From the IMG/VR virus record IMGVR_UViG_3300025102_000024, positions 1 through 61,894 of that record: a DNA stretch of 61,894 nt; one strand, 5' to 3'. Within the stretch, counting starts at the first letter, position 1. Every line of letters starts with the position of its first letter. The notes below the pieces were generated by a model. That model made no database searches. It had not been told where the DNA came from and worked only from the letters and a program-made list of their open reading frames with translations. Positions 1 through 61,894 of this stretch are shown one piece after another. The translations under genes were made by a program, and so were the position numbers. Origin of the DNA: a virus.

Positions 1-424
1 CACGACGAATATTATTCATACTATCATTACCACCTTTCAAAAAGTGATAGAAGTTTACATACTCTCTACGAATTGTTGTATGTCCTTCCTTATCGGTTGC
101 TCCTAATGAGAAAGAAGCAGTTTCATGCATTCTACGAACTTCTTCACTAATTCTTGTACTCAATGTGCCACTATATGTTGTCTGATCATCATACCCTGTG
201 TAAGGTACTTCTCCCTGTGGCAAAACAGATACGATAGTCTCATCAAAGTTCCATATCAATATTGCTTTGAGTGATGGATCTTCGTATCTTTTCAATACTT
301 CAATTTTCTTTGCTTTTGATCTTTGCTTTGATGCAAGATGTAATACTTCAAAAGCAAATGGTTTTAAAGGAAGTTCAAGTGTATCCTTTTTAGTCGTCGT
401 CTTCTTCGGTGCTTTCGTTGTCAT
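1..424 (-). CDS. Conserved T4-like cyanophage protein, 3' end outside the window
   Basis: The reading frame opens with an ATG at 424 and stays open to the window edge, so only the N-terminal 141 residues are visible. It begins with a Lys/Thr-rich tail (MTTKAPKKTTTKK), followed by LELPLKPFAFEVLHLASKQR and a segment on Asp/Glu-rich DETIVSVLPQGEVPYTG. This N-terminus resembles a protein family widespread in T4-like cyanophages whose function I do not know (DUF6433-like by memory, unverified). The start overlaps the end of the upstream small membrane gene by 35 nt, so the two are probably translationally coupled. Confidence 0.72.
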   Translation of the reverse strand, partial: MTTKAPKKTTTKKDTLELPLKPFAFEVLHLASKQRSKAKKIEVLKRYEDPSLKAILIWNFDETIVSVLPQGEVPYTGYDDQTTYSGTLSTRISEEVRRMHETASFSLGATDKEGHTTIRREYVNFYHFLKGGNDSMNNIRR

Positions 425-620
425 AATTGTTTTCAAATCTAAATGCTACAATTTCATCTGGTACTAAATTTCCATTGATGTCGAACATCTCTGGATGTGG
501 TCTTGGAATCTCTCGATAATTCATCATATAGTCTCTTGCGACCCAACCTATAAGAATTCCAATTAGGAAAAACATAATTGAAATAGGTAAAGCAAGTGCT
601 GTTAAGACTTGAATATCCAT
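390..620 (-). CDS. Small single-span membrane protein with a PHPEM motif
   Basis: Predicted 76 aa. Residues about 5-28 are one hydrophobic span; the rest is cytosolic-type and ends in an acidic Glu/Asp tail (STEEDDD). The middle reads REIPRPHPEMFDINGN and then EIVAFRFENN. A second protein in this window (43714-43959) has the same plan: one span, a RIPAPHPEM motif, an MVFKLED stretch and an acidic tail, so the two are distant paralogues. The function is unknown. The 3' end overlaps the start of the next gene. Confidence 0.75.
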   Translation of the reverse strand: MDIQVLTALALPISIMFFLIGILIGWVARDYMMNYREIPRPHPEMFDINGNLVPDEIVAFRFENNYDNESTEEDDD

Positions 621-638
621 GATACTCCTTTGGTTGTG

Positions 639-851
639 TTATTTCTTTTTCGACAAAGAAAATTCAAAATAGATACCAATTTCTTGATTAAAAAAATTAA
701 ATATCTTATCAAAAACAAATGAAATAGATTTCACTGGTTTTCTTTTTCCCTCATTGAGGATGAATTCAAAACCACGATTAATTTCGAGGTCTGATTTATT
801 TAGCTCATCCACCAATGATTTTTCGTTCTCTGAGGAACTCAACTGTTTCAA
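639..851 (-). CDS. Small hypothetical protein with a TTG start, overlapping the glutaredoxin gene
   Basis: Predicted 70 aa, charged at the N-terminus, with an aromatic/basic C-terminal half (SISFVFDKIFNFFNQEIG). There is no ATG near the start. A TTG at 851 lies five bases after a strong GGAGG ribosome site (GGAGGATCAGTTG), which argues for a real TTG start. The first 47 nt overlap the end of the glutaredoxin gene in another frame. I do not recognise a family. Confidence 0.55.
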   Translation of the reverse strand: MKQLSSSENEKSLVDELNKSDLEINRGFEFILNEGKRKPVKSISFVFDKIFNFFNQEIGIYFEFSLSKKK

Positions 852-1047
852 CTGATCCTCCTAATGTTTTACCATCACATACGACTTGTGGAAATGTAGA
901 ACCAAATCCAAACTCATCGTAGAATGCTTTTTTATCAAAGTGTTCATCTAAATTATACACCACAAACTTACTCTCTGTCAACTCTAAAACTTTTTTCACT
1001 TTTGTACATGCTGGACATCCATCCTTTGAAAAGACTGTGAAATTCAT
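805..1047 (-). CDS. Glutaredoxin
   Basis: An 80-aa thiol-disulfide oxidoreductase with a thioredoxin fold. The active site is CPAC at residues 11-14, after the first strand (FTVFSKDG). TFPQVVCDG supplies the cis-proline loop, and a Gly-Gly pair sits in the GSH-binding region (GGSVETVEFL). The length is normal for phage glutaredoxins such as T4 NrdC. The likely role is to supply electrons to phage ribonucleotide reductase during infection. It has its own promoter at 1188-1216 and a structured leader ending in a terminator-like hairpin. It is the first gene of the unit that runs to the window edge. Confidence 0.93.
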   Translation of the reverse strand: MNFTVFSKDGCPACTKVKKVLELTESKFVVYNLDEHFDKKAFYDEFGFGSTFPQVVCDGKTLGGSVETVEFLRERKIIGG

Positions 1048-1182
1048 ATGTTTTTATGGACTTAAATAATGATTTATACAAATAAAAAAGGGAGGATACC
1101 CTCCCTTTGTGTTACCACCAACACACTTCCCCCACCACAGGGAAGTATCTTTAGTCCCAAATCTACAAGGATGCTAAAGACT
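1048..1182 (-). promoter_or_regulatory. Structured 5' leader of the glutaredoxin gene
   Basis: About 135 nt lie between the predicted transcription start and the ATG. Read on the minus strand it can form, in order: a TCTTTAG/CTAAAGA stem, a CTTCCC/GGGAAG hairpin, a GTGTT/AACAC hairpin, and then a GC-rich terminator-like hairpin. This order (promoter, folded RNA, terminator, gene) is typical of an attenuator or riboswitch. The fold was made by eye; the ligand, if any, is unknown. Confidence 0.5.
1087..1108 (-). terminator. Rho-independent terminator hairpin in the glutaredoxin leader
   Basis: The stem AAAGGGAGG/CCTCCCTTT (9 bp) with a 4-nt loop is followed on the minus strand by TTTTTTATTT. 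It lies between the glutaredoxin promoter and its ATG, so it may act as an attenuator. It could equally serve as the terminator of fibre array 1 upstream. Confidence 0.8.
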
Positions 1183-1187
1183 TTTTT

Positions 1188-1216
1188 ATTATAGTGTATA
1201 TTTTTAGTCTTGTCAA
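1188..1216 (-). promoter_or_regulatory. Sigma70-type early promoter for the glutaredoxin gene
   Basis: Minus strand: TTGACA (1211-1216), 17-bp spacer, TATAAT (1188-1193), a full match to the consensus. The -35 box starts just after the TAG stop of the preceding fibre gene. The host RNA polymerase would use it early in infection. Confidence 0.85.
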
Positions 1217-1217
1217 G

Positions 1218-2318
1218 CTATAGTTCTGCAGTTGCTGTATAACCAAATCCTGATGATTGACTATTAGAAGAAGATTGACGGAATCCGTTTGCAGTTGCTG
1301 CTAGTGCCGCTCCAGAACCTGATAAACCTATAAAAGCCATTGTTGGTGTTGTTCTCATTGCAACAGGAAATAACCAACTAGCAGTATTATTGTTATAGAC
1401 CATAAGTGTATCTGCAGGTACTGTTTGGAAATATCGTTGGCAACGTGCAAGTTCATCTCCGATACTGCGGTGCTCGAACGAGGTCGATACAGTACCAGTT
1501 TCAAATTGAACTCCTGTTAGGAAAATATCATTAGAAGTGCTATCAAAACAATTAACTTGTCCTACACTATTTCTAGCTCTATCAGCAACATCTCCCCAAT
1601 CTAACCATCCACCATCATCTGCCTGTGCAGTACCACTTGTATATGCACTACCTTGAGCAAAATACCAACTCATCCTCATACCTCTGGTATTGTCATTATC
1701 AAATCCGTCAGATGTAAATCCAGGAAAACTAAGAGTTACTTTTTGCCATGTATTAGCTGAACTAACAGTATATTTTCTAGAAATAAAAGCAGCACCACTA
1801 GTATTACTTAATTCATCACCATATAAACGAACCCAATGAATCCCTGCTTTTGGTGATTTAATCCAAAAACATAATGTAGTTGTTTCAGCACTCGAAGTTC
1901 CATATTTTAACCTTGTTAACTCTTGTCCTTCAAAACGATATTCAAGTTGAGTATATGTAGCAGCATTACTATCACCTCCAGCAGTCGTAACATCTAACTT
2001 TAAAGATTTAGCAAAACCTTGACCAGATGGAACATCTGTGCTTTGTGACATTGTTACGATTGAATAATTTGACTGAAATTGAAATCTATCAGGACCACCA
2101 AATCCTCCTCCAGCACCACCACTAGCATGACCTAAACCAGTAACCTGACCTCTTTGGGACACGTTCATGGCTCCGTTGATTATTAAATTACGATGAGAAA
2201 GTCCACCTCCCCCAGTCATTCCAGTTATTCTTGCAGTGCAAGTTCCATCTGATGCTGTTGTGATTGCATCACTCGTTGCACTATTGTGTCTGATTGCGTC
2301 TACTTTTAATGTGCTCAT
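1218..2318 (-). CDS. Modular fibre protein with the SHRN-type C-terminal domain
   Basis: A 366-aa virion-type protein. The N-terminal module is MSTLKVDAIRHNS, the shared start found in most fibre genes here. From about residue 40 comes a roughly 300-aa domain starting HRNLIINGAMNVSQRG and containing DRFQFQ, TLCFWIKSP, TGVQFETGTV and FEHRSIGDELARCQRYF, ending in a YTATAEL tail. Four other genes in the window (9425, 12683, 16438, 52874) have this domain. Its lectin/CBM-like sandwich character is inferred from alternating hydrophobic strands. The likely role is a tail-fibre or capsid decoration that contacts host glycans. It is the last gene of array 1 and overlaps its upstream neighbour by 4 nt. 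Confidence 0.82.
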   Translation of the reverse strand: MSTLKVDAIRHNSATSDAITTASDGTCTARITGMTGGGGLSHRNLIINGAMNVSQRGQVTGLGHASGGAGGGFGGPDRFQFQSNYSIVTMSQSTDVPSGQGFAKSLKLDVTTAGGDSNAATYTQLEYRFEGQELTRLKYGTSSAETTTLCFWIKSPKAGIHWVRLYGDELSNTSGAAFISRKYTVSSANTWQKVTLSFPGFTSDGFDNDNTRGMRMSWYFAQGSAYTSGTAQADDGGWLDWGDVADRARNSVGQVNCFDSTSNDIFLTGVQFETGTVSTSFEHRSIGDELARCQRYFQTVPADTLMVYNNNTASWLFPVAMRTTPTMAFIGLSGSGAALAATANGFRQSSSNSQSSGFGYTATAEL

Positions 2319-2872
2319 ACTAGTGCCCTCACAAAATGACCTGAAAATTCATTAATAGAATATTGTTGTCCGTTTGCAATAGTTATACTTGAACCTGTTG
2401 TATGATATCCAAAAATTTCCACATAATCACTTGATCCATTAAATGATACTAAAGAAGATATGAATGCAGATCTACTGGCAGCAAAATTATGTCTAAAATC
2501 ACAATTAACATATCTTGATCCATTTTTTTTAATATCAATAGCATAAACATTATTTACATTTACATAGTATATACTTGCAGTAATATAATAATATCCAGCT
2601 AATTGAGGTGTAAACCTGTAATTAGTTGAATGATCATAATATCCGTGTGAGTCAAATACCTCCGCATCAAATTGAATTTTAGTTGATGTATTATTTGATA
2701 TTGATTGAGTGTTATTATTTCTTGCAAAAAATACTGGTTTATATGTGTCTGTCAAGACTGTTCCATCAGCATTACCTGGCACCTTTAAGGTGCGATTTGC
2801 CGCTGGATTACTGTCAGGTGTTGTGAGAGAGACACTATTGCCTCCCGAATGTACTAATTTTATGTTACTCAT
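2315..2872 (-). CDS. Fibre protein with a C1q/TNF-like jelly-roll domain
   Basis: Predicted 185 aa. A short N-terminal adaptor (MSNIKLVHSGGNSVSL, with NRTLKVPG) is followed by a C-terminal domain of about 130 aa with the C1q-like pattern: FDAEVFDSHGYYD, YRFTPQLAGYYYITASIYY, IDIKKNGSRY and an aromatic ending (FSGHFVRAL). C1q-like heads are common trimeric receptor-binding tips in phages and bacteria, so this is probably a small trimeric fibre tip. Start and stop codons overlap with the neighbours. Confidence 0.8.
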   Translation of the reverse strand: MSNIKLVHSGGNSVSLTTPDSNPAANRTLKVPGNADGTVLTDTYKPVFFARNNNTQSISNNTSTKIQFDAEVFDSHGYYDHSTNYRFTPQLAGYYYITASIYYVNVNNVYAIDIKKNGSRYVNCDFRHNFAASRSAFISSLVSFNGSSDYVEIFGYHTTGSSITIANGQQYSINEFSGHFVRALV

Positions 2873-3564
2873 TATGCCACTCCATACATAGAAAATCTAC
2901 CAGTTGCTATATTATTTTGATTCGTGTATTGTAACTCAAGACCAGTTACTTCTCTGGAATCAGTGATAGCTCCATGTATATATTGCCCTCTTAAAGCTCC
3001 ATCACTACTCATATATGCGTTATGACCATGATATCTTAGTCGTCTGTTATTTTCAAAACCATGCAAGTAAATTGTGCAGTTCCAGTCCTCTTTGACATAA
3101 CCACTTGCTTCTAAATTACCAACATTATTATAATTTAATCTAAATCTATTCAATACACCAAAGTGTTCGTCTGCACTTACACCAACAGTTCCAGAATAAT
3201 AATCAGAGTTAGAATATAACGAAGTTCCGTTAGAACCATATCTTATTCTCATTTCAAAATCCTCATTATCAGACACAGATCTAACTCCATCCATCACAAT
3301 CATATATGTTTTAAAATCGGTAAATGCATTAGTAACATTAGATTCAGTAAAAGTTACCGCAGAAGTATTTGATGTAACATTAACTGTTGCTAATGGAACT
3401 AATCCACTAACTCCTGATGTCTTAGCATATGTCACTGCAGAATTTGCAATCTTAGCATTCGTGACAGCATTTGATGCTAATGTAGTATCATTCACAACAC
3501 CAGAACCAAGACCCCCAACTGAGAGTCCTGTTATACTTCCATCTCCGTTAATAGTTACTGGCAT
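2872..3564 (-). CDS. Modular fibre/virion protein
   Basis: Predicted 230 aa. The N-terminus is a short linker with repeated DTTLASNAVTNAKIANSAVT-like hydrophilic turns, common in phage fibres. The C-terminal ~165 aa begins GLVPLATVNVTSN and ends GRFSMYGVA. That C-terminal domain type recurs at the end of the 513-aa protein at 45578 (ending VVKLYGIK). A ribosome site (GGGAG) and a perfect late motif at 3584 precede the ATG. Receptor contact or virion decoration is inferred from context. Confidence 0.78.
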   Translation of the reverse strand: MPVTINGDGSITGLSVGGLGSGVVNDTTLASNAVTNAKIANSAVTYAKTSGVSGLVPLATVNVTSNTSAVTFTESNVTNAFTDFKTYMIVMDGVRSVSDNEDFEMRIRYGSNGTSLYSNSDYYSGTVGVSADEHFGVLNRFRLNYNNVGNLEASGYVKEDWNCTIYLHGFENNRRLRYHGHNAYMSSDGALRGQYIHGAITDSREVTGLELQYTNQNNIATGRFSMYGVA

Positions 3565-3583
3565 AAGATTCTTTACTCCCTGA

Positions 3584-3591
3584 TATTTATA
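3584..3591 (-). promoter_or_regulatory. T4-type late promoter motif TATAAATA
   Basis: A perfect TATAAATA on the minus strand, 20 nt before the ATG at 3564 and overlapping the stop of the upstream gene. It matches the T4 late consensus read by the phage late sigma factor (gp55). Confidence 0.75.
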
Positions 3592-4159
3592 CGATGGTCA
3601 AGAAACTACCTGACGGTACTGTGACTGTGACACCAGATTTAATTGCGACTGGACCTGCTGCCATCGCATTTTTACCTGAACTTATAGTATAACTCACATC
3701 AACCGAATTGTCATTCTCAAAGAACACAGTATTTGTTGATGCACCACCAACAGGTGCTCCTGCTGGTAAGTTTATTAATTGTGAACCATCACCAAAGTAT
3801 GTGACGATACCAGATCCTACAGGTCCGACTGTTCCACCTGTACCAATTCTTACTCCACTTCTTGCTGTTAATATTCCTATCGAATCTACATTCGTTACGT
3901 CTTCGTATGTTAATGTTCCTGCAATACCAACAGTTCCATTGAACTTGGCATCACTTACAAAAGTTATTTCCTGTGTCGCACGATCTACATGAAAAGTAGT
4001 TCCAGTCGTGGTGATACCAACAGTACCAATACCCGACTGCGTTCCATCTAAGTGAAGTAGTAACTCTCCATTAGAATTTGTTATTTTTATTTTTTCGTTG
4101 ACTGATGCACTAGTAGGATCTGACTTTGCCTCAATACCATGAATTCTAAGGGTACTCAT
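3587..4159 (-). CDS. Modular fibre protein with the conserved GPV-type C-terminal cap
   Basis: Predicted 190 aa. The N-terminal module is MSTLRIHGIEAKSD. The middle contains the repeated GTLTYEDVTNVDSIGILTAR segment. The C-terminus is the short cap seen in six proteins of the window: GKNAMAAGPVAIKSG and then VTVPSGSFLTIV. There is no large C-terminal receptor domain, so this may be a shaft, adaptor or decoration protein. A CTAAATA late motif lies 22 nt upstream. Confidence 0.77.
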   Translation of the reverse strand: MSTLRIHGIEAKSDPTSASVNEKIKITNSNGELLLHLDGTQSGIGTVGITTTGTTFHVDRATQEITFVSDAKFNGTVGIAGTLTYEDVTNVDSIGILTARSGVRIGTGGTVGPVGSGIVTYFGDGSQLINLPAGAPVGGASTNTVFFENDNSVDVSYTISSGKNAMAAGPVAIKSGVTVTVPSGSFLTIV

Positions 4160-4181
4160 TCTTTTAGTATATCCTTTTAGT

Positions 4182-4188
4182 TATTTAG
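4182..4188 (-). promoter_or_regulatory. Late promoter motif CTAAATA with conserved flank
   Basis: Minus strand CTAAATAACTAAAAGGATAT, overlapping the stop of the gene at 4185. Nearly the same 20-nt block (TAAATAACTAAAAA then GATATA or similar) precedes the genes starting at 12113, 16231, 45530 and 50942, so it is an extended, repeated late-promoter block. Confidence 0.65.
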
Positions 4189-4682
4189 CCTGATACTTCA
4201 TAGATAATGAGTTGAGCTCCACCTCTCTCACCATCACCTACTGACTTGTTGACATTAAATGATGAACCGTTCGCACTTCCCCAAGGACCAGCAGCTAAAG
4301 TATATGTAATTTCTGATGATCCACCATTAACATCAACAACCATTTGATAATATCCACCCCATTGGTTATTATCATTTTTTGATTGATTATGCATCATGTA
4401 TCGACCTCCAGGATATGAATCTACTCCACCAATAGTCTTTTTTAAACCAACATACCAAGTGGAGTTGTTACCAGTATCTTCTCTTACTCTTAGTCTTATA
4501 TCTATTAAAATTTTACTGTCTGCTCTCACTGGAGTATATGTTGTACTCATGATATCTCCAGCTGCTGTTAAATCGAGAACTGTGTCAAGTTGTGCAACCT
4601 TCATTTGGATGATACCACCACAAGTTGAATTGGTTGATAGTCCATCTCTTGGAACGATTCGATTGGTTCTTAGTTCTGACAT
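4185..4682 (-). CDS. Modular fibre protein, GIIQMK-type jelly-roll domain
   Basis: Predicted 165 aa. The N-terminal module is MSELRTNRIVPRDGLST. From about residue 23, GGIIQMKVAQLD opens a beta-rich domain of about 140 aa that ends QLIIYEVSG. The proteins at 4682 and 8725 share this pattern (GGIVQVK at the start, SVMEV or TVMEI at the end), so the three are paralogues. It is probably a receptor-binding or decoration head. It overlaps the upstream gene by one base. Confidence 0.77.
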   Translation of the reverse strand: MSELRTNRIVPRDGLSTNSTCGGIIQMKVAQLDTVLDLTAAGDIMSTTYTPVRADSKILIDIRLRVREDTGNNSTWYVGLKKTIGGVDSYPGGRYMMHNQSKNDNNQWGGYYQMVVDVNGGSSEITYTLAAGPWGSANGSSFNVNKSVGDGERGGAQLIIYEVSG

Positions 4683-5188
4683 TATGCTGATACCTCCATA
4701 ACAGAAATTGAGGAAGACAAAGAATAATTTGTATCATCTGCTCTTCTATTAATACCTAACGCATAACTGCCACTTGTAGCTCTCGCCACTACTTTATAGG
4801 TATGAGAGCTAGTATCTCCTGGAGCATGTAAGATTTGAAGACCATGACCACTACTTAAATTTCCATCATCTTGTCTAACCATAGCGAAACCTCGTTCATT
4901 AGCACTAGCCCCTCCAGTTCCATTACCAATAAGAGTTGAATCAAAAAGTAATCTTAAAACTGCTGCATCTTCACAACTTGCAAATACATTAACTGTTACT
5001 AAAATTTTACTAGTAGAAAATTTAGGGGTTATATCAACACTTAAACCACTAACATCAACAAAACTAGTACTTGTTATTAATGTTTGATCTACTTTGGTAA
5101 CGCATTTAACTTGAACAATACCACCTCCACCACCAGTGGGAACACCACCAGTTGGAATTATTTTATCGACTCTTAATTCTGATGACAT
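4682..5188 (-). CDS. Modular fibre protein, GIVQVK-type jelly-roll domain
   Basis: Predicted 168 aa with the module MSSELRVDKIIPTGG at the N-terminus, a glycine linker (GGGG) and a beta domain from GIVQVKCVTKVDQT to SISVMEVSA. It is a paralogue of the adjacent 165-aa protein, although the inner strands differ almost completely. That fits tandem duplication followed by rapid divergence. The role is inferred as part of a tail fibre or capsid fibre. Confidence 0.77.
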   Translation of the reverse strand: MSSELRVDKIIPTGGVPTGGGGGIVQVKCVTKVDQTLITSTSFVDVSGLSVDITPKFSTSKILVTVNVFASCEDAAVLRLLFDSTLIGNGTGGASANERGFAMVRQDDGNLSSGHGLQILHAPGDTSSHTYKVVARATSGSYALGINRRADDTNYSLSSSISVMEVSA

Positions 5189-5190
5189 AG

Positions 5191-5550
5191 TTATGAAGGT
5201 TCAGTTGGCCAGTTTACGGATGTTAAGTCTAATTCATAATCAGATCCTAACTTTGGTGTTTGTGTTGTAATATCACGAAGTGCTTGACGATATGTTCTCC
5301 ATGCAGTTGATAAGGTAACATCCTTACCTGCTCTCCAGTCTGTCAATGCAATTCTTCGATCTCTTTCAATACGCAATAATCTCATTGGTTCTGCTGCATC
5401 AAGTGAAGAAATCTTACTATTGATTTCTGTTTCTGTTGGTTTTGTCTGACTACTATCTAACCATTCAAGACCAGAGTAATCAGATCCACGAAGAGTCCAC
5501 TGTGCTCCTGGCTTTAATTCTTGTAGTGCTGCTGGAATGTCGTATTTCAT
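5191..5550 (-). CDS. Phage tail/fibre assembly chaperone-like protein
   Basis: Predicted 119 aa. The C-terminal ~65 residues show the assembly-chaperone pattern known from many tailed phages (family resembling Pfam Phage_tail_APC, by memory): RLLRIERDRRIALTDWRAGK, STAWRTYRQALRDI and a final VNWPTEP. The N-terminal part contains GAQWTLRGSDYSGLEWLD. Such proteins help fold or trimerise tail-fibre proteins. It follows the 186-aa fibre gene at 5566 in transcription order, as T4 gp38 follows gp37. A perfect late motif sits only 5 nt before the ATG. Confidence 0.75.
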   Translation of the reverse strand: MKYDIPAALQELKPGAQWTLRGSDYSGLEWLDSSQTKPTETEINSKISSLDAAEPMRLLRIERDRRIALTDWRAGKDVTLSTAWRTYRQALRDITTQTPKLGSDYELDLTSVNWPTEPS

Positions 5551-5555
5551 AATGT

Positions 5556-5563
5556 TATTTATA
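5556..5563 (-). promoter_or_regulatory. T4-type late promoter motif TATAAATA
   Basis: Perfect on the minus strand, 5 nt before the ATG at 5550. If used as in T4, transcription would start about at the start codon. Confidence 0.65.
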
Positions 5564-5565
5564 AG

Positions 5566-6126
5566 TTAATTTACAATCTCATATGCAACCATTGTAACAG
5601 AATTAGATATTCCACCTACTGCATCATGAAATATGAAATTGTGACTACCACCACTTCCCCTTGCTCTTGCATATGCCATATATTTCATCACTGAACCAGC
5701 AGCTAATCCACCAGTATCAATTGCTTGACCAGAGTGTGGTCTATATGCTGGTGATCCACCAAAGAAAGCATCAACATAAGCTAGAATACTTGCAGTACCA
5801 CCATCTGCTGATCTATAGATTGATGTTACTCCTTGAACACCAGTACCATTAGCATCTTGAGCACCACCAGTGATAGTTGCAACACAATAACTTGTACCTG
5901 CAGTAGTGCCACCTGCTAATTTTCTAGTAAATTGTGCAAAGAGTCCAGTATTAACATCACCATCCGAAGTGGTAGAAAAATCAGTGCTAAGATGACCGTA
6001 TGCTGATGTTATTATTGTTCCTGATGGAGCATCAACCCAATTTCCACCCAAATTAATGTTACTTGGAATCACTAGTGTGCTTCCACTACTTGATATTTGT
6101 GTGCTTCCTAAATTTAATGTTCCCAT
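5566..6126 (-). CDS. Virion/fibre protein
   Basis: Predicted 186 aa starting MGTLNLGSTQISSSG and then NINLGGNWVDAPSGTII, followed by a Ser/Thr/Gly-rich beta domain (YRSADGGTASILAYVDAFFG, MKYMAYARARGSGGSHNF) ending MVAYEIVN. The overall style matches T4-like cyanophage structural proteins, but I cannot place it in a named family. It sits between a 2OG-Fe(II) oxygenase gene and a fibre-assembly chaperone-like gene, either of which could act on it. Confidence 0.72.
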   Translation of the reverse strand: MGTLNLGSTQISSSGSTLVIPSNINLGGNWVDAPSGTIITSAYGHLSTDFSTTSDGDVNTGLFAQFTRKLAGGTTAGTSYCVATITGGAQDANGTGVQGVTSIYRSADGGTASILAYVDAFFGGSPAYRPHSGQAIDTGGLAAGSVMKYMAYARARGSGGSHNFIFHDAVGGISNSVTMVAYEIVN

Positions 6127-6131
6127 TTTTT

Positions 6132-6647
6132 TTATACTGTTCTAGGTATATAATTAAAATTTATAACGATGCGTTCTTTTGTATCACTACTTGAAGAACC
6201 TGCATGTTTCAGATTTGTTGGAAAAGTTACTAATCTATTTTCCTTACTCTGAACTCTTGAACCATTCTCAAAGTATGTTCCACCATCATTATTATTAACA
6301 TAATATACAGATGTCATAGATTCTGACAAATTTTTAAAATCATTATGCATTGGGGTGACTCTCACACTATCAGTTTTCATTCTCAAATTTGCTTTTATTT
6401 TAATCCAAGCCACAGGATTAATCTGTTGCATTATAGGAGATATGATGGATGTTGAATTTGACACCATTCCTTTAGTTGGATTCCAAAAAACATGAACGAA
6501 TTGAAAGTCATCAGGATGATCATCTTTTCCAACACAAAAAGAATTATAGACCCAAGTGCAATCAACATAGAACCACGTTAATATTTCACTCCAGACACTA
6601 AAAGGTAAAAAATCATCAACGACTTTTACCCCAGAAGGTAAATTCAT
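6132..6647 (-). CDS. 2OG-Fe(II) oxygenase (prolyl-hydroxylase-like)
   Basis: Predicted 171 aa with the double-stranded beta-helix ligand set: H101-x-D103 (MHNDF), distal H148 (LKHAG) and R159 for 2-oxoglutarate (KERIVINFNY). The N-terminal DDFLPFSVWSEIL is typical of phage members of this superfamily. Such enzymes hydroxylate proteins, nucleic acids or small molecules using Fe(II), O2 and 2-oxoglutarate; the substrate here is unknown. Because it lies inside the fibre array, hydroxylation of fibre residues is a reasonable guess. A paralogue sits at 12134. Confidence 0.85.
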   Translation of the reverse strand: MNLPSGVKVVDDFLPFSVWSEILTWFYVDCTWVYNSFCVGKDDHPDDFQFVHVFWNPTKGMVSNSTSIISPIMQQINPVAWIKIKANLRMKTDSVRVTPMHNDFKNLSESMTSVYYVNNNDGGTYFENGSRVQSKENRLVTFPTNLKHAGSSSSDTKERIVINFNYIPRTV

Positions 6648-6667
6648 TCTATTATTTATTATCTATA

Positions 6668-7252
6668 CTACACGATAACCCATGCACCGTCAAGTGTCAT
6701 AGTTGAACCTAATGTAACTGGTCCTGCATTCAATGCATTTCTTCCAGTTCCAATATAATAACCATTGATATTATCTAGTCTTGCGTTGAATACAAGTGAA
6801 CCATCACCAATGTAAATACCTCTAAATGAATTTGCAGCACCAACAGTTTCATAATTATCAACTGTGGTGGTTTGAATACCAAGATTCTTAACAGTTGTGA
6901 TACCTGCTGTGCCAAATTTAAATTCACTACCTGATGGAAGACCAGTCAGATCAGAACCATCACCAACAAACTTAGTCGCAGTCGCAACACCAGTGATTAC
7001 AACACCACTATTATTTGCCTGTGCCTTAACTGCTCCACTAAACTTAATTGCAGAAGCATCAATACCTGTTAAGTTTGCACCACTACCACTAAAAGAAGTC
7101 GCAGTAACAACACCAGTGAACTTACCATCACCACCGACATCCAAAGCAGATGAAGGAATTGTAGATCCGATACCCACATTCCCACCAGAATTCTGCGTGA
7201 CACCTCCAGTGCCAGATTGATGTTTCCAATTATTAAAACGGATGTCAGACAT
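6668..7252 (-). CDS. Modular fibre protein with the GPV-type C-terminal cap
   Basis: Predicted 194 aa. The N-terminal module MSDIRFNNWKHQSGTGG is followed by GIGSTIPSSALDVGG, then repeat units of the kind TGVVTATSFSGSGANLTGI and TGVATATKFVGDGSDLTGLP. The C-terminus is RNALNAGPVTLGSTMTLDGA and then WVIV, the shared cap. These Gly/Thr/Ala-rich repeats are the shaft-like building block used throughout both arrays. A structural role is inferred. Confidence 0.77.
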   Translation of the reverse strand: MSDIRFNNWKHQSGTGGVTQNSGGNVGIGSTIPSSALDVGGDGKFTGVVTATSFSGSGANLTGIDASAIKFSGAVKAQANNSGVVITGVATATKFVGDGSDLTGLPSGSEFKFGTAGITTVKNLGIQTTTVDNYETVGAANSFRGIYIGDGSLVFNARLDNINGYYIGTGRNALNAGPVTLGSTMTLDGAWVIV

Positions 7253-7270
7253 TATATATTTTTCTACTAT

Positions 7271-7576
7271 TTATGATGGTTTATCTGCAATCAACTTTGC
7301 TTTCCATGCATCTTTGACTGATGTAGTCCATACAGCATTGCATATTGCTTTGACTTCATCCGCAATATCTGTTGTACCATCTGGTTCTTTTGTTAATGGA
7401 TTATCAACAAGATTATCTGATGCATCTAAAGTGCCTGGATCAAGAACAAATCTATTAAAAGATCTTGTGAGTTCTACTCCATCTTTTTTGATGACTGTAG
7501 CTTTTCGGACCTGTACTGCTTTGTACTGTCCAACGACTTCTATTTTATCGTATTCTATTGATTCTGCAAGTGCCAT
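7271..7576 (-). CDS. Conserved cyanophage protein, possible assembly factor
   Basis: Predicted 101 aa: MALAESIEYDKIEVVGQYKA, VQVRKATVIKKDGVELTRSF, a variable acidic segment, and a C-terminal helix AICNAVWTTSVKDAWKAKL. The YDKIEVVG..K.vqvR.atvI start is familiar from small proteins encoded beside fibre genes in T4-like cyanophages. Its biochemical role is not known to me. A GGAGG ribosome site (GGAGGATTTCCCTAATG) fixes the start. Confidence 0.7.
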   Translation of the reverse strand: MALAESIEYDKIEVVGQYKAVQVRKATVIKKDGVELTRSFNRFVLDPGTLDASDNLVDNPLTKEPDGTTDIADEVKAICNAVWTTSVKDAWKAKLIADKPS

Positions 7577-7627
7577 TAGGGAAATCCTCCGAATTAAACT
7601 GGTTTAGGCATAATTATTTATGATGGG

Positions 7628-8725
7628 TTATGCGTCTGTCATATAAGTAATATTATATTCAACTAAAAAATCTTTATTATGAAAAGTTTTATTTGTAGCG
7701 TATGATATTAAAGCACCAGAGGCATCATGAGTAGCTCTGCTTATCCAGAATGAAAGATTTGAGCCACTCATACCTACAGCAATCTGACCTTGATTATAAT
7801 TGTATACATTATTATTAGTTCCATACCAGTCAGTAGTCTGCCAAGTAACTGACCCGTAAGCGTGTCTGTAACCTGATCCATTAGGTGCAAAAGGAACTCC
7901 TGATATTTTTAATATATCGGTTTGCGAAGTAAATAAAGGTTTTGTACCCCCACCTTGTAATAATCCAGCAAGATTAACTAATCTTCCAATTTTTGTATAT
8001 TTTCCTTGTGCTGCTGCATAAGCTGGAGTGTTAGACAAACCAACAAGATTTGGACCCCAATTTCCTTCTTCATAGTCGTCAAGAGCGTTGGCTGCTGCGG
8101 TGTCTCCGTTAAATGATATTCCTCCACCAGATTGAAACCTTACTTCCTCAGTATTATTGACTCCAAAAATTATTGGAGCATTTCCACTTTGCCAAACTTG
8201 TGCTGCGTTTGCTCCTCCTATCGCACCACTACTTGTTCCTAATTTATTAATTGAGAAATAACCACCACTTCCACTAGATTGCTGTAGTTTTACTGTTGCA
8301 AAAGATGTATTTGTTGAGTTTTGAACCAGCACAGTTGGTATTGCTGGTTTAGATACATTGAGATTCCCTGCACCTACTGCTAAATCACTACCATCAAAAG
8401 TTAAATTAGATTCACCATTTAAGTTAACACCACTTCCACCAGTTATAACTCTGTTGTCTGCATTGTTTGCTATGGTTGCTTGTGCTGGTAATGAAGTTAA
8501 GTTTGCACCACTAATTGCTGGAAGTGTACCAGTTAATTGTCCAGCAGGTATACTGGTTAAGTTTGCACCACTACCAGTTACAGCACCAGTTACATTACCA
8601 GTTACATTACCACTAAAACTATTTGCAGTAACAATACCAGAAACAATCGCACCAGTATCTGAGAAGGTTACTGTTGATAACCCACTTCGGTTTATTATTT
8701 TATTTACTCTAATTTCTGATGCCAT
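7628..8725 (-). CDS. Modular fibre protein, YTKIGR-type C-terminal domain
   Basis: Predicted 365 aa. The N-terminal module is MASEIRVNKIINRSGLSTVT; shaft repeats GIVTANSFSGNVTGNVTGAV and LTGTLPAISGANLTSLP follow. From about residue 215 the DDYEEGNWGPNLVG and GKYTKIGRLVNLAGLLQGGG pattern marks a C-terminal domain common in phage fibres from marine samples, ending YNITYMTDA. Receptor binding is inferred. It overlaps the upstream gene by one base. Confidence 0.78.
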   Translation of the reverse strand: MASEIRVNKIINRSGLSTVTFSDTGAIVSGIVTANSFSGNVTGNVTGAVTGSGANLTSIPAGQLTGTLPAISGANLTSLPAQATIANNADNRVITGGSGVNLNGESNLTFDGSDLAVGAGNLNVSKPAIPTVLVQNSTNTSFATVKLQQSSGSGGYFSINKLGTSSGAIGGANAAQVWQSGNAPIIFGVNNTEEVRFQSGGGISFNGDTAAANALDDYEEGNWGPNLVGLSNTPAYAAAQGKYTKIGRLVNLAGLLQGGGTKPLFTSQTDILKISGVPFAPNGSGYRHAYGSVTWQTTDWYGTNNNVYNYNQGQIAVGMSGSNLSFWISRATHDASGALISYATNKTFHNKDFLVEYNITYMTDA

Positions 8726-9417
8726 TATCCTTTTATTTCCATTACTGTGATGTTAGAGATATATCTACCTCTCTTATTAGTATCACTATCACTATTAGAT
8801 CTATTCAAATGAATATATTGCTGACTGCCAGCATTATGATAAAAAGCATAATGAAACTTATGCTCGTTTGTATCTGCACATGAGATGTAAACGTGAATAG
8901 GTATGGTAAAAACTCCCTCAGTATTTCCACTATCACCACCAGAAAGAGATCGTCTTCTACTACTAGCTGCATCTCCAAGAGCTCCAGCTGTGGTAACAGC
9001 AGAATTATTATCATACAACATTGAATTAACAGCTAATCCATTTGAACCAATAACAACCTGCCCTGTTATTAAAAAGAAATTTGAAGCACTAGAAGCAGTG
9101 ATAGTAACTCTCAATAAATCATTATTAAAACTCCAAATAGCACCAGAATTAGTATTATCACTATATGCCGATGTTAATGTAGTATTTTTAACTTGAACAA
9201 TACCACCAGTAGGGACAGGTATATTTGTTAAGTTTGCACCACTACCACTGAATGAAGTTGCAGTACATACACCAGCAAATTGTGCGTGACCTTGATGAGA
9301 TATTGTTGCACCAATACCAGTCGTTCCAGTCAGAGGTCCCACGGTCAATCCAGTGGTAAGACCGACACGATCTCCACCATTCTCTCCAACTATACTTGTA
9401 ACTCTAATTTCTGACAT
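8725..9417 (-). CDS. Modular fibre protein, GIVQVK-type jelly-roll domain
   Basis: Predicted 230 aa with N-terminal module MSEIRVTSIVGENGGDRVGL, one shaft repeat (VCTATSFSGSGANLTNIPVP), then a beta domain from GGIVQVKNTTLTSAYSD to ISNITVMEIKG. It is a paralogue of the heads at 4185 and 4682. A perfect TATAAATA late motif lies 4 nt before the ATG. Confidence 0.78.
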   Translation of the reverse strand: MSEIRVTSIVGENGGDRVGLTTGLTVGPLTGTTGIGATISHQGHAQFAGVCTATSFSGSGANLTNIPVPTGGIVQVKNTTLTSAYSDNTNSGAIWSFNNDLLRVTITASSASNFFLITGQVVIGSNGLAVNSMLYDNNSAVTTAGALGDAASSRRRSLSGGDSGNTEGVFTIPIHVYISCADTNEHKFHYAFYHNAGSQQYIHLNRSNSDSDTNKRGRYISNITVMEIKG

Positions 9418-9421
9418 ACTT

Positions 9422-9429
9422 TATTTATA
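9422..9429 (-). promoter_or_regulatory. T4-type late promoter motif TATAAATA
   Basis: Perfect on the minus strand. It overlaps the stop codon of the gene at 9425 and lies 4 nt before the ATG at 9417. Confidence 0.62.
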
Positions 9430-10624
9430 ATTCTGCACTAAAATTTAAAGTTGTAGGATCAGATTTCATAATCATACCACCACCAGAATTATTTTGCATA
9501 TTACTCGTGCTTGCCATTTCTAAACAAACTGAGGATATACCACCAGTATTTAGTATGTAAGCAGAAGTTCCATTAGCAATTGTCATACTTGATGCAGCGA
9601 AAGTAGCACTGTCATTATTAGCATCAAACATTAAATTACCAGATCCAGTATAAGTGGGGTTAGTCCTCATCGGCACTGGGAAATAAATTGCAAATCTAGC
9701 AGTAGAGGTACTATTTGCAAACGCAGCAATTCCCATAAAAGCATTAGTATTTCCTTTTATATTAAAGAAATAACGTTGACAATCACTTAATTGCTCTCTA
9801 AAATTTTTATGCTCGAACGGGGTCGCTACGGGACCAACTTCTAATTGAACTCCTGTGAGATACCAATAATTATTGGCATTGTCCCATAAGTTGACTTGGT
9901 TAGTAGATGCTCTATAACTGCCACCACTTGTCCAACTTGAAGTAGGAGAGACTGACACATCACTATTAGCACATAAGAACCAATCTACATACAAACCTAC
10001 AGTATTGTCATTAGGAATAGCATCTGCTGTATTACCAACTATTGTTATTGTTTTCTTTTCCCAAGTATCTGCTGAACTTATTGTGTAGTCAAATAAAACG
10101 TATTTTCCTTCTTGTATTACTTGAACAGAATATGTACCAGTTTTGTTTGAATATACCCAAAAAGATAAAGTCATTGTTTTAGCACTACTCGTGCCATATC
10201 TAAGATGCTGTAAATTTTGTCCTTCTATACGTTGTCCAATATTAGCACGTTGACCAGAACTCGGTGTTTCTGTATTTCCTATATCAACTTTTAAACTTTT
10301 AGTAAATCCTTCACTACTCGGTGCTGTCGTTGAATGGTAAATTTTAGCACTATCAGTATCAAAACTACCACCAAGAGATAATTTCCATCTATCTAAAGTA
10401 TAAATCGAAGAAGTAACAGGATTAAAATAACCTAAAGTGCCTGTTTGTACCCTTTGATTAACTTGCATCGCTCCATTTATTATAACATTGCGATGAGAAA
10501 GTTGTCCTTGTGTTGGTACAAAAGAAGTCGCAGTAACAATACCAGACATATTAATGCCCTTTGTAAAGTTAACGGGACTGTTCCCATTCTCTCCTAATAC
10601 ATTTGTGACTCTTATTTCTGACAT
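9425..10624 (-). CDS. Modular fibre protein with the SHRN-type C-terminal domain
   Basis: Predicted 399 aa. The N-terminal module MSEIRVTNVLGENGNSPVNF is followed by a short shaft, then HRNVIINGAMQVNQRVQTG opening the large beta domain (TMTLSFWVYSNKTG, NYWYLTGVQLEVGPVATPFE, LSDCQRYF) and the terminal TLNFSAEL. It is the second of five copies of this domain. The TGVQLEVG..AT.FEHR motif is nearly invariant while the rest varies strongly, as expected for receptor-binding proteins with a conserved core. Confidence 0.82.
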   Translation of the reverse strand: MSEIRVTNVLGENGNSPVNFTKGINMSGIVTATSFVPTQGQLSHRNVIINGAMQVNQRVQTGTLGYFNPVTSSIYTLDRWKLSLGGSFDTDSAKIYHSTTAPSSEGFTKSLKVDIGNTETPSSGQRANIGQRIEGQNLQHLRYGTSSAKTMTLSFWVYSNKTGTYSVQVIQEGKYVLFDYTISSADTWEKKTITIVGNTADAIPNDNTVGLYVDWFLCANSDVSVSPTSSWTSGGSYRASTNQVNLWDNANNYWYLTGVQLEVGPVATPFEHKNFREQLSDCQRYFFNIKGNTNAFMGIAAFANSTSTARFAIYFPVPMRTNPTYTGSGNLMFDANNDSATFAASSMTIANGTSAYILNTGGISSVCLEMASTSNMQNNSGGGMIMKSDPTTLNFSAEL

Positions 10625-10628
10625 TTAA

Positions 10629-10967
10629 TTATAATGGTTTTGGATTATCACTCTTTACCTTGGCGATTGCATCTTTCCAAGTTGTAGTGCCATTGACAGC
10701 ATCCCAATATTGCATATCTAATTGTTCTGCCAAGCTAGGGAAAGCATCTCGTCTTTTTGATTTGTAACTATCATTTTCTAAATCCCACGCAGTTTGTAAT
10801 GCAACGAGTCCTGATGTGCAGTCTGATTCTGATGGTTTTGAACCACCATCATGTACTATAAGATTTGAATAAATTTTATTTTTAGAATTACTCCATCCAA
10901 ACCACTGTCCTGTTCTCACAGTAACAAGATAATCTTCTATATGATCTGGTCTACCATCTATTCTCAT
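10629..10967 (-). CDS. Small conserved protein, probable fibre-assembly helper
   Basis: Predicted 112 aa: MRIDGRPDHIEDYLVTVRTG, then IYSNLIVHDGGSKPSESDCT, LQTAWDLENDSYKSKRRDAF and a C-terminal helix ending KVKSDNPKPL. The RRDAFPSLAEQLDMQYWDA stretch is the cyanophage tail-assembly type of helix. It sits between two fibre genes and shares the ATG/TAA junction with the upstream one. The chaperone role is inferred from size and position. Confidence 0.68.
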   Translation of the reverse strand: MRIDGRPDHIEDYLVTVRTGQWFGWSNSKNKIYSNLIVHDGGSKPSESDCTSGLVALQTAWDLENDSYKSKRRDAFPSLAEQLDMQYWDAVNGTTTWKDAIAKVKSDNPKPL

Positions 10968-11641
10968 TATGTATCTCCTAATTTAACAAAGGTAAAAGAG
11001 TTTTCATTATATCCAGTATTGCCAAGAAACAATACAGAACTTCTATTTGTATAAGCTCGAAATTTTACTTTATGAGTAGATGTGCTTGTTACATCAAAAA
11101 TAAAATTAGCAACTGCATTATTTATATTGTAATCTGCCGAAAAAGTGGCAAATCCATCAGCAGCAAGAGCATAACTACTATTATTTGTAGTAACTTGTAT
11201 CTGTAGTTCAGCAAATCTATTATCTCCAGAATTTCTTTTAAAAGGCATACATGCCATAATTTGATAAATTCCAGTTGAAGGAAATGTAAATATTCCACTT
11301 GATTGGGTCATACCAGAACCAATTTGACCATGACTATTTGTATCGCCTCTTTCCCAATTTGAAGTAAAGTCCGTTATTCCATCTGAGGTCATAGTTCCAC
11401 CAGAAGTTATTCTCCATTGGTCTGCCATCGAAAGACCAGATGATAAACCAGTTAAGTTTGCACCACTGATTGCTGGTAAAGTTCCAGTTAGATTTGCTGC
11501 AGGTAAAGTAGTTAAGTTTGCGCCACTACCACTAAAACTTGTTGCAGTAATAATACCAGAAGATACATTAATACCTTTGGCAAAATTAACAGCATCAAGT
11601 CCATTATCTGCTATTATATTGTTAACTCTAATCTCAGACAT
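10967..11641 (-). CDS. Fibre protein with a C1q/TNF-like domain
   Basis: Predicted 224 aa. The N-terminal module MSEIRVNNIIADNGLDAVNF, shaft repeats (GIITATSFSGSGANLTTLPA, NLTGTLPAISGANLTGLSS), then a jelly-roll domain of about 140 aa: ADQWRITSGG, SGIFTFPSTGIYQIMACMPF, STHKVKFRAYTN and the ending SFTFVKLGDT. The FPSTGIYQI element is typical of C1q-like domains. A GGAGGAG ribosome site and a CTAAATA motif precede the start. Confidence 0.8.
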   Translation of the reverse strand: MSEIRVNNIIADNGLDAVNFAKGINVSSGIITATSFSGSGANLTTLPAANLTGTLPAISGANLTGLSSGLSMADQWRITSGGTMTSDGITDFTSNWERGDTNSHGQIGSGMTQSSGIFTFPSTGIYQIMACMPFKRNSGDNRFAELQIQVTTNNSSYALAADGFATFSADYNINNAVANFIFDVTSTSTHKVKFRAYTNRSSVLFLGNTGYNENSFTFVKLGDT

Positions 11642-11660
11642 TTTAAATATTCTCCTCCAC

Positions 11661-11667
11661 TATTTAG
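11661..11667 (-). promoter_or_regulatory. Late promoter motif CTAAATA
   Basis: Minus strand CTAAATA, 19 nt before the ATG at 11641, followed by a GGAGGAG ribosome site; it overlaps the stop of the upstream gene. Confidence 0.6.
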
Positions 11668-12113
11668 AACACCTCTAAAACATTCATAATGAATGTTGTT
11701 CCAGCAGACACATGGAATGTTGCACCAGTTGAAACTACAATTCGACTCAATCTTGTGAATGTTGTATTACCTGACATATTATCAGATTCAATCCTTACTG
11801 ATTGACCTGCACCAACTGTAAATGATTCTGTTGTTTTGAATATCAGATTTTCAAGAGTACCTTGTGTACTACTCAGTGCTGTTGAAAATCCACTGACTCC
11901 AGTTAGATTTGCACCATCTCCACTGAATGATGTTGCAGTAACACTACCACTACTTACGTTTACATTACCACCAGTTACATTTATACCACTTCTTGCTGTT
12001 ACAATACCGATTGAGTCTACGTTTGCAACGTCTTCATAGGTCAGTGTACCACCGATGCCAATGTCACCTGGTGTGGTTATGTCTCCTGTAATTCCGTTTA
12101 GTTGTATTCCCAT
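11664..12113 (-). CDS. Small modular virion protein
   Basis: Predicted 149 aa starting MGIQLNGITGDITTPGDIGI, then the shared TLTYEDVANVDSIGIVTARS segment and GSVTATSFSGDGANLTGVSG. The C-terminus (LIFKTTESFTVGAGQSVRIE, then VSAGTTFIMNVLEVF) is a short beta domain. It may be a shaft or cap subunit. Its DNA shares the repeated YEDV block with several genes in both arrays. Confidence 0.74.
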   Translation of the reverse strand: MGIQLNGITGDITTPGDIGIGGTLTYEDVANVDSIGIVTARSGINVTGGNVNVSSGSVTATSFSGDGANLTGVSGFSTALSSTQGTLENLIFKTTESFTVGAGQSVRIESDNMSGNTTFTRLSRIVVSTGATFHVSAGTTFIMNVLEVF

Positions 12114-12133
12114 CAGGTTTTTAGTTATTTATC

Positions 12134-12679
12134 TTATGATTGAATTGGAGCGCACTTAATAATACCCATCTCATTACCAGCTGAAAAGTAATTAATATTT
12201 ATAACAACTCTTCTTGGATCATTTGTCAAAGATGTGCCAGTGTGTCTTTTATTACTATCGAAGATAACAATTCGATTTTCTACACTCTCCACAATTCCTT
12301 CATTTTCAAAAGAAGTGTAACCATCACAAGTATTTAAATAAAAAATAGCAGTCTTTGAATTTGGAAATCTTTGATCAACATGATATCCATGTTCAACGAT
12401 ACTCGGAGTTTTAGTTGTAAGATTTGCTTTAATTCTAATTATTGCAGCGACATTTAATTTATCTAAGAGAGGAGGCATACGTTCAAATAATCTACTTTCT
12501 GGCATTGCACCTCCGTGTATTCCATGAACAAATTGATAATTATCAAGGTCTGATACTCCTGTCCTTAATTCATCTCTTTCTACAACTTCACTCCATTCCC
12601 ACTTACAATCAAATGAAAAAAATGCTTGTTGTATATTAATAAACGAATCATAATCTAAAAAATTATCAATAACTTGCAT
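12134..12679 (-). CDS. 2OG-Fe(II) oxygenase (prolyl-hydroxylase-like)
   Basis: Predicted 181 aa. The Fe(II) ligands are H100-x-D102 (GYHVDQ) and H146 (KRHTGTS), and R157 (DPRRVVININYF) would bind 2-oxoglutarate. The N-terminal QVIDNFLDYDSFINIQ and the internal YQFVHGIHGG parallel the paralogue at 6132 (DDFLPF, FQFVHVF). Both are intact by their key residues. It sits between two fibre genes with only 3 nt to the 492-aa protein, so it is probably co-expressed late. The substrate is unknown. Confidence 0.86.
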   Translation of the reverse strand: MQVIDNFLDYDSFINIQQAFFSFDCKWEWSEVVERDELRTGVSDLDNYQFVHGIHGGAMPESRLFERMPPLLDKLNVAAIIRIKANLTTKTPSIVEHGYHVDQRFPNSKTAIFYLNTCDGYTSFENEGIVESVENRIVIFDSNKRHTGTSLTNDPRRVVININYFSAGNEMGIIKCAPIQS

Positions 12680-12682
12680 AAA

Positions 12683-14161
12683 TTATAATTCAGATGTTGC
12701 TGTAAAATTTTCCCACCAATTATCGTCCTGACCTACAGTATAACTAAAATAATCTTTACCAATATATGAAGTTCCACCAGTTCTTCTAGCATTTCCACCA
12801 ATCGTAGGTGTATCTCTCATTTGTGTTGGATAAAAGACGTTTACATAAGTTGAATTATTACCCCATCTACCTGCGTAAATATTACCATTTGATGTAAGAG
12901 GTTTGTAAAAATATCGTTGGCAACGTGCGAGTTCTTCTTTATAGCTGCGGTGCTCGAACGGAGTTGCCACAGGTCCAACTTCTAATTGAACTCCTGTGAT
13001 TTGAAAAGATGCATTATTTGTTGTGTACCAAGTTGTAGCATAATCAGGCATTCTTGCAGCATTATCCAAATTACCCCAAGTATTAAGAGTTGCACCAGAA
13101 GATGTATAATCTGTGCCAAAAAATGGACTCCAAACAATTTCGAGTCCCATAGCTATTCTATTTGCTGCACTATCAGTGTCAAATTCTAGATTTGAATTAC
13201 CAGGTATTTTTACAATTACTTTTTTCCAAGTTGCGAAAGCTAACGTACCTGTTTCAAAAGCGTAATGTTGTGCTGTACTTGAATCAGGTACTTTTAAATA
13301 ACCATAAGTATTGAGATTAGCATTTACCCCCTGCTTTACCCAAAAAGATAAAGTTATAAAACTATTTGCATCAGTATAGTTCCAACCACATTGTGCCATT
13401 TCTTGTGCTTCAATTTTATGACTCATGTAAATATAATCTGCAGCACCAGCACCAGATGTTTGGTTTCCATTTGAAATACCCCAAGCTGTTCTAAATCCCT
13501 CTTTGTAAGGATGGGGACCAGTCATCGGTAGATGATATTGAGCTGGTGCAGATACACCAAATATAGTTTGTGTGGGGTTTGCATCTGTGCCTGTAAAATA
13601 CATCGCAAATCTATCAACAGTTTGATAACCAGAAGATGTAGATGACGAACCCCTTTGATTTATTTTAAAATCTCCGTTGACAATGATGTTGCGATGAGAA
13701 AGTTGTCCTGTCGTTGGAACTAAAGCAGTTGCAGTTATAATGCCTGATGTATTTGCACTTCCATCAGTTCCTAAACCAGCACCAGTCATTTGTGATGCAT
13801 CACCACGGAAACTTGTTGCAGTTATAATACCACTTGCATTGCCAATTTTTATATTGCTTCCTACATTTAAATCATTACCAACTAAATTTATTCCCAATCT
13901 TGCGGTTACTATACCAACTGAATCTATATTTGCTACGTCCTCATATGTTAATACACCACCAACTCCTAGATTTCCTGTGATAGTAGCACTTGCAGCATTT
14001 ATTGTTCCACCAACAAATGTTGTCGCAGTTATAACACCAGAAGTTATATTATTTACAGTTACATCAGCAGCAGTTCCATCGGCACGAAAGATCGAAATAT
14101 CACCACCATTTCCAGTGATACTTGAAACTCCTGATATACTATTTGGTCGAATTACTGTCAT
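12683..14161 (-). CDS. Long modular fibre protein with the SHRN-type C-terminal domain
   Basis: Predicted 492 aa. The N-terminus MTVIRPNSISGVSSITGNGG is followed by shaft modules (GVITATTFVGGTINAASATI, VLTYEDVANIDSVGIVTARL), then HRNIIVNGDFKINQRGSSST opening the beta domain with FITLSFWVKQGVN, ITGVQLEVGPVATPFEHRSY and ELARCQRYFYKP, and the end NFTATSEL. The usual NGAM is NGDF here. It is one of five copies of the domain and the longest shaft among them in array 1. Confidence 0.82.
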   Translation of the reverse strand: MTVIRPNSISGVSSITGNGGDISIFRADGTAADVTVNNITSGVITATTFVGGTINAASATITGNLGVGGVLTYEDVANIDSVGIVTARLGINLVGNDLNVGSNIKIGNASGIITATSFRGDASQMTGAGLGTDGSANTSGIITATALVPTTGQLSHRNIIVNGDFKINQRGSSSTSSGYQTVDRFAMYFTGTDANPTQTIFGVSAPAQYHLPMTGPHPYKEGFRTAWGISNGNQTSGAGAADYIYMSHKIEAQEMAQCGWNYTDANSFITLSFWVKQGVNANLNTYGYLKVPDSSTAQHYAFETGTLAFATWKKVIVKIPGNSNLEFDTDSAANRIAMGLEIVWSPFFGTDYTSSGATLNTWGNLDNAARMPDYATTWYTTNNASFQITGVQLEVGPVATPFEHRSYKEELARCQRYFYKPLTSNGNIYAGRWGNNSTYVNVFYPTQMRDTPTIGGNARRTGGTSYIGKDYFSYTVGQDDNWWENFTATSEL

Positions 14162-14172
14162 ATCTTTATTTA

Positions 14173-15462
14173 TTAAACCACCACAAAATTACCATCAACA
14201 TTCAGAACACCATTGACTGATACAGGACCTGCCATCAAACCATTCATTGAAGTTCCAATATAATGATTACCATTGATTGCATTATCATATAGTATCATAC
14301 CATTACTAATATAAAGTCCTCTTGCAGAATTACCAACACCTTGTAGATCAGCATCATCAGTGCTTGTTGTTCCAACACCAACGATTGCAGAAGAAGTTTG
14401 AATACCAGTGACTGATGTAGTGAATGCACTTGAACCTCCACCACCAGCAATGCTAATATCAATTACATTACCAGTTTGCTTAAATGTATTACCAGCACCA
14501 ACAAAGTTTAATGTGCGAACTGTTCCAATCGCAACACTACCAGACTGAATACCAACTATTGGATCAGAATCTGTAATCGTTACATTACCTGATCTACCTA
14601 AGAATCCTGTGACACCACTTGTAGAAGCACCAGCAAATCCAATATGTCTTACGTGAATGACTGTGCCATTCGCAGGTGCAGATGCAAAGGTAAGTGAATT
14701 AGAACCTGTGCCTGATACTGTATAAGATCTTGTATTCTGTGAATCAGATGGATACTGCATCACACCATCTAATGCAACTAATATATTATCATTATTAACG
14801 ACTGCTCTTGATAAAGTAAATGTAGTTGTGCTTCCATCAGCAGTAAATGTATCTACCTTATTATCTGAGATGTCAAATGTTGGAAAATTATTTGCTACAA
14901 GATTTCCAAATATAACATCAGTTGAAGATGGTGCTGCTGCGAATACAATTATAGAACCATTTGAATCTATACCATATCCATTTGCAGGTGATGTAGAATC
15001 GTGTGGTCTTTGGATGACACCATTATGTGATAAGAACAACTGTGCTGCTCTTGTCATCTGTGCTTTTGTGCCACTATCATATGTTGCAACAAACTTTGTA
15101 TTGACACTATCAAATGCAACACTTAATGTATGTGCTGCTCCAGTTCCAGTTCCCGTAATATTAATTTTGTTTCCAGCAGCTGCATCAGATGCATTTGCTG
15201 CTAATTGAATTGTATTATGATCTACTTTAATTGTAAAATATACAGTCCCGTTTGAAAGACCTGTGATATTTCCTCCACCACCATTCGTATATGTGACTCT
15301 TGAACCTGTAAGGAAACGATGATTATTTAATGTAATTGTATCAGCAGACTGACTGACTACTGCTGCATTTGAACCATCAAATGTCGTTGTGAACGCAAGA
15401 TCATCTAAGATCTTAAAACTATTATTCTCTCCAGTTGCGTTACGATTACCTAGATATGCCAT
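14173..15462 (-). CDS. Virion/fibre structural protein with the GPV-type cap
   Basis: Predicted 429 aa. It starts MAYLGNRNATGENNSFKILD, a form also seen in the next gene (MPYLGRELTSGNYLKLDD). It contains beta-rich segments such as TITLNNHRFLTGSRVTYTNG, FTADGSTTTFTLSRAVVNND, NILVALDGVMQYPSDS and IHVRHIGFAG. The end (GTSMNGLMAGPVSVNGVLNV, then DGNFVVV) is the shared cap. The TxxFTL and LDGVxQ patterns are typical of large cyanophage structural proteins. The exact place in the virion is unknown. Confidence 0.78.
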   Translation of the reverse strand: MAYLGNRNATGENNSFKILDDLAFTTTFDGSNAAVVSQSADTITLNNHRFLTGSRVTYTNGGGGNITGLSNGTVYFTIKVDHNTIQLAANASDAAAGNKINITGTGTGAAHTLSVAFDSVNTKFVATYDSGTKAQMTRAAQLFLSHNGVIQRPHDSTSPANGYGIDSNGSIIVFAAAPSSTDVIFGNLVANNFPTFDISDNKVDTFTADGSTTTFTLSRAVVNNDNILVALDGVMQYPSDSQNTRSYTVSGTGSNSLTFASAPANGTVIHVRHIGFAGASTSGVTGFLGRSGNVTITDSDPIVGIQSGSVAIGTVRTLNFVGAGNTFKQTGNVIDISIAGGGGSSAFTTSVTGIQTSSAIVGVGTTSTDDADLQGVGNSARGLYISNGMILYDNAINGNHYIGTSMNGLMAGPVSVNGVLNVDGNFVVV

Positions 15463-15463
15463 A

Positions 15464-16231
15464 TTATACCACCACTAAAACTGAACCTGTTGCAACATCA
15501 ATTGTTGCTCCGACTGCAACACTGACCGTACCAATCAATAATCCATTCTTTCCAGAAGGAACATTAATACTACTACTAATATCATTATCAATTAGAAGTG
15601 CACCATCAGTAATTGCAATGTTACCTAATGATTGTAATGCACCTTCGGAGTTTGCTGTACCAACTGCTGATGCTGTACCAACACCAACAACTTTACTTGT
15701 GGCAACACCGACTGCATCAGATGCCCAAGTACCAGCAGCACCAACACCACCTCCTCCTCCTTGGAAGAATACTGTTGCAATACCAACATCTGCGTTAAAA
15801 AATCCTGTAGTAACACCAGGACCTGCAAAGTTGATTTGAGTAACTGCTGTACCAACAGTGACTGATGAAGTGTTGTTGTAATTAGATGTTGAAACACCTA
15901 ACTTTGCACTATCATTTAATTGTGTTAATCCAACAGAACCATCAGCTGGAACTCCAATTCCTAATGCAAGACCAAGAACAATAATAAAAGCATCATCAGA
16001 TGCACCAGGTGCAGTCGCAAATGTTATTTCATTATTATTAATCTGATATGCAGAGTCTGCTTCTTGGATTACACCAGCAACTGATACTAGAAGTGAGAAT
16101 GATGAACCAGGAAAAAAATCACTACCACCACTCTTCAATTGAAAAGTGACAGTAGATCCATTAAACTGAGATGATATGTCATCTAGTTTAAGATAATTTC
16201 CTGATGTGAGTTCTCGACCTAAGTATGGCAT
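15464..16231 (-). CDS. Virion/fibre structural protein with the GPV-type cap
   Basis: Predicted 255 aa, a shorter relative of the 429-aa neighbour: MPYLGRELTSGNYLKLDDIS, STVTFQLKSGGSDFFPGSSF, LLVSVAGVIQEADSAYQINN, a glycine-rich hinge (FQGGGGGVGAAG) and the cap GKNGLLIGTVSVAVGATIDV then SVLVVV. The two adjacent genes share both ends, which suggests duplication. A structural role in tail or fibre is inferred. Confidence 0.77.
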   Translation of the reverse strand: MPYLGRELTSGNYLKLDDISSQFNGSTVTFQLKSGGSDFFPGSSFSLLVSVAGVIQEADSAYQINNNEITFATAPGASDDAFIIVLGLALGIGVPADGSVGLTQLNDSAKLGVSTSNYNNTSSVTVGTAVTQINFAGPGVTTGFFNADVGIATVFFQGGGGGVGAAGTWASDAVGVATSKVVGVGTASAVGTANSEGALQSLGNIAITDGALLIDNDISSSINVPSGKNGLLIGTVSVAVGATIDVATGSVLVVV

Positions 16232-16245
16232 TATATCTTTTTAGT

Positions 16246-16252
16246 TATTTAG
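16246..16252 (-). promoter_or_regulatory. Late promoter motif CTAAATA with conserved flank
   Basis: Minus strand CTAAATAACTAAAAAGATAT, 14 nt before the ATG at 16231 and overlapping the stop of the gene at 16249. Confidence 0.62.
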
Positions 16253-16434
16253 TCGGCTGCTTCTGGACTATTGCCAGCAGCTACCCATGCGAGATAGACC
16301 TGATAATCTGTATTGTTCTCTTTAAAAGGAATTACTTTTCTTATATCACCATTCATAATTTCTACACCATCAGGTTCTGTTACATCTACACCATTTTTCA
16401 TTAGTTTATAGATTGGGTTTGTTGGGTATGCCAT
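16249..16434 (-). CDS. Small protein following an SHRN-type fibre gene
   Basis: Predicted 61 aa: MAYPTNPIYKLMKNGVDVTE and a C-terminal end YLAWVAAGNSPEAAD. A second copy of this family lies at 52704 (ending YLSWVSAGNTAEAAD). Each directly follows an SHRN-type fibre gene in transcription order. The W-A/S-AGN-EAAD tail is seen in small cyanophage proteins. It may be a fibre-assembly helper or small virion component; this is inference from position. Confidence 0.7.
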   Translation of the reverse strand: MAYPTNPIYKLMKNGVDVTEPDGVEIMNGDIRKVIPFKENNTDYQVYLAWVAAGNSPEAAD

Positions 16435-16437
16435 TGT

Positions 16438-18192
16438 TTAAATCTCCGCATTAAATGCTACAAATTTTTGTGTGTTTGATCCAAATGAATGGGCAGAACA
16501 TCTAACTGTCTGCCCTTGTCTCGATGCATCACCAGACATGATTAGGCAACTTTGATTATGTCCTGTTTTACCAGTATCTTGTGAAATTTGATGATGATAT
16601 TGAGCACTATTACCAAACAATTTCTCATAAACATATGCACCAGAACCTCCAGCAAGAGCTTCTAATGTAGGTTCTGCTCTCATAGTGGTTGGGAAATATA
16701 CGGGTATGAATATATTACCTGAATAATATTGATGACCAGTGCCTAAGATTTCATAAGTATCTGTGCACATCGCAAAGTAATAACGTTGACAACGAGTGAG
16801 TTCATCTGCTACGCTGCGGTGCTCAAATGTGGTGGCTGAAGATCCAACTTCGAGTTGAACTCCCGTCACATCAAAGGTAGCATTGGATGTATTTGCCCAA
16901 TTTTGTGAGTAGTCAGGTGTTCTGTTTGTTGAACTAGATGACTGCCATGCGTTAAGAGTGTGTCCACTTGTAGTATAATAAGTACCATACCAAGGTATAA
17001 AGTGAACAACTAAACCTTCTTCAGTATTATTATGTACGGATACATTTGAATTTCCAGGAATTGTTTTTGTTATCTTTGTCCAAGTATTTGCACTTAGAGT
17101 ATAAGAAAAAGTATAAGTTTGACCTGTTCCATCACGACTATTCAACCAACCATAGTAGGTTCCAGCTAAACTCGATCTCACCCAAGCACTTAGAGTCACA
17201 TAACTTGAAGATGATTTGAAATTCCAACCACTATTTGCGACATTTTGTGCTTCTATAGTTTGACCAATAAATCTATAATCAGTATCAGTAGTTGTATTAC
17301 TTGTATTAGTTAATCTTAAATAATTACTAAAACCATTTTCAAATGCAGTTCCACTTTGCTCCGAAACTTGTGATTGAGTAACTCCCCCACCACTCCAGTT
17401 ATTAGTCCATCTATCAATTGTATTCATACCAGAGGATGTAGATGATGTTCCTCTTTGAGCTATAGTCATAGCTCCGTTGATTATTAAATTTCTATAACTT
17501 CTTGCAGCAGGTAAACCTGTAAGATTTGCGCCACTAATTGCTGGAAGTGTACCAGTTATGTTTGCAGCAGGTATATTTGTTAAGTTTGCAGCACTAATCG
17601 CAGGTAATGCACCACTTAGTTTTGAAGAAGTTAATGTTGATATTCTTGCGTCGGCAACCGTTCCTGTTAGATTACCAGCAGGAATACTTGTTAAGTTTGC
17701 ACCACTTCCAACAAAACTTGTTGCTGTTACAACACCAGTTACATCAATACCTTGTGAATTTGAAGTGACTGCAGAACCAACTACTACAAGGTTTGCAGTT
17801 GCAGTGGTGGCTGATAATGCACCAGTGAGTGTCGTAGAACCACCAACTTGAATACCACCTGTAAAGTTTGCAGTGGTAGAAGTTTTAATATTATCTGTTG
17901 ATGCAACTCCCGTTAATGATGAACCATCTCCAGAAAATCCAGAGGCAGTTACAATACCAATAAATCTTGCCCCACCATCATCAAATATTGTTGATCCTGC
18001 ACCGATTGGAGTGTCACCACCAAGAACATTTATTCCAGCAGCCTCTACTCCTACACTGTGAACATTTGTAGATCCAGTTTTAAAATTTGAAAAGGTTGCT
18101 ATACCAGCAGAATCAAGACCACCAACATTTAAAACTTGATGAGTATTGATACCAGTTTGAGTTATGAGAGTTCTGTTGGTGGATAATGCCAT
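16438..18192 (-). CDS. Long modular fibre protein with the SHRN-type C-terminal domain
   Basis: Predicted 584 aa. The N-terminus is MALSTNRTLITQTGINTHQV. The shaft has many repeats (GIVTASGFSGDGSSLTGV, ATSFVGSGANLTSIPAGNLT, then several SAANLTNIPAANITG and NLTGTLPAISGANLTG units). The C-terminal domain opens with YRNLIINGAMTIAQRGTSST and has TGVQLEVGSSATTFEHRSVA, ELTRCQRYYF and the end FVAFNAEI. It is the longest shaft of the five SHRN-type proteins, and its DNA carries many short direct repeats that could drive recombination. Confidence 0.82.
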   Translation of the reverse strand: MALSTNRTLITQTGINTHQVLNVGGLDSAGIATFSNFKTGSTNVHSVGVEAAGINVLGGDTPIGAGSTIFDDGGARFIGIVTASGFSGDGSSLTGVASTDNIKTSTTANFTGGIQVGGSTTLTGALSATTATANLVVVGSAVTSNSQGIDVTGVVTATSFVGSGANLTSIPAGNLTGTVADARISTLTSSKLSGALPAISAANLTNIPAANITGTLPAISGANLTGLPAARSYRNLIINGAMTIAQRGTSSTSSGMNTIDRWTNNWSGGGVTQSQVSEQSGTAFENGFSNYLRLTNTSNTTTDTDYRFIGQTIEAQNVANSGWNFKSSSSYVTLSAWVRSSLAGTYYGWLNSRDGTGQTYTFSYTLSANTWTKITKTIPGNSNVSVHNNTEEGLVVHFIPWYGTYYTTSGHTLNAWQSSSSTNRTPDYSQNWANTSNATFDVTGVQLEVGSSATTFEHRSVADELTRCQRYYFAMCTDTYEILGTGHQYYSGNIFIPVYFPTTMRAEPTLEALAGGSGAYVYEKLFGNSAQYHHQISQDTGKTGHNQSCLIMSGDASRQGQTVRCSAHSFGSNTQKFVAFNAEI

Positions 18193-18193
18193 A

Positions 18194-18523
18194 TTATGTT
18201 ATCTCCATAATTGTCAAAGCAACATCTAAACTATTATTTACATCACTTAATGCTGTAACTGTATCCACTGCCTCTACAACTATCTTATTTCCTTGCATGA
18301 TTTCTAATGCAGATCCTTGTGGGATAGGGACATTCTTTAATATGTTTATATCATCTCCATTTGTTGCTCTTGATATTCCGATTCCAACATTAATTCCTTG
18401 ACCAGATACATTCGTACAAGTTACACCAATGATAACTGTAGTCGTCGCACCAGGTACTGTGTATATTCCAACTGTGGATACACCAATATTATTTTTCGAT
18501 TTTAATTTAAAAGTATTAGCCAT
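18194..18523 (-). CDS. Conserved virion-associated protein
   Basis: Predicted 109 aa: MANTFKLKSKNNIGVSTVGI, a central PGATTTVIIGVTCTN and the end SLDVALTIMEIT. The strands alternate with few charged clusters and no signal peptide or membrane span. Small proteins of this type lie beside the large structural protein in T4-like cyanophages. It may be a small head/tail decoration subunit; the function is unknown. A TATAAATA motif lies 38 nt upstream. Confidence 0.72.
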   Translation of the reverse strand: MANTFKLKSKNNIGVSTVGIYTVPGATTTVIIGVTCTNVSGQGINVGIGISRATNGDDINILKNVPIPQGSALEIMQGNKIVVEAVDTVTALSDVNNSLDVALTIMEIT

Positions 18524-18561
18524 TTTTTATAGTTTAAAAAGGTGCAATATCCCCGTTGAGA

Positions 18562-18569
18562 TATTTATA
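18562..18569 (-). promoter_or_regulatory. T4-type late promoter motif TATAAATA
   Basis: Perfect on the minus strand, 38 nt before the ATG at 18523. This spacing is normal for a T4 late promoter with a leader. Confidence 0.75.
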
Positions 18570-18570
18570 A

Positions 18571-21402
18571 TCATCCCAAAGCAATCGCCAGAGCAACAAC
18601 ATCAGCGTTCGTAACACCACCAGCAGATGTGACAGTCGCAGTATCACCTGAAACAGCAGCAGCAATGCCTGAACCAACAAAGTTGATTGTAGTGACACTA
18701 CCAGCAGTTCCGACTGTTGATCCTTCATCTTTAATTGATAGACCCTCAACACGAACTGTAGCAATACCAGTATTAGATACTGCATCAACACTTACTAGTG
18801 ATCCCTCAAAGTCAAGTCCTGTGGCACCAGTTGCTTTAGCACCACTACCCTCAGATACTCCTAGACCTGCTATTGCATTGACAGTCACCGTTGCAATACC
18901 TGCACCAACAGCTGCATCAGCAGTGACGACACTACCTAAGAAGTTAATTGTGGAGATACTATTTGCAGAACCAACGATAGTATTCTCATCACGAATTGAA
19001 ATACCTTCAATCGCACCAGCAGGAGCAGAAGTTACCCAAGTTGGAGCAGCTCCAGCACCATTTGATTGTAGGATTTGTCCTGAACTACCTGTGTCTAATA
19101 AATCTGTATCATTATTTGAATCTTGATATAGGATTTGATTAGTTCCATTGATTGCAAGGTCAGTTGCAAGAGTTGCAGTGCCAGATAAGTTACCAGTCAC
19201 ATTACCAGTTAAATCACCAGAGAAACCACCACTTGATGTAGTGACACCCGTGACCACAACACCAAATCCATTTGCTTGTGCCTTGACTGCTCCACCAAAT
19301 TTTAATGCAGATGCATCTATACCTGTTAAATTACTACCATCACCACTGAAACTTGTAGCAGTAACAACACCTGTTGCAATGACACCTGTTGCATTTAAAG
19401 TTACCCCTGAACCAACAACAGCACCACCTGAAACTGTAAGTGCACCTAATGTTCCGACACTTGTAAGTGAAGAACTGACAACATTAGCACCAAGAGTAGT
19501 TGCAGAAAGAACCTCAGTTCCATTAATTTTATAAACCTTACCAGATGCAACATCAAGATGCTCACTTGATTTTAATGAGTCAGCAGTATTATTATATCTT
19601 ATAAACTTCCTTATACCCGTTGAACCAATTCCAATACCTGCACCATCTAATAATGCGTTTGTTGGAACTGTTGATGCAATACCAACTACAAAGTCTCCAA
19701 ACTCTATGTCACCATTGTGAACTGAGAATGTTGTACCATCAACAAACAAGTCACCTTTAATTCTTACCTTTCCTGTATTATCACCAACTGCAGCAGGGTC
19801 GATAAAGAGTTCAGCAGGTCCTGTAATACTATTGGTTGTGATATTAACTCCAGTTCCACTCGCACCTGTTGATAATCTAGAGAAGGTTGCAATACCTGTG
19901 CTGTTTAAACTTCCATTACCAAGTGCAGTGTTGATACCTGTTAATCCAGAACCATCTCCAACGAAGGTATTCCCAGTTATGGTTCCCGATGCGGTTATAT
20001 TTCCAGTTACATTTAATAGTGATCCATTGAATGTTAAATTACCACTATCCTCTACAGCACCTGAACCACCTGCAAGAACCACACGACCAGAAGTTAAGTC
20101 TGATACGATTAGTGACGCTGCTGATAAATCCGTTCCGTTAAAGACTAAGTTTCCACTATCCTGTAAAGCACCAGACCCTCCAACAGTTACAACACGACCT
20201 GATGTTAAATCACTTACAGTTGCAGATGATAAAGTTGTTTCTCCACCAGTTACTGATAATCCACCACGAAGAGTTGCTGCATAGTTACTATTAACAACAT
20301 TAGAGTTATTCTGGACAGCATTGCCCATGTACCCGTGGTTTGTACATTGGTAGTGAAGAACTATTGGAGTTTCATCACCAACTGCTATTTGTGTATATGC
20401 ACCAGAGTTACCAGCAGTTCCGTTTACGGTTACTCCTGTGCTGTAAGTTGTTGTTTTATCTGCCTCAAGATAGAAGTTTATAGGGTGATTACTATTACTA
20501 TTATCACTCTGATCAAATTTATAAGTTCTACCTGGTGTAAGTGTTATGAATGGAGAGAATACTCCATCAATTTTATATCCTAAACTACTACCTTGCCCTT
20601 GATATCTGTGTGTAGAGTCCTTTGATGCAACAGTTACAGTATAAGTTTTTACTGTATCACTATGAGGTGCCCTTAAATCATCAAACCCAGAAATTGATCC
20701 TGAGACATCTAAACTATTGCGAATAGTCGCAGCATAGTTTGTATTTAATACATTGGCATTGCTTTGTATCGCATTGCCCATATAACCATGATTTGTGCAT
20801 TGATAGTGAAGCACCACTGGTGTCTCATCACCTACAACGATCTGAGTATAAGCACCAGAGTTACCAGCAGTTCCATTAACAGTTACACCTGTGCTATAAG
20901 TAGTCGTCTTATCTGACTCTAAGTAAAAGTTTATGGGGTGATTACTATTACTATTATCACTCTGATCAAATCTATATGTTCTACCTGGTGTGAGGGTTAA
21001 AAAGGGAGACTCAACACCATCTACTTTATATCCTAAACTACTTCCTTGTCCGTTATATCTGTGATCGTTAGTCTTTGTTGCTACAACAACTGTAAATACT
21101 TTGATTGTATCAGAGTGTGGTGCTCCTAGATTATCGAATCCACCGATTGATCCACGAACATCTAACTTTGATAAGGGAACTGTTGTCCCTATGCCAACTG
21201 AATTACTATAATGTATAGACAATCCACCATATGCCTCAGTCCACGGAGTTAAATTGGTGACAGTTGCTAACCCTACACCTTCTCTCTCAGTGTAAAGAAA
21301 ACCGTCATATGTATTAAGTGCTAATTCTCCTAGTTGAAGGTCAGACCCAGCTGGTCGTTTCCCCTCAATCGCAGACCTTTTCAGTCTAAATGGTGTCGCC
21401 AT
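18571..21402 (-). CDS. Large virion/fibre protein with two cupredoxin-like repeats
   Basis: Predicted 943 aa. The N-terminus MATPFRLKRSAIEGKRPAGS with LQLGELALNTYDGFLYTERE is a phage-structural start. Residues about 82-232 and 233-383 are a tandem duplication of 151 aa. Each copy has the pattern H (SNSNHPINFYLE) then HYQCTNHGYMGN, i.e. candidate copper ligands H155, C202, H205, M208 and H306, C353, H356, M359. The rest is shaft repeats (GDGSNLTGIDASALKFGG, DLTSGRVVTVGGSGALQDSG) and a C-terminal Ala-rich end. Copper binding is inferred from motif spacing only; the fold may use the residues differently. Confidence 0.8.
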   Translation of the reverse strand: MATPFRLKRSAIEGKRPAGSDLQLGELALNTYDGFLYTEREGVGLATVTNLTPWTEAYGGLSIHYSNSVGIGTTVPLSKLDVRGSIGGFDNLGAPHSDTIKVFTVVVATKTNDHRYNGQGSSLGYKVDGVESPFLTLTPGRTYRFDQSDNSNSNHPINFYLESDKTTTYSTGVTVNGTAGNSGAYTQIVVGDETPVVLHYQCTNHGYMGNAIQSNANVLNTNYAATIRNSLDVSGSISGFDDLRAPHSDTVKTYTVTVASKDSTHRYQGQGSSLGYKIDGVFSPFITLTPGRTYKFDQSDNSNSNHPINFYLEADKTTTYSTGVTVNGTAGNSGAYTQIAVGDETPIVLHYQCTNHGYMGNAVQNNSNVVNSNYAATLRGGLSVTGGETTLSSATVSDLTSGRVVTVGGSGALQDSGNLVFNGTDLSAASLIVSDLTSGRVVLAGGSGAVEDSGNLTFNGSLLNVTGNITASGTITGNTFVGDGSGLTGINTALGNGSLNSTGIATFSRLSTGASGTGVNITTNSITGPAELFIDPAAVGDNTGKVRIKGDLFVDGTTFSVHNGDIEFGDFVVGIASTVPTNALLDGAGIGIGSTGIRKFIRYNNTADSLKSSEHLDVASGKVYKINGTEVLSATTLGANVVSSSLTSVGTLGALTVSGGAVVGSGVTLNATGVIATGVVTATSFSGDGSNLTGIDASALKFGGAVKAQANGFGVVVTGVTTSSGGFSGDLTGNVTGNLSGTATLATDLAINGTNQILYQDSNNDTDLLDTGSSGQILQSNGAGAAPTWVTSAPAGAIEGISIRDENTIVGSANSISTINFLGSVVTADAAVGAGIATVTVNAIAGLGVSEGSGAKATGATGLDFEGSLVSVDAVSNTGIATVRVEGLSIKDEGSTVGTAGSVTTINFVGSGIAAAVSGDTATVTSAGGVTNADVVALAIALG
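20254..21159 (-). repeat. Tandem 453-bp duplication inside the 943-aa gene
   Basis: Two in-frame copies (20707-21159 and 20254-20706) encode 151-aa cupredoxin-like units. The protein repeat is highly similar while many third codon positions differ, so the duplication is old but held at protein level. Confidence 0.85.
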
Positions 21403-21460
21403 TATTTCATTCGGTATGTACCAAAATTAAGCAGTATATACTACCTATTGAGTTATTTAT

Positions 21461-21832
21461 TCAACTTGCATTATTCCGTCTTGGACGATACGAAAATAAA
21501 TTGCTTGGAGGGTCTGGTTCCATCCATTTTTTTATCTTTTCGTATCTCTGTTCACTAAAAAAATCTTGTGAAGAATACCATTCCACCCAAGGTTCATGTC
21601 CCTTATGTTGATTGCAGGTTGAACAACAGCAAACAACGTTCTTTGTAAAATCAGTTCCTCCCTTTGAACGGGGTACAATATGATCTATGGTTAAATTATT
21701 GCCTGATCCACAATACGCACAGACGTAGTTCCACGTTTCCTTTATCTTTCTCCTCCATAACCTTTTTGCTTCCTGTGAACTTGTTGTTTCCAAGTTAAAC
21801 AAATAGTGACGGGGTGAAGATAGAACTCTCAT
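21461..21832 (-). CDS. HNH endonuclease
   Basis: Predicted 123 aa. The zinc-ribbon HNH core is visible: C38-AY-C41 (VCAYCGSG), IDHIVPRSKGG with D50-H51, N65 (TKNVV), C70-STC and H77 (CNQHKG). The N-terminal helix is basic (RLWRRKIKET). It resembles free-standing homing endonucleases found near psbA in T4-like cyanophages (for example F-CphI of S-PM2, by memory). Neither psbA nor psbD here carries an intron, so this may be an intron-less homing nuclease that protects or spreads the psbD/psbA locus. Its cleavage site cannot be read from the sequence. Confidence 0.88.
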   Translation of the reverse strand: MRVLSSPRHYLFNLETTSSQEAKRLWRRKIKETWNYVCAYCGSGNNLTIDHIVPRSKGGTDFTKNVVCCCSTCNQHKGHEPWVEWYSSQDFFSEQRYEKIKKWMEPDPPSNLFSYRPRRNNAS

Positions 21833-21850
21833 ATGTGCTTGCGACTATGA

Positions 21851-22102
21851 TTATTTATCTTTTTGATATTTTTTTATACTTTCTTCCCATTCTGACATAC
21901 TTGACTGCATTTGACCTTCATTTTCTTTTGCATCATATTGATTATATCCCTTTATTCTTTTCCACTCGTTATATAATGCTCCCAGTATCCAAGACTGAGA
22001 TAAACTTTTAGGTCCACTCTCCAAGAGTTCAAGATATCTCTTATTACTTGTATAACTTTTATACTCTTCTCTCCAGTTGGAGTCATCATATGGTTTCTTC
22101 AC
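21851..22102 (-). CDS. Small hypothetical protein with a GTG start
   Basis: Predicted 83 aa, hydrophilic and Tyr/Lys/Glu-rich (NWREEYKSYTSNKRYLELLE, then SWILGALYNEWKRIKGY). The start is a GTG overlapping the TGA of the upstream 47-aa gene (GTGA), with an AAGGAG ribosome site in that gene's end. No family recognised. It sits between the HNH endonuclease and small conserved genes downstream of psbD. Confidence 0.7.
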   Translation of the reverse strand: MKKPYDDSNWREEYKSYTSNKRYLELLESGPKSLSQSWILGALYNEWKRIKGYNQYDAKENEGQMQSSMSEWEESIKKYQKDK

Positions 22103-22242
22103 TCTTCTCCTTCAAGAGTTACATTACGAACCACAATTCTATCACCTTCGATTCTGAATTGTAATTCATCCTCATTGTCCCACATGAGTTCTTGATATAA
22201 TGAGTCTAATACTCTCATGTCGTGCCAAAGATCGTTCGCCAT
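22099..22242 (-). CDS. Small conserved cyanophage protein
   Basis: Predicted 47 aa: MANDLWHDMRVLDSLYQELM then WDNEDELQFRIEGDR and VVRNVTLEGEE. It is acidic with no membrane span. The function is unknown. It overlaps the next gene by 4 nt (GTGA) and supplies that gene's ribosome site, so the two are translationally coupled. Confidence 0.72.
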   Translation of the reverse strand: MANDLWHDMRVLDSLYQELMWDNEDELQFRIEGDRIVVRNVTLEGEE

Positions 22243-22261
22243 TTATCCTTTGTAAGTCCTG

Positions 22262-22615
22262 TTATTTATTATTTTCACTTAAGTATAGCATAGCATTTTT
22301 GAGGGTGTCAACATTATGTTTAAATCCTTTCAATCCCTTTTCACAATCTCTGCATACATTATTTGATACCTTTGTATTTGATTCTTTACAGATTAAACAA
22401 GATCCAACTTGGTATTTTTTCTTTATTTTATTCTCATACTCTCTCACTCGATCACGAGTGCAGACCTTACACTCATAAGCATAAGATGATATTTTTGTTG
22501 CATCTGGTCGGCATTTATAAAAATCAGCAATTAAATTTTTCTCCTTTCCGCATACACGACAGGTTCTTTCTTTTAAAAATAAATGCTGAGTTTCTAATTC
22601 AAAGTCAATACCCAT
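22262..22615 (-). CDS. Zinc-ribbon protein, HNH-associated type
   Basis: Predicted 117 aa from the ATG at 22615, chosen because AAGGA lies just upstream; an in-frame ATG at 22630 is also possible. It has three Cys pairs: CRVCGKEK, YECKVC and CLICKESN plus NVCRDC. The CRVCGKEKNL..FYK..SSYAYECKVC pattern is the N-terminal zinc domain often fused to phage HNH or endonuclease VII-like nucleases. No HNH catalytic motif follows, so it may be a remnant or a DNA-binding protein. Confidence 0.7.
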   Translation of the reverse strand: MGIDFELETQHLFLKERTCRVCGKEKNLIADFYKCRPDATKISSYAYECKVCTRDRVREYENKIKKKYQVGSCLICKESNTKVSNNVCRDCEKGLKGFKHNVDTLKNAMLYLSENNK

Positions 22616-22862
22616 TTTTTCCTTCAGCATAATCTAAAGCTTGCTTTGCAGTTTGCATTAGACGAACTCTACGCATATCGTGAGTGTTAGGTAATGTTAA
22701 AGAAAACCCTAGCAAATCTCCATCAGGATCATCAGGTATTCCAATTGGTTGAACAAAAAATATTCCTGCATGTGCCACACATTTCCACCCTATATCCACA
22801 AAACCCAAATCTCTCAGGGCACATTCAAGTTTAAGGGAGTAACAAGCTTCTTTTAGAATCAT
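22605..22862 (-). CDS. Hypothetical protein downstream of psbD
   Basis: Predicted 85 aa: MILKEACYSLKLECALRDLG, then IGWKCVAHAGIFFVQPIGIP and LLGFSLTLPNTHDM, ending DYAEGKNGY. It is mixed alpha/beta with no signal or membrane span. No family recognised. It overlaps the next gene by 11 nt and provides its ribosome site. It lies just after the psbD terminator. Confidence 0.7.
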   Translation of the reverse strand: MILKEACYSLKLECALRDLGFVDIGWKCVAHAGIFFVQPIGIPDDPDGDLLGFSLTLPNTHDMRRVRLMQTAKQALDYAEGKNGY

Positions 22863-22896
22863 ATTTTATCTATAAAAAGTCTAATAAGCAAAAAAA

Positions 22897-22920
22897 TACC
22901 CCGAAATTTTTTCCGAGGTA
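22897..22920 (-). terminator. Rho-independent terminator after psbD
   Basis: The minus-strand stem TACCTCG/CGGGGTA (one G-U pair) is followed by a run of seven T. It lies just beyond the psbD stop. Confidence 0.8.
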
Positions 22921-22945
22921 AATGTAATTAAAAGTTGATTTTGGT

Positions 22946-24022
22946 TTAGAGTGCGTTACCACGAGGTAATACTTCCTCTGGGAACACGAAGTTCTCATGA
23001 GGTTGGTCAACAGATGACATCCATGCTCTCATACCTTCGTTGAGAAGAATATTCTTTGTGTAGAAAGTTTCAAACTCTGGATCTTCTGCTGCTCTTATCT
23101 CTTGAGATACAAAATCGTATGCTCTTAAGTTAAGTGCAAGACCTACAATACCAATTGATGATGTCCACATTCCCATCACAGGAACGAACAGCATAAGGAA
23201 GTGTAAGAATCTTTTGTTTGAGAAAGCAACACCAAATATCTGTGACCAGAATCTGTTTGCTGTAATCATACTATAAGTTTCCTCTTCCTGTGTAGGATCA
23301 AATGCTCTGAATGTTGTGCTTTGAACCTTACCTTCTGAATAAACAGAGGTGTCTTCATACAAAGTGTTCTGTACTGTTGCACCGTGAATGGCACAGAGTA
23401 ATGCTCCACCTAGTATTCCTGCTACACCCATCATATGAAATGGGTTAAGAGTAATATTGTGGAATCCTTGTATGAATAAAATATATCTAAAAATTGCTGC
23501 GACACCAAATGATGGTGCGAAGAACCAACTATGCTGACCTAAAGGATAGATCAAAAAGATGCTTGTGAAGACTGCGATAACAGCAGAGAATGCTAGAGCA
23601 TTGTAAGGACGAATCCCAACAAGTCCTGCAATCTCAAATTGACGAAGCATGAAACCTATAAGTCCGAAGACTCCATGTAATGCTACAAAGTTCCATAGTC
23701 CACCAAGTTGAACCCAACGAACGAATGAACCTTGTGCTTCAGGTCCCCAGAGGAACATGAGACTATGACCCATTGCATCACCAGGTGTGGAGACTGCTGC
23801 TGTTAAGAAGTTTGCTCCCTCTAAGTAAGAGGATGCGATACCGTGTGTATACCATGAGGTAACGAAAGTAGTTCCAACGAACCAACCTCCGATAGCAAGG
23901 TAAGCACAAGGTAAAAGTAAAAGACCAGACCATCCGATGAATACAAAACGATCTCTCTTTAACCAGTCATCAAGAACATCAAACCAACCCCTTGTGGGTG
24001 CTTGTAAGGTAGATGCTACCAT
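22946..24022 (-). CDS. psbD: Photosystem II D2 protein
   Basis: Predicted 358 aa, full length for D2. It starts [20 protein letters not shown] and has [11 protein letters not shown], the five membrane spans, [20 protein letters not shown] carrying chlorophyll/iron-ligand histidines, and the C-terminal [14 protein letters not shown]. An AGGAG ribosome site precedes the ATG. D2 pairs with D1 in the reaction centre. Phage copies keep photosynthesis running while host synthesis is shut down. It is downstream of psbA with a terminator hairpin between them, so its dose may depend on read-through. No intron. Confidence 0.98.
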
Positions 24023-24036
24023 TAATTTCTCCTATG

Positions 24037-24060
24037 AAAAAGGGGTCATAAAGACCCCCT
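24037..24060 (-). terminator. Terminator hairpin between psbA and psbD
   Basis: The minus-strand GGGGTC/GACCCC stem with a 5-nt loop is followed by TTTTTC. Partial read-through would set the psbA to psbD ratio. Confidence 0.82.
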
Positions 24061-24082
24061 GAGTTATTATTTGATTAATAAA

Positions 24083-25171
24083 TTAACCAATTGCAGGTGC
24101 TGTTAAAGCAACTGTTGTAGACTCTGCAGATGCTAAGTCTAGTGGGAAGTTGTGTGCATTTCTTTCATGCATTACTTCCATTCCTAAGTTTGCTCTGTTA
24201 AGAACATCTCCCCAAGTTGGTACAATCTTACCACCAGCGTCTACGACAGACTGGTTGAAGTTGAAACCGTTAAGGTTGAATGCCATTGTGCAGATACCCA
24301 TTGAGGTTAACCATACACATACAACAGGGAATACTGCTAGGAAGAAGTGTAAACTTCTTGAGTTATTGAATGAAGCATACTGGAAGATAAGACGACCAAA
24401 GTAACCGTGTGCAGCTACAATGTTGTATGTTTCTTCTTCTTGTCCGAACTTGTAACCATAGTTCTGAGATTCTGTCTCAGTTGTTTCTCTGATTAGAGAT
24501 GAAGTAACAAGTGAACCGTGCATTGCTGAGAATAAAGATCCTCCGAACATACCTGCAACACCAGCCATGTGGAATGGGTGCATAAGAATGTTGTGCTCTG
24601 CTTGGAATACGAACATAAAGTTAAATGTACCTGAGATACCTAGTGGCATTCCGTCTGAGAAAGATCCCTGACCGAAAGGATACACTAAGAATACTGCAAA
24701 TGCTGCAGATACAGGTGCTGAATATGCTACACATATCCAAGGTCTCATACCTAATCTGTATGATAGTTCCCACTGTCTGCCCATGTAAGCAGAAATTCCG
24801 ATTAGGAAGTGGAAAATAACTAACTGGTAAGGACCACCGTTATATAACCATTCATCTACTGTTGCTGCTTCCCAAATTGGGTAGAAGTGTAGACCTATAG
24901 CGTTTGATGAAGGAACAACTGCACCAGAGATGATGTTGTTACCGTACATGAAAGAACCCGCTACTGGTTCTCTGATTCCGTCGATATCGACTGGAGGTGC
25001 TGCTATGAAAGCAACGATAAAGCATGCTGCTGCTGCGAGCAAACATGGGATCATGAGTACACCGAACCAACCAACATAAATTCTGTTGTTTGTTGATGTA
25101 ACCCACTCACAGAACTCAGGCCATCCCTTTAGGATACCGCCTTGTCTGCGTGTGATATTTGAGGTTGTCAT
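24083..25171 (-). CDS. psbA: Photosystem II D1 protein
   Basis: Predicted 362 aa from the ATG at 25171 ([20 protein letters not shown]), chosen by comparison with known D1 starts; a longer frame opens at 25195. Core motifs are intact: [31 protein letters not shown] (Tyr-Z and Mn-site Asp), [13 protein letters not shown] (P680 and QB/iron histidines), FGQEEETYN and the C-terminal processing region [10 protein letters not shown] ending APAIG. The sequence is Prochlorococcus-like. D1 turns over rapidly in light; the phage copy maintains it during infection. No intron. It has an early-plus-late promoter and a folded leader. Confidence 0.98.
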
Positions 25172-25348
25172 TAGTAAGACGTTTAAGTAGGGCATCAGGG
25201 GAGATGCGAGACTTATTTCCTGTAACCCCTCGCTACAGGATATGAGAGACTATTGCTTATACTGCCTATAGGTCTCGGTTTAAGAGCAGTCTACTTGGGA
25301 GGGCGATCCGTTCGAGTCCCAAATAAATTGTGAGGAATCCCTCACCGA
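25172..25348 (-). promoter_or_regulatory. Structured psbA 5' leader RNA
   Basis: About 175 nt with several foldable elements on the minus strand: GTGAGG/CCTCAC hairpin, TTGGGA/TCCCAA stem around the GGACTCGAACGGATCG motif, GAGAC/GTCTC stem, TCCTGTA/TACAGGA hairpin, and GCATC/GATGC just before the start. Known PhotoRC-I/II RNA motifs occur in psbA leaders of cyanobacteria and cyanophages, so this may be such an element; I could not test the match. Confidence 0.6.
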
Positions 25349-25350
25349 TG

Positions 25351-25384
25351 TATTTATATTAACAAATCTTTACAAAATTGTCAA
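25351..25384 (-). promoter_or_regulatory. Combined early and late promoter of psbA
   Basis: Minus strand: TTGACA (25379-25384), 17 bp, TAATAT (25356-25361), running directly into TATAAATA (25351-25358). The sigma70 -10 and the T4-type late motif overlap, so both host and phage-modified polymerase could start near the same base. Confidence 0.83.
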
Positions 25385-25393
25385 TAAGTATTA

Positions 25394-27817
25394 TTACTTA
25401 TTCTTTGCCATCCTCTTAATTTTGTTGATTGTCTTCTGTTTATTGACTACTGCATCTATCTCTGGATCACCTGTAGGAGGCATGGAATTTGCACTTGCAG
25501 GATCTAATTTCTTATATCTATTTGCCTTTTTACCATACTCTGGATGAAATCCATTTATCATCTTAGGTGGTGATTCAGCAGGAAACTCAGGTGCAATCTT
25601 TTTGTTCTCTAAGAATCTTCTCTTAATTAACTCATAGGTAGATTCTTCTTTCTTAGGTATTACAGGATGAGACTTAAAGTATGCTTCATTAATCCATTTT
25701 TCATTTTCCTCTTGTAATATCTCATTAATTTTAGACTGAAGCATATTACTTTTAACACCATGTTGATCTTCCATGAATACGATTGAGTCTCCTTCAATAT
25801 GTTCTTTCCTTGTTACATTATACTTTTTACCATTGAAAAGGAATGAATACATATTAGGATTTTTACCCCAATACTGCTCTAATTCTTTTGCACCCATCTT
25901 CTTATAATCATTCAAGGCATGACCAAAGGCATGCTTACCATTACCAATCAATTCAAGAACTCCGTTCATTTTTTCCTGAGACTGAATTACATTATGATTG
26001 ATAAAATCTTTAGTCCATGATGTTCTTTCTTGTGGTTTGAATGGTTGAGGACCACCAATGTTCTTATTAAATAACTTATCCATGTCTTGGAAGTTTGTTT
26101 CTGGTTTTTTATTCTTATCTTTATATCTTTGACCAGGACTTACCTTGTAAGTTTTTTGTTTTGTCTCTGGTAAAATAACTGGTTGAGTTAAATGTCCGAA
26201 GATTTCTCTCTTTCTTTCAAGAGATAATCCCTCTTCCATACCACCACGATTAGTTGTGCTACCAAGTGGTCTACCACCTTGGCCTCCTTGATTGATTTTA
26301 ATTTTACTATTGGGAACTTTTACTTTATACTTCATGGTAGGTGAATTATATAAACCACCATGTTGATTTGCACCTGTAATACCTGTTTTAGCAGCAATAA
26401 CACCACCCACGACTACAGGAATACTACCTGCACCTAGTGAATCCAATTCAATTCCTGCTGCTGTTAAAGCAGCACCGAGTGGTGTATCTTCTGCTCCTTC
26501 TACACTACCACCTGGTCTAAATTCATAATTTTTTTCAATAGTCCAATTCTGTCCATTACTATTTTTAAAGTCTTCAAAATCAATTTGTACATTATTATGA
26601 ATCGAATTATCTAATCCAGGTCTGTCATAAACTTTATCTTGAAGTCCCTTTGTCACCGCATCTTTTGCTAAGTCCCACATTAACTCACCAACTGTCGTGG
26701 CATCACTGTTTGGAGGTTTTTGTGCTAATGGTTTATTTGCTCTGTCAGGATTATTTTGAACTTCTAATGCTTTTTTAATTGCATCATTTACAATAGGATC
26801 ATTCCTCACATCATTTAATGCATTTAAATCCCTATCTGAAAATTCGTTTGTAACATCAATCCTTTCATCAGAACCATTCGGGTTCTTTTTAAGAAAATCA
26901 TCATACTTGTTGAGCATGTTTGCTGAACTTTCCATGCGAGTTATCTTACCCAAATTTTCAATGACACCATCCATTACATCATCAAACTTGTCACCTAAAA
27001 AATCTTTTAATTGATCAATACCATCCTCAACATTTTTGTCAAAAGAATCTCCAAAATTCCTAAGACCTTTTTTTATCTTATCAAGCATTGCAGAGAAGTT
27101 ATCACCTGCTTGCTTATCTAATGGTGTAGCATCTGGAACTTCTCTTGGTTCTTTCTTAGAAACACCAGTTAGAATACAAGGGTATCTACCATATGCGTCA
27201 GGTGTTGCTGATGGAGGACCTGGATAGAATGCACGATATGAATAAGTAGCTGGATCGTTGGTGTTGCCATTTGCCTTTTTAATATCCCTAAACCAAAGTG
27301 CTTGCTCAGTCGTCAACTGCCCGTAAGAATAGAATGTACCAGTACCTGATCCACCACTTCCAGATGATCCATCCCAATCAGACAACTTACCATCAATACG
27401 ACCAAGGTTTACCATTCTACGATCTGATTCACGAATATATCCAACCATCGTCCAAGGATAAGACCATGTATAATACATGGCTGCCATTGGTCCTAAAACA
27501 TAACTTGTATCTCCTGGTGGTTCTTCTGTTTTTACATATTTTCCGTCCGCATGAACACCACCTGCATTAAATAAACCTGTTGTATCTCTTGCTTCTGTTG
27601 AATTGGTTGGATTTTCTCCTATATTATAATCTGTTTCGTCTGTCTCACCATCTGTAATTGTTTCAAAAGAATTACCTTGTGGATTACTAGGATCTCCTTG
27701 AAAAACAAATGCAGTATTATTTCTTGGCATATCCTCATCAAGCATAGAGAGTTTTTCATTCAACTCTGTAGACTTTAAATGATTTTTTAATTTTGAAAAA
27801 GTTTTTTTCTTTGCCAT
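25394..27817 (-). CDS. Large conserved cyanophage protein, probable virion component
   Basis: Predicted 807 aa. The N-terminus is basic (MAKKKTFSKLKNHLKSTELN). Central features are a membrane-free YVLGPMAAMYYTWSYPWTMV stretch, a Gly/Ser linker (GSSGSGGSGTGTF), a helical LDKIKKGLRNFGDSFDKNVE region, a short hydrophobic GAGSIPVVVGGVIAAKTGI, and a Lys-rich C-terminus ending KRMAKNK. It is built like other large structural proteins of cyanophages, with low-complexity linkers and several domains, but no enzyme motif is visible. It has a late-type motif upstream and the psbA promoter right after its stop. Confidence 0.75.
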   Translation of the reverse strand: MAKKKTFSKLKNHLKSTELNEKLSMLDEDMPRNNTAFVFQGDPSNPQGNSFETITDGETDETDYNIGENPTNSTEARDTTGLFNAGGVHADGKYVKTEEPPGDTSYVLGPMAAMYYTWSYPWTMVGYIRESDRRMVNLGRIDGKLSDWDGSSGSGGSGTGTFYSYGQLTTEQALWFRDIKKANGNTNDPATYSYRAFYPGPPSATPDAYGRYPCILTGVSKKEPREVPDATPLDKQAGDNFSAMLDKIKKGLRNFGDSFDKNVEDGIDQLKDFLGDKFDDVMDGVIENLGKITRMESSANMLNKYDDFLKKNPNGSDERIDVTNEFSDRDLNALNDVRNDPIVNDAIKKALEVQNNPDRANKPLAQKPPNSDATTVGELMWDLAKDAVTKGLQDKVYDRPGLDNSIHNNVQIDFEDFKNSNGQNWTIEKNYEFRPGGSVEGAEDTPLGAALTAAGIELDSLGAGSIPVVVGGVIAAKTGITGANQHGGLYNSPTMKYKVKVPNSKIKINQGGQGGRPLGSTTNRGGMEEGLSLERKREIFGHLTQPVILPETKQKTYKVSPGQRYKDKNKKPETNFQDMDKLFNKNIGGPQPFKPQERTSWTKDFINHNVIQSQEKMNGVLELIGNGKHAFGHALNDYKKMGAKELEQYWGKNPNMYSFLFNGKKYNVTRKEHIEGDSIVFMEDQHGVKSNMLQSKINEILQEENEKWINEAYFKSHPVIPKKEESTYELIKRRFLENKKIAPEFPAESPPKMINGFHPEYGKKANRYKKLDPASANSMPPTGDPEIDAVVNKQKTINKIKRMAKNK

Positions 27818-27829
27818 TATAAATTAATC

Positions 27830-28360
27830 CTATACTTTATTTATTATAACATCAGCACTTGGATATGTTACTGTACCTGATGGCCATGCTACCACAGTTA
27901 TTCGATTTGTGCTAGCTGAACCATTTACAACTTCAATGCCATGCCAAATATCTGGGTTGACCCATACAAATCTATTTGGTTTTGGTTCGATTATTGATCC
28001 ATCACAATCTTTAAACTTTAAATTACCACCCCATGATGTATCCCATGCAGGGTGTATGTAGTAAATATATCCACCATCTTCTCTGTGATATCCACCATTA
28101 GAAGGATCAGATGATTCTACATTAATATCTTTAGGTAAAACATTAAGAGAAGAAAATAATTTAATCTCACTCTCCCAGTCAGATTGCCACAAGTTAAGTG
28201 TGATTAATTTTTCTTTTATCCAAGAATTGATTTCAGTATGAAGAGAAGTTCTATTCTCAGAATACTCAGATGCATTTAAATAAGAACCTATACCAGATTG
28301 AATATAATTCCACTTACTACTATCTAAAAAATTATCTATACTAATTGCTGCTACACTCAT
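27830..28360 (-). CDS. 2OG-Fe(II) oxygenase-like protein (P4H/Tpa1 type, variant site)
   Basis: Predicted 176 aa. The C-terminal half has the prolyl-4-hydroxylase-like layout: YHREDGGYIYYIHPAWDTSW, GGNLKF, PNRFVWVNPDIWHGIEVV and R153 (TNRITVVAW). The metal site reads H92-R-E94-D95 with distal H140, so it is HxE (or H-x2-D) rather than the usual HxD. It may be active with a carboxylate variant or changed in function. It is the third member of this superfamily in the window and lies between the hli cluster and the 807-aa protein. Confidence 0.75.
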   Translation of the reverse strand: MSVAAISIDNFLDSSKWNYIQSGIGSYLNASEYSENRTSLHTEINSWIKEKLITLNLWQSDWESEIKLFSSLNVLPKDINVESSDPSNGGYHREDGGYIYYIHPAWDTSWGGNLKFKDCDGSIIEPKPNRFVWVNPDIWHGIEVVNGSASTNRITVVAWPSGTVTYPSADVIINKV

Positions 28361-28382
28361 TTACACAAATACTTTTAAGTAT

Positions 28383-28487
28383 TTATGTCTCTATCATAGC
28401 AGACATCATAACAACGAAGAGAGTTGTTAATATTACTGTCCCTGAGAATATCATAATAAACATTTGAAGTATTGTGGATACATTCAT
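28383..28487 (-). CDS. Tiny single-span membrane peptide
   Basis: Predicted 34 aa (MNVSTILQMFIMIFSGTVIL then TTLFVVMMSAMIET), hydrophobic almost throughout. The ATG overlaps the TGA of the upstream 44-aa gene (ATGA). It is the last gene of the hli-led chain. It looks like the low-molecular-weight subunits of photosynthetic complexes in size and plan, but I do not match it to any. Confidence 0.6.
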   Translation of the reverse strand: MNVSTILQMFIMIFSGTVILTTLFVVMMSAMIET

Positions 28488-28618
28488 AATATACCTGCAT
28501 ATGCAGTAGTAGATAACCCGTATAGAGACACAAAAACTATCATCCAAGAAAATATTCTTGGAACATATTTGATTGATGGTGGTTGTTTGTATGCTTCCAT
28601 TACGTCGTGGTAATTCAT
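28484..28618 (-). CDS. Small membrane peptide
   Basis: Predicted 44 aa: a polar N-terminus (MNYHDVMEAYKQPPSIKYVP) then one span (IFSWMIVFVSLYGLSTTAYA). ATGA overlaps link it to both neighbours. The 'AYA' near the end could be a signal-peptidase-like site, but almost nothing follows it. Function unknown. Confidence 0.62.
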   Translation of the reverse strand: MNYHDVMEAYKQPPSIKYVPRIFSWMIVFVSLYGLSTTAYAGIL

Positions 28619-28719
28619 CCTAATAATCCTGCAGATCCTGCTGTAATTCCCACAGTCAGGAAGAATAAAAATTCAAATACAGGCATAAATCCTGCGTTCT
28701 TTAGTAAAAATTGAGTCAT
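28615..28719 (-). CDS. Tiny membrane peptide
   Basis: Predicted 34 aa: MTQFLLKNAGFMPVFEFLFF then LTVGITAGSAGLLG. A strong GAGGAG ribosome site lies 12 nt upstream. It has one hydrophobic span with a Gly/Ala-rich end. It is translationally linked to the next gene by an ATGA overlap. Not recognised. Confidence 0.65.
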   Translation of the reverse strand: MTQFLLKNAGFMPVFEFLFFLTVGITAGSAGLLG

Positions 28720-28748
28720 TTGTGCTTGTGCTCCTCAGCTATTATTGT

Positions 28749-28823
28749 TTAAGAAAATACGAACGGTAGTCCGTTGATTGCAGTGAATGATACTGCACAT
28801 GCGAATAAAATTTGGTAAATCAT
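28749..28823 (-). CDS. Very short membrane peptide (24 aa)
   Basis: Predicted 24 aa, MIYQILFACAVSFTAINGLP and then FVFS. The AGGAG ribosome site lies in the last codons of the upstream gene, 8 nt before the ATG, which supports translation. The length is comparable to the smallest photosynthetic subunits. It could still be a chance frame. Confidence 0.5.
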   Translation of the reverse strand: MIYQILFACAVSFTAINGLPFVFS

Positions 28824-28825
28824 TT

Positions 28826-28987
28826 TTATGCTCCTTGGTATACTGGTGACATTACTCCACCTTCGGGATCGTCATCGTCATCATCATCTACTCTTAAAAA
28901 CAACTCCAACCCTACAAGGAATGCTAATGGATAAAAACACCATAGTATTGCCATGAAGGGTGAGATGTTTGTTGCTTCAGCGATCAT
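28826..28987 (-). CDS. Small membrane protein with a poly-Asp tail
   Basis: Predicted 53 aa: one span (FMAILWCFYPLAFLVGLELF) followed by LRV and a run of seven Asp (D34-D40), then PEGGVMSPVYQGA. The single span plus acidic tail is the same plan as the proteins at 390 and 43714. The ATG overlaps the TGA of the upstream gene. Function unknown. Confidence 0.65.
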   Translation of the reverse strand: MIAEATNISPFMAILWCFYPLAFLVGLELFLRVDDDDDDDPEGGVMSPVYQGA

Positions 28988-29082
28988 ACGAATACGTTAG
29001 TAGTTGTACTTGCAATTACTGCTATCATAAAAATATAAGGTACAACTTTAAATGGTACTGGTTGTCTCTTCACTGAGTTCAT
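28984..29082 (-). CDS. Tiny single-span membrane peptide
   Basis: Predicted 32 aa: MNSVKRQPVPFKVVPYIFMI then AVIASTTTNVFV. A basic N-terminus precedes one span, so the N-terminus probably stays cytosolic. It is joined to the hli-like gene upstream (TAATG) and the acidic-tail gene downstream (ATGA). Not recognised. Confidence 0.62.
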   Translation of the reverse strand: MNSVKRQPVPFKVVPYIFMIAVIASTTTNVFV

Positions 29083-29195
29083 TATACGATACCTGGTATA
29101 AGTTGACCTGTTGCTAAGTAGATGCCACCGAATAGAACGAATGCGAACATTGCTGGTCTACCGATTGCTCTCTCGAAGATATCTTTGTTGTTCAT
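29082..29195 (-). CDS. hli: Divergent high-light-inducible (Hli-like) protein
   Basis: Predicted 37 aa: MNNKDIFERAIGRPAMFAFV then LFGGIYLATGQLIPGIV. It keeps the Hli frame (E-R..GR.AMF...G...TGQ.IPG) but replaces the usual ENGRxAM with ERAIGRPAM, so a conserved chlorophyll-binding position (the N of NGR) is changed. The ATG overlaps the upstream stop. It may bind pigment weakly or pair with the other Hli proteins. Confidence 0.75.
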   Translation of the reverse strand: MNNKDIFERAIGRPAMFAFVLFGGIYLATGQLIPGIV

Positions 29196-29338
29196 TAGAC
29201 GAAACCTGGAATGATTTGTCCTGTTGTTAGGTAAGCACCTAATCCTGCGATGATGCCAAGCATTGCGAATCTGCCATTAAGCTTCTCTGCAAAAAACTTT
29301 TCCTTTTCAATTGTTCTTGTTTCTGTTTTATTTGTCAT
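29195..29338 (-). CDS. hli: High-light-inducible protein
   Basis: Predicted 47 aa from the ATG at 29338 (MTNKTETRTIEKEKFFAEKL), then NGRFAMLGIIAGLGAYLTTG and QIIPGFV. The E-x-NGRxAM chlorophyll-binding motif is intact. Hli proteins bind chlorophyll and carotenoid and protect photosystem II assembly from light damage. The start overlaps the upstream hli stop (TAATG). Confidence 0.9.
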   Translation of the reverse strand: MTNKTETRTIEKEKFFAEKLNGRFAMLGIIAGLGAYLTTGQIIPGFV

Positions 29339-29445
29339 TAGAATATACCTGGAATAAGGTTTCCTGTTGTTGCGTATGCACCGACTGCTGCTACGAAACC
29401 AAGCATTGCTGCCCAACCGTTAAATCTTTCTGCTTCTGGAGTCAT
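29338..29445 (-). CDS. hli: High-light-inducible protein, minimal form
   Basis: Predicted 35 aa: MTPEAERFNGWAAMLGFVAA then VGAYATTGNLIPGIF. It is almost only the membrane helix. The usual NGR is NGW here (FNGWAAM), as in some known cyanobacterial Hli proteins. An AAGG ribosome-site-like stretch lies upstream. It is the third of five hli genes. Confidence 0.85.
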   Translation of the reverse strand: MTPEAERFNGWAAMLGFVAAVGAYATTGNLIPGIF

Positions 29446-29491
29446 GAGTTTGTACCTTTTATTAATTGTGAATTGTGAATTGATCTTCATT

Positions 29492-29617
29492 TTAGAAGAA
29501 TCCTGGTGCTATCCATCCGAATAGACCATAGTTGATTGTGCCGATTACTAAACCAAGCATTGCAAGACGACCATTGATCTTCTCAGCATATTTCCAATAG
29601 GAATGATTTTTATCCAT
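29492..29617 (-). CDS. hli: High-light-inducible protein
   Basis: Predicted 41 aa: MDKNHSYWKYAEKINGRLAM then LGLVIGTINYGLFGWIAPGF. The AEKINGRLAM motif is intact; the helix end differs from the other copies (GLFGWIAPG instead of TTGQIIPG). The ATG overlaps the upstream stop (TAATG). Confidence 0.88.
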   Translation of the reverse strand: MDKNHSYWKYAEKINGRLAMLGLVIGTINYGLFGWIAPGFF

Positions 29618-29814
29618 TAGAATATACCTGGAATGATTTGACCTGTGGTTGCATATGCACCTAATAATGCAACGAAACCAATCATAGCCCAACGACCATT
29701 AACTTTCTCTGCATTTTGTGGATATCCTTCATAGGATACAGACTCATCAATATATGGACGAGTTTCAGTTGGAAAGGCATTTTGTCTTCCACCACTTTCA
29801 GTTGTAACAGTCAT
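29617..29814 (-). CDS. hli: High-light-inducible protein, first gene of the hli chain
   Basis: Predicted 65 aa. The soluble N-terminus (MTVTTESGGRQNAFPTETRP, YIDESVSYEGY) precedes AEKVNGRWAMIGFVALLGAY and ATTGQIIPGIF. This is the longest copy and the promoter-proximal one, under a consensus sigma70 promoter at 29842-29870. The chlorophyll-binding motif is intact. Phage Hli proteins are thought to protect the photosystem during infection. Confidence 0.92.
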   Translation of the reverse strand: MTVTTESGGRQNAFPTETRPYIDESVSYEGYPQNAEKVNGRWAMIGFVALLGAYATTGQIIPGIF

Positions 29815-29841
29815 TTAAGTTTTATTAATTTATGTAACAAT

Positions 29842-29870
29842 ATTATATATAAAATATTAAATTTTGTCAA
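29842..29870 (-). promoter_or_regulatory. Consensus sigma70-type promoter of the hli chain
   Basis: Minus strand: TTGACA (29865-29870), 17 bp, TATAAT (29842-29847). A full consensus match, 27 nt before the first hli ATG. Confidence 0.88.
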
Positions 29871-29880
29871 ATATCTTAAC

Positions 29881-29896
29881 ATACGGATATCCGTAT
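29881..29896. promoter_or_regulatory. Perfect 16-bp palindrome beside the hli promoter
   Basis: ATACGGATATCCGTAT is a perfect inverted repeat whose near edge is 10 bp from the -35 box (upstream). It could be an operator or activator site for a dimeric regulator. No regulator gene is recognised in the window. Confidence 0.45.
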
Positions 29897-29901
29897 ACAT
29901 T

Positions 29902-29927
29902 AAAAAAGAGGGTCTAAACCCCCTTTT
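29902..29927 (-). terminator. Terminator of the glycan cluster
   Basis: Minus-strand stem AAAAGGGGG/CCCTCTTTT (with one U-G pair), 6-nt loop, T run. It overlaps the stop codon of the GT25 gene and separates the glycan cluster from the hli promoter. Confidence 0.82.
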
Positions 29928-30717
29928 ATTGTTGATTCTGTATCGGTTCTGTCACACGACCCAGATAAGGATCGAAATTCATTAGTTTGTCTATCGGAAC
30001 ATCTACACCTGATTGCAACCACCAATTTGTCAAAGCATTATAACTTGCCTTGTGTATCGCATCTACATGCTCTGGGTGTATTGAAGAACCCAGTTGCACT
30101 TTGTATAGAAATATAGGAATTGCATATGTATTACCTGAGTTGTATATCAAATCATCTGCAACTGCTCTCGGTTTCACACCATTATCAAGTTTATACTTAT
30201 CATCTCTACAGTGAAGTCTTATAAGTTTCTCTGCGTGATGACGATTAATAATATAGCAAGCAGTTGAAAAATCATTTACAAATCTACGATGTAATGTAAC
30301 ATGTAGTCCTCCAGTACAGATGATTGCTAGTTGTATTACATCCCAATCATATGGAATTTGCGATATAAAATTGCTCCAAGTAAAATTCCAGCACTTGACA
30401 ATTTCCAAATCAATATCATCTTCCATGATGATCGCATAAGGAGTATCAGATGTTTCATACCAATGTTTAATAGCTTTTAAATGTGATGTAGTACAACCAA
30501 CCTCACCAGATGTCATCTGTTCTGGGTATCTACCTTTTAATATATCACCTAGATCATCATTACGACCATCATATGCAGACACTCTCTCATAGTTTTCAAT
30601 CTCCCAATACTTAAAGAGATTCTCCATATATTCTTTTCTTTCTGGTTGTCCATCAAGGTTGATATAATATATCGGACCAATATTCTTTAACTTGTGAACT
30701 GATTTATTTTTATCCAT
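29926..30717 (-). CDS. GT25-type glycosyltransferase
   Basis: Predicted 263 aa with the GT25 (LPS/beta-galactosyltransferase) signature: PIYYINLDGQPERKEYMEN, then RVSAYDGR, SGEVGCTTSHLKAIKHWYET and the catalytic-type acidic motif AIIMEDDIDLE. The C-terminal part (STACYIINRHHAEKLI, ADDLIYNSG) also fits. GT25 enzymes add hexose to lipopolysaccharide or protein hydroxylysine. It is the last gene of the glycan cluster. The real acceptor is unknown. Confidence 0.88.
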   Translation of the reverse strand: MDKNKSVHKLKNIGPIYYINLDGQPERKEYMENLFKYWEIENYERVSAYDGRNDDLGDILKGRYPEQMTSGEVGCTTSHLKAIKHWYETSDTPYAIIMEDDIDLEIVKCWNFTWSNFISQIPYDWDVIQLAIICTGGLHVTLHRRFVNDFSTACYIINRHHAEKLIRLHCRDDKYKLDNGVKPRAVADDLIYNSGNTYAIPIFLYKVQLGSSIHPEHVDAIHKASYNALTNWWLQSGVDVPIDKLMNFDPYLGRVTEPIQNQQ

Positions 30718-31502
30718 TAGACTGTGTATACTGCTCCGTGCTGATAGGTAAACCCTTGAACTGGTTGAATGTGCTTTGATGGCATGAATAGATTGACACC
30801 TAAAAACTTAATTGGTGCATCTCCCCATCTCTTAGTGTATATACCACCATTCTCGTCAATCATATTATAGAATGCCATATACTCACTTGTCAAGAACCAA
30901 TCAACTTTTCCTAACTCCCAGTTTGTATAATACATCCAACGATCAGGTATGTTGTTTGGATATTTTTCATTCACTAAATCCCATAGACCCTCTACAACCT
31001 TCTCATTATCCTGTTGAACAGCAGGAGCTACATACCCATACCAACATTCATTTTCCTTTGCCCACTTGAATATATCGTATCCTAGAGGGGTCTGAATGAA
31101 TGAGTCTGTATCTAAACGAATGTAGTATTCATATTGCTGAACAATTGGAAATTTATAAACTTCACCAGAAAACATTCGACACATATGACGGTATCCCATT
31201 GAGAAACCAGGATGACCCCACTCAATAGGACCATTACCGTGTGTAGGATGTGGATAGAACTCTGGTATATTATCTGCAATCTCTTTTGAATAGTCAGGTG
31301 TTTTAAATTCTATAATTTTATATTTTAAGTCTAAATTTGTTTTGACTTTTGGCATGTATTCTATGAATGATTCTTCAATGAATACTAATACATCTGTACT
31401 ATCAGTATACTTAAGGAGATTTTCTTCTAGTAATGATAGAGACTTATTAAATTCTTCAATGTCTTTATCAGATGATCTGACGAGGTAGATAATACAATTC
31501 AT
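30717..31502 (-). CDS. GT15-like mannosyltransferase
   Basis: Predicted 261 aa from the ATG at 31502 (ATGA overlap with the upstream stop); an in-frame ATG at 31514 is also possible. It closely follows the fungal KRE2/MNT1 pattern: YEYYIRLDTDSF (the DxD-type site), ENECWYGYVAP, YTNWELGKVDWFLTSEYMAF, GGIYTKRWGDAPIKFLGVNL and FMPSKHIQPVQGFTYQHG. Known GT15 enzymes are alpha-1,2-mannosyltransferases using GDP-mannose. This type is rare outside fungi, so its presence here is notable. It would match the mannose-pathway genes in the cluster. Confidence 0.82.
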   Translation of the reverse strand: MNCIIYLVRSSDKDIEEFNKSLSLLEENLLKYTDSTDVLVFIEESFIEYMPKVKTNLDLKYKIIEFKTPDYSKEIADNIPEFYPHPTHGNGPIEWGHPGFSMGYRHMCRMFSGEVYKFPIVQQYEYYIRLDTDSFIQTPLGYDIFKWAKENECWYGYVAPAVQQDNEKVVEGLWDLVNEKYPNNIPDRWMYYTNWELGKVDWFLTSEYMAFYNMIDENGGIYTKRWGDAPIKFLGVNLFMPSKHIQPVQGFTYQHGAVYTV

Positions 31503-32863
31503 ATCATTTGCCATTCTTTATAGGGTATCATGTTTGGACTATGGGTTTGTATAAAAGACTTTGGATAGAATACTTTATTGTTTGGTTGATTCTTATCTAA
31601 GAAAGCAGACCAGAAACTAAAAGTAGATACATGCAAAATGTGATACTCACATTCTACCATCTTTTTAAGAGAAAGGAAAGCATCATCTTCTATGATAGCA
31701 AAAGCATTTGGAAATGTCTCATCAAACCATTTTATTTTTTCTTTTGCCTTTTCATTGTCATCAGAGAATATGAATACTAATACATTCTCAGGTATTCGTT
31801 TGAAGCACTCAATATAAAAAGAGTCATCAACATATCCATTTACATGATCATCAGCAGCACGAGTGCAGAATCGAAGATGTAAGGATGCAGTGTTTGGTAC
31901 AGAAAGATCTGTCACAGATAATTGGTCTCTTACATAATCAAGCTCATCACAATCACTAAATCGAAACATATCATTGATAACAAACTTTGTATCATATGTT
32001 GTTTCTAAATTTCCTTTCCAATTTAAATTAGGAAATGTAGATTCGATCTTCTCATGACTACCATCATGTCCACCTAGTAAACGATCTGAATTATATGATG
32101 AGGGATATTTGCCTCCTCCATTCCACAAATCCCAAGTTCCAAAGAATGGTTTTGATATATCATGTTTCTTACAAAAAGAAATTACCTCTGCCATCTGAAA
32201 CAAATTATTTCCTAGACCACCATGTAATGTAGCACTCACATCATATGATGCAATGTTAACAGGCATATAAGAATCATCACCGACATTTAAATTTACCTTT
32301 GATAGTATATCAGTACTATATTCTTTATCTTCAAAAAATTTAATTGAATCTACCATAATAAAATTATTAGGATATTTCTTCTTCATACTATCAGCTATCT
32401 GATAATATTCATTGTAGTAATTTTCGATTGATACAAATGATGTACAGTCACTATGATTAGGAAATTGATCAACTGCATATCGGTTATGACCAATACCAAG
32501 TGTTCTATCTTTTACATTACAAGGATTACGATAACCCCAAGATATAAACAATGACCATAGAGTATTGAATTTATTCCCCTTCATACATAAAAACTTCATC
32601 TGTGGATGAAGTTCTATAAATTCTGGTATGTATTTTAAATATGAATGAGTAATATTAGTTGTAGTATCAATAAGTGAAACTCTTCTAAGTCTCTCCTCTT
32701 TTGAAAGACTTTCTGAATTCCAAATTAAACAATCATCATTCCAATTTTCAAAACTATTTTGATACTTCCTACCCCCATCTTTATATTTGACAGGTATATG
32801 ATTTTTCAATATCTGATGCATTCTTAAAAATCCACATGCACCTGTACCAATTACATGAAACAT
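31499..32863 (-). CDS. Two-domain protein: possible sulfotransferase-like part plus GT11-like fucosyltransferase
   Basis: Predicted 454 aa from the ATG at 32863 (TAATG overlap). The N-terminal ~210 aa begins MFHVIGTGACGFLRMHQILK, a glycine-rich loop like that of sulfotransferase/P-loop proteins, and lacks a clear GT motif. The C-terminal ~240 aa is GT11-like: ATLHGGLGNNLFQMAEVISF, SLHLRFC, VFIFSDDNEKA and LHVSTFSFWSAFL. GT11 enzymes move L-fucose (or a related sugar) onto glycans. The HxRRGD of classic members is HLRFCTR here, so activity is uncertain. The sulfotransferase reading is tentative. Confidence 0.65.
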   Translation of the reverse strand: MFHVIGTGACGFLRMHQILKNHIPVKYKDGGRKYQNSFENWNDDCLIWNSESLSKEERLRRVSLIDTTTNITHSYLKYIPEFIELHPQMKFLCMKGNKFNTLWSLFISWGYRNPCNVKDRTLGIGHNRYAVDQFPNHSDCTSFVSIENYYNEYYQIADSMKKKYPNNFIMVDSIKFFEDKEYSTDILSKVNLNVGDDSYMPVNIASYDVSATLHGGLGNNLFQMAEVISFCKKHDISKPFFGTWDLWNGGGKYPSSYNSDRLLGGHDGSHEKIESTFPNLNWKGNLETTYDTKFVINDMFRFSDCDELDYVRDQLSVTDLSVPNTASLHLRFCTRAADDHVNGYVDDSFYIECFKRIPENVLVFIFSDDNEKAKEKIKWFDETFPNAFAIIEDDAFLSLKKMVECEYHILHVSTFSFWSAFLDKNQPNNKVFYPKSFIQTHSPNMIPYKEWQMI

Positions 32864-33486
32864 TAATATAAAACTCCACCTGATAATAATACTCCTCTTT
32901 GTTGCCAAGGTTTGGAGCACACATCAAATTTAGATTTGAAATCATCTCGAATTAAATAAACATTTCCAGATTGTTTGCCAACATATCCAGACATGCCAAT
33001 AAAATCATATCCGATTTCATCTGCAAAATTAATTAATTCTATAATACCAGACTCTAAACCATTTGGTTCAATGATTATTACTATTGGTCTGTATTTACCT
33101 AGACTTCTTGCTACATTAATATCATCACCATCAACATCAATAGATGCTAATACAAAATTATCATTTGATACTTCAAACTTAGATTTGTCAATTATATCTT
33201 CAAGAGTATTATCTATAGAGACTAGTTCATTAAAACACGCAATATTATTATATTGATCTTGCATTGATAAATTTAATCTAGAAGTAGCTTCAACTAAGAT
33301 AGCATTATAGTTATCATTTTTTGACCATAGATTAGCACAATTACTTGATAAAAATCCATCCCATGCTCCAATTTCAAGCACAGTTCCACCTGTAATATTC
33401 AAGTGGTCGAATATTGCTTGATTAATACTATCCTCACCATTCTCAGAATACACATCTTGTGAATGATTATATAGTAAATCAATCAT
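32863..33486 (-). CDS. FkbM-type methyltransferase-like protein
   Basis: Predicted 207 aa: DVYSENGEDSINQAIFDHLN, the SAM-binding strand-loop GTVLEIGAWDGFLSSNCANL, ILVEATSRLNL, a central FVLASIDVDGDDINVARSLG and IVIIIEPNGLES. These fit the FkbM-like family of SAM-dependent methyltransferases often found in phage and bacterial polysaccharide clusters. O-methylation of a sugar is the likely role. It overlaps the previous gene by 8 nt. Confidence 0.8.
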   Translation of the reverse strand: MIDLLYNHSQDVYSENGEDSINQAIFDHLNITGGTVLEIGAWDGFLSSNCANLWSKNDNYNAILVEATSRLNLSMQDQYNNIACFNELVSIDNTLEDIIDKSKFEVSNDNFVLASIDVDGDDINVARSLGKYRPIVIIIEPNGLESGIIELINFADEIGYDFIGMSGYVGKQSGNVYLIRDDFKSKFDVCSKPWQQRGVLLSGGVLY

Positions 33487-34294
33487 ATTTGAGTCCTCTT
33501 AACTCATACTCCCAACGAACATCCATATTCATTCTAGGTTTACCATCCTCTTCAATAATTTGTCCTACAAAAATACCATGTTCCATAGGTTCATGTGAAG
33601 GGAAAGGACGACTATCTTGATTGGGTGGATATATTTCTTTGAGTTGTTTATACACACCTTCTTTTACATAGTATTCTAATCCAACACTATAGGCACTTTT
33701 ATAATGCACATGATCACCAAGTTGATATGTTGGTTTTCCTACTATCTCTGAGTGTCTCCAATGATCATGACAAACATGATCTTCTTTAATAAGTGGCCAG
33801 AGAACATCATTTAATATAGTTTGATCTGCTGTCCTGATATTTGCATTAACATTTTCTAAATCAAGTCTTCCATATTTTGAATGAAAAACTTTATTGTTTA
33901 TACCAAACATACCTGCCATGATTGTATAACCATGATTATGACAATCTCTCAAGAGATGTGCAGATTTATTTGATACAATCCATTCATCTACAGCATTCTT
34001 TTCTCTATAACTTAATCTACTATCAGTATCTCTACTAATCCAATATTCAACATCAGGTTCATTGAGTGGTCTAAATCTCCAATTCAAACCATCATAAGAA
34101 TTTTTTCTTTCACAATGAACAACCTCTGATCCATGTTCCTCTATTGCATCAAGATACATTGACGGTACATCTTGAGCAACATAGAATCGTGCAGTCCACT
34201 CAGGATAAATTTCTTTTGCAATTCTTGCATTCTCTACAGCACCCACACAATATAGTGGATTGTCACCGAAGAGACTAAATGTTATCAGTCGCAT
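33479..34294 (-). CDS. Putative glycosyltransferase (GT-A type)
   Basis: Predicted 271 aa from the ATG at 34294 (MRLITFSLFGDNPLYCVGAV), chosen because upstream residues in the longer frame look like out-of-frame sequence of the neighbour. Motifs: YPEWTARFYVAQDVPS, WRFRPLNEPDVEYWISRDTD (a DxD-like metal site), SRLSYREKNAVDEWI and HGYTIMAGMFGI. This family is common beside methyltransferases in phage sugar clusters. The donor sugar is unknown. Confidence 0.75.
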   Translation of the reverse strand: MRLITFSLFGDNPLYCVGAVENARIAKEIYPEWTARFYVAQDVPSMYLDAIEEHGSEVVHCERKNSYDGLNWRFRPLNEPDVEYWISRDTDSRLSYREKNAVDEWIVSNKSAHLLRDCHNHGYTIMAGMFGINNKVFHSKYGRLDLENVNANIRTADQTILNDVLWPLIKEDHVCHDHWRHSEIVGKPTYQLGDHVHYKSAYSVGLEYYVKEGVYKQLKEIYPPNQDSRPFPSHEPMEHGIFVGQIIEEDGKPRMNMDVRWEYELRGLKYD

Positions 34295-34871
34295 ACCAAG
34301 ATCCATAATAACAATCAGCACCATGAAAACCAGGTTCTGATCCACCTTTAAATATTTTACCAAAATCACCTAAAACATCAGTGAATGTTTCGGGTGTAAT
34401 ATAATGCGGATGTGCTGTATCTGTCACACTACCAATACTCTCAAAAACTCTAACTACTTTTGATGTTTTCTTTGCCAATTCTAATTGTTTCTTTGGATCT
34501 AAAACATGCTGTACAACATTGAAGAACCAAGTCTCATCAACCTTCTCATCTATATCTAAATGTTCATAAGGTGCTGCAATTATTTCAACTCCTATGTCTT
34601 CATAATCTTTTCTAATATTAGGTGGCCAACGATCTATCAGAGGTTCAATTAATATGCCTCTTTTAAAGTTTCCTTTTGTCATATGAATAGAACCTCTTGG
34701 TCCTCCACCAACTTCAACAATGACTTTATCTTTAAAATCTTTTAGGTAATCTATACCTAGATATTTTCCTATAACAGTTGAACCGACATTATATGCCTCT
34801 GGTCTTAAATCTTGATGGTGTCCGAACTCTTCAGTTTGAGCGGTCTCCCACCTGTCCATTGTAATTTCCAT
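34275..34871 (-). CDS. SAM-dependent methyltransferase
   Basis: Predicted 198 aa. The class I SAM motif is KVIVEVGGGPRGSIHMTKGN, followed by ILIEPLIDRW and DETWFFNVVQHVLDP. The end FHGADCYYGSWYATDNI is typical of small sugar methyltransferases in cyanophages. It overlaps the next gene by 20 nt. The substrate is probably a glycan residue, inferred from the cluster. Confidence 0.8.
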   Translation of the reverse strand: MEITMDRWETAQTEEFGHHQDLRPEAYNVGSTVIGKYLGIDYLKDFKDKVIVEVGGGPRGSIHMTKGNFKRGILIEPLIDRWPPNIRKDYEDIGVEIIAAPYEHLDIDEKVDETWFFNVVQHVLDPKKQLELAKKTSKVVRVFESIGSVTDTAHPHYITPETFTDVLGDFGKIFKGGSEPGFHGADCYYGSWYATDNI

Positions 34872-35683
34872 TAAATTAACTCTCTGTGTTCAATCAATCT
34901 ACGAGTATTTATGAGGTCTTTATGACGTTCATAAAATAGTTTTGTATTCTTATGGTGTGCTTTAAACAACCAAGGTGCAGGTTGACCTGTAACCCTTGTG
35001 CCACCCCATGAATTATCACTTTCATAATCAATTAAATATGCACCAACAACTTTACCAAGTTCTTTAAATGCACGATAACACAAATCATGGTCATCCATAT
35101 CTTGGGGTGAAAATGCCTCATCAAAATAATTTAATTTCTTGAGGTCTTCATGGTCTATCATAAGAGGACCACGATTTACAGAACATCTAACTGCAAAAAT
35201 ATCTTTTGGAATTATCTGCTGTTTATTAGCGTGATCAACATGATCTAGTATATCACACCAACAATCATCTAAATTATTTTTCATACCGATGTGTCTACTA
35301 CTCTCATTAAACACCCAGTTATGTGCGGTGTTTGCAGTCACAGCAAAGACATCATCAAATGCTTTAAATGGTTTCTCCATTCTAACATTCCAATCCTTTT
35401 CTGTCACTATCATATCATCTTGTATGATAATAATTTTATCACCTTTTGCTGCTTTTATACCAATGTTATTTGCTTTGGTTTCAAATACATCAGGTGCATG
35501 CAGTAGTTTCCAATCTACGGGTGTGCTTAATAAAGTGTCCCAAACAACTTGCTCAGAGTTATCAGAACAACCATCTAAAACAATAATCAATTCATAAGGA
35601 GTTCTAGTATTATAATAAATTCCCTCAAGCACTTTTTCAAGTAACCAATCTTTATTATGAACTGTTAAAATAATACTATGCAT
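34871..35683 (-). CDS. GT2 family glycosyltransferase
   Basis: Predicted 270 aa: MHSIILTVHNKDWLLEKVLE, YELIIVLDGCSDNSEQVV, NNIGIKAAKGDKIIIIQDDM (the DxD-type metal site is QDDM), and FDEAFSPQDMDDHDLCYRAF near the catalytic base. This is the classic GT2/GT-A layout. It probably adds a hexose to the phage-directed glycan. Overlaps its neighbours by a few bases at both ends. Confidence 0.87.
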   Translation of the reverse strand: MHSIILTVHNKDWLLEKVLEGIYYNTRTPYELIIVLDGCSDNSEQVVWDTLLSTPVDWKLLHAPDVFETKANNIGIKAAKGDKIIIIQDDMIVTEKDWNVRMEKPFKAFDDVFAVTANTAHNWVFNESSRHIGMKNNLDDCWCDILDHVDHANKQQIIPKDIFAVRCSVNRGPLMIDHEDLKKLNYFDEAFSPQDMDDHDLCYRAFKELGKVVGAYLIDYESDNSWGGTRVTGQPAPWLFKAHHKNTKLFYERHKDLINTRRLIEHRELI

Positions 35684-36410
35684 TTTTTATCTGAATTAAA
35701 AATTTATCAATCTCTCTACCGTATCCAGCAGATCCTCTTTCATACCAATAATCATAATCACATTCTATATAATTTCTGTAGTCTTGTCCACCCACTGTTA
35801 AACCATCACGGACTGCAATATTTGTTAGAATACTTTGGTCGTTACGATGTTCAACAAAGGACGATAGTTCTTCACCTAAAGTGCTTGGTGCATTATTTAC
35901 AATATCTAAATCAAGACAGAAGTTCAACCAATCCTCAACTCCTTTGATAGATTTTTCACAACACTTCCATATCATAAACCCTGCTTCAAGTTGACTTACA
36001 TCGTGATAATCTTCTTCATCACAATTCATCTTGATAAAACAATCTCTCTTTGTATAATTACCATTGATATTATTACTCAATAACAATAATGAAGCATCGT
36101 TTTCATCTAGAGTCTCTTCAATATAACTTACTAAGCCTGGTGAAAACATATCACCACAATCACAATATATTAGATAGTCTCCTTCATTGATAGATTTAAG
36201 AGTTTCAAGAATATAATATGGTTTCCATACCCACCAACCTGCACCTTTTGATTGGTCTAAAATCTTTTGATTATCCTTATAGAAATCAGTAGTTTCTAAC
36301 TGCTTTCGAGAGTAAGGATGATGTGTAAATCCTTCTTTGTGAGTTTGATGTAAAAATTTTTGTTGTTCTGCAAAGTTTTCGTCTGCGTATGATAGTAAAT
36401 GCCAATTCAT
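35676..36410 (-). CDS. Putative glycosyltransferase-like protein
   Basis: Predicted 244 aa: MNWHLLSYADENFAEQQKFL, SKGAGWWVWKPYYILETLKS and INEGDYLIYCDCGDMFSPGL (a DCGD acidic motif). LGEELSSFVEHRNDQSILTN is a recurrent C-terminal motif. The GxGWWxWKPY segment is seen in phage and bacterial glycan clusters, in proteins annotated as glycosyltransferase-like. The sugar is unknown. Confidence 0.7.
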   Translation of the reverse strand: MNWHLLSYADENFAEQQKFLHQTHKEGFTHHPYSRKQLETTDFYKDNQKILDQSKGAGWWVWKPYYILETLKSINEGDYLIYCDCGDMFSPGLVSYIEETLDENDASLLLLSNNINGNYTKRDCFIKMNCDEEDYHDVSQLEAGFMIWKCCEKSIKGVEDWLNFCLDLDIVNNAPSTLGEELSSFVEHRNDQSILTNIAVRDGLTVGGQDYRNYIECDYDYWYERGSAGYGREIDKFLIQIKNA

Positions 36411-37300
36411 AATGTCTCCTTAATCCAATCGTCTAATTTTATTTGTGGTTTCCATTTAAAGGTTTTGTAAATTTTGTCTATGTTAGCAAGTGTAATTCTT
36501 GCTTCACCCTTTCTACTTGGTATGTTCACCTGATTATCTGAAATCAAATCTGCTATTTCATTTACAGAATAATTTATACCCGTGCCGACATTGTATATTT
36601 GCCCGTATGCTTCATCATCAGGATTTGATATTGCTGCCATTATATTTGCATTAACAACATCTTTGACATGAACAAAATCTCTTCTTTGTTCCCCATCACC
36701 TACAATTGTAAGGGACTCACCTGCATCTCTTTGCCTTTCAAAGATTCCTATAACTGGTGCATATTGACCCCTCTTTGGTGCTCTCTCACCATAGACATTA
36801 AAGTATCTAAAAATAATAGTTTGTAATCCAAAAAGGTTGGTGTACATTTCACATAATTTTTCACCTGCAATCTTTGATACTGAATATGGATTTAAGCAAT
36901 CATCAGGTTGAGTTTCTACATTTGGAAATGGATTATTACCATATCCAGATGAAGTTGAAGAATATAAAAACTTCTTAACTCCAGTTTCTCTTGCAATCTG
37001 TAAAAGAGTACAAGTTCCTTTTACATTAATATCAACTGCATTGATTGGATTTTCAGTTGCTGTTCCAATCCTAGATTCTGCAGCACAATGAAAGACATAA
37101 TCAACATTTGTGAATGCATTTTTCATAAATTTATAATCAGTTATATCTCCTCTTACATTCATTGCCTTATCATTCCAATAGAACTGATCATTATCAGCAT
37201 ATTCATTATCAATTGCAACTACTTCATGTCCAAGATTAAGTAATCCATCAACCATATGAGATCCTATAAAACCAGCTGCACCTGTAACTAAACTAATCAT
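36407..37300 (-). CDS. NAD-dependent sugar-nucleotide epimerase/dehydratase
   Basis: Predicted 297 aa, extended short-chain dehydrogenase. TGAAGFIGSHMVDGLLNLGH binds NAD, NVRGDITD is a conserved second motif, STSSGYG and the YxxxK motif (NPYSVSKIAGEKLCE) form the active site, and RYFNVYGERAPKRGQY follows. It resembles UDP-glucose 4-epimerase-like and WbpP-like enzymes. The exact substrate cannot be told. ATGA overlap with the upstream gene. Confidence 0.88.
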   Translation of the reverse strand: MISLVTGAAGFIGSHMVDGLLNLGHEVVAIDNEYADNDQFYWNDKAMNVRGDITDYKFMKNAFTNVDYVFHCAAESRIGTATENPINAVDINVKGTCTLLQIARETGVKKFLYSSTSSGYGNNPFPNVETQPDDCLNPYSVSKIAGEKLCEMYTNLFGLQTIIFRYFNVYGERAPKRGQYAPVIGIFERQRDAGESLTIVGDGEQRRDFVHVKDVVNANIMAAISNPDDEAYGQIYNVGTGINYSVNEIADLISDNQVNIPSRKGEARITLANIDKIYKTFKWKPQIKLDDWIKETL

Positions 37301-38175
37301 AATCTTTCCTGTAAATATTTTTGATTTTTGTAGTATTCAATTAATTGTTCTTTTGATAAGACTCTCAATTGTTCCCATAGTTGATTATTAGATTGCATAA
37401 ATGGATTATGAAACCAAGAGTTCTGTGTTCTTTGATGTTCTAAATGATATGCGTGTTCATCTACTCTACCAATATTATATCCTAATGTTTTCCAACGATG
37501 ATGTCTTTCAATATCTTCTGGTGCATATGCAATAAACCCTTCATTCTCTAATCCACCATCAATATAAACTTGACGATTAAAGAACTGAACCATTCCATAC
37601 TCCGCCCATCCTTGACCTTGTTCACTTTGATAATAAAAGTATCTATCATCAAAAGATTTACAATCATAATTTGATTCTAAAAAACTACTGACCCAACCAC
37701 CTTTTTCAAAACGATCCATATCATTTTGTGTTTCAATAGTGAATCCAAGATTTACTTTTCTCTCACCATGATTACCATAACGATAAGGATATACAACATC
37801 ATATTCACCCTCTAACATTTTAACAGATTGAACGTAACTGTCAATCGGTAATATTAAATCAGTATCATAGTTGACAACAATATCAGTCTTTGATTCCATT
37901 ACCATATCATTCAATATTCTAGTGCGATGAAATGCATCATCATCACGAGTATCATCTTCAAATATATGAATTAAGTTTGTTGTATCAACTAATCTTTTAA
38001 TTATTGGTAGTGCAAATGCTTCAAATCTACCTTCTGAATCTACCTCTTTGATCATTACATTTGTATCAAAGTGATGTAAAAGATATGCTGTTGATAGGAT
38101 TACATTACGAAGACGATCACCTGTATCAATACGCAATGGAATTATAAAAGTAGTATTTTTTAAATCAGATTTCAT
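37297..38175 (-). CDS. GT2/GT27-like glycosyltransferase
   Basis: Predicted 292 aa: NTTFIIPLRIDTGDRLRNVI, FHRTRILNDMVMESKTDIVV, NYDTDLILPIDSY (DxD), WVSSFLESNYDCKSFDDRYF and AYAPEDIERHHRWKTLGYNI. The layout fits galactosyltransferase-like GT2 enzymes found in polysaccharide clusters. It overlaps the GT11 gene upstream by 11 nt. Confidence 0.8.
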   Translation of the reverse strand: MKSDLKNTTFIIPLRIDTGDRLRNVILSTAYLLHHFDTNVMIKEVDSEGRFEAFALPIIKRLVDTTNLIHIFEDDTRDDDAFHRTRILNDMVMESKTDIVVNYDTDLILPIDSYVQSVKMLEGEYDVVYPYRYGNHGERKVNLGFTIETQNDMDRFEKGGWVSSFLESNYDCKSFDDRYFYYQSEQGQGWAEYGMVQFFNRQVYIDGGLENEGFIAYAPEDIERHHRWKTLGYNIGRVDEHAYHLEHQRTQNSWFHNPFMQSNNQLWEQLRVLSKEQLIEYYKNQKYLQERL

Positions 38176-38974
38176 TAATCATTCTCCAACTTCGAGGAAA
38201 TAAATCTATTGTAGATTTACTTGCGTTATTCGGACCAAACCATCTATTAGGATAGATCACTTCTTTACATGGGTTTTGTGATAACCATGCACCCCACCAA
38301 GAATAGGTAGAGTTAGCAATAATAAAATCACTACATTGTGTCATTAAATATAAGTCATGATATGAGCTATTGGAGTGTGAAACTAAGAACCTATCATTGT
38401 CAAAAAGTTTTTGCTCAAAACACCACTCAGGATCATCAGAAAAAATAATAACTTGACGATCTTCATCAAAACAATCTAATGCATTTTCATAATAACTCAT
38501 AGGTAAGTTATGATGATTTGCAGAGTTGATAAGGAAATCACCCCTACGAATATGCAATGATATAGGATTATCAAATTGTCTTAGAGTTTTCCTACATTCA
38601 TCAACAATGTTCTTATTAAATTTAAAGTCTTTAATAATCTCATCTCTAATGTTTAAAAAGTATTTTGGTGTTTGAAAGAACCCAACTAAAGAACAATCAT
38701 CAGGGCAATTATTATATAAGTCTTCATCAAAATGAAACTGTGCTTCTTGCACATAATCATTTGTCTGCAAGAAACCATAATGTTTGCTTTTAAATTTGAA
38801 TGGTTCAAATAGTTCAATACGAAGTGTATTGCCAAGACCATCTTCTATTGCCTGATCATGATTTGGAATGATATAATCCAAACCACGATTTCTTGCAATA
38901 CCTTTGAGTGCTGCATATTGAAACATCTGGTTCCCCAGTTGTCCCATCTTACCAAGATAATTTAATCCAATCAT
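38165..38974 (-). CDS. GT11 fucosyltransferase-like protein
   Basis: Predicted 269 aa with all GT11 (alpha-1,2-fucosyltransferase) motifs: GQLGNQMFQYAALKGIARNR, SLHIRRGDF (the HxRRGD donor-binding motif), VIIFSDDPEWC, SSYHDLYLMTQCSDFIIANS and TYSWWGAWLSQNPCKEVIYP. These enzymes use GDP-fucose. No GDP-fucose synthesis genes are in the window, but a GDP-mannose 3,5-epimerase is, so GDP-L-galactose is a possible alternative donor (inference). It overlaps the second GT11 gene by 26 nt. Confidence 0.9.
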   Translation of the reverse strand: MIGLNYLGKMGQLGNQMFQYAALKGIARNRGLDYIIPNHDQAIEDGLGNTLRIELFEPFKFKSKHYGFLQTNDYVQEAQFHFDEDLYNNCPDDCSLVGFFQTPKYFLNIRDEIIKDFKFNKNIVDECRKTLRQFDNPISLHIRRGDFLINSANHHNLPMSYYENALDCFDEDRQVIIFSDDPEWCFEQKLFDNDRFLVSHSNSSYHDLYLMTQCSDFIIANSTYSWWGAWLSQNPCKEVIYPNRWFGPNNASKSTIDLFPRSWRMINEI

Positions 38975-39791
38975 CAGGTATCAAATCTTTAGTGTCATTT
39001 TCTTTAAGAAGTTGTGGACCGAACCAAGGGTCTGGTGCGATCACAGGATTTGTACGATCTTTTTGTAACCATGCACCCCACCAACTTAATGTGCTTGGTG
39101 ATATTATAGCACCATTACACTGACTCATCAAGCATAAGTCAACATATGGTATGAATGATTTACGATAAACTCCATCACCCTCCATACATTTGTGATCATA
39201 CTGTTCAACTTCCTCATTGATAAAAAATCTTTTATCTTCAAAAAAGTCTTGGCTCTTACACCATTCAACATCATCACTACACACAAGAACCTTTGAGTCT
39301 GAGTCAAAATGTTCTAATGCTTTTTCATAATAATCAAAAGTGGGAACAGGATGTAAATGTTCTCTACCTATATTATCTCCACGACGTACATGTAAAAATA
39401 TTAACTTCTTATGTTGACAAGTAAACTCTAAACAAGGTTCTCTAATATCATCTACAAATTCAAAATCTTCTCTGATTTCTTTCTCAATATGTTTAAAATA
39501 TTTCTCGCTCTGTAAATACCCATCTATATTTGTATCATCCTTACAATTATTGAATAGATCCTCGTCAAAATGAAAATGAGACTCCCACCTTGTTTCATAA
39601 GGAACCTCATTAATATGTTTTAAATGATATAACTTAAACGGATCATGCATTCCATAGTTTGCTGTCCGTGTGCTATCAGGTGGAATGCAAAACTCATATC
39701 CATGTTTTGCTGCAATGCCACGCAAAGATGCATACTGGAAGAGTTGATTGCCAAATCTTCCATTAATACCTAATCTATTGTAACCAATCAT
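38949..39791 (-). CDS. GT11 fucosyltransferase-like protein
   Basis: Predicted 280 aa: GRFGNQLFQYASLRGIAAKH, IFLHVRRGDNIG, VLVCSDDVEWCKSQDFFED, YVDLCLMSQCNGAIISPSTL and SWWGAWL. It is a paralogue of the neighbouring gene at 38165; both keep the HxRRGD and SWWGAWL motifs. Two adjacent copies suggest two linkages or acceptors. It overlaps the dehydrogenase gene upstream by 4 nt (ATGA). Confidence 0.9.
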   Translation of the reverse strand: MIGYNRLGINGRFGNQLFQYASLRGIAAKHGYEFCIPPDSTRTANYGMHDPFKLYHLKHINEVPYETRWESHFHFDEDLFNNCKDDTNIDGYLQSEKYFKHIEKEIREDFEFVDDIREPCLEFTCQHKKLIFLHVRRGDNIGREHLHPVPTFDYYEKALEHFDSDSKVLVCSDDVEWCKSQDFFEDKRFFINEEVEQYDHKCMEGDGVYRKSFIPYVDLCLMSQCNGAIISPSTLSWWGAWLQKDRTNPVIAPDPWFGPQLLKENDTKDLIPDDWIKLSW

Positions 39792-40906
39792 AATTTAATT
39801 TCAAAAACCTGTTCGTTTGGTTCTTCATAAATGATTCGAGAATCACACTGATCTCTAAGTGAAGAGTCAGAACAATACACTATATATCCCTCATTTAATA
39901 AGTCTAAACAAAGTCGATATTGTTGACTTTCAGTAAGGATATCAGTCTTAGGTTTGTATGTCAAGTAATCAAAAAAGAATGGTAATTTTTTCTTGTTCTT
40001 ATTAATAAAATAATCTTTCAAGAATGTAGCATGATCTTCATTAAATGCATCAGTAACATGACCAATGTTATGATTTACTCCTACTTTACTTGCATATGAT
40101 GCGAATGCACGATTGTCTCTTGGAAAACAAGGACCACCAAATCCAAAACCATATTTCATATATTTTTTTCCAATCCTATCATCAGAACCAATTGACATCA
40201 ATACATTATCAATCTCATTTTCCATACCAGATAATGTAAGGACTTCTCCTAGCATATTAGCATAGCTAATCTTTGTGGTAAGAAAACAATTTACAGCAAT
40301 TTTTGTAACCTCTGCTGCTTTTGTACTCATAAAGTAGATGGAAGGACTAATAAATCCCATCTGTATTTTTTCATATACCTGTTCTAGTTCTGATTTATGA
40401 TTACCGTCACCACCAATCAACACCATATCGGCATTTTGTAAATCACGAATGATAGAACCTTGTGCAATAAACTCTGGGTTATAAAATATATCAATACCAG
40501 TATCCTTAAGTGCTTCTTGGAAATCATTACAATCACCAGGATTTGTAGTGCAACCAATAACTAAAGATTTTTCATCTAATAATATTGAAACATCTTTAAA
40601 GTCATCTATAACTTTCCATACAGCACTCACATCATAACTTCCATCTTCAAGTGAAGGTGTGGCAACTAGAGTAAAGATAATATCACATTCTGTAATGACT
40701 CTGAGATTATCAGTTGTGAATTCAATATTATTTGCTTCCGAAAGATAATCTTGAACCTCTGGTTCAGCAGTACGAATAATACCATTCTGCAAGTCTTTGA
40801 TGTATCCTTCACGATTGTCAGATGCTAGGACATTATATCCTGCTTTTTCAATCAAAAGAGCAAGGCAGATTCCTAATCTACCTGCTCCAATTAATCCAAT
40901 TTTCAT
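39788..40906 (-). CDS. UDP-glucose/GDP-mannose-type 6-dehydrogenase
   Basis: Predicted 372 aa. The N-terminal NAD motif is IGLIGAGRLGICLALLIEKA, then FTLVATPSL, the central FYNPEFIAQGSIIRDL, AAEVTKIAVNCFLTTKISYA (Lys and Asn near the substrate) and the catalytic Cys about residue 260 in KYGFGFGGPCFPRDNRAFAS. It makes a uronic acid nucleotide from UDP-glucose or GDP-mannose; the substrate cannot be decided. Length is a little short of bacterial Ugd. It shares an ATGA junction with nadE. Confidence 0.85.
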   Translation of the reverse strand: MKIGLIGAGRLGICLALLIEKAGYNVLASDNREGYIKDLQNGIIRTAEPEVQDYLSEANNIEFTTDNLRVITECDIIFTLVATPSLEDGSYDVSAVWKVIDDFKDVSILLDEKSLVIGCTTNPGDCNDFQEALKDTGIDIFYNPEFIAQGSIIRDLQNADMVLIGGDGNHKSELEQVYEKIQMGFISPSIYFMSTKAAEVTKIAVNCFLTTKISYANMLGEVLTLSGMENEIDNVLMSIGSDDRIGKKYMKYGFGFGGPCFPRDNRAFASYASKVGVNHNIGHVTDAFNEDHATFLKDYFINKNKKKLPFFFDYLTYKPKTDILTESQQYRLCLDLLNEGYIVYCSDSSLRDQCDSRIIYEEPNEQVFEIKL

Positions 40907-41676
40907 AATTTGAATGTAGGGATAGGTTGCATTTTATGTTTGTTTAATGTGTTAAATCTACTTAAGATTTCAACAGCAGGTCCTGTACCTCTTTCCATTG
41001 CTTCTTCAAGTTGTTCGTATGATGCACCAAGTTGTGCTTCATCAGTTCTTGAGTCATCCCATAGACCATCAGTTGGTGTTGCATCAACAATGCGTTGATC
41101 AACTTCTAGATATTCACCTAGTTCCCAGACTTCCGTTTTATAAAGGTCAGCAATAGGGGCGATATCAACACCACCGTCACCATACTTAGTATAAAAACCG
41201 ACTCCATAATCCTCCACTTTGTTACCTGTTCCAACTACTATACCACCTACTGATCCAGCAATTTGATATAGAGTTACCATACGAATTCGTGATTTCGTAT
41301 TTGCATTTGCGTGTGCACTTGCAGTAAACTCTCTCTTATTATAATTTTGTGCTTCAGACCACCACTCAACTGACTTTATTAAACCTTCATATACACTCGA
41401 AAGTTCTATTTCAATTCTTCTAACATTATCATACTTTTCTACTAATGCCTTTGAATGAACATCAGAAAGTTTTGTATTCTTAAATTTAGAATCAAGTGGC
41501 ATGCACACAACATAAGTTGGCAATCCTGTTCTAGCACACAATGAGGAGACAACAGCAGAATCAATTCCACCTGATACTCCTATTACAAATGCATCAATGC
41601 TGTGTTCCCAATAATAATCTTTTAACCATCCAACAATATTATCTGTTAGATCTTCATAACTATCAATTCGTGTCAT
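40903..41676 (-). CDS. nadE: Ammonia-dependent NAD synthetase
   Basis: Predicted 257 aa. The ATP pyrophosphatase P-loop SGGIDS is at residues 35-40 (FVIGVSGGIDSAVVSSLCAR), followed by SRIRMVTLYQIAGSVGGIVV, GTGNKVEDYGVGFYTKYGDG and IAPIADLYKTEVWELGEYL. These are the NadE core motifs; no glutaminase domain. It converts nicotinic acid adenine dinucleotide to NAD+. It sits inside a sugar cluster with NAD-dependent enzymes. It may raise NAD for photosynthesis-linked metabolism or counter NAD-depleting defences. Confidence 0.9.
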   Translation of the reverse strand: MTRIDSYEDLTDNIVGWLKDYYWEHSIDAFVIGVSGGIDSAVVSSLCARTGLPTYVVCMPLDSKFKNTKLSDVHSKALVEKYDNVRRIEIELSSVYEGLIKSVEWWSEAQNYNKREFTASAHANANTKSRIRMVTLYQIAGSVGGIVVGTGNKVEDYGVGFYTKYGDGGVDIAPIADLYKTEVWELGEYLEVDQRIVDATPTDGLWDDSRTDEAQLGASYEQLEEAMERGTGPAVEILSRFNTLNKHKMQPIPTFKL

Positions 41677-41677
41677 T

Positions 41678-42781
41678 TTATCCAGATGCTAATAATTCAA
41701 TTTCCTCTTCTGATTGTAGCACATCATCTAATTGTTTGCTATAGATTTGTGTACAAATCCAATTATAAGTTTTACGGATTCCATCTTCTAGTGATTGAGA
41801 ATAATCCCAACCAAGTTTTTCTCTAACAAGATCGTTGTTTGAGTTGCGTCCACGAACACCAAGAGGAGCATCAAGTATATGATTCTTCTCTACCTTTTTA
41901 CTTGCAACCTTTGCTGCTGTTTCAACTAACTGATTAATTGTAACCATCTCTTCTGATCCGATATTCACAGGTCCTAAGAAATCAGATTGCATTAATCTCC
42001 AAGTTGCTTCGACGCATTCATCAATGAACAGGAAGGAACGAGTTTGTAAACCATCTCCCCACACCTCGATAGATCCACCTTCCTGCGAGAGTTGAGCCAC
42101 TTTACGGCAGATTGCTGCTGGAGCCTTTTCTCTTCCTCCATCCCATGTTCCTTCTGGACCGAAAATGTTATGGTAACGAGCAACACGAACAGGTATACCG
42201 TAGTTACGATTATAAGTGAGATATAATCTTTCCGAGAAGAGTTTTTCCCATCCATATTCGGAGTCAGGGTTAGCAGGGTAAGCAGATTCTTCACGACAAT
42301 CAGGGTTAGCAGGGTCTAGTTGATTATGCTCTGGGTACATACACGCAGAACTTGAATAAAATATTTTTGTCTTATTTGATTCTTTATCTTTATTCCACTT
42401 CTTTTGTTCTTCTAAAAGGTTTAAATTAATGGAAGCAGAGTTGTGCATAATATCTGCATCATTCTCTCCTGTAAATATAAATCCTGCACCTCCCATATCA
42501 GCAGCAAACTGATATATCTCATCAAATGGTTCTAAAAACTTATCTACGATTTGTGAATAATAATTGCCTCTCTCACCACCATAACGAATGACTCTACGAA
42601 CAATTTCTACATCTCTTAGATCACCACAAATAAATTCGTTTGCTTCTGTCTTAGAAAACTCAGGGTATTTTAGATCTACACCTCTTACCCAATATCCTTC
42701 TTTACGCAGTCTCTTTACCATATGACTGCCAATAAATCCACCTGCACCAAGAACAAGTGCGGTTTTTTTGTACTCTCTCAT
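41678..42781 (-). CDS. gme: GDP-mannose 3,5-epimerase
   Basis: Predicted 367 aa, very similar in motif order to the plant enzyme: GAGGFIGS (residues 12-19), IYQFAADMGGAGFIFTG, SSACMYPEH with C147, Y176-GWE-K180 (SEYGWEKLFSERLY), GGREKAPAAICRKVA with K219, then WGDGLQTRSFLFIDEC and GVRGRNSNNDLVREKLGW. C147, Y176, K180 and K219 match the known catalytic positions of Arabidopsis GME (C145, Y174, K178, K217). The product would be GDP-L-galactose. It follows the phosphomannose isomerase and its own promoter. Confidence 0.88.
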   Translation of the reverse strand: MREYKKTALVLGAGGFIGSHMVKRLRKEGYWVRGVDLKYPEFSKTEANEFICGDLRDVEIVRRVIRYGGERGNYYSQIVDKFLEPFDEIYQFAADMGGAGFIFTGENDADIMHNSASINLNLLEEQKKWNKDKESNKTKIFYSSSACMYPEHNQLDPANPDCREESAYPANPDSEYGWEKLFSERLYLTYNRNYGIPVRVARYHNIFGPEGTWDGGREKAPAAICRKVAQLSQEGGSIEVWGDGLQTRSFLFIDECVEATWRLMQSDFLGPVNIGSEEMVTINQLVETAAKVASKKVEKNHILDAPLGVRGRNSNNDLVREKLGWDYSQSLEDGIRKTYNWICTQIYSKQLDDVLQSEEEIELLASG

Positions 42782-42806
42782 ATCCTATAGGAATAGTCGA
42801 TCAATT

Positions 42807-42840
42807 TATTTAGTATAAAAAATAAAGGGTTACTTGTCAA
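42807..42840 (-). promoter_or_regulatory. Combined early and late promoter before gme
   Basis: Minus strand: TTGACA (42835-42840), 17 bp, TATACT (42812-42817), running into CTAAATA (42807-42813). The -35 box lies in the loop of a GGGTT/AACCC terminator-like hairpin (42827-42843) that overlaps the stop of the isomerase gene and is followed by TTTATTTTTT. Confidence 0.75.
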
Positions 42841-43174
42841 CCCTTCCATAATCATCCTGTAATCTTACAATATCTTTCTCATCACACTTTCCCCTCTGCA
42901 CTTCAATAAAAGTAACACCATCTGGACTTGCTTCCATACGATGTACTTCCTTTTTTGCAATAAACATATCATCACCAGGATTCATAACGGAAATATCTTT
43001 ATTTACAATGCATTTACCAGAACCTTCTACCACTGTCCAATGCTCATCACGATGGTGATGATACTGAAGTGATAGTTTTGTATTTGGATTTAAATGTATC
43101 TTTTTAACCTTATAAGTTGCACCCTCATCAAGAGTGATGTACCAACCCCAAGGTCTAAATTCAAACTTTCTCAT
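42830..43174 (-). CDS. Type II phosphomannose isomerase (cupin)
   Basis: Predicted 114 aa, a single cupin. RPWGWYITLDEGATYKVKKI opens the family motif; LQYHHHRDEHWTVVEGSG carries the metal-binding histidines; MNPGDDMFIAKKEVHRMEA and VTFIEVQRG follow. It matches the C-terminal domain of bifunctional ManC/AlgA enzymes without the pyrophosphorylase half. It links fructose-6-phosphate to mannose-6-phosphate, so GDP-mannose would still need a host pyrophosphorylase. Confidence 0.9.
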   Translation of the reverse strand: MRKFEFRPWGWYITLDEGATYKVKKIHLNPNTKLSLQYHHHRDEHWTVVEGSGKCIVNKDISVMNPGDDMFIAKKEVHRMEASPDGVTFIEVQRGKCDEKDIVRLQDDYGRVDK

Positions 43175-43189
43175 TACGAAAGATTATAT

Positions 43190-43396
43190 TTAATGTTCTG
43201 TTTTGTAGTAAGATGTGTTATTTTCTAACCACTTTATAATTGATGCAACCTTACCTTCAAGTGACGCATCAGAAGTGCCTTCACTATGATCATGTACTAC
43301 TGCTTCAAGTGCTTTAAGTCTTGCTTCTACTTCAACATCATACTTAGACATTGATGCTCCACTTGAAGACTTACCTGCTGTTCCTTTGAATGCCAT
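43190..43396 (-). CDS. Conserved small cyanophage protein
   Basis: Predicted 68 aa: MAFKGTAGKSSSGASMSKYD, VEVEARLKALEAVVHDHSEG and SLEGKVASIIKWLENNTSYY. A Ser/Gly-rich head is followed by a coiled-coil-like helix. It is the type of small protein found in many T4-like cyanophages. Function unknown. It precedes the glycan cluster genes and may be in the same unit, with a late-type ATAAATA about 20 nt upstream of its start. Confidence 0.75.
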   Translation of the reverse strand: MAFKGTAGKSSSGASMSKYDVEVEARLKALEAVVHDHSEGTSDASLEGKVASIIKWLENNTSYYKTEH

Positions 43397-43415
43397 TTAA
43401 ATAATTAACTCTGAT

Positions 43416-43643
43416 TTATTTATCACACACATAACAAGGAACGCCAGCAGGATCTAACCACTTTGTATATTCAAAGTCATCAATGGCAGTTTTGAACTGC
43501 ATAAAGTTATCACAGAGGTACATATCTTTATACCCATTGTGATTATTCCACTTCTGAATACGATAGTCTGGTTGACCGTTCTCAAGTGGATCAGGCATTT
43601 TAACATACCTGTATGGATCATTCTGTACTAATACTTCAATCAT
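43416..43643 (-). CDS. Hypothetical protein, first gene of the glycan-cluster unit
   Basis: Predicted 75 aa: MIEVLVQNDPYRYVKMPDPL, YRIQKWNNHNGYKDMYLCDN and YTKWLDPAGVPCYVCDK. It is soluble, aromatic-rich and ends in a CxxC pair. No family recognised. A strong promoter lies 22 nt upstream and an AGGAG ribosome site just before the ATG, so it is the first gene transcribed from that promoter. Confidence 0.7.
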   Translation of the reverse strand: MIEVLVQNDPYRYVKMPDPLENGQPDYRIQKWNNHNGYKDMYLCDNFMQFKTAIDDFEYTKWLDPAGVPCYVCDK

Positions 43644-43664
43644 AATAATATGTCTTACTCCTCT

Positions 43665-43693
43665 ATTATAAACGATGTATGCCCTTGAGTCAA
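43665..43693 (-). promoter_or_regulatory. Sigma70-type promoter of the glycan-cluster unit
   Basis: Minus strand: TTGACT (43688-43693), 17 bp, TATAAT (43665-43670). It would drive the 75-aa gene and probably the glycan cluster beyond it, from early in infection. Confidence 0.82.
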
Positions 43694-43713
43694 GTGTGCC
43701 AGTTAAAAAAGTG

Positions 43714-43959
43714 TCAAGGTCTGACTACGATATCTCCATCATCATCTTCATCATCTACATCCTCAAGTTTGAATACCATCAATTCTTCTCCGTATCCAAC
43801 CCCTTCCATCTCAGGGTGAGGTGCAGGTATTCTTGTTTTTGTTATTGGTTTATTTAAATCTGATATCGTGGTTGTCATCATTTTCCACATAAAAGCAAAG
43901 GTTGCTCCGAATATTGCAACAAAGCATACCAAAAATATTAATACTGTCACATCAGTCAT
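43714..43959 (-). CDS. Small single-span membrane protein with a PHPEM motif
   Basis: Predicted 81 aa: one span (VTVLIFLVCFVAIFGATFAF), then TRIPAPHPEMEGVGYGEE, LMVFKLEDVDDEDDDGD and a short basic end. It is a distant paralogue of the protein at 390-620 (IPRPHPEM, then VAFRFENN, acidic tail). Conserved motif, acidic tail and single span in two separate loci suggest a common partner at the membrane. Function unknown. Confidence 0.75.
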   Translation of the reverse strand: MTDVTVLIFLVCFVAIFGATFAFMWKMMTTTISDLNKPITKTRIPAPHPEMEGVGYGEELMVFKLEDVDDEDDDGDIVVRP

Positions 43960-44342
43960 TATCGTTGAAATAGTTTTTGAATTGGAACCTGTTTGATTTT
44001 ATCTATAACATCAACCTCAACACGATCAACAATCCTTTCTAATATATTAACATCTAAATCCATAAATGGTGGAATAACACCCAACACTCTTAACAAACCA
44101 TCAACAAATAAGGCAAGTGTGGTAAATCCAAGAATCATACTCAAGACAGTCGCATCACGATTATGCTTTGCCATTGATGCTTCATCAATCTTTCGTGCTT
44201 CGTCAACTGCTTCTTTGACTGCAGCAGAAATTAGAATATCAACCTCTTCTTTCGTATAGGCAATGTCTTTAATTTTTTCTTCTGTCGAATTTCTAGGACT
44301 TGCTACAGTCGTGATAGGGAATTCTCTGATTAGATTTATCAT
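43959..44342 (-). CDS. Small membrane protein
   Basis: Predicted 127 aa. A polar, Glu/Lys-rich N-terminal helix (EEKIKDIAYTKEEVDILISA) is followed by one or two spans (ATVLSMILGFTTLALFVDGL and LRVLGVIPPF) and a basic/acidic end (ILERIVDRVEVDVIDKIKQV). Not recognised. It is adjacent to the PHPEM membrane gene, sharing the stop/start junction. A possible extended -10 (TGATATAAT) lies upstream. Confidence 0.68.
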   Translation of the reverse strand: MINLIREFPITTVASPRNSTEEKIKDIAYTKEEVDILISAAVKEAVDEARKIDEASMAKHNRDATVLSMILGFTTLALFVDGLLRVLGVIPPFMDLDVNILERIVDRVEVDVIDKIKQVPIQKLFQR

Positions 44343-44369
44343 ATTGATTGCTTTTTAATATGTATTATA

Positions 44370-44525
44370 TCACATCATTTCATAGTTGTGACTGGTTGCT
44401 TTTGTTCCGTTATTAATTTGTTTCTTTTCTTCTAGTTCTTGTATCTTTTGTATCATTTGATGACTCTTTTTTATAGAGTCAAGTTTCTTTTGAACCTCTT
44501 CAAGTTCTTTTTGGATATTATCCAT
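44370..44525 (-). CDS. Small coiled-coil protein
   Basis: Predicted 51 aa with strong heptad character (MDNIQKELEEVQKKLDSIKK, SHQMIQKIQELEEKKQIN). No membrane span. A GGGAG ribosome-site-like sequence lies about 17 nt upstream, somewhat far. Small coiled coils are common in phage accessory regions. Function unknown. Confidence 0.55.
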   Translation of the reverse strand: MDNIQKELEEVQKKLDSIKKSHQMIQKIQELEEKKQINNGTKATSHNYEMM

Positions 44526-44615
44526 TATGGTGGTAAAATGCTCCCTTATAATCTCCTTGCCTAAAGCTACACGACAAGTTCTGATCTAAGTAATTATATT
44601 TAGGAAGATTGAAAA

Positions 44616-45530
44616 TTACTCAACAGGATGTATTAAGTAACCTGACCATTTAGTGGTAGAAAAAATATTAGGATTTCTGTTACTACTCATCCAAGCCTGT
44701 ACATAATCAGAGGTGCCATTACAAAAGACAATTTGAGAAAGTTGAGTGAAATAATAGTTACCATAGTTTGTAGAATATCCATCTGCATATTGACTAACTG
44801 CAGTGCCATTTAGTTTGAAGGCAAAACTCTGTTCAATACTACTTCCATTCATATCCGTACCAAACTGACCTGATAAATGGAATTGATAATGTCCTTTGAC
44901 TTGTGGTGTGAATCTGTGATTACTATTATTATACCATCCACACGAATCAAAACAATGAATATTGTCTGTTGTTACAGCTGGAATAATACCTTCTGTAGCA
45001 TTACTTGCTACCTCGGCTTGAAAGGCACCTAATAAACTCATACCACCTCTGTTTCCAGAGTAATATGATGTCATTATACCGATATTATTGACTCTCCATC
45101 TTTCTGAACCTTCAGTTGTAATTCTTATACTACCATCAGATCCCGTATCAACAGTTTCAACTTGTGTATTACCTTCAAATATTTTGTCTGCTGCTATTCC
45201 AGTTAAGTTAGCACCACTACCACTAAATGATGTTGCAGTTACAATACCACTTGCATTACCTAATTTTATATTACTTCCTACATTTAAATCATTCCCTACT
45301 ACATTTACACCTGCTCTTGCTGTAACGACACCAACTGAATCTATATTCGTTACGTCTTCATATGTTAATGTACCACCAACACCAATGTTTCCAGTGACTG
45401 TTAAATCACCAGTTATATTTTGACTCGTTGTTGTAGCAGTAACTACACCAGAAACAGTGATGCCATCAGGAAAATTAGGCGCACCATTTGCATTCTGGTT
45501 AGTTATTGTATTTGCTCTAATTCTCGACAT
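44616..45530 (-). CDS. Modular fibre protein with a C1q/TNF-like head
   Basis: Predicted 304 aa. The N-terminal module MSRIRANTITNQNANGAPNF is followed by shaft segments (TLTYEDVTNIDSVGVVTARA, GIVTATSFSGSGANLTGI). From about residue 165 a C1q-like head contains IHCFDSCGWYNNSNHRFTPQ, VKGHYQFHLSGQ and QIVFCNGTSDYVQAWM. The N-terminal module RIRxxTITNxxANGAPNF is also seen inside two larger proteins of the array. Confidence 0.8.
   Translation of the reverse strand: MSRIRANTITNQNANGAPNFPDGITVSGVVTATTTSQNITGDLTVTGNIGVGGTLTYEDVTNIDSVGVVTARAGVNVVGNDLNVGSNIKLGNASGIVTATSFSGSGANLTGIAADKIFEGNTQVETVDTGSDGSIRITTEGSERWRVNNIGIMTSYYSGNRGGMSLLGAFQAEVASNATEGIIPAVTTDNIHCFDSCGWYNNSNHRFTPQVKGHYQFHLSGQFGTDMNGSSIEQSFAFKLNGTAVSQYADGYSTNYGNYYFTQLSQIVFCNGTSDYVQAWMSSNRNPNIFSTTKWSGYLIHPVE
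45334..45379. repeat. 46-bp exact dispersed repeat, copy 1
   Basis: An identical 46-bp stretch occurs at 45334-45379, 52082-52127 and 56548-56593, in three different fibre genes. It encodes the TLTYEDVTNIDSVGV segment (read on the minus strand). Confidence 0.85.
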
Positions 45531-45547
45531 TTTTTTATATTTTTAGT

Positions 45548-45555
45548 TATTTATA
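45548..45555 (-). promoter_or_regulatory. T4-type late promoter motif TATAAATA with conserved flank
   Basis: Perfect on the minus strand, followed by ACTAAAAATATA; 17 nt before the ATG at 45530. Confidence 0.7.
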
Positions 45556-45577
45556 GACGAATGTAATTAATATTTAG

Positions 45578-47119
45578 TTACTTGATTCCATAAAGTTTTA
45601 CCACACCACCAGTAAAAGCAGTAGAACCAGAAAGTTGCAAAGAAGTTATTGCTGATGTGCTTTTATACTGTCCATGTGTCATAATGAATAAAGGATGACC
45701 ACTATAAGAAGGATCATCACCAACAGAAAACATTTCAAAAAGTTTTCTTGCACCACTATTAACATCAAACAAAGTAAAACGATGAACATTTTGTGAGTTT
45801 GGCCAACCTGCAAAACCTACACCATTAAAGTAGAAAGATGTAGCGTCACGATCACCTGTTGAATTTATTCCTTCATTTCCCTGTTGGTAAGTTCTATGCC
45901 ACGGATAATTTGTACCACTATCAGAATTAAATCTTAAATAGCAATCACCAAGAGCAGAAGCACCAACTAACCCCGTGACTGTTCCGTATAAATGTTGATA
46001 ACTCGATAAGCTTAAACTTATAGATGTAGAGTTATTGGTAATTGTCGTAGTGTTTAATAATGTAAAACCACCAGAACTAGGAGTTGCCCACTGCACTGCT
46101 GAACCAGAACCTTGACTTGTTAATACCTGACCTGATGTTCCATAGTTTGCACCAGCAATTCCAATTTGACCTGCACTTCCGATACGAAGTCTTTCTGAAC
46201 CATCAATCGCAAAATTTATTAATGATCCATTTACTGTACCATCAACGTCAGCTTGAAAAGCTAAACTTCCATATCTTCCAACTACATTAGCTATTCCACC
46301 ATCTTTAATTGATATTCTTGTAGCTGCGTCACTACCAGTACCAGACAAATTAAGTATGCTATCTGGAGTTGCAGTTCCAATACCAATTCCAGTTCCCGTT
46401 CCACTAATTAAAGTATTAGCACCTGTTGCTCCTATTCTTATACCACTTCTCGCTGTAACGACTCCTACTGAATCTATATTCGTTACGTCCTCATATGTTA
46501 GGACACCACCAACTCCTAGATTTCCTGTAATGGTTCCACTCGCAGCACTAATAGCACCTGAAAATGTTCCAGCAGTTCCCGTTAAACCATTTGGAAAGTT
46601 TGGTGCTCCGTTTGCACCTGCGTTTGTAATTGTACCTGCACGAATGCGACCACCAGTTGCAGCACTTGCAGTTGAAGTGCTTGTGCGAATACCTAAAACA
46701 TCAGGTATGAAAGTATCTCCGTCCGCAACTATGAAATCTGCGTCATCCTTTACAACAAGATCTTGATAATGAGTGTAAGATGCAACTGCTGAATCAGGAT
46801 GATTAACAGTAACAGTTGAACCAATACTTAATTCTTGATTAACATAGTAAATTTTATTTAATTCACTTGTATCATTATCACTTAATGGTGTTCCAATACC
46901 AGAACTTGATACTCCCTCTAAACCTGAACCATCACCAAAGAATGCAGATGCAGTTACAATTCCCGTGAATGTCGCATCACCATGTTTTCTGATTGTTACA
47001 CCAATACCAGTATTACTTCCAATATCAATACCAGTTGAATGCAGTAAAGAATCACCAATCAGTATCGAAGATCCTGGTTCTGTTCCTATTCCTGCTGGTG
47101 CGACTTTAGTGAATGACAT
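45578..47119 (-). CDS. Chimeric modular fibre protein
   Basis: Predicted 513 aa. The first ~150 aa are a protein-like block (MSFTKVAPAGIGTEPGSSIL to FIPDVLGIRT). Then an internal copy of the fibre N-terminal module appears (GRIRAGTITNAGANGAPNFP, NGLTG), followed by a shaft (VLTYEDVTNIDSVGVVTARS) and a C-terminal domain ending VVKLYGIK, of the same type as the 230-aa protein at 2872. An internal N-terminal module suggests a fusion of two fibre genes. Confidence 0.8.
   Translation of the reverse strand: MSFTKVAPAGIGTEPGSSILIGDSLLHSTGIDIGSNTGIGVTIRKHGDATFTGIVTASAFFGDGSGLEGVSSSGIGTPLSDNDTSELNKIYYVNQELSIGSTVTVNHPDSAVASYTHYQDLVVKDDADFIVADGDTFIPDVLGIRTSTSTASAATGGRIRAGTITNAGANGAPNFPNGLTGTAGTFSGAISAASGTITGNLGVGGVLTYEDVTNIDSVGVVTARSGIRIGATGANTLISGTGTGIGIGTATPDSILNLSGTGSDAATRISIKDGGIANVVGRYGSLAFQADVDGTVNGSLINFAIDGSERLRIGSAGQIGIAGANYGTSGQVLTSQGSGSAVQWATPSSGGFTLLNTTTITNNSTSISLSLSSYQHLYGTVTGLVGASALGDCYLRFNSDSGTNYPWHRTYQQGNEGINSTGDRDATSFYFNGVGFAGWPNSQNVHRFTLFDVNSGARKLFEMFSVGDDPSYSGHPLFIMTHGQYKSTSAITSLQLSGSTAFTGGVVKLYGIK
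46563..46616. repeat. 54-bp exact dispersed repeat, copy 1
   Basis: Identical to 52145-52198. It encodes the ANGAPNFPNGLTGTAGTF segment in the two chimeric fibre genes at 45578 and 50962. Confidence 0.88.
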
Positions 47120-47135
47120 ATTACTTTTTAATTAT

Positions 47136-50100
47136 TTATTCTGCGTTAGTCTCTGTCTGATATGCAGTGCTACCTGATTGATCTGCAAATGCCATGTAAA
47201 TATGTGTATTTGATCTATTTGTTTGAGTAGAGGCACTTGTTTCTCCCTCTCTTACTTTAAAACCATCTGATAAAATATCAATACAAGGTTTAGATCCAAA
47301 CTGTCCAAAATCATTGTTAGCATATGACTCAACTTGAGCGTCATCCGAAAATAATACTTCAGCAGAAGCACTTTTATTAAAGGTAGTTCTTGTTGAGTCA
47401 ACAATACACCAGTGTCTGTTGGAAGCATTGTCAGCATTTTTCATCATAATAAATGCAGGTTTAAATCCGAGATGAACATATATTCCATCAGCGTTTTGAT
47501 TTCCTTCATAACTTCCAAATTTTGAATAACCAGGAATTTCCGTCCAACAATAAGCGATATAAGTATCACCACTTCCATTAACACTAGCATGATTTCCTAG
47601 TGAATATACAGATGATGTTGGAGCAGTGTTTGGATATACATCACTATTTGTTGTCTGTGCTTGAGTTGCATTAAGTTTTAGAAATTTCCCTCCGTCTATT
47701 TCTGAATGATAAACTTTCCAATCCTCTGTACCAGTTCTTCTCTTAGTTATAATACACTTAGGAACTTTACCTAATCCATGACCAATAGTTCCAGCACTAC
47801 CAGTGCCACTATAGGAAACGATACTGAATCCAGCCTCTTCATTTACAGATACTGATGTTGTAATAGTTCCATCGTTATTTGTGACTGCTGCACCACCTGC
47901 TTTCCAACACCATGCAAGATAATTATAACTTTGATTCCACCATTCATTACTACTACCACCACCATATTGCCAAGTAAATCCACCCTCATCAAAAGAAGCG
48001 AGGTATCCACCATTTGTATTATTCTCAACAAAATTTTGATCCGAATTTAATCTTTTACTAGGTCCTCTAACTGAGTCCATCCATACATGATGATATCCAT
48101 AATTTCTTGTTTTAGTCCAAACTAAATCAGGTTTAAATTCTAATCCAGATATTTTTCTATTTGAAGAAGAAGAATTACCAGTCCACAGTACAGTACCAAA
48201 ATGTTTTTGTGGTCTTATAATTGATGGAGTAGCACCTACAGGTATATTATTTGAACTAATTTTTTTATAACCAGCTGGTTGTGTATATGTAAAAGGTATT
48301 TGTCCAAAATTAATTTGTGCGTTCATCCAATCGCCACTAGTAGAGAATATAAATGGTGCATAAGTTGTTGTGCTGGCATTAGGTATGGAAGTGTCAGTAA
48401 AAATTGTTACGTTTTTATATTTTCCAATCAGTATTCTATTATCAACATCAAGAAGAAAAGACATCACACCAGCTCCTTCATTTGTTCTACTTGCACCACC
48501 AGTTTGATTGAAAAGTTTATGATAGTGAGAACCAAAATTAGTTTTATTTGTTTGTCCTGCGATTTCACCACCACCCTGATCAAAATCTGAAGTTATTCCT
48601 GAATACAATGCATAAGTTCCACCTGAATTATTAACTTCCCAATACCATTTACCTGATTGAATACCATCTGGTCCGAAACGAACATTTACTTTTTGTAATT
48701 TATAATTACCACCAGATAAATCTAAGTTACCATTTGATAAATCTCCAGATCGTCTACCATTTCCTTCTAAGGGATTAAGAGTAGGAAAATTATTTGTTGG
48801 AACATCTGACAAAACATCACTTGATGTAAAATTATTTGGTGCAAAAGTATTTCCCTGACCTGAAGTATCATCACCTACAGTTCCTGAATATGAAGCAGAA
48901 TATCTTGGAGTGTTACTAATTCTCAGTTCATCCATATAACCTTCAAAGAAGTTTCGATGAGTGCTTCCATAATAATGTTGAGAACCAATCTTAAGTGGTC
49001 CAACTGTACCACTATTAGTGTTATTTGCACCTTCTGATGCCCGATAAAGCACTTGTCCATCGGCACCCACCATCATCGTTCCATCTGCATTTCTCTGAAC
49101 AAACATATGAATCCATTGATTCAAAGGCCAAGATTGAGATGGACTATCACCACTCGAACCAGATTTTCCTCCACCACCTGCATTTCCTTGTATGGCAGTA
49201 TAAGGACTTGGTTGATTACCACCAAATGCAATATATGAACCATTCGCCGCAGGTTGAATATTAACTCCCAAATACTGTTGGTTTGAACTAGATGAGAACA
49301 TCCAACTATAATCTCTAGCAGTTATCCATATCCATCCTTCGTAAGTTTTGTTTGAAGACGCTGTTAATTCACTATACAGAGTACCATTACCACCAACAGT
49401 CAAACTATCATCACTACCGTCAAAAATAATTGAAGAAGTACCAAACTTTGATTGTGCTGTTGAATGTGATATTCCACCTGTTCCACTTACAGAATAACCA
49501 TTACTTGAACTATCTGTAAATGTGGTAGAACCATTTGATTCATTGTTGTTTATGAGTAATGCAGTATCTGAGTCAGTAGTAAACGATGCGGTTGGTACAG
49601 TATATGATCCATCAGTAGAAGTACTTTTAAATTCTAAATGAAATCCGTTTGTATTATAAGATCCTTCATATTTTTTTGGTCTCCATATCCCTGTCTGAAA
49701 ATCAGTATATCCAAAACTTGATGGTGTAAGTTGTAATCCATCAACAAAGTTGATTTCTGCCATATAACCATCAAAAGGTCCACTAATTGAATTAGCTGCT
49801 AATCCAATTCTTGTTGTTGATGCTTGATTAAATCCTGTATCAAAATTTTGAGATGGATTATTGCTAGTTGAAAATGAAGTTTCTTGAACTCCATTTACAT
49901 AAATTTTTATTCTATTATCAGCTGTACTATCTGTAGTATCAACTGCAGTTACAATATGATACCAAGCAGATGTGTCTCTAAAAAGTCTGTTAGTTACTTT
50001 AAAACTAGTACCCCAACCAATACATCTAAATGCATCGTTAATAAAATCTAACTCAAAATTACCTGCATCAGAATTACCAGAATGACAAGCTATTAATCTT

Positions 50101-50285
50101 GCAGCTACTAAATTTGTTCTTTTTACCCATAATGAAATAGTAAAAGTTTTTCTATTACCAGCACTACTAGGTGTTCTATCTAGATAAGCTGTATCAGCAC
50201 GATTAAATCTTAAACTATTCTTTATTACTGATCCACCTAATACACTATCATCAGTTATGATATGTGGTATGAATGCTCTTCCCAT
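47136..50285 (-). CDS. Large fibre with LamG-like lectin domains and a SPRY-like domain
   Basis: Predicted 1049 aa. It starts MGRAFIPHIITDDSVLGGSV rather than with the common module. LamG-like (concanavalin A-like) domains are seen at about residues 35-210 (FTISLWVKRTNL, IKIYVNGVQETSF) and 225-470 (GISHSTAQSKFGTSSI, TYEGWIWITARDYSWMF, YMDELRISNTPRYS). A SPRY-like domain follows at about 545-680 (SGKWYWEVNNSGGTYALYSG, QINFGQIPFTYTQPAGYK). The C-terminal part repeats GSAGTIGHGLGKVPKCIITK and MAFADQSG elements. It is probably a long receptor-binding or capsid fibre for host glycans. Confidence 0.85.
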   Translation of the reverse strand: MGRAFIPHIITDDSVLGGSVIKNSLRFNRADTAYLDRTPSSAGNRKTFTISLWVKRTNLVAARLIACHSGNSDAGNFELDFINDAFRCIGWGTSFKVTNRLFRDTSAWYHIVTAVDTTDSTADNRIKIYVNGVQETSFSTSNNPSQNFDTGFNQASTTRIGLAANSISGPFDGYMAEINFVDGLQLTPSSFGYTDFQTGIWRPKKYEGSYNTNGFHLEFKSTSTDGSYTVPTASFTTDSDTALLINNNESNGSTTFTDSSSNGYSVSGTGGISHSTAQSKFGTSSIIFDGSDDSLTVGGNGTLYSELTASSNKTYEGWIWITARDYSWMFSSSSNQQYLGVNIQPAANGSYIAFGGNQPSPYTAIQGNAGGGGKSGSSGDSPSQSWPLNQWIHMFVQRNADGTMMVGADGQVLYRASEGANNTNSGTVGPLKIGSQHYYGSTHRNFFEGYMDELRISNTPRYSASYSGTVGDDTSGQGNTFAPNNFTSSDVLSDVPTNNFPTLNPLEGNGRRSGDLSNGNLDLSGGNYKLQKVNVRFGPDGIQSGKWYWEVNNSGGTYALYSGITSDFDQGGGEIAGQTNKTNFGSHYHKLFNQTGGASRTNEGAGVMSFLLDVDNRILIGKYKNVTIFTDTSIPNASTTTYAPFIFSTSGDWMNAQINFGQIPFTYTQPAGYKKISSNNIPVGATPSIIRPQKHFGTVLWTGNSSSSNRKISGLEFKPDLVWTKTRNYGYHHVWMDSVRGPSKRLNSDQNFVENNTNGGYLASFDEGGFTWQYGGGSSNEWWNQSYNYLAWCWKAGGAAVTNNDGTITTSVSVNEEAGFSIVSYSGTGSAGTIGHGLGKVPKCIITKRRTGTEDWKVYHSEIDGGKFLKLNATQAQTTNSDVYPNTAPTSSVYSLGNHASVNGSGDTYIAYCWTEIPGYSKFGSYEGNQNADGIYVHLGFKPAFIMMKNADNASNRHWCIVDSTRTTFNKSASAEVLFSDDAQVESYANNDFGQFGSKPCIDILSDGFKVREGETSASTQTNRSNTHIYMAFADQSGSTAYQTETNAE

Positions 50286-50294
50286 TATCTAACC

Positions 50295-50942
50295 TCAACT
50301 AAAGTTTACTGACGCACCTGCAAGTAGTGTCGTTCCTGCCGCTCCTGTCTTATGAACTGTGAATGATATTAAACTGAGAGAACCACTTGCTGTTGGTAAG
50401 TTTGGTGTTCCACCTGAAGGGAATTGGAATGCTGTACTGAATCCAACTGTTGCAACACCAACATTTTCAATTCTGATTTGATGACTATCTGCTTCCGTTC
50501 CACCTGTAACATCTATCGTAACGGTTCCTGTTGCTAATACTTTATGATCGTCTGCACTTGATAATAATAAATGAGTTGTAATGCCTGATGGAGTGATTGC
50601 TTCTGTTTGAATACCAACTGATATACCTGTTAGTGCTGAACCATCTCCTACAAAAGAAGTTGCAGTACATATACCAGTCACACGGAGACCATCTCTAAAT
50701 GTACCAACTCCTAAAGAATCAACATTGGTTACATCTTCATATGTTAATACACCAGCAACACCAAGATTACCAGAGAAAGTACCAGTAGTTGCAGTTAATC
50801 CATTTGGAAAATCTGCTGCACCACCAGATTGACCACTAAAATCTGTTGCAGTACAAACTCCAGTTACTTCCAAACCATTAGTCGCAGTTGGAGCACCGTT
50901 TGCAGTCTTATTCGTTATTGTATTTGCCCTTAATCTTGACAT
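50295..50942 (-). CDS. Modular fibre protein
   Basis: Predicted 215 aa starting MSRLRANTITNKTANGAPTA, with TNGLEVTGVCTATDFSGQSG, VLTYEDVTNVDSLGVGTFRD and a compact C-terminal beta domain (ITTHLLLSSADDHKVLATGT, VTIDVTGGTEADSHQIRIEN). The N-terminal module is of the RIRxxTITN type shared with 44616. Probably a short fibre or decoration subunit. Confidence 0.77.
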   Translation of the reverse strand: MSRLRANTITNKTANGAPTATNGLEVTGVCTATDFSGQSGGAADFPNGLTATTGTFSGNLGVAGVLTYEDVTNVDSLGVGTFRDGLRVTGICTATSFVGDGSALTGISVGIQTEAITPSGITTHLLLSSADDHKVLATGTVTIDVTGGTEADSHQIRIENVGVATVGFSTAFQFPSGGTPNLPTASGSLSLISFTVHKTGAAGTTLLAGASVNFS

Positions 50943-50961
50943 GGTATATCTTTTTAGTTAT

Positions 50962-52695
50962 TTATGAAGGAGTTCCTATTGCAGTAATAGAAATTATTGG
51001 TCTTCTGAATACATTAATAGCACCAGACGAACCATAGTTTCTTAATAAGTTAATTGCAAACTCATAAGAAGAATTATACTCACTCATTTGAAGTTTAATA
51101 ACTTTGCCACTAGTCCAACTAGCTAATCTACCCACTGAATAATCTGTACTACCACCTATATTAAATACCCATTTAAAAGTATTAAGTTGATCAAAGTAAT
51201 TTGTACCACCCCTTTGTCCAAATCTAGAATGTGTAATTTCCTGACCATCCCATAATAATCTTGCACCTAATATTGCATTACTATCTGTATCAGAAGCAAT
51301 GGCATATTGAAACTCGTAAATAACTTGTACTGCTCCATCTGGGGGTTGATATGTGATTACTGATCCTTGAGCATCATTTAGAGCTGTAGTTAATGCTTGC
51401 CAGTCGGTTGGGTTCTGTACTGTAACCGTACCCTTACTTGTAGTAAAACTTGAACCATCAGCAGGACTAGAGAATTGTTCTAAAACTTGTAGTCCACCTC
51501 CCCCCTTCCAAGATACAGCACCAGATGCACCACCACTTGTTAACACCTGACCTGATGTTCCATAGTTTGCACCAGCAATTCCTAATTGACCTGCACTTCC
51601 AATGCGAAGTCTTTCTGTTCCATTTCCTGTAGTTGCATTTGCAGCAGTATAGAATTTATGTGTATTTACTGCATATGCCCAACCTGTATATCCTCCATAA
51701 TTAATCTCATGACCAGAAGATCCAGATACTCCATATAATTGAGTAACCATCTTTGAAGGATCTGCATAAGTTGGCATCATTATGCGATATTGATTCTCTG
51801 TATTAGCATTTCTGTTTTGTCCATTCTGACCACCACTTGCACCAAGGGTTAGTGTTCCTAGATCTGTTGCACCTTGAGATTGAAGATCCAGACCACCAGC
51901 AGCAGCCCTCACTGTTGAATTTGTTCCTAATGCTCCATTTGATGTGATGCGAACTCTCTCACTACCACCAGTTTCTGCTGTAATTGTATCAGCAGCAGGG
52001 AATCTTATTGCAGTGTTAGTATCTCCAGAGTGAATTATTTTATCAGCAATTGATAAATCTGATCTTGCTGTTATAACACCAACTGAATCTATATTCGTTA
52101 CGTCTTCATATGTTAATGTACCACCAATATTTAAATTACCAGTGAATGTTCCAGCAGTTCCCGTTAAACCATTTGGAAAGTTTGGTGCTCCGTTTGCATT
52201 CTTATTTGTAATACTATCAACACGAATACGACCACTACCACCTGCACCAAGTCCTCCACCATCTGTACCAAGACCTAGAATATCAGGTATTACGTCATCT
52301 CCATCTTCAATTATTAAATCTGCTCCTTCTTCTAATCTTATATCTGCGTATTGTGTATATGCACCTGTTGATGTTGCTGGATGATCAACTGTAACTGTTG
52401 CACCAATACTTAATACTTCATTTGTAAAATATAATTTATTTAACGGACTTGTCTGTGTCGAACTTAATGCTGTTCCAAGTCCAGCAGGAAGATTTGTAAG
52501 ATTAGATCCATCACCAAAAAATGAGGTGGCAGTTATAATACCAGAGGTGTTAACACTTGAATTACCAAATGCAGTATTAATACCTGATAGATTTGCGCCA
52601 CTACCACTAAAACTTGACGCAGTAACGATTCCTGATAGGTTTAGATTACCATCAGAATTACCTACTATTTTATCGGTTGCTCTTGTTAGTGCCAT
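50962..52695 (-). CDS. Chimeric modular fibre protein
   Basis: Predicted 577 aa. Residues 1 to about 165 resemble the first block of the 45578 protein (LNKLYFTNEVLSIGATVTVD, IPDILGLGT). An internal N-terminal module follows (GRIRVDSITNKNANGAPNFP), then shaft repeats. The C-terminal ~165 aa (LQVLEQFSSPADGSSFTTSK to IISITAIGTPS) is a unique beta-rich domain. It shares a 54-bp exact DNA repeat with 45578, evidence for recombination between cassettes. Confidence 0.8.
   Translation of the reverse strand: MALTRATDKIVGNSDGNLNLSGIVTASSFSGSGANLSGINTAFGNSSVNTSGIITATSFFGDGSNLTNLPAGLGTALSSTQTSPLNKLYFTNEVLSIGATVTVDHPATSTGAYTQYADIRLEEGADLIIEDGDDVIPDILGLGTDGGGLGAGGSGRIRVDSITNKNANGAPNFPNGLTGTAGTFTGNLNIGGTLTYEDVTNIDSVGVITARSDLSIADKIIHSGDTNTAIRFPAADTITAETGGSERVRITSNGALGTNSTVRAAAGGLDLQSQGATDLGTLTLGASGGQNGQNRNANTENQYRIMMPTYADPSKMVTQLYGVSGSSGHEINYGGYTGWAYAVNTHKFYTAANATTGNGTERLRIGSAGQLGIAGANYGTSGQVLTSGGASGAVSWKGGGGLQVLEQFSSPADGSSFTTSKGTVTVQNPTDWQALTTALNDAQGSVITYQPPDGAVQVIYEFQYAIASDTDSNAILGARLLWDGQEITHSRFGQRGGTNYFDQLNTFKWVFNIGGSTDYSVGRLASWTSGKVIKLQMSEYNSSYEFAINLLRNYGSSGAINVFRRPIISITAIGTPS
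52082..52127. repeat. 46-bp exact dispersed repeat, copy 2
   Basis: Same 46-bp sequence as at 45334-45379 and 56548-56593, inside the TLTYEDV shaft segment. Confidence 0.85.
52145..52198. repeat. 54-bp exact dispersed repeat, copy 2
   Basis: Identical to 46563-46616, 5.6 kb away; marks the shared segment of the two chimeric fibre genes. Confidence 0.88.
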
Positions 52696-52703
52696 TTAGT
52701 TAT

Positions 52704-52871
52704 TTAGTCGGCTGCCTCTGCAGTGTTGCCAGCAGACACCCAAGAAAGGTATTCCTGATAATGCCTATTTGCATCATCAATTGGTATGAGTAAAACATTT
52801 CCATTTGAGTCAGTATGTTTTATGGAACATAAGTTTCCTCTCTCATAATCATTTACTAATTTATAAGTCAT
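52704..52871 (-). CDS. Small protein following an SHRN-type fibre gene
   Basis: Predicted 55 aa: MTYKLVNDYERGNLCSIKHT, then VLLIPIDDANRHYQEYLSWV and SAGNTAEAAD. It is a paralogue of the 61-aa protein at 16249 (ending YLAWVAAGNSPEAAD). Both follow an SHRN-type fibre gene in transcription order and both stops overlap a CTAAATA motif. A dedicated assembly helper is inferred from position. Confidence 0.7.
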   Translation of the reverse strand: MTYKLVNDYERGNLCSIKHTDSNGNVLLIPIDDANRHYQEYLSWVSAGNTAEAAD

Positions 52872-52873
52872 AG

Positions 52874-54169
52874 TTAAAGCTCCGCATCGAAATTTAGTTG
52901 GGCACTATCTTGTGAGAAAATTCTTCCAGAAGCACCCGCTGAGAAAGCATCACCACTGCTTCTAGAAAACCACATGTGACCAACTACCTGATTATACTCT
53001 CTACTATGCGACATATTATTACCTGCCAGAGTTATATCTGCACTACCTGATACACCAGCTCTTGCTTCTAACTGATCACCTGAAACACTTATGGTGGGAG
53101 TTGTTCTTAAATCTACCTTCCAATTTGGCATGACTTCAATGACGGTAGAACTATTTCCATTGATAGACATACCTAACATAGATCTATAAGAATATGCACT
53201 AGCAAAAACTTGGTAATATCTCTGACAGGCACGAAACTCATCTGCTAAATGTTTTTGCTCAAACGGAGTGGCTACAGATCCACGCTCTAATTGAACATTT
53301 GCAAAATCAACTGTAAATGCAGCAGTTGATGTATCACCTGCTGGTTGTCTGAATAATTCTATTTCATAAAAACTTGTATGTTTATTACCTGATACTGTTT
53401 TACCAGAGATACTTGGTGGTGTAAAAGTAAATGTTTTCTTTGTCCAAGTATTAGATGCAGTATAATTTGCAATACTTGTATCAACTACAGAAGAACCACC
53501 AGATCCAAAGTCTTGTCTGAATGTAAGATTGAATTGTCCACCACCAGGATTTGATCCTTTTACCCAGAAAGAAAGAGTCATCTCACCTTGACATCTTGTT
53601 ACATCTTCTACTCTCTGTCTCAAAGCAACATTATTATTACCAGTTGAGACATAGTATTTTAAATAATAAAATGGATTATCGGGGACATCAGTTTGGCCAG
53701 GAGAAAATGTTTGTCTAGTAACTCGTTTTGTAGCACCAGAAGATGCATGAAACCAACGATCACAACTTAAATATCCATCAGTAGTATTAGTACCACTATC
53801 AGTGGCTCTCTGCCAAACTAAAAATTGACCATTTATTATAAGATTACGATGAGAAAGTGGTGTATCTGAAACAAATGCAGTTGCAGTTATAATACCTGTG
53901 GTATTCACACTTGTGCCAGATCCAAAAGATGTATCAATACCAGTTAAGTTTGCACCACTGATTGCTGGTAATGTTCCAGTTAAGTTTGCTGCTGGTAATG
54001 AAGTTAAGTTTGCACCACTTCCAGTGAAACTTACTGCAGTTACTATACCCGTGGATTCTAAATTGTGACCCTTTAAATTTTTAGTTCCTAATTCAATATC
54101 AGAAGTAAAAGTTACAGAACTAATACCAGAATCGGATTCTATATTATTAACTACTATCTTACTTGTCAT
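52874..54169 (-). CDS. Modular fibre protein with the SHRN-type C-terminal domain
   Basis: Predicted 431 aa from the ATG at 54169, chosen because a GGAGG ribosome site precedes it and the stop of the upstream gene overlaps it (ATGA); a TTG-started longer frame is less likely. The N-terminal module is MTSKIVVNNIESDSGISSVT. Shaft repeats (NLTSLPAANLTGTLPAISGA) lead to SHRNLIINGQFLVWQRATDS, then EMTLSFWVKGSNPGG, NVQLERGSVATPFEQKHLAD and CQRYYQ, and end LNFDAEL. The TGVQLEVG..FEHR motif is altered here (ANVQLERG..FEQK). Confidence 0.8.
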   Translation of the reverse strand: MTSKIVVNNIESDSGISSVTFTSDIELGTKNLKGHNLESTGIVTAVSFTGSGANLTSLPAANLTGTLPAISGANLTGIDTSFGSGTSVNTTGIITATAFVSDTPLSHRNLIINGQFLVWQRATDSGTNTTDGYLSCDRWFHASSGATKRVTRQTFSPGQTDVPDNPFYYLKYYVSTGNNNVALRQRVEDVTRCQGEMTLSFWVKGSNPGGGQFNLTFRQDFGSGGSSVVDTSIANYTASNTWTKKTFTFTPPSISGKTVSGNKHTSFYEIELFRQPAGDTSTAAFTVDFANVQLERGSVATPFEQKHLADEFRACQRYYQVFASAYSYRSMLGMSINGNSSTVIEVMPNWKVDLRTTPTISVSGDQLEARAGVSGSADITLAGNNMSHSREYNQVVGHMWFSRSSGDAFSAGASGRIFSQDSAQLNFDAEL

Positions 54170-54411
54170 ACGATCCTCCAATTACCTTGAACTGTGACAG
54201 AATGCCCTGCACCCACTTTGACAGTGCCAACAGTGAGTCCGTTTGTTCCTGATGGGATAATAACATTTTCATTAATTTCTGTACTGTTTGCTTTGATAAT
54301 TCCAAAACGATCTAACCATTGCTTCTTTCCATTTGCAGTAATTGTTTTATGAAAAGTGACAGAGTTTACACCAACTTTAGATTCAATTGTATTGACAATA
54401 ATCTTGGTCAT
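54166..54411 (-). CDS. Minimal modular protein: N-terminal module plus cap
   Basis: Predicted 81 aa from the ATG at 54411 (ATGA overlap with the upstream stop). It has the N-terminal module (MTKIIVNTIESKVGVNSVTF), a short WLDRFGIIKANSTEI segment and the cap GTNGLTVGTVKVGAGHSVTV then NWRIV. A close paralogue lies just upstream at 54408. These are the shortest complete units in the arrays, with almost no middle. Confidence 0.77.
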   Translation of the reverse strand: MTKIIVNTIESKVGVNSVTFHKTITANGKKQWLDRFGIIKANSTEINENVIIPSGTNGLTVGTVKVGAGHSVTVQGNWRIV

Positions 54412-54644
54412 ACAATTGCCCACTCACCATTAACTGTAATCGTATGTCCATCTGCAATGGTTATCGGACCTGATGAAAGACCATTCGTTCCATTTGGAAT
54501 AGTTATATCTTCAGCAATCGTATCACGATTTGCCTTAATGACACCAAATGTATCTAACCATTGATTGTCACCATTTGCTGTAATTGCCTTCTTAAATTCA
54601 GTGGCAACTGCAGAATCTATAATGTTAGCTTTAAGTGTTGACAT
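54408..54644 (-). CDS. Minimal modular protein: N-terminal module plus cap
   Basis: Predicted 78 aa: MSTLKANIIDSAVATEFKKA, QWLDTFGVIKANRDTIAEDI and GTNGLSSGPITIADGHTITV then EWAIV. It is a tandem paralogue of the gene at 54166; NGxxQWLDxFGxIKAN is shared. A perfect late motif lies 4 nt before the ATG. Confidence 0.77.
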   Translation of the reverse strand: MSTLKANIIDSAVATEFKKAITANGDNQWLDTFGVIKANRDTIAEDITIPNGTNGLSSGPITIADGHTITVNGEWAIV

Positions 54645-54648
54645 ATTT

Positions 54649-54656
54649 TATTTATA
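54649..54656 (-). promoter_or_regulatory. T4-type late promoter motif TATAAATA
   Basis: Perfect on the minus strand, 4 nt before the ATG at 54644; it overlaps the stop of the gene at 54652. Confidence 0.65.
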
Positions 54657-55437
54657 TTATCAATTTAAAAGCAGAGAAGTAGTTTCCTCTATATCCATTT
54701 GCATCATTACTAAAATAACCTTGTGAATTACCATTAGTGTCAAGCCATCCAAAAAGTTCAATATAATCTCCAGCAGCTAAACTCAACACTCCACCCAAAT
54801 TAACTTGAAAATGTCTTGTTCCAGCAGCATAACTGCTTATAAAACCATACTGAGTAATTTTTGTAGCACCATTCTGTTGTATTCTTGCTATTATTCCTCT
54901 TATATCATTCAGATTAGCATAAAAATTTAATCCTGCATTAACCTGATAGAATCCACCCTTTCCAGATGGAACTGTAAATCTATTCGCAGTGGTTCCAGAG
55001 GTAGAGTTATCATAAGCACTGTCTGTGTCAAAAGTTTCAGAGTTTAAAAACTCAACTTTAGTAAATGTTGCATCGGCTATTGAGTGACTCGTAACATTAT
55101 TACTCCAAGCATGAAATGCTGGTGTATTTGTTGGTGTCTTTGAGAAAGTAGTTGCTTCATATGATGTTGCAGTTATAATTCCAGTAGTATTAATTGAAGG
55201 GTTGCCACTTAAACCTGTTGCATCTCCTGTGACATTACCAGTGACATTACCAGTGACATTACCAGTAACATTACCAGTAACATTACCAGTAACAGCACCT
55301 TCAATCGGACCTACAAAACTACCAGCAGTGACTGAATTACCAACAGAAATATTATTTGTGACACTCGCAATTCCAGCAATGGTTATTGTAGAACCACCAC
55401 CGACTGGATTAATTTTATTGACGTTTAGTATACTCAT
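54652..55437 (-). CDS. Modular fibre protein with VTGN repeats and a C1q-like head
   Basis: Predicted 261 aa. The N-terminal module MSILNVNKINPVGGGSTITI precedes a run of VTGN repeats (residues about 48-70) ending in DATGL. The C-terminal ~160 aa has a C1q-like pattern: FHAWSNNVTSHSIADATFTK, GFYQVNAGLNFYANLNDIRG and IELFGWLDTNG. The repeat run corresponds to a 12-bp DNA repeat whose unit number may vary. Confidence 0.8.
   Translation of the reverse strand: MSILNVNKINPVGGGSTITIAGIASVTNNISVGNSVTAGSFVGPIEGAVTGNVTGNVTGNVTGNVTGNVTGDATGLSGNPSINTTGIITATSYEATTFSKTPTNTPAFHAWSNNVTSHSIADATFTKVEFLNSETFDTDSAYDNSTSGTTANRFTVPSGKGGFYQVNAGLNFYANLNDIRGIIARIQQNGATKITQYGFISSYAAGTRHFQVNLGGVLSLAAGDYIELFGWLDTNGNSQGYFSNDANGYRGNYFSAFKLII
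55229..55293. repeat. 12-bp tandem repeat encoding VTGN units
   Basis: Five 12-bp units plus 5 bp: three copies of gtgacattacca and two of gtaacattacca. On the minus strand each unit encodes the four residues V-T-G-N. Slippage here would change shaft length in frame. Confidence 0.85.
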
Positions 55438-55445
55438 TTTTTTTA

Positions 55446-56738
55446 TTATGTAAAGGTAACTGTTTGAGATGAGTCTGAGGTTGCAGTAATCGTTAAAATT
55501 GTATCACTTCCAACTGATGCAGAAGAAGATGTAACTCCACCAGTAACTGTAGCAGTATAATCTGATGAAAATCTGAGTATGATAACACCTGCACTACCAT
55601 TACCACCAGCAGAAGCACCACTAGCACCACCTCCAGCACTACCTCTGTTAGCGATTTGTGCGTCTTGGTCTCTAGCACCAGCACCAGCACCTCCACCTAC
55701 CGTAAGGTTTCCACTTTCGTAGTTTCCTCCACCACCTCCACCAGCGTATGCCACTGTTGAACCTGTGATTGTATTATTCAGTGAAGAACCACCATCTCCA
55801 TTAGTCCCACCAGAACCACCAACAACTCCAGCAGCACCAGCACCACCACCTCCACCACCACATTGAGGGGTATTTCCAGCACCATTTCCACCATTATATC
55901 CATAAGTTCCACTAGCACCAGCTTGACCAGTTTGGTTTCCACCACCACCACCACCACCTGATCCACCGCCAGGATCTGCACTTGGGTTTCCATCATCAGC
56001 AGACGTTCCTGTGGTTGCATAAGCACCACCTCCACCACCACCTTTGGATACTATATCATCAAACGTAGTTGTTCCACCATCATTACCTTTCCAAGGTGTT
56101 GCATTAACTCCAGCACCAGCAGCTCCAATGATAACTGAAAATGCAGATCCAATACTAATTGTTTTTGCAGATGCAGATGATGTTCCTCCACCCTGAGATT
56201 CATTATTCCAGTTTGTTCGTAGTGCTCCTGCACCACCACCTCCTCCACGGAAGTTACCACCACCAGCACCGCCTCCACCGACGACAAGATAATTTATAGC
56301 AAAGTTTCCTGATTTAGTATTGATAACATTCCATGCACTCCCAGTATATACCTGTAATGCATTAAAATTTGAATTAAAAATTATAGTTCCTGTTGCTGTT
56401 GAAACACCAGCATTTCTTCCTGCAGTCGTTGTAGTACCAACACCAACTGCATGTTTACTAATTTTTGTCGTACCATCTGTAATTTCTAAGGAACCAACAG
56501 TTGCGATACCAGTAACACGAAGTCCATCTCTTGCAGTTATAACTCCGACTGAATCTATATTCGTTACGTCTTCATATGTTAATGTACCACCAACACCAAG
56601 ATTTCCTCCTATTGTTAAATTTCCACTTGTAGTTAAATTACTATCTCCAATCAAACTCACTGTGCCACTAGCAGTTCCAATAGCAACATTAGTGCCACTC
56701 GATGGTAATATTGTATCTACTCGAAGATTACTAGCCAT
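55446..56738 (-). CDS. Modular fibre protein with a glycine-rich C-terminal region
   Basis: Predicted 430 aa. The N-terminal module MASNLRVDTILPSSGTNVAI is followed by the TLTYEDVTNIDSVGVITARD segment and TTTAGRNAGVSTATGTIIFN. After INYLVVGGGGAGGG come about 190 aa with long Gly runs (GGGGGGAY, GGGSGGGGGGGNQ, CGGGGGGAGAAG). This looks like the glycine-rich tail-fibre tips (T4-like gp38 and others) that form bundled polyglycine-II helices; that fold is inferred. The last ~40 aa end DSSQTVTFT. Confidence 0.8.
   Translation of the reverse strand: MASNLRVDTILPSSGTNVAIGTASGTVSLIGDSNLTTSGNLTIGGNLGVGGTLTYEDVTNIDSVGVITARDGLRVTGIATVGSLEITDGTTKISKHAVGVGTTTTAGRNAGVSTATGTIIFNSNFNALQVYTGSAWNVINTKSGNFAINYLVVGGGGAGGGNFRGGGGGAGALRTNWNNESQGGGTSSASAKTISIGSAFSVIIGAAGAGVNATPWKGNDGGTTTFDDIVSKGGGGGGAYATTGTSADDGNPSADPGGGSGGGGGGGNQTGQAGASGTYGYNGGNGAGNTPQCGGGGGGAGAAGVVGGSGGTNGDGGSSLNNTITGSTVAYAGGGGGGNYESGNLTVGGGAGAGARDQDAQIANRGSAGGGASGASAGGNGSAGVIILRFSSDYTATVTGGVTSSSASVGSDTILTITATSDSSQTVTFT
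56548..56593. repeat. 46-bp exact dispersed repeat, copy 3
   Basis: Same 46-bp sequence as at 45334-45379 and 52082-52127. Confidence 0.83.
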
Positions 56739-56754
56739 TAATATACTTTTTTAT

Positions 56755-56762
56755 TATTTATA
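56755..56762 (-). promoter_or_regulatory. T4-type late promoter motif TATAAATA
   Basis: Perfect on the minus strand, 16 nt before the ATG at 56738; it precedes the whole of fibre array 2. Confidence 0.75.
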
Positions 56763-57020
56763 CTACCTAACTTCAAAGTCTAATTTACGGACTCTGCGTT
56801 GGTTTCTTTTCTCTTGCCATTCTAACTCATCTCCACTAAAGAGACTCTTCGATTTACTACCTCCATAGTTACCTAACATAATAATCTTATTCATATCCAT
56901 TGCTGAAATACGATCATTATATACAGTTGTATTATTTGAACAACCACAACATACTGATTTGCCAGATACTCCTATGACTTCTTTTCCACAGGAACGACAT
57001 CTAACCCTTATTGGTTCCAT
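56763..57020 (-). CDS. Zinc-ribbon hypothetical protein
   Basis: Predicted 85 aa: a four-Cys ribbon (RVRCRSCGKEVIGVSG, KSVCCGCSNNTTVYN), then DRISAMDMNKIIMLGNYGG and a basic C-terminus (WQEKRNQRRVRKLDFEVR). This protein type, with CxxC pairs and a DxNKIxML stretch, occurs in T4-like cyanophages. A nucleic-acid-binding role is plausible but unproven. Confidence 0.75.
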   Translation of the reverse strand: MEPIRVRCRSCGKEVIGVSGKSVCCGCSNNTTVYNDRISAMDMNKIIMLGNYGGSKSKSLFSGDELEWQEKRNQRRVRKLDFEVR

Positions 57021-57058
57021 TTATCAAATACCAATTATTATATTCTTTCTACTATATA

Positions 57059-57250
57059 TCACCAATCTTCTTCATAGTCATCCACTTCAACAGGTTTATT
57101 CATTTCATATTGCTTGCAATATGCATGCACATCAATCTCCATTCTATAATGAGCACGAGTATGAACTATCTGAATTAGACCAAGAGAACCTACTATTATC
57201 AAATTACAAGTTGTAAGTGGGTGTGTTAGAATTTCTAAAACTTTTTTCAT
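57059..57250 (-). CDS. Small hypothetical protein with a hydrophobic N-terminal half
   Basis: Predicted 63 aa: MKKVLEILTHPLTTCNLIIV, GSLGLIQIVHTRAHYR and an acidic end (PVEVDDYEEDW). One membrane span is possible (CNLIIVGSLGLIQIV). Function unknown. It lies downstream of the porin-like gene, beyond a terminator. Confidence 0.65.
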   Translation of the reverse strand: MKKVLEILTHPLTTCNLIIVGSLGLIQIVHTRAHYRMEIDVHAYCKQYEMNKPVEVDDYEEDW

Positions 57251-57265
57251 AAAGTTATGATAGCA

Positions 57266-57296
57266 TAAAAAAAGACCCCTGCAAGCAGAGGTCTTG
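57266..57296 (-). terminator. Rho-independent terminator after the porin-like gene
   Basis: Minus-strand stem AAGACCTCTGC/GCAGGGGTCTT with a 2-nt to 3-nt loop, then seven T. Very strong. Confidence 0.9.
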
Positions 57297-57312
57297 AAAG
57301 TAAGATACTTAC

Positions 57313-57684
57313 TTAGAAAGTGTACTTAAGTCCAACTTTACCAGAAACATCTAAGTCATCATTGTTAGTTGCGCCATAGATTTCTCCATAAACACCAACT
57401 TTCTCAGAGATGCCTTTTGATCCACCAAGGTATCCAGCAATTTCTACATCACCAAACTCGTCTGCAGTTTCTGTGTGCTGAACTGTTGGTCCTACAGATG
57501 CATACCAATTGATTCCGTTTGTTGTTGCTCCTTCGTAACCGATTTGAACTTCAACATTACCAGATGTATATGCTCCGTCAGGATATGAACCATTTGCCTC
57601 GACATTAACGTATGGACCAGCAAAAGCTGCACCTGCGAATAGGAATGGAGATGCTGCTACTGCAGCTATTGTTGATTTAATCAT
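57313..57684 (-). CDS. Secreted outer-membrane beta-barrel (porin-like) protein
   Basis: Predicted 123 aa. Residues 1-22 form a signal peptide with an AFA-type cleavage site (AGAAFA before GPYVNVEANG). Repeated amphipathic strands follow (VEVQIGYEGATTNGINWYAS, EKVGVYGEIYGAT) and the last residues SGKVGLKYTF end in Phe, the C-terminal beta-signal of outer-membrane barrels. It is a small barrel, perhaps 8 strands. The role (solute uptake, superinfection exclusion or surface change) is unknown. It has a full-consensus promoter and a folded leader. Confidence 0.82.
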   Translation of the reverse strand: MIKSTIAAVAASPFLFAGAAFAGPYVNVEANGSYPDGAYTSGNVEVQIGYEGATTNGINWYASVGPTVQHTETADEFGDVEIAGYLGGSKGISEKVGVYGEIYGATNNDDLDVSGKVGLKYTF

Positions 57685-57800
57685 TTTTTTAAAAGTATCT
57701 CGCTAGGTATTAAAAAACCTGCGGATGGCAACTCCCTCGACAAGGGGTTGTACATTCTACGCAGGGTTACGATCTTTCGAGTCCTTCGTTCTATGTAATG
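57685..57800 (-). promoter_or_regulatory. Structured leader of the porin-like gene with a terminator-like hairpin
   Basis: About 115 nt. Near its start is GGACTCGAAAGATCG, related to the psbA leader. Then CCTGCG (minus strand 57765-57760) pairs with CGCAGG (57723-57718), enclosing a CAAC-CCCT/AGGG-GTTG hairpin, and six T follow. This is a terminator-like structure 28 nt before the ATG. Confidence 0.6.
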
Positions 57801-57801
57801 G

Positions 57802-57835
57802 TATTTATTATACAATTTCTTTGGGATTGTGTCAA
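57802..57835 (-). promoter_or_regulatory. Combined early and late promoter of the porin-like gene
   Basis: Minus strand: TTGACA (57830-57835), 17 bp, TATAAT (57807-57812), running into the late-type TAATAAATA (57802-57810). The -35 box overlaps the talC stop codon. Confidence 0.83.
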
Positions 57836-58488
57836 GCCCCTAACTTTTGTACGGATTTCCAGTCATTATCAAAGAGTTCTAACCCTTTGTCTGTCAGAAT
57901 ATGATTGTACATCTTATTAAACACTGTAGGTGGTAGAGTACATATGTTCGCACCATATTCAAATGCTCTGCCAACATCTCTTACATTACGAATAGATGCT
58001 GCAAGTATCTCTGTTCTCTTCCAGTTCTGTTTTGCAAAGGTATTTGCAATGTCCTTAATCAGACATAAACCACCGAATGAATTGTCATCAACTCTTCCTA
58101 CAAATGGTGAAACATAAGTTGCACCTGCCTTTGCAGATAGTATTGCTTGTGTTACTGAGAAGATAAGAGTTACATTTACTCTTACCAACTGTCTAGATAA
58201 CTCTTTACATACTGCAAGACCATCAGGTGTGCAGGGAACTTTGATTGTTGCATTCTTACGAAACTTCTTTGATAGTCTTATTCCTTCCTCATACATTTCT
58301 TTTCTATTTCCTACTACTTCCATACTGACATCGGTAAGTCCCATATCAATGAGTTCTTGATATACTTCTTCTGGATCACGACCACTCTTCATAATCAGAG
58401 TTGGATTGGTAGTAATCCCATCTATAAGTCCTGTATTGTATCCGTCTTGGATAAGTTGTGTATCTGCGGTATCTAAAAATATTTTCAT
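57832..58488 (-). CDS. talC: Transaldolase (TalC/FSA type)
   Basis: Predicted 218 aa from the ATG at 58488 (MKIFLDTADTQLIQDGYNTG); the frame upstream is not protein-like. D6, the N of GITTNPTLIMKS, the Schiff-base K83 (ATIKVPCTPDGL) and LVRVNVTLIFSVTQAILSAK are as in phage and bacterial TalC/fructose-6-phosphate-aldolase-type transaldolases. In cyanophages TalC steers carbon through the pentose phosphate pathway to make nucleotides. It has a consensus-like promoter and a 250-nt folded leader. Confidence 0.95.
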   Translation of the reverse strand: MKIFLDTADTQLIQDGYNTGLIDGITTNPTLIMKSGRDPEEVYQELIDMGLTDVSMEVVGNRKEMYEEGIRLSKKFRKNATIKVPCTPDGLAVCKELSRQLVRVNVTLIFSVTQAILSAKAGATYVSPFVGRVDDNSFGGLCLIKDIANTFAKQNWKRTEILAASIRNVRDVGRAFEYGANICTLPPTVFNKMYNHILTDKGLELFDNDWKSVQKLGA

Positions 58489-58740
58489 GGTAACGTATAT
58501 AAAAAAAGAAGACCATCTGCCCGACTCATAGAGTTGCATCTTAGGTCTTAAAAGAAAAGGGGGAGGTTGGGTTCCTGTGTACCAACAAAAGATGGGCATT
58601 ACTACAGAGTAAATACATCTTTGCCTGAGACCCGACTGGTTGGTCGGTTCTGCATCGCTGCAGCAGCACCACCTGTGTCTCATCACCTTAACCAGCGGTT
58701 GCCAGTAAGTTTATTCAGTCACTCCCTATGTTGCGTCCAA
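58489..58740 (-). promoter_or_regulatory. Large structured talC leader RNA
   Basis: Read on the minus strand, TGAGAC (58682-58677) pairs with GTCTCA (58631-58626) and encloses CTGCA-GCGA-TGCAG (58663-58650, a GNRA-loop hairpin) and CCGAC/GTCGG (58647-58632): a three-way junction. Further down are AAAGATG/CATCTTT, GTTGG/CCAAC, and AAGACC/GGTCTT followed by a T run just before the ATG. The known manA RNA motif occurs in cyanophage leaders of sugar genes; identity here is untested. Confidence 0.6.
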
Positions 58741-58747
58741 CAAACAT

Positions 58748-58776
58748 ACTATAATGTATAGTGATAGAGTTGTCAA
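58748..58776 (-). promoter_or_regulatory. Sigma70-type promoter of talC
   Basis: Minus strand: TTGACA (58771-58776), 17 bp, TATAGT (58748-58753). It starts the 250-nt talC leader. Confidence 0.83.
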
Positions 58777-58815
58777 GCTTTTGTTTTTATGTTAGAGTAT
58801 GTAAATATTTCGGGG

Positions 58816-58822
58816 CTAAATA
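58816..58822 (+). promoter_or_regulatory. Possible late promoter for the plus-strand genes
   Basis: CTAAATA on the plus strand, 25 nt before the ATG at 58848, matching the late-type motif used on the other strand. Confidence 0.5.
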
Positions 58823-58847
58823 GAGCTAGAAAATAATCGGTAAACTA

Positions 58848-59348
58848 ATGAAAAGGTTTATACCTATATTATTATTAACAGGGTTCAGTTCTCCTGTCAT
58901 GGCAGACATTACACACAAACTATCAAGTAGTGTGCAATTAAGTGTGGCAGCAGCTGCAACTCAGGTTGAAAGGATTGGGACATCATATTCTGTATCAGGA
59001 ACTGGTGTAGATACATCATATACATCTGGTGGTAGTTCAGTATCAGATGGTATTGGTTCATTAACCATATCAACAGGTGTTGGTGCTATTCCTTCTTTAG
59101 AAGCAACGCAAAAAACTGCTGGTTCAGCTTTCAGCTTCTCGCAAACCTTTACTCAAGGTGATGCATTAGCAACATCAGCACCTACTGCAGGAACTGTATC
59201 TAACTTCAGTAATCAGACATCTACTGGTTCAGGTACTGCTGGTGACTTAGCTGGTACAATCACAACTGCTGGTGCAGTTGCACTAACAGCTGGTGGATCT
59301 GGTACTGTGGCAACAGGACAATTTGTAAACGAATTGACAATTGACTAA
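58848..59348 (+). CDS. Secreted repetitive protein
   Basis: Predicted 166 aa with a signal peptide (MKRFIPILLLTGFSSPVMA, cleavage before DITHK). The mature part is Gly/Ser/Thr/Ala-rich beta sequence (SYSVSGTGVDTSYTSGGSSV, FSFSQTFTQGDALATSAPTA, GAVALTAGGSGTVATGQFVN). It looks like an exported fibrous or adhesive protein. It is the first of three plus-strand genes with signal peptides. No family assigned. Confidence 0.75.
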   Translation: MKRFIPILLLTGFSSPVMADITHKLSSSVQLSVAAAATQVERIGTSYSVSGTGVDTSYTSGGSSVSDGIGSLTISTGVGAIPSLEATQKTAGSAFSFSQTFTQGDALATSAPTAGTVSNFSNQTSTGSGTAGDLAGTITTAGAVALTAGGSGTVATGQFVNELTID

Positions 59349-59399
59349 TGATAAATGACTTTCTTGACAACTTGGCAGCAATTCAATATAGAAAAATGC

Positions 59400-59846
59400 A
59401 TGTCGAAGGCAAACGTTGCGATATATGTGATATGCTCTGCCCTTGTAAGTGTGCCGACTGCGATTGCAGTCCCAGTCGTCCCTAATTTTACTCAGGGCTC
59501 GATGACGAGCAACACGGAGACAACATCTACCGTAACTGAGACAATTAATTCAATGAATTATGATACTGGTTATCAATATGTGATAACTGGTACAAATATC
59601 GAACACGATGGAAGTACTATTTCTGCTCCTTCAACAACAGGAAATAGTAATACATTAAATGGAGTGACTTCAACATGGACAAATTTGGATATCAACAACA
59701 AACCAAACTTCACAATAACAACGCCAGGAAACGCTTTTCAATTTACAGAAACATATTCTGGTCCAGGATTAACAAATCATACAATAATAAATCGGACGAC
59801 AACAATACAAAGCGTCACAAACACAACAAGTACCTTCTCAAATTAA
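59400..59846 (+). CDS. Secreted Thr/Asn-rich protein
   Basis: Predicted 148 aa from the ATG at 59400, chosen because it gives a good signal peptide (MSKANVAIYVICSALVSVPT, then AIA before VPVVPNF); a longer frame starts at 59355. The mature part is Thr/Asn/Ser-rich (TSNTETTSTVTETINSMNYD, FTITTPGNAFQFTETYSG). It probably works with the neighbouring secreted proteins at the cell surface. Function unknown. Confidence 0.72.
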   Translation: MSKANVAIYVICSALVSVPTAIAVPVVPNFTQGSMTSNTETTSTVTETINSMNYDTGYQYVITGTNIEHDGSTISAPSTTGNSNTLNGVTSTWTNLDINNKPNFTITTPGNAFQFTETYSGPGLTNHTIINRTTTIQSVTNTTSTFSN

Positions 59847-60544
59847 TTTCAATTTGTTTGTTAGGATCAACAACACCTGCGTTTGCGAGTGACATAGGTG
59901 GTGTATCTGCCACAGCAAATCCCGTGGCAAACAGTTCTGGAAGCGTCACAAATCAAGCTATACAGGTCCTACAAGGTCCGTATATAACTAATACTTATGG
60001 AAATGGCATACAATGTCAAGGTCCTACTATGAACGTGACACCGTTTGCTACTGGTAATATGGCAATCAAACGTCCATATGAAGATTTTTGGAATGATCCA
60101 GTATATAATAATGTAGATGCAAATAATGATGATGTACCAGATAATCCAGGTGAGATATTATATTTTAAACCAACAAGAACAGGACAGAAAGATAGTCATA
60201 CAGTTTCATTAGGTGTGTCTGCTACTTGGTCAAAACCATTAGATAAGAAACTACAACAACTTTGTAAGGAAGCAGCAACTGCTAATGTCGCATATATGCA
60301 ACAACAAACTGCAAATAAAAGATTAGACTTTGAGATTGCAAGATTAAAGAACTGTGGAGAATTGATGAAGGCTGGTATTATGTTCCATAAAAAATCACCT
60401 TACTTTAAAGTATGTGCCGATGTTGTACTAGTAAATCCACCAGGAACATTACCAAATCATACCCATAATATAAACACAATTACTCCTCCTGCAAATGGGA
60501 ATGCTTCAGATCTAAAAACTCTTGAGATAGGAACTCAAAAATAA
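59675..60544 (+). CDS. Secreted conserved cyanophage protein, start codon uncertain
   Basis: The open frame gives up to 289 aa, but the first ~60 residues overlap the previous gene in another frame and are not protein-like. The likely product begins near the signal peptide LLKLISICLLGSTTPAFA (cleavage before SDIGGVSATANPVANSSGSV), where no ATG is present. The mature part includes TNQAIQVLQGPYITNTYGNG and IQCQGPTMNVTPFATG, a helical LQQLCKEAATANVAYMQQQT and LDFEIARLKNCGELMKAG, and ends near KTLEIGTQK. A non-ATG start or a sequence error is possible. Confidence 0.65.
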   Translation: MDKFGYQQQTKLHNNNARKRFSIYRNIFWSRINKSYNNKSDDNNTKRHKHNKYLLKLISICLLGSTTPAFASDIGGVSATANPVANSSGSVTNQAIQVLQGPYITNTYGNGIQCQGPTMNVTPFATGNMAIKRPYEDFWNDPVYNNVDANNDDVPDNPGEILYFKPTRTGQKDSHTVSLGVSATWSKPLDKKLQQLCKEAATANVAYMQQQTANKRLDFEIARLKNCGELMKAGIMFHKKSPYFKVCADVVLVNPPGTLPNHTHNINTITPPANGNASDLKTLEIGTQK

Positions 60545-61300
60545 TTATTTTCTTTTAATTGGTTTGAGTCCTTTCTTCTCACGATATTTGTCTGTTGCTA
60601 TATCCGAACGAGTTGGTTTATAAACCTCCTTTCCTAATTTTTTCTTTACAAAATCTGTTGCCTTTTTAATTATAGGTTTGATTACTCTTAATAATAATGG
60701 TGTTGCTGCTGCAGATGCTGTAGCCACGATTGCGATTGCTGCTGTAGTGCTTACTTGATTTGTACTTGGTAAGAATTTCTCAACAGGTGTCGTATCTTCA
60801 TATAAAACCACACAAGTTGTTCCTTGTAGTTCGTGACCTATAACTCTCTCATCACCTGCCTGTGTCAAATCACCAACTCTAGGTTGATTTGGTGCAGGAC
60901 ATTCAATCTCTTCTTCTGATGTTAACCCACCAGTATCAGGAAGTTCTGGTGTTTCGATTTCTGGGGGTGGTGCAATTGGTGGGGGTGGTGTCTCTCTAGT
61001 TACTACAAGATTCTCTGGTTGATAATCCATTGCATCGTATGATGGATACTCACCATGAGGACATAATACTGTGCTACCTTTTGGATCTTGATTTACCAAG
61101 TCCTTATCAAAAGGAAGTCTTGAGATATGATCCTTATTATCTTTATGCATCTTCACACAACCAGGCATATCCACAATCGGAAATCCTATCTGCAAAGTGA
61201 CAGGCACTTGATGTACGGGTATATTTGTATGAGGAATCTTATGCGAATGAACTTGAGGAACATTCACATCATGTATATGGATATCATTTATTGGGGACAT
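60545..61300 (-). CDS. His/Pro-rich membrane-anchored protein
   Basis: Predicted 251 aa from the ATG at 61300 (an AGGTGAAG ribosome site precedes it); a GTG at 61309 also fits. The N-terminus is His-rich (INDIHIHDVNVPQVHSHKIP, HTNIPVHQVPVTLQIGF), then MPGCVKMHKD, a Pro-rich linker (PPPPIAPPPEIETPELPD), a membrane span (AAIAIVATASAAATPLLLRV) and a basic end (FVKKKLGKEVYKP). Its role is unknown; metal binding by the His-rich part is possible. Its stop codon abuts that of the convergent plus-strand gene. Confidence 0.75.
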   Translation of the reverse strand: MSPINDIHIHDVNVPQVHSHKIPHTNIPVHQVPVTLQIGFPIVDMPGCVKMHKDNKDHISRLPFDKDLVNQDPKGSTVLCPHGEYPSYDAMDYQPENLVVTRETPPPPIAPPPEIETPELPDTGGLTSEEEIECPAPNQPRVGDLTQAGDERVIGHELQGTTCVVLYEDTTPVEKFLPSTNQVSTTAAIAIVATASAAATPLLLRVIKPIIKKATDFVKKKLGKEVYKPTRSDIATDKYREKKGLKPIKRK

Positions 61301-61493
61301 AAACTTCACCTGTGACTCTTGGTAAAGATCTTGGTATCTGTTTCTCTACTTCTAACTTGATAGTATCAGAAAGAAATTTTCGATTCTCTTTAATTCGAGC
61401 ATCACGAGTAATCAACCCATATACTGCAAGAGATATGAAAAGAAAATTGCTTGCAACTAAAACACCAAAACCAATTTTATATGCGAGTTTCAT
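61284..61493 (-). CDS. Small membrane protein
   Basis: Predicted 69 aa: one N-terminal span (AYKIGFGVLVASNFLFISLA, VYGLI) then a charged helix (DARIKENRKFLSDTIKLEVE) and RSLPRVTGEVYVPNK. The layout is that of a membrane-anchored, periplasm- or cytosol-facing small protein. It overlaps both neighbours by about 17 nt. Spanin-like or assembly roles are possible but unproven. Confidence 0.7.
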   Translation of the reverse strand: MKLAYKIGFGVLVASNFLFISLAVYGLITRDARIKENRKFLSDTIKLEVEKQIPRSLPRVTGEVYVPNK

Positions 61494-61668
61494 TAATTGC
61501 TTCTTTAATAATTCTCTTGAGTTGTTTGCCTTTCTTACCTAGACCAACAGTAGAGTCTATCTTTACTTTGACCCAATAAAGTCCTATAAGAACTATAAGA
61601 AATGGAATTGACTCTTCCCAAGAGATTTGATTCCATGCATCAACTACATTCAATACCGAAAAAATCAT
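61477..61668 (-). CDS. Small membrane protein
   Basis: Predicted 63 aa from the ATG at 61668, which overlaps the TGA of the next gene upstream (ATGA). It has two hydrophobic stretches (MIFSVLNVVDAW and SIPFLIVLIGLYWVKV) and a Lys-rich end (GKKGKQLKRIIKEAINETRI). Not recognised. It belongs to the chain of small membrane genes at the right edge. Confidence 0.7.
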   Translation of the reverse strand: MIFSVLNVVDAWNQISWEESIPFLIVLIGLYWVKVKIDSTVGLGKKGKQLKRIIKEAINETRI

Positions 61669-61811
61669 AATAAAATAGCACCAATAATAAATCCTTTTGC
61701 GAATGAGATACAAAGCATCTGATAGTCAGTCAAATTAAATTTGTCTTGAAACCATTTTGCTTTTGCTTTGTCCCAGTCTTTAATTTTTGTAAGTGTTTGT
61801 CCGAGTTTCAT
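61665..61811 (-). CDS. Small membrane protein
   Basis: Predicted 48 aa: a charged N-terminal half (MKLGQTLTKIKDWDKAKAKW, FQDKFNLTDY) and a C-terminal hydrophobic tail (LCISFAKGFIIGAILL). The ATG overlaps the stop of the upstream partial gene (TAATG) and its TGA overlaps the next ATG, so this is translationally coupled. Function unknown. Confidence 0.68.
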   Translation of the reverse strand: MKLGQTLTKIKDWDKAKAKWFQDKFNLTDYQMLCISFAKGFIIGAILL

Positions 61812-61894
61812 TAGTCTTCCTCTATAAGTGTACCATAAGATCTACGTATTTCACGTAAGTCTTCAAAGTTTTTTTGTTTTGTGCCACCGTCATA
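61811..61894 (-). CDS. Partial gene at the right edge (C-terminal end)
   Basis: Only the last 27 residues are in the window: YDGGTKQKNFEDLREIRRSY, then GTLIEED and a TAA that overlaps the ATG of the next gene. The start lies outside. No family can be assigned from this fragment. Confidence 0.6.
   Translation of the reverse strand, partial: YDGGTKQKNFEDLREIRRSYGTLIEED

Follow-up and report, generated by a model that had tools for sequence, protein, structure and literature searches.

The 61.9-kb stretch of DNA analysed here (the window) comes from a T4-like cyanophage and is a fragment of its genome. The two arrays of fibre genes that it carries probably encode an ordered, co-expressed set of T4-like cyanophage fibre (adhesin) subunits, putative virion parts that each have an exchangeable tip. 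In this proposal each headed protein combines a position-specific N-terminal module (N-module), a shaft of recurrent units and, at its C-terminus, a head that often has a carbohydrate-binding fold. Homologous recombination in the shaft units, which are near-repeats at the DNA level, or at conserved head-start motifs would swap the heads. They would pass from one phage or array position to another, at some loci along with a small class-specific accessory gene; the N-modules and cap-only proteins stay constant. Tip exchange is apparently a way of tracking changing host surfaces. T4-like cyanophages are abundant in the ocean, and little is understood of what sets their host range; if the ordered set is true, host range should be read from the combination of heads at each position rather than from individual tail fibre genes.

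Two arrays of fibre genes

Array 1 (1218-21402, minus strand) comprises 25 co-directional ORFs: 19 of fibre type (the 943-aa protein included) and six others, of which two are 2OG-Fe(II) oxygenases and four are small genes of accessory or chaperone-like type. Array 2 (44616-56738, minus strand) has 10 fibre-type ORFs and an eleventh ORF of 55 aa, an accessory gene that a 60-aa cut-off had hidden.

Array 1
A1_01, 1218-2318, minus: N-module and SHRN (CBM4-like) head
A1_02, 2315-2872, minus: C1q-like head, kept in G003 and replaced in G002 and G004
A1_03, 2872-3564, minus: fibre-type with its own N-terminus; G003 and G007 have a GIVQVK head at this position
A1_04, 3587-4159, minus: N-module, LTYEDV shaft and cap; relatives keep nearly the full length
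A1_05, 4185-4682, minus: N-module and GIVQVK head
A1_06, 4682-5188, minus: N-module and GIVQVK head, modelled by AF2 as a TNF-like lectin fold
A1_07, 5191-5550, minus: tail assembly chaperone (Phage_tail_APC, PF16778), the next gene downstream of A1_08
A1_08, 5566-6126, minus: short fibre-type protein, head outside the HMM classes
A1_09, 6132-6647, minus: 2OG-Fe(II) oxygenase within the array
A1_10, 6668-7252, minus: N-module, TATSF shaft and cap; three relatives keep the C-terminus at 89-100% identity
A1_11, 7271-7576, minus: small conserved protein, phrog_6228
A1_12, 7628-8725, minus: N-module, shaft and YTKIGR head
A1_13, 8725-9417, minus: N-module, TATSF shaft and GIVQVK head
A1_14, 9425-10624, minus: N-module and SHRN head, core modelled by AF2 as a CBM4-like jelly roll
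A1_15, 10629-10967, minus: small accessory protein, phrog_9114; the adjacent upstream gene has a C1q head
A1_16, 10967-11641, minus: N-module, TATSF shaft and C1q-like head
A1_17, 11664-12113, minus: LTYEDV and TATSF shaft and cap (cap17 type)
A1_18, 12134-12679, minus: second 2OG-Fe(II) oxygenase-like gene, under the Pfam cut-off
A1_19, 12683-14161, minus: N-module, both shaft units and SHRN head
A1_20, 14173-15462, minus: cap gene, conserved over its full length
A1_21, 15464-16231, minus: cap gene, conserved over its full length
A1_22, 16249-16434, minus: accessory ORF of ~60 aa, YLEW family, directly downstream of the SHRN-head gene A1_23
A1_23, 16438-18192, minus: fibre with SHRN head; in G001 conservation ends at about aa 99
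A1_24, 18194-18523, minus: 109-aa protein, identical across G001, G002 and G003
A1_25, 18571-21402, minus: conserved anchor, a tail-fibre-like protein of 943 aa with a TATSF unit and a tandem pair of cupredoxin-like repeats

Array 2
A2_01, 44616-45530, minus: N-module, LTYEDV, TATSF and C1q-like head
A2_02, 45578-47119, minus: cap-type domain fused to an internal N-module, LTYEDV and head
A2_03, 47136-50285, minus: LamG and DUF7483
A2_04, 50295-50942, minus: N-module, shafts and short C-terminal domain; full length kept in G003
A2_05, 50962-52695, minus: cap-type domain, internal N-module, LTYEDV and head
YLEW accessory ORF, 52704-52871, minus: 55 aa, directly downstream of the SHRN gene A2_06; missing from the earlier list
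A2_06, 52874-54169, minus: N-module and SHRN head
A2_07, 54166-54411, minus: N-module and cap
A2_08, 54408-54644, minus: N-module and cap
A2_09, 54652-55437, minus: N-module, GNVTG repeats and C1q-like head; G003 has an SHRN head at this position
A2_10, 55446-56738, minus: N-module, LTYEDV and Gly-rich head (PF21722)

An independent metagenome contig (G008) is 99.97% identical to positions 1-16070 of the window, and the relative G001 has both arrays at the same places, which rules out an assembly artefact. The same contig carries the same heads across 16 kb, and no head swap was seen within the population. Megablast returned almost no close named relatives of array 1; relatives were found through protein searches and in IMG/VR.

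The array ORFs match phrog_4492 (E down to 8e-55), phrog_6942 and other tail fibre families. We consider it unlikely that the products are head fibres on the capsid, with lectin heads that tether virions to cell-surface or extracellular sugars. A few points favour it: 'head and packaging, virion structural protein' is the annotation of some PHROG matches, and C1q/TNF-like trimeric heads would suit the decoration of a surface. Most annotated matches, however, belong to families of tail fibre or tail fibre assembly. Moreover, the SHRN genes of S-H34 lie directly behind baseplate wedge genes, and the Bellamy array adjoins genes annotated as tail fibre and baseplate wedge initiator. The N-terminal domain of A1_21 also occurs in S-TIM5 and S-SRM01 proteins annotated as virion structural.

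Modules and predicted folds

The initial annotation had described fibre proteins that mostly open with a short shared module, continue with the same shaft units in both arrays and end in a few head types. This anatomy holds up. An anchored pattern finds the N-module in 17 of the 29 fibre-type ORFs, well above the shuffles (mean 0.4, maximum 5 in 5000); the other 12 start differently. The TATSF..NLTG unit recurs in 17 copies and the LTYEDV unit in 8, as DNA-level repeat families common to both arrays. Profile HMMs reproduce the head counts: five SHRN, four C1q-like, three GIVQVK, one YTKIGR and one Gly-rich. The LamG protein A2_03, which had been placed among the heads of the set sharing the module, has no N-module. 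That annotation also missed that in A2_02 and A2_05 a second N-module sits inside the protein, behind a cap-type domain.

Two head classes model as carbohydrate-binding folds, and sugar binding by them is putative. The AF2 model of the GIVQVK head of A1_06 resembles TNF-like lectins, and the AF2 core of the SHRN head of A1_14 matches CBM4/16/61 structures, with TM scores by target length of about 0.5-0.67. CBM_4_9 (PF02018) also scores over the Pfam cut-off in the SHRN protein A2_06. A sequence search of the PDB with the SHRN heads, the C1q heads and the 943-aa protein gave no significant match, and AF2 models the N-module alone poorly (pLDDT 61-71).

Fixed roots, exchanged heads

All 17 N-modules are position-specific lineages, each nearer to its counterpart in another phage than to its sisters in the window, and the array order is collinear with that of G003 (about 21 of 29 in the same order). 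Part of the closest-in-another-phage pattern could be plain vertical descent.

At matching positions in relatives, N-termini and shafts are mostly 85-100% identical. Of about 28 headed-gene pairs, all but one have heads that are unrelated or strongly diverged. By contrast, the C-termini of long cap genes are 81-100% identical in 14 of 14 pairs (15 with A2_04); this difference between headed and cap genes is significant (Fisher p about 1e-10). The junctions can be seen gene by gene. The first 30 aa of A1_01 are 93% identical in G003 and G007, and 42 codons reach 97.6% DNA identity in L056, with a diverged head. The first 64 codons of A1_13 are 92.7% identical in L088 (G002) at the DNA level and divergent beyond. 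In A1_19 the N-terminus is 80-97% identical in G001-G003 and the head is replaced, in A2_02 the first ~190 aa are conserved and the head is swapped, and in A2_10 codons 7-80 have 95% DNA identity in G001 and the rest is diverged. Swap breakpoints fall at most 5 aa from a shaft or SHRN motif in 12 of 23 cases, against 18% of random positions, and about half of the close head pairs are similar heads on different N-modules.

The same picture holds in culture. Four Synechococcus phages that share one host, Synechococcus MW02 (RB11-B, RN05-S, S-B05 and S-B43), have near-identical roots and different heads, with conserved roots and swapped heads in 9 of 13 orthologous fibre genes. Thus, the earlier idea of modular fibres with exchangeable C-terminal ends is upheld, since exchange is visible both between relatives and in these cultured phages.

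Internal N-modules lie directly behind a cap-type domain in the same polypeptide in 37 of 37 cases, and the domain fused in A2_05 is homologous to the free cap protein A1_17, which hints that N-modules seat on caps. (Cap-type domains were counted by inspecting the HMM listing by eye; a strict regular expression, which caught 8 unique proteins, was too narrow.) We tentatively envision the caps as conserved adaptors, with the position-specific N-module of each headed fibre seated on the C-terminal end of a cap. The arrays might then work as plugs and sockets, both fixed by position, in which only the sugar-binding tip is exchanged, accompanied at some loci by an accessory gene.

One site or many

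A TAAATA late-promoter-like element lies just upstream of 20 of the 35 genes, against 1.5 expected. Together with the position-specific N-modules, the kept order and the whole cap genes, these elements give the arrays the look of co-existing parts. The initial annotation had instead inferred many heads for one virion site, a claim that these four observations do not support. Its fuller form, in which alternative heads share one docking site and the arrays are a host-range reservoir with one or few members in use at once, is in our view improbable. The N-modules do have a short consensus in common and the heads do differ widely, but the modules form distinct lineages, most members are kept together in order across relatives, cap-only genes are conserved and many genes have their own promoter-like element. 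Nor is there an invertase, a reverse transcriptase or a pair of long, well-matched inverted repeats to select one gene: scanned ORFs of the fragment gave no Pfam match to either enzyme, and the inverted repeats are weak and distant in array 1 and absent from array 2. Programmed variation (DGR or invertible segment) was set aside on these findings, which cover the fragment.

A largely passive pile-up of duplicated or transferred fibre genes, a metaviromic island with many nearly functionless members, seems very improbable. The head repertoire is highly variable, the shaft units are repeated, and PMC3909814 reports marine phage islands that contain genes for tail fibres, C1q, lectins and oxygenases. 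However, no broken array ORF was seen in the window, gene order is conserved, promoter-like elements lie upstream of genes, and dN/dS is well under 1 for most N-modules and caps. Pooled pN/pS is 0.23, which indicates purifying selection on most of them; the short, barely diverged N-modules of A1_01, A1_06 and A2_09 give no clear selection signal.

The ordered, co-expressed set that we favour would place several array products in one virion. The virion of S-CREM2 contains several fibre-region products (PMC10665884); HMMs detected no copies of these modules in the S-CREM2 region examined, and its virion products match none of them. Our search found no virion proteome for any phage that has exactly these modules.

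Accessory genes that follow the head class

The YLEW ORF (~55 aa) lies behind SHRN heads in 30 of 30 cases and behind no other class (p about 1e-15 on unique sequences), and the family has no Pfam match. PF16778 genes lie behind GIVQVK or C1q heads in 17 cases and behind no SHRN, cap or Gly-rich head. PF16778 genes are the only known chaperones among the accessory ORFs. At the MSRVR and MSAIN loci the small gene is exchanged together with the head. The broader rule that every chaperone travels with its head was rejected: it holds at these two loci and is contradicted at two others. There, the N-terminus of A1_07 is 87% conserved in G001 though the upstream gene differs, and RN05-S and RB11-B have a head in common and not the PF16778 chaperone.

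Relation to known systems

Modular fibres with swapped tips are already known as a general idea. The T4-type gp37 tip with downstream gp38, Mu Tfa and the V22/A5 fibre with its chaperone are known cassettes (PMC7289586, PMC10579305). As in gp37/gp38-type systems, a conserved proximal part here bears an exchangeable distal, putatively receptor-binding end, and a small gene lies directly downstream (YLEW or PF16778). In those systems that gene can travel with the end; here it does so at the two loci named above and does not at two others. Those systems, however, have one fibre gene and one chaperone, whereas the window has two ordered arrays in which about 18 genes are headed and the accessory ORFs are specific to the head class.

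In the branched systems of phiKp24, CBA120 and G7C, fibres dock on fibres (PMC9700779). They combine multiple receptor-binding proteins, modular N-terminal structural parts and differing C-terminal specificities, as the arrays would, and the fusion of a cap-type domain to an internal N-module is an indirect sign of fibre-on-fibre docking here. Their T4 gp10-like docking domains and depolymerase tips contrast with the ~10-25 residue N-terminal part and lectin-like heads found here, where caps may be the docking parts. Pfam scans, which covered every array ORF except a single short one, gave no match to a gp10-type docking domain within the fragment.

Metaviromic islands are variable regions defined by poor metagenomic recruitment, as set out in part of PMC3909814. 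They resemble the arrays in their carbohydrate-binding, tail fibre, C1q, lectin-like, Fe(II)-oxygenase and tail-fibre-assembly genes, and in their conserved N-terminal and variable C-terminal parts. That part of the paper makes no mention of ordered N-modules, invariant caps, class-specific accessory ORFs or cap/N-module fusions. The detailed anatomy, with its SHRN-specific accessory ORF, chaperones behind lectin-like heads and cap/N-module fusions, looks new. In the literature searched we found no description of the array logic of Kyanoviridae fibre genes.

Arrays with related N-modules, shafts, heads and accessory ORFs occur in the cultured Kyanoviridae RB11-B, RN05-S, S-B05, S-B43, Bellamy, P-TIM68 and S-SRM01, where the genes are annotated singly as tail fibre, endosialidase, carbohydrate-binding or hypothetical. 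The first four make the ordered-set idea directly testable in culture. Sequence is enough to assign a head to its class, and the small ORF that follows provides a second marker.

Modular fibre proteins in two arrays

The genes of two minus-strand arrays (array 1, 1218-21402, A1_01 to A1_25; array 2, 44616-56738, A2_01 to A2_10) draw on a common stock of modules. A short N-terminal module, approximately M-[AST]-x-[ILV]-[RK]-x-[NDT]-x-[IV], opens 17 of the 29 fibre-type ORFs, where 5000 shuffles gave a mean of 0.4 and at most 5, and the shaft units recur in both arrays as repeats at the DNA level (17 copies of TATSF, 8 of LTYEDV). HMMs recover five SHRN, four C1q-like, three GIVQVK, one YTKIGR and one Gly-rich head, together with seven caps, i.e. 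short C-terminal ends that carry no head. Thus, the shared starts, common shafts and head counts proposed in the initial annotation all stand. The arrays also hold genes that it did not list:

5191-5550, minus strand, array 1: PF16778 tail assembly chaperone
6132-6647, minus strand, inside array 1: 2OG-Fe(II) oxygenase
7271-7576, minus strand, array 1: small gene
10629-10967, minus strand, array 1: small gene
12134-12679, minus strand, inside array 1: 2OG-Fe(II) oxygenase
16249-16434, minus strand, array 1: small gene
52704-52871, minus strand, array 2: 55-aa ORF

The substrate of the oxygenase-like genes could be fibre proteins or the host surface; a third such gene, judged by eye only, lies outside array 1 (27830-28360). 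In the gene of a 943-aa protein (18571-21402), a 300-nt unit with a cupredoxin-like motif (HYQCTNHGYMGN) stands twice in tandem, the two repeats being 80% identical; the product has relatives in Bellamy, P-SSM2, S-TIM5 and Methylophilales phage Melnitz.

Structure models and a Pfam match make sugar binding likely. In the AlphaFold2 model of A1_06 (mean pLDDT 84) the head is all beta, and the PDB entries closest to it are the TNF-like domain of Pgp3 and the TNF-like lectins PLTL and BC2L-C. The SHRN head of A1_14, with pLDDT mostly above 90 over roughly residues 80-286, resembles CBM4, CBM16 and CBM61 modules and a putative sugar-binding protein, and A2_06 exceeds the Pfam cut-off for CBM_4_9.

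Heads are exchanged, caps are kept

The window is a linear fragment of 61,894 bases, the entire IMG/VR record, and carries genes typical of T4-like cyanophages (psbD, psbA, a transaldolase-like gene and others). Named phages offer almost nothing that matches array 1 at the nucleotide level. An assembly artefact is excluded by an independent metagenome contig (IMGVR_UViG_3300006737_000440), which is 99.97% identical across 1-16070 (~16 kb); this is practically the same virus from another metagenome, with heads unchanged. A further relative, G001 (IMGVR 3300046171_000275), aligns collinearly with most of the window, and its two arrays occupy the same places (~70-95% DNA identity in aligned parts). 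The window and most relatives are fragments rather than complete genomes, and locus counts include related phages, so that events are not independent.

In relatives of the window, conservation of the headed genes is confined to the first 25 to 200 residues. A1_13 and its counterpart in the relative G002 are 92.7% identical in DNA across the first 64 codons and unrelated beyond; A1_01 matches a relative's locus at 97.6% over 42 codons, and A2_10 matches G001 at 95% over codons 7-80. A single one of ~28 headed-gene pairs (A1_02 in the relative G003) shows good conservation of the last 90 residues, which in 14/14 pairs of long cap genes are 81-100% identical (15/15 with A2_04; caps 15/15 vs headed 1/27, Fisher p ~1e-10). 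Heads also diverge in 9 of 13 orthologous fibre genes of four cultured Synechococcus phages, all isolated on strain MW02: identity is mostly 93-100% over the first 30-90 residues and 10-40% after that. The proposal that C-terminal heads are exchangeable is therefore borne out. Some swaps are internal, with flanks conserved on both sides, and of the 36 best pairs of closely similar heads, 19 have different N-modules, a few of these being truncated or mis-started ORFs. Of 23 breaks, 12 lie no more than 5 residues from a shaft or SHRN motif, compared with 18% of random positions, which would fit homologous recombination within repeated shaft DNA.

A probable ordered set rather than one docking site

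It had been envisioned that the many heads dock on a single virion site. With all heads competing at one site, individual N-modules would be unexpected, and yet each of the 17 has its nearest match in another phage (up to 100% identity over 30 residues), while identity to its sisters in the window is 20-63%. Both arrays keep the same order in G003, where ~21 of 29 have a counterpart at 60% identity or more. Purifying selection acts on most of the N-modules and caps tested (pooled pN/pS 0.23), although a few N-modules, short and hardly diverged, give no information. The position-specific N-modules count against the one-site model but do not decide the matter, because vertical descent alone would also place closest matches in other phages. 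A TAAATA element within 60 bases upstream of 20/35 genes (1.5 expected, maximum 7 in 5000) is compatible with the T4 late promoter, TATAAATA. On the simplest reading, the array products would be a set of parts made together.

In A2_02 and A2_05 an N-module lies inside the protein, preceded by a cap-type domain and a linker. Across all loci, 37 of 163 matches to the GAPxFPNG-type N-module are internal, and all 37, read by eye and including near-duplicate loci, follow the same ..(D/N)(I/V)LG.. domain end. The fused domain is a homologue of A1_17, a free cap (BLAST 2e-4 to A2_05; HMM 8e-6 and 5e-5 in two other fused proteins). Read by Rosetta-stone logic, the fusions hint that a free N-module could sit on a free cap; this is still a hypothesis, because all fusions may come from one event.

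Accessory genes follow head class

A family of small ORFs (~55 aa, with YQ-x-YL-x-W-x-x-x-GN at the end of most) lies directly behind an SHRN-head gene in 30/30 occurrences and never behind the 48 GIVQVK, 22 C1q, 72 cap or 27 Gly-rich genes of the loci examined (p ~1e-15 on 23 unique sequences). Among classified upstream genes, those that precede PF16778 genes encode GIVQVK (14) or C1q (3) heads. The small ORF changes along with the head at two cultured-phage loci, but not at A1_07. From their position, and for PF16778 also the family, we infer a chaperone role; downstream chaperones of the V22 and A5 fibres, tested experimentally, are a precedent (PMC7289586, PMC10579305).

Comparison with known systems and surroundings

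Tip swapping, multi-fibre phages and hypervariable marine-phage islands are already known. Fibre-tip swapping is classical in T4 gp37/gp38. Multi-fibre phages include phiKp24 (PMC9700779), marine phages carry hypervariable islands whose gene types the present arrays share (PMC3909814), and cyanophage adhesion genes change under selection (PMC9910659, PMC6224464). As far as our searches show, the scale is new here, as are the roots specific to each position, the caps that do not vary, the small ORF tied to one head class and the fusion of cap and N-module.

Between the arrays lies a sugar-gene island (29926-43174) with glycosyltransferases of families 25, 15, 11 and 2, sugar epimerases, mannose-6-phosphate isomerase and NAD synthase; sugar genes also adjoin the fibre arrays of S-SRM01 and S-B05. 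A 107-nt direct repeat occurs three times around a high-light-inducible-protein-like reading frame (29185-29713). Plus-strand genes are few in the window, and three plus-strand ORFs at 58848-60544 have no assigned function. Adjoining array 2, 57313-57684 encodes a cyanophage outer-membrane-protein-like beta barrel (PF24653).
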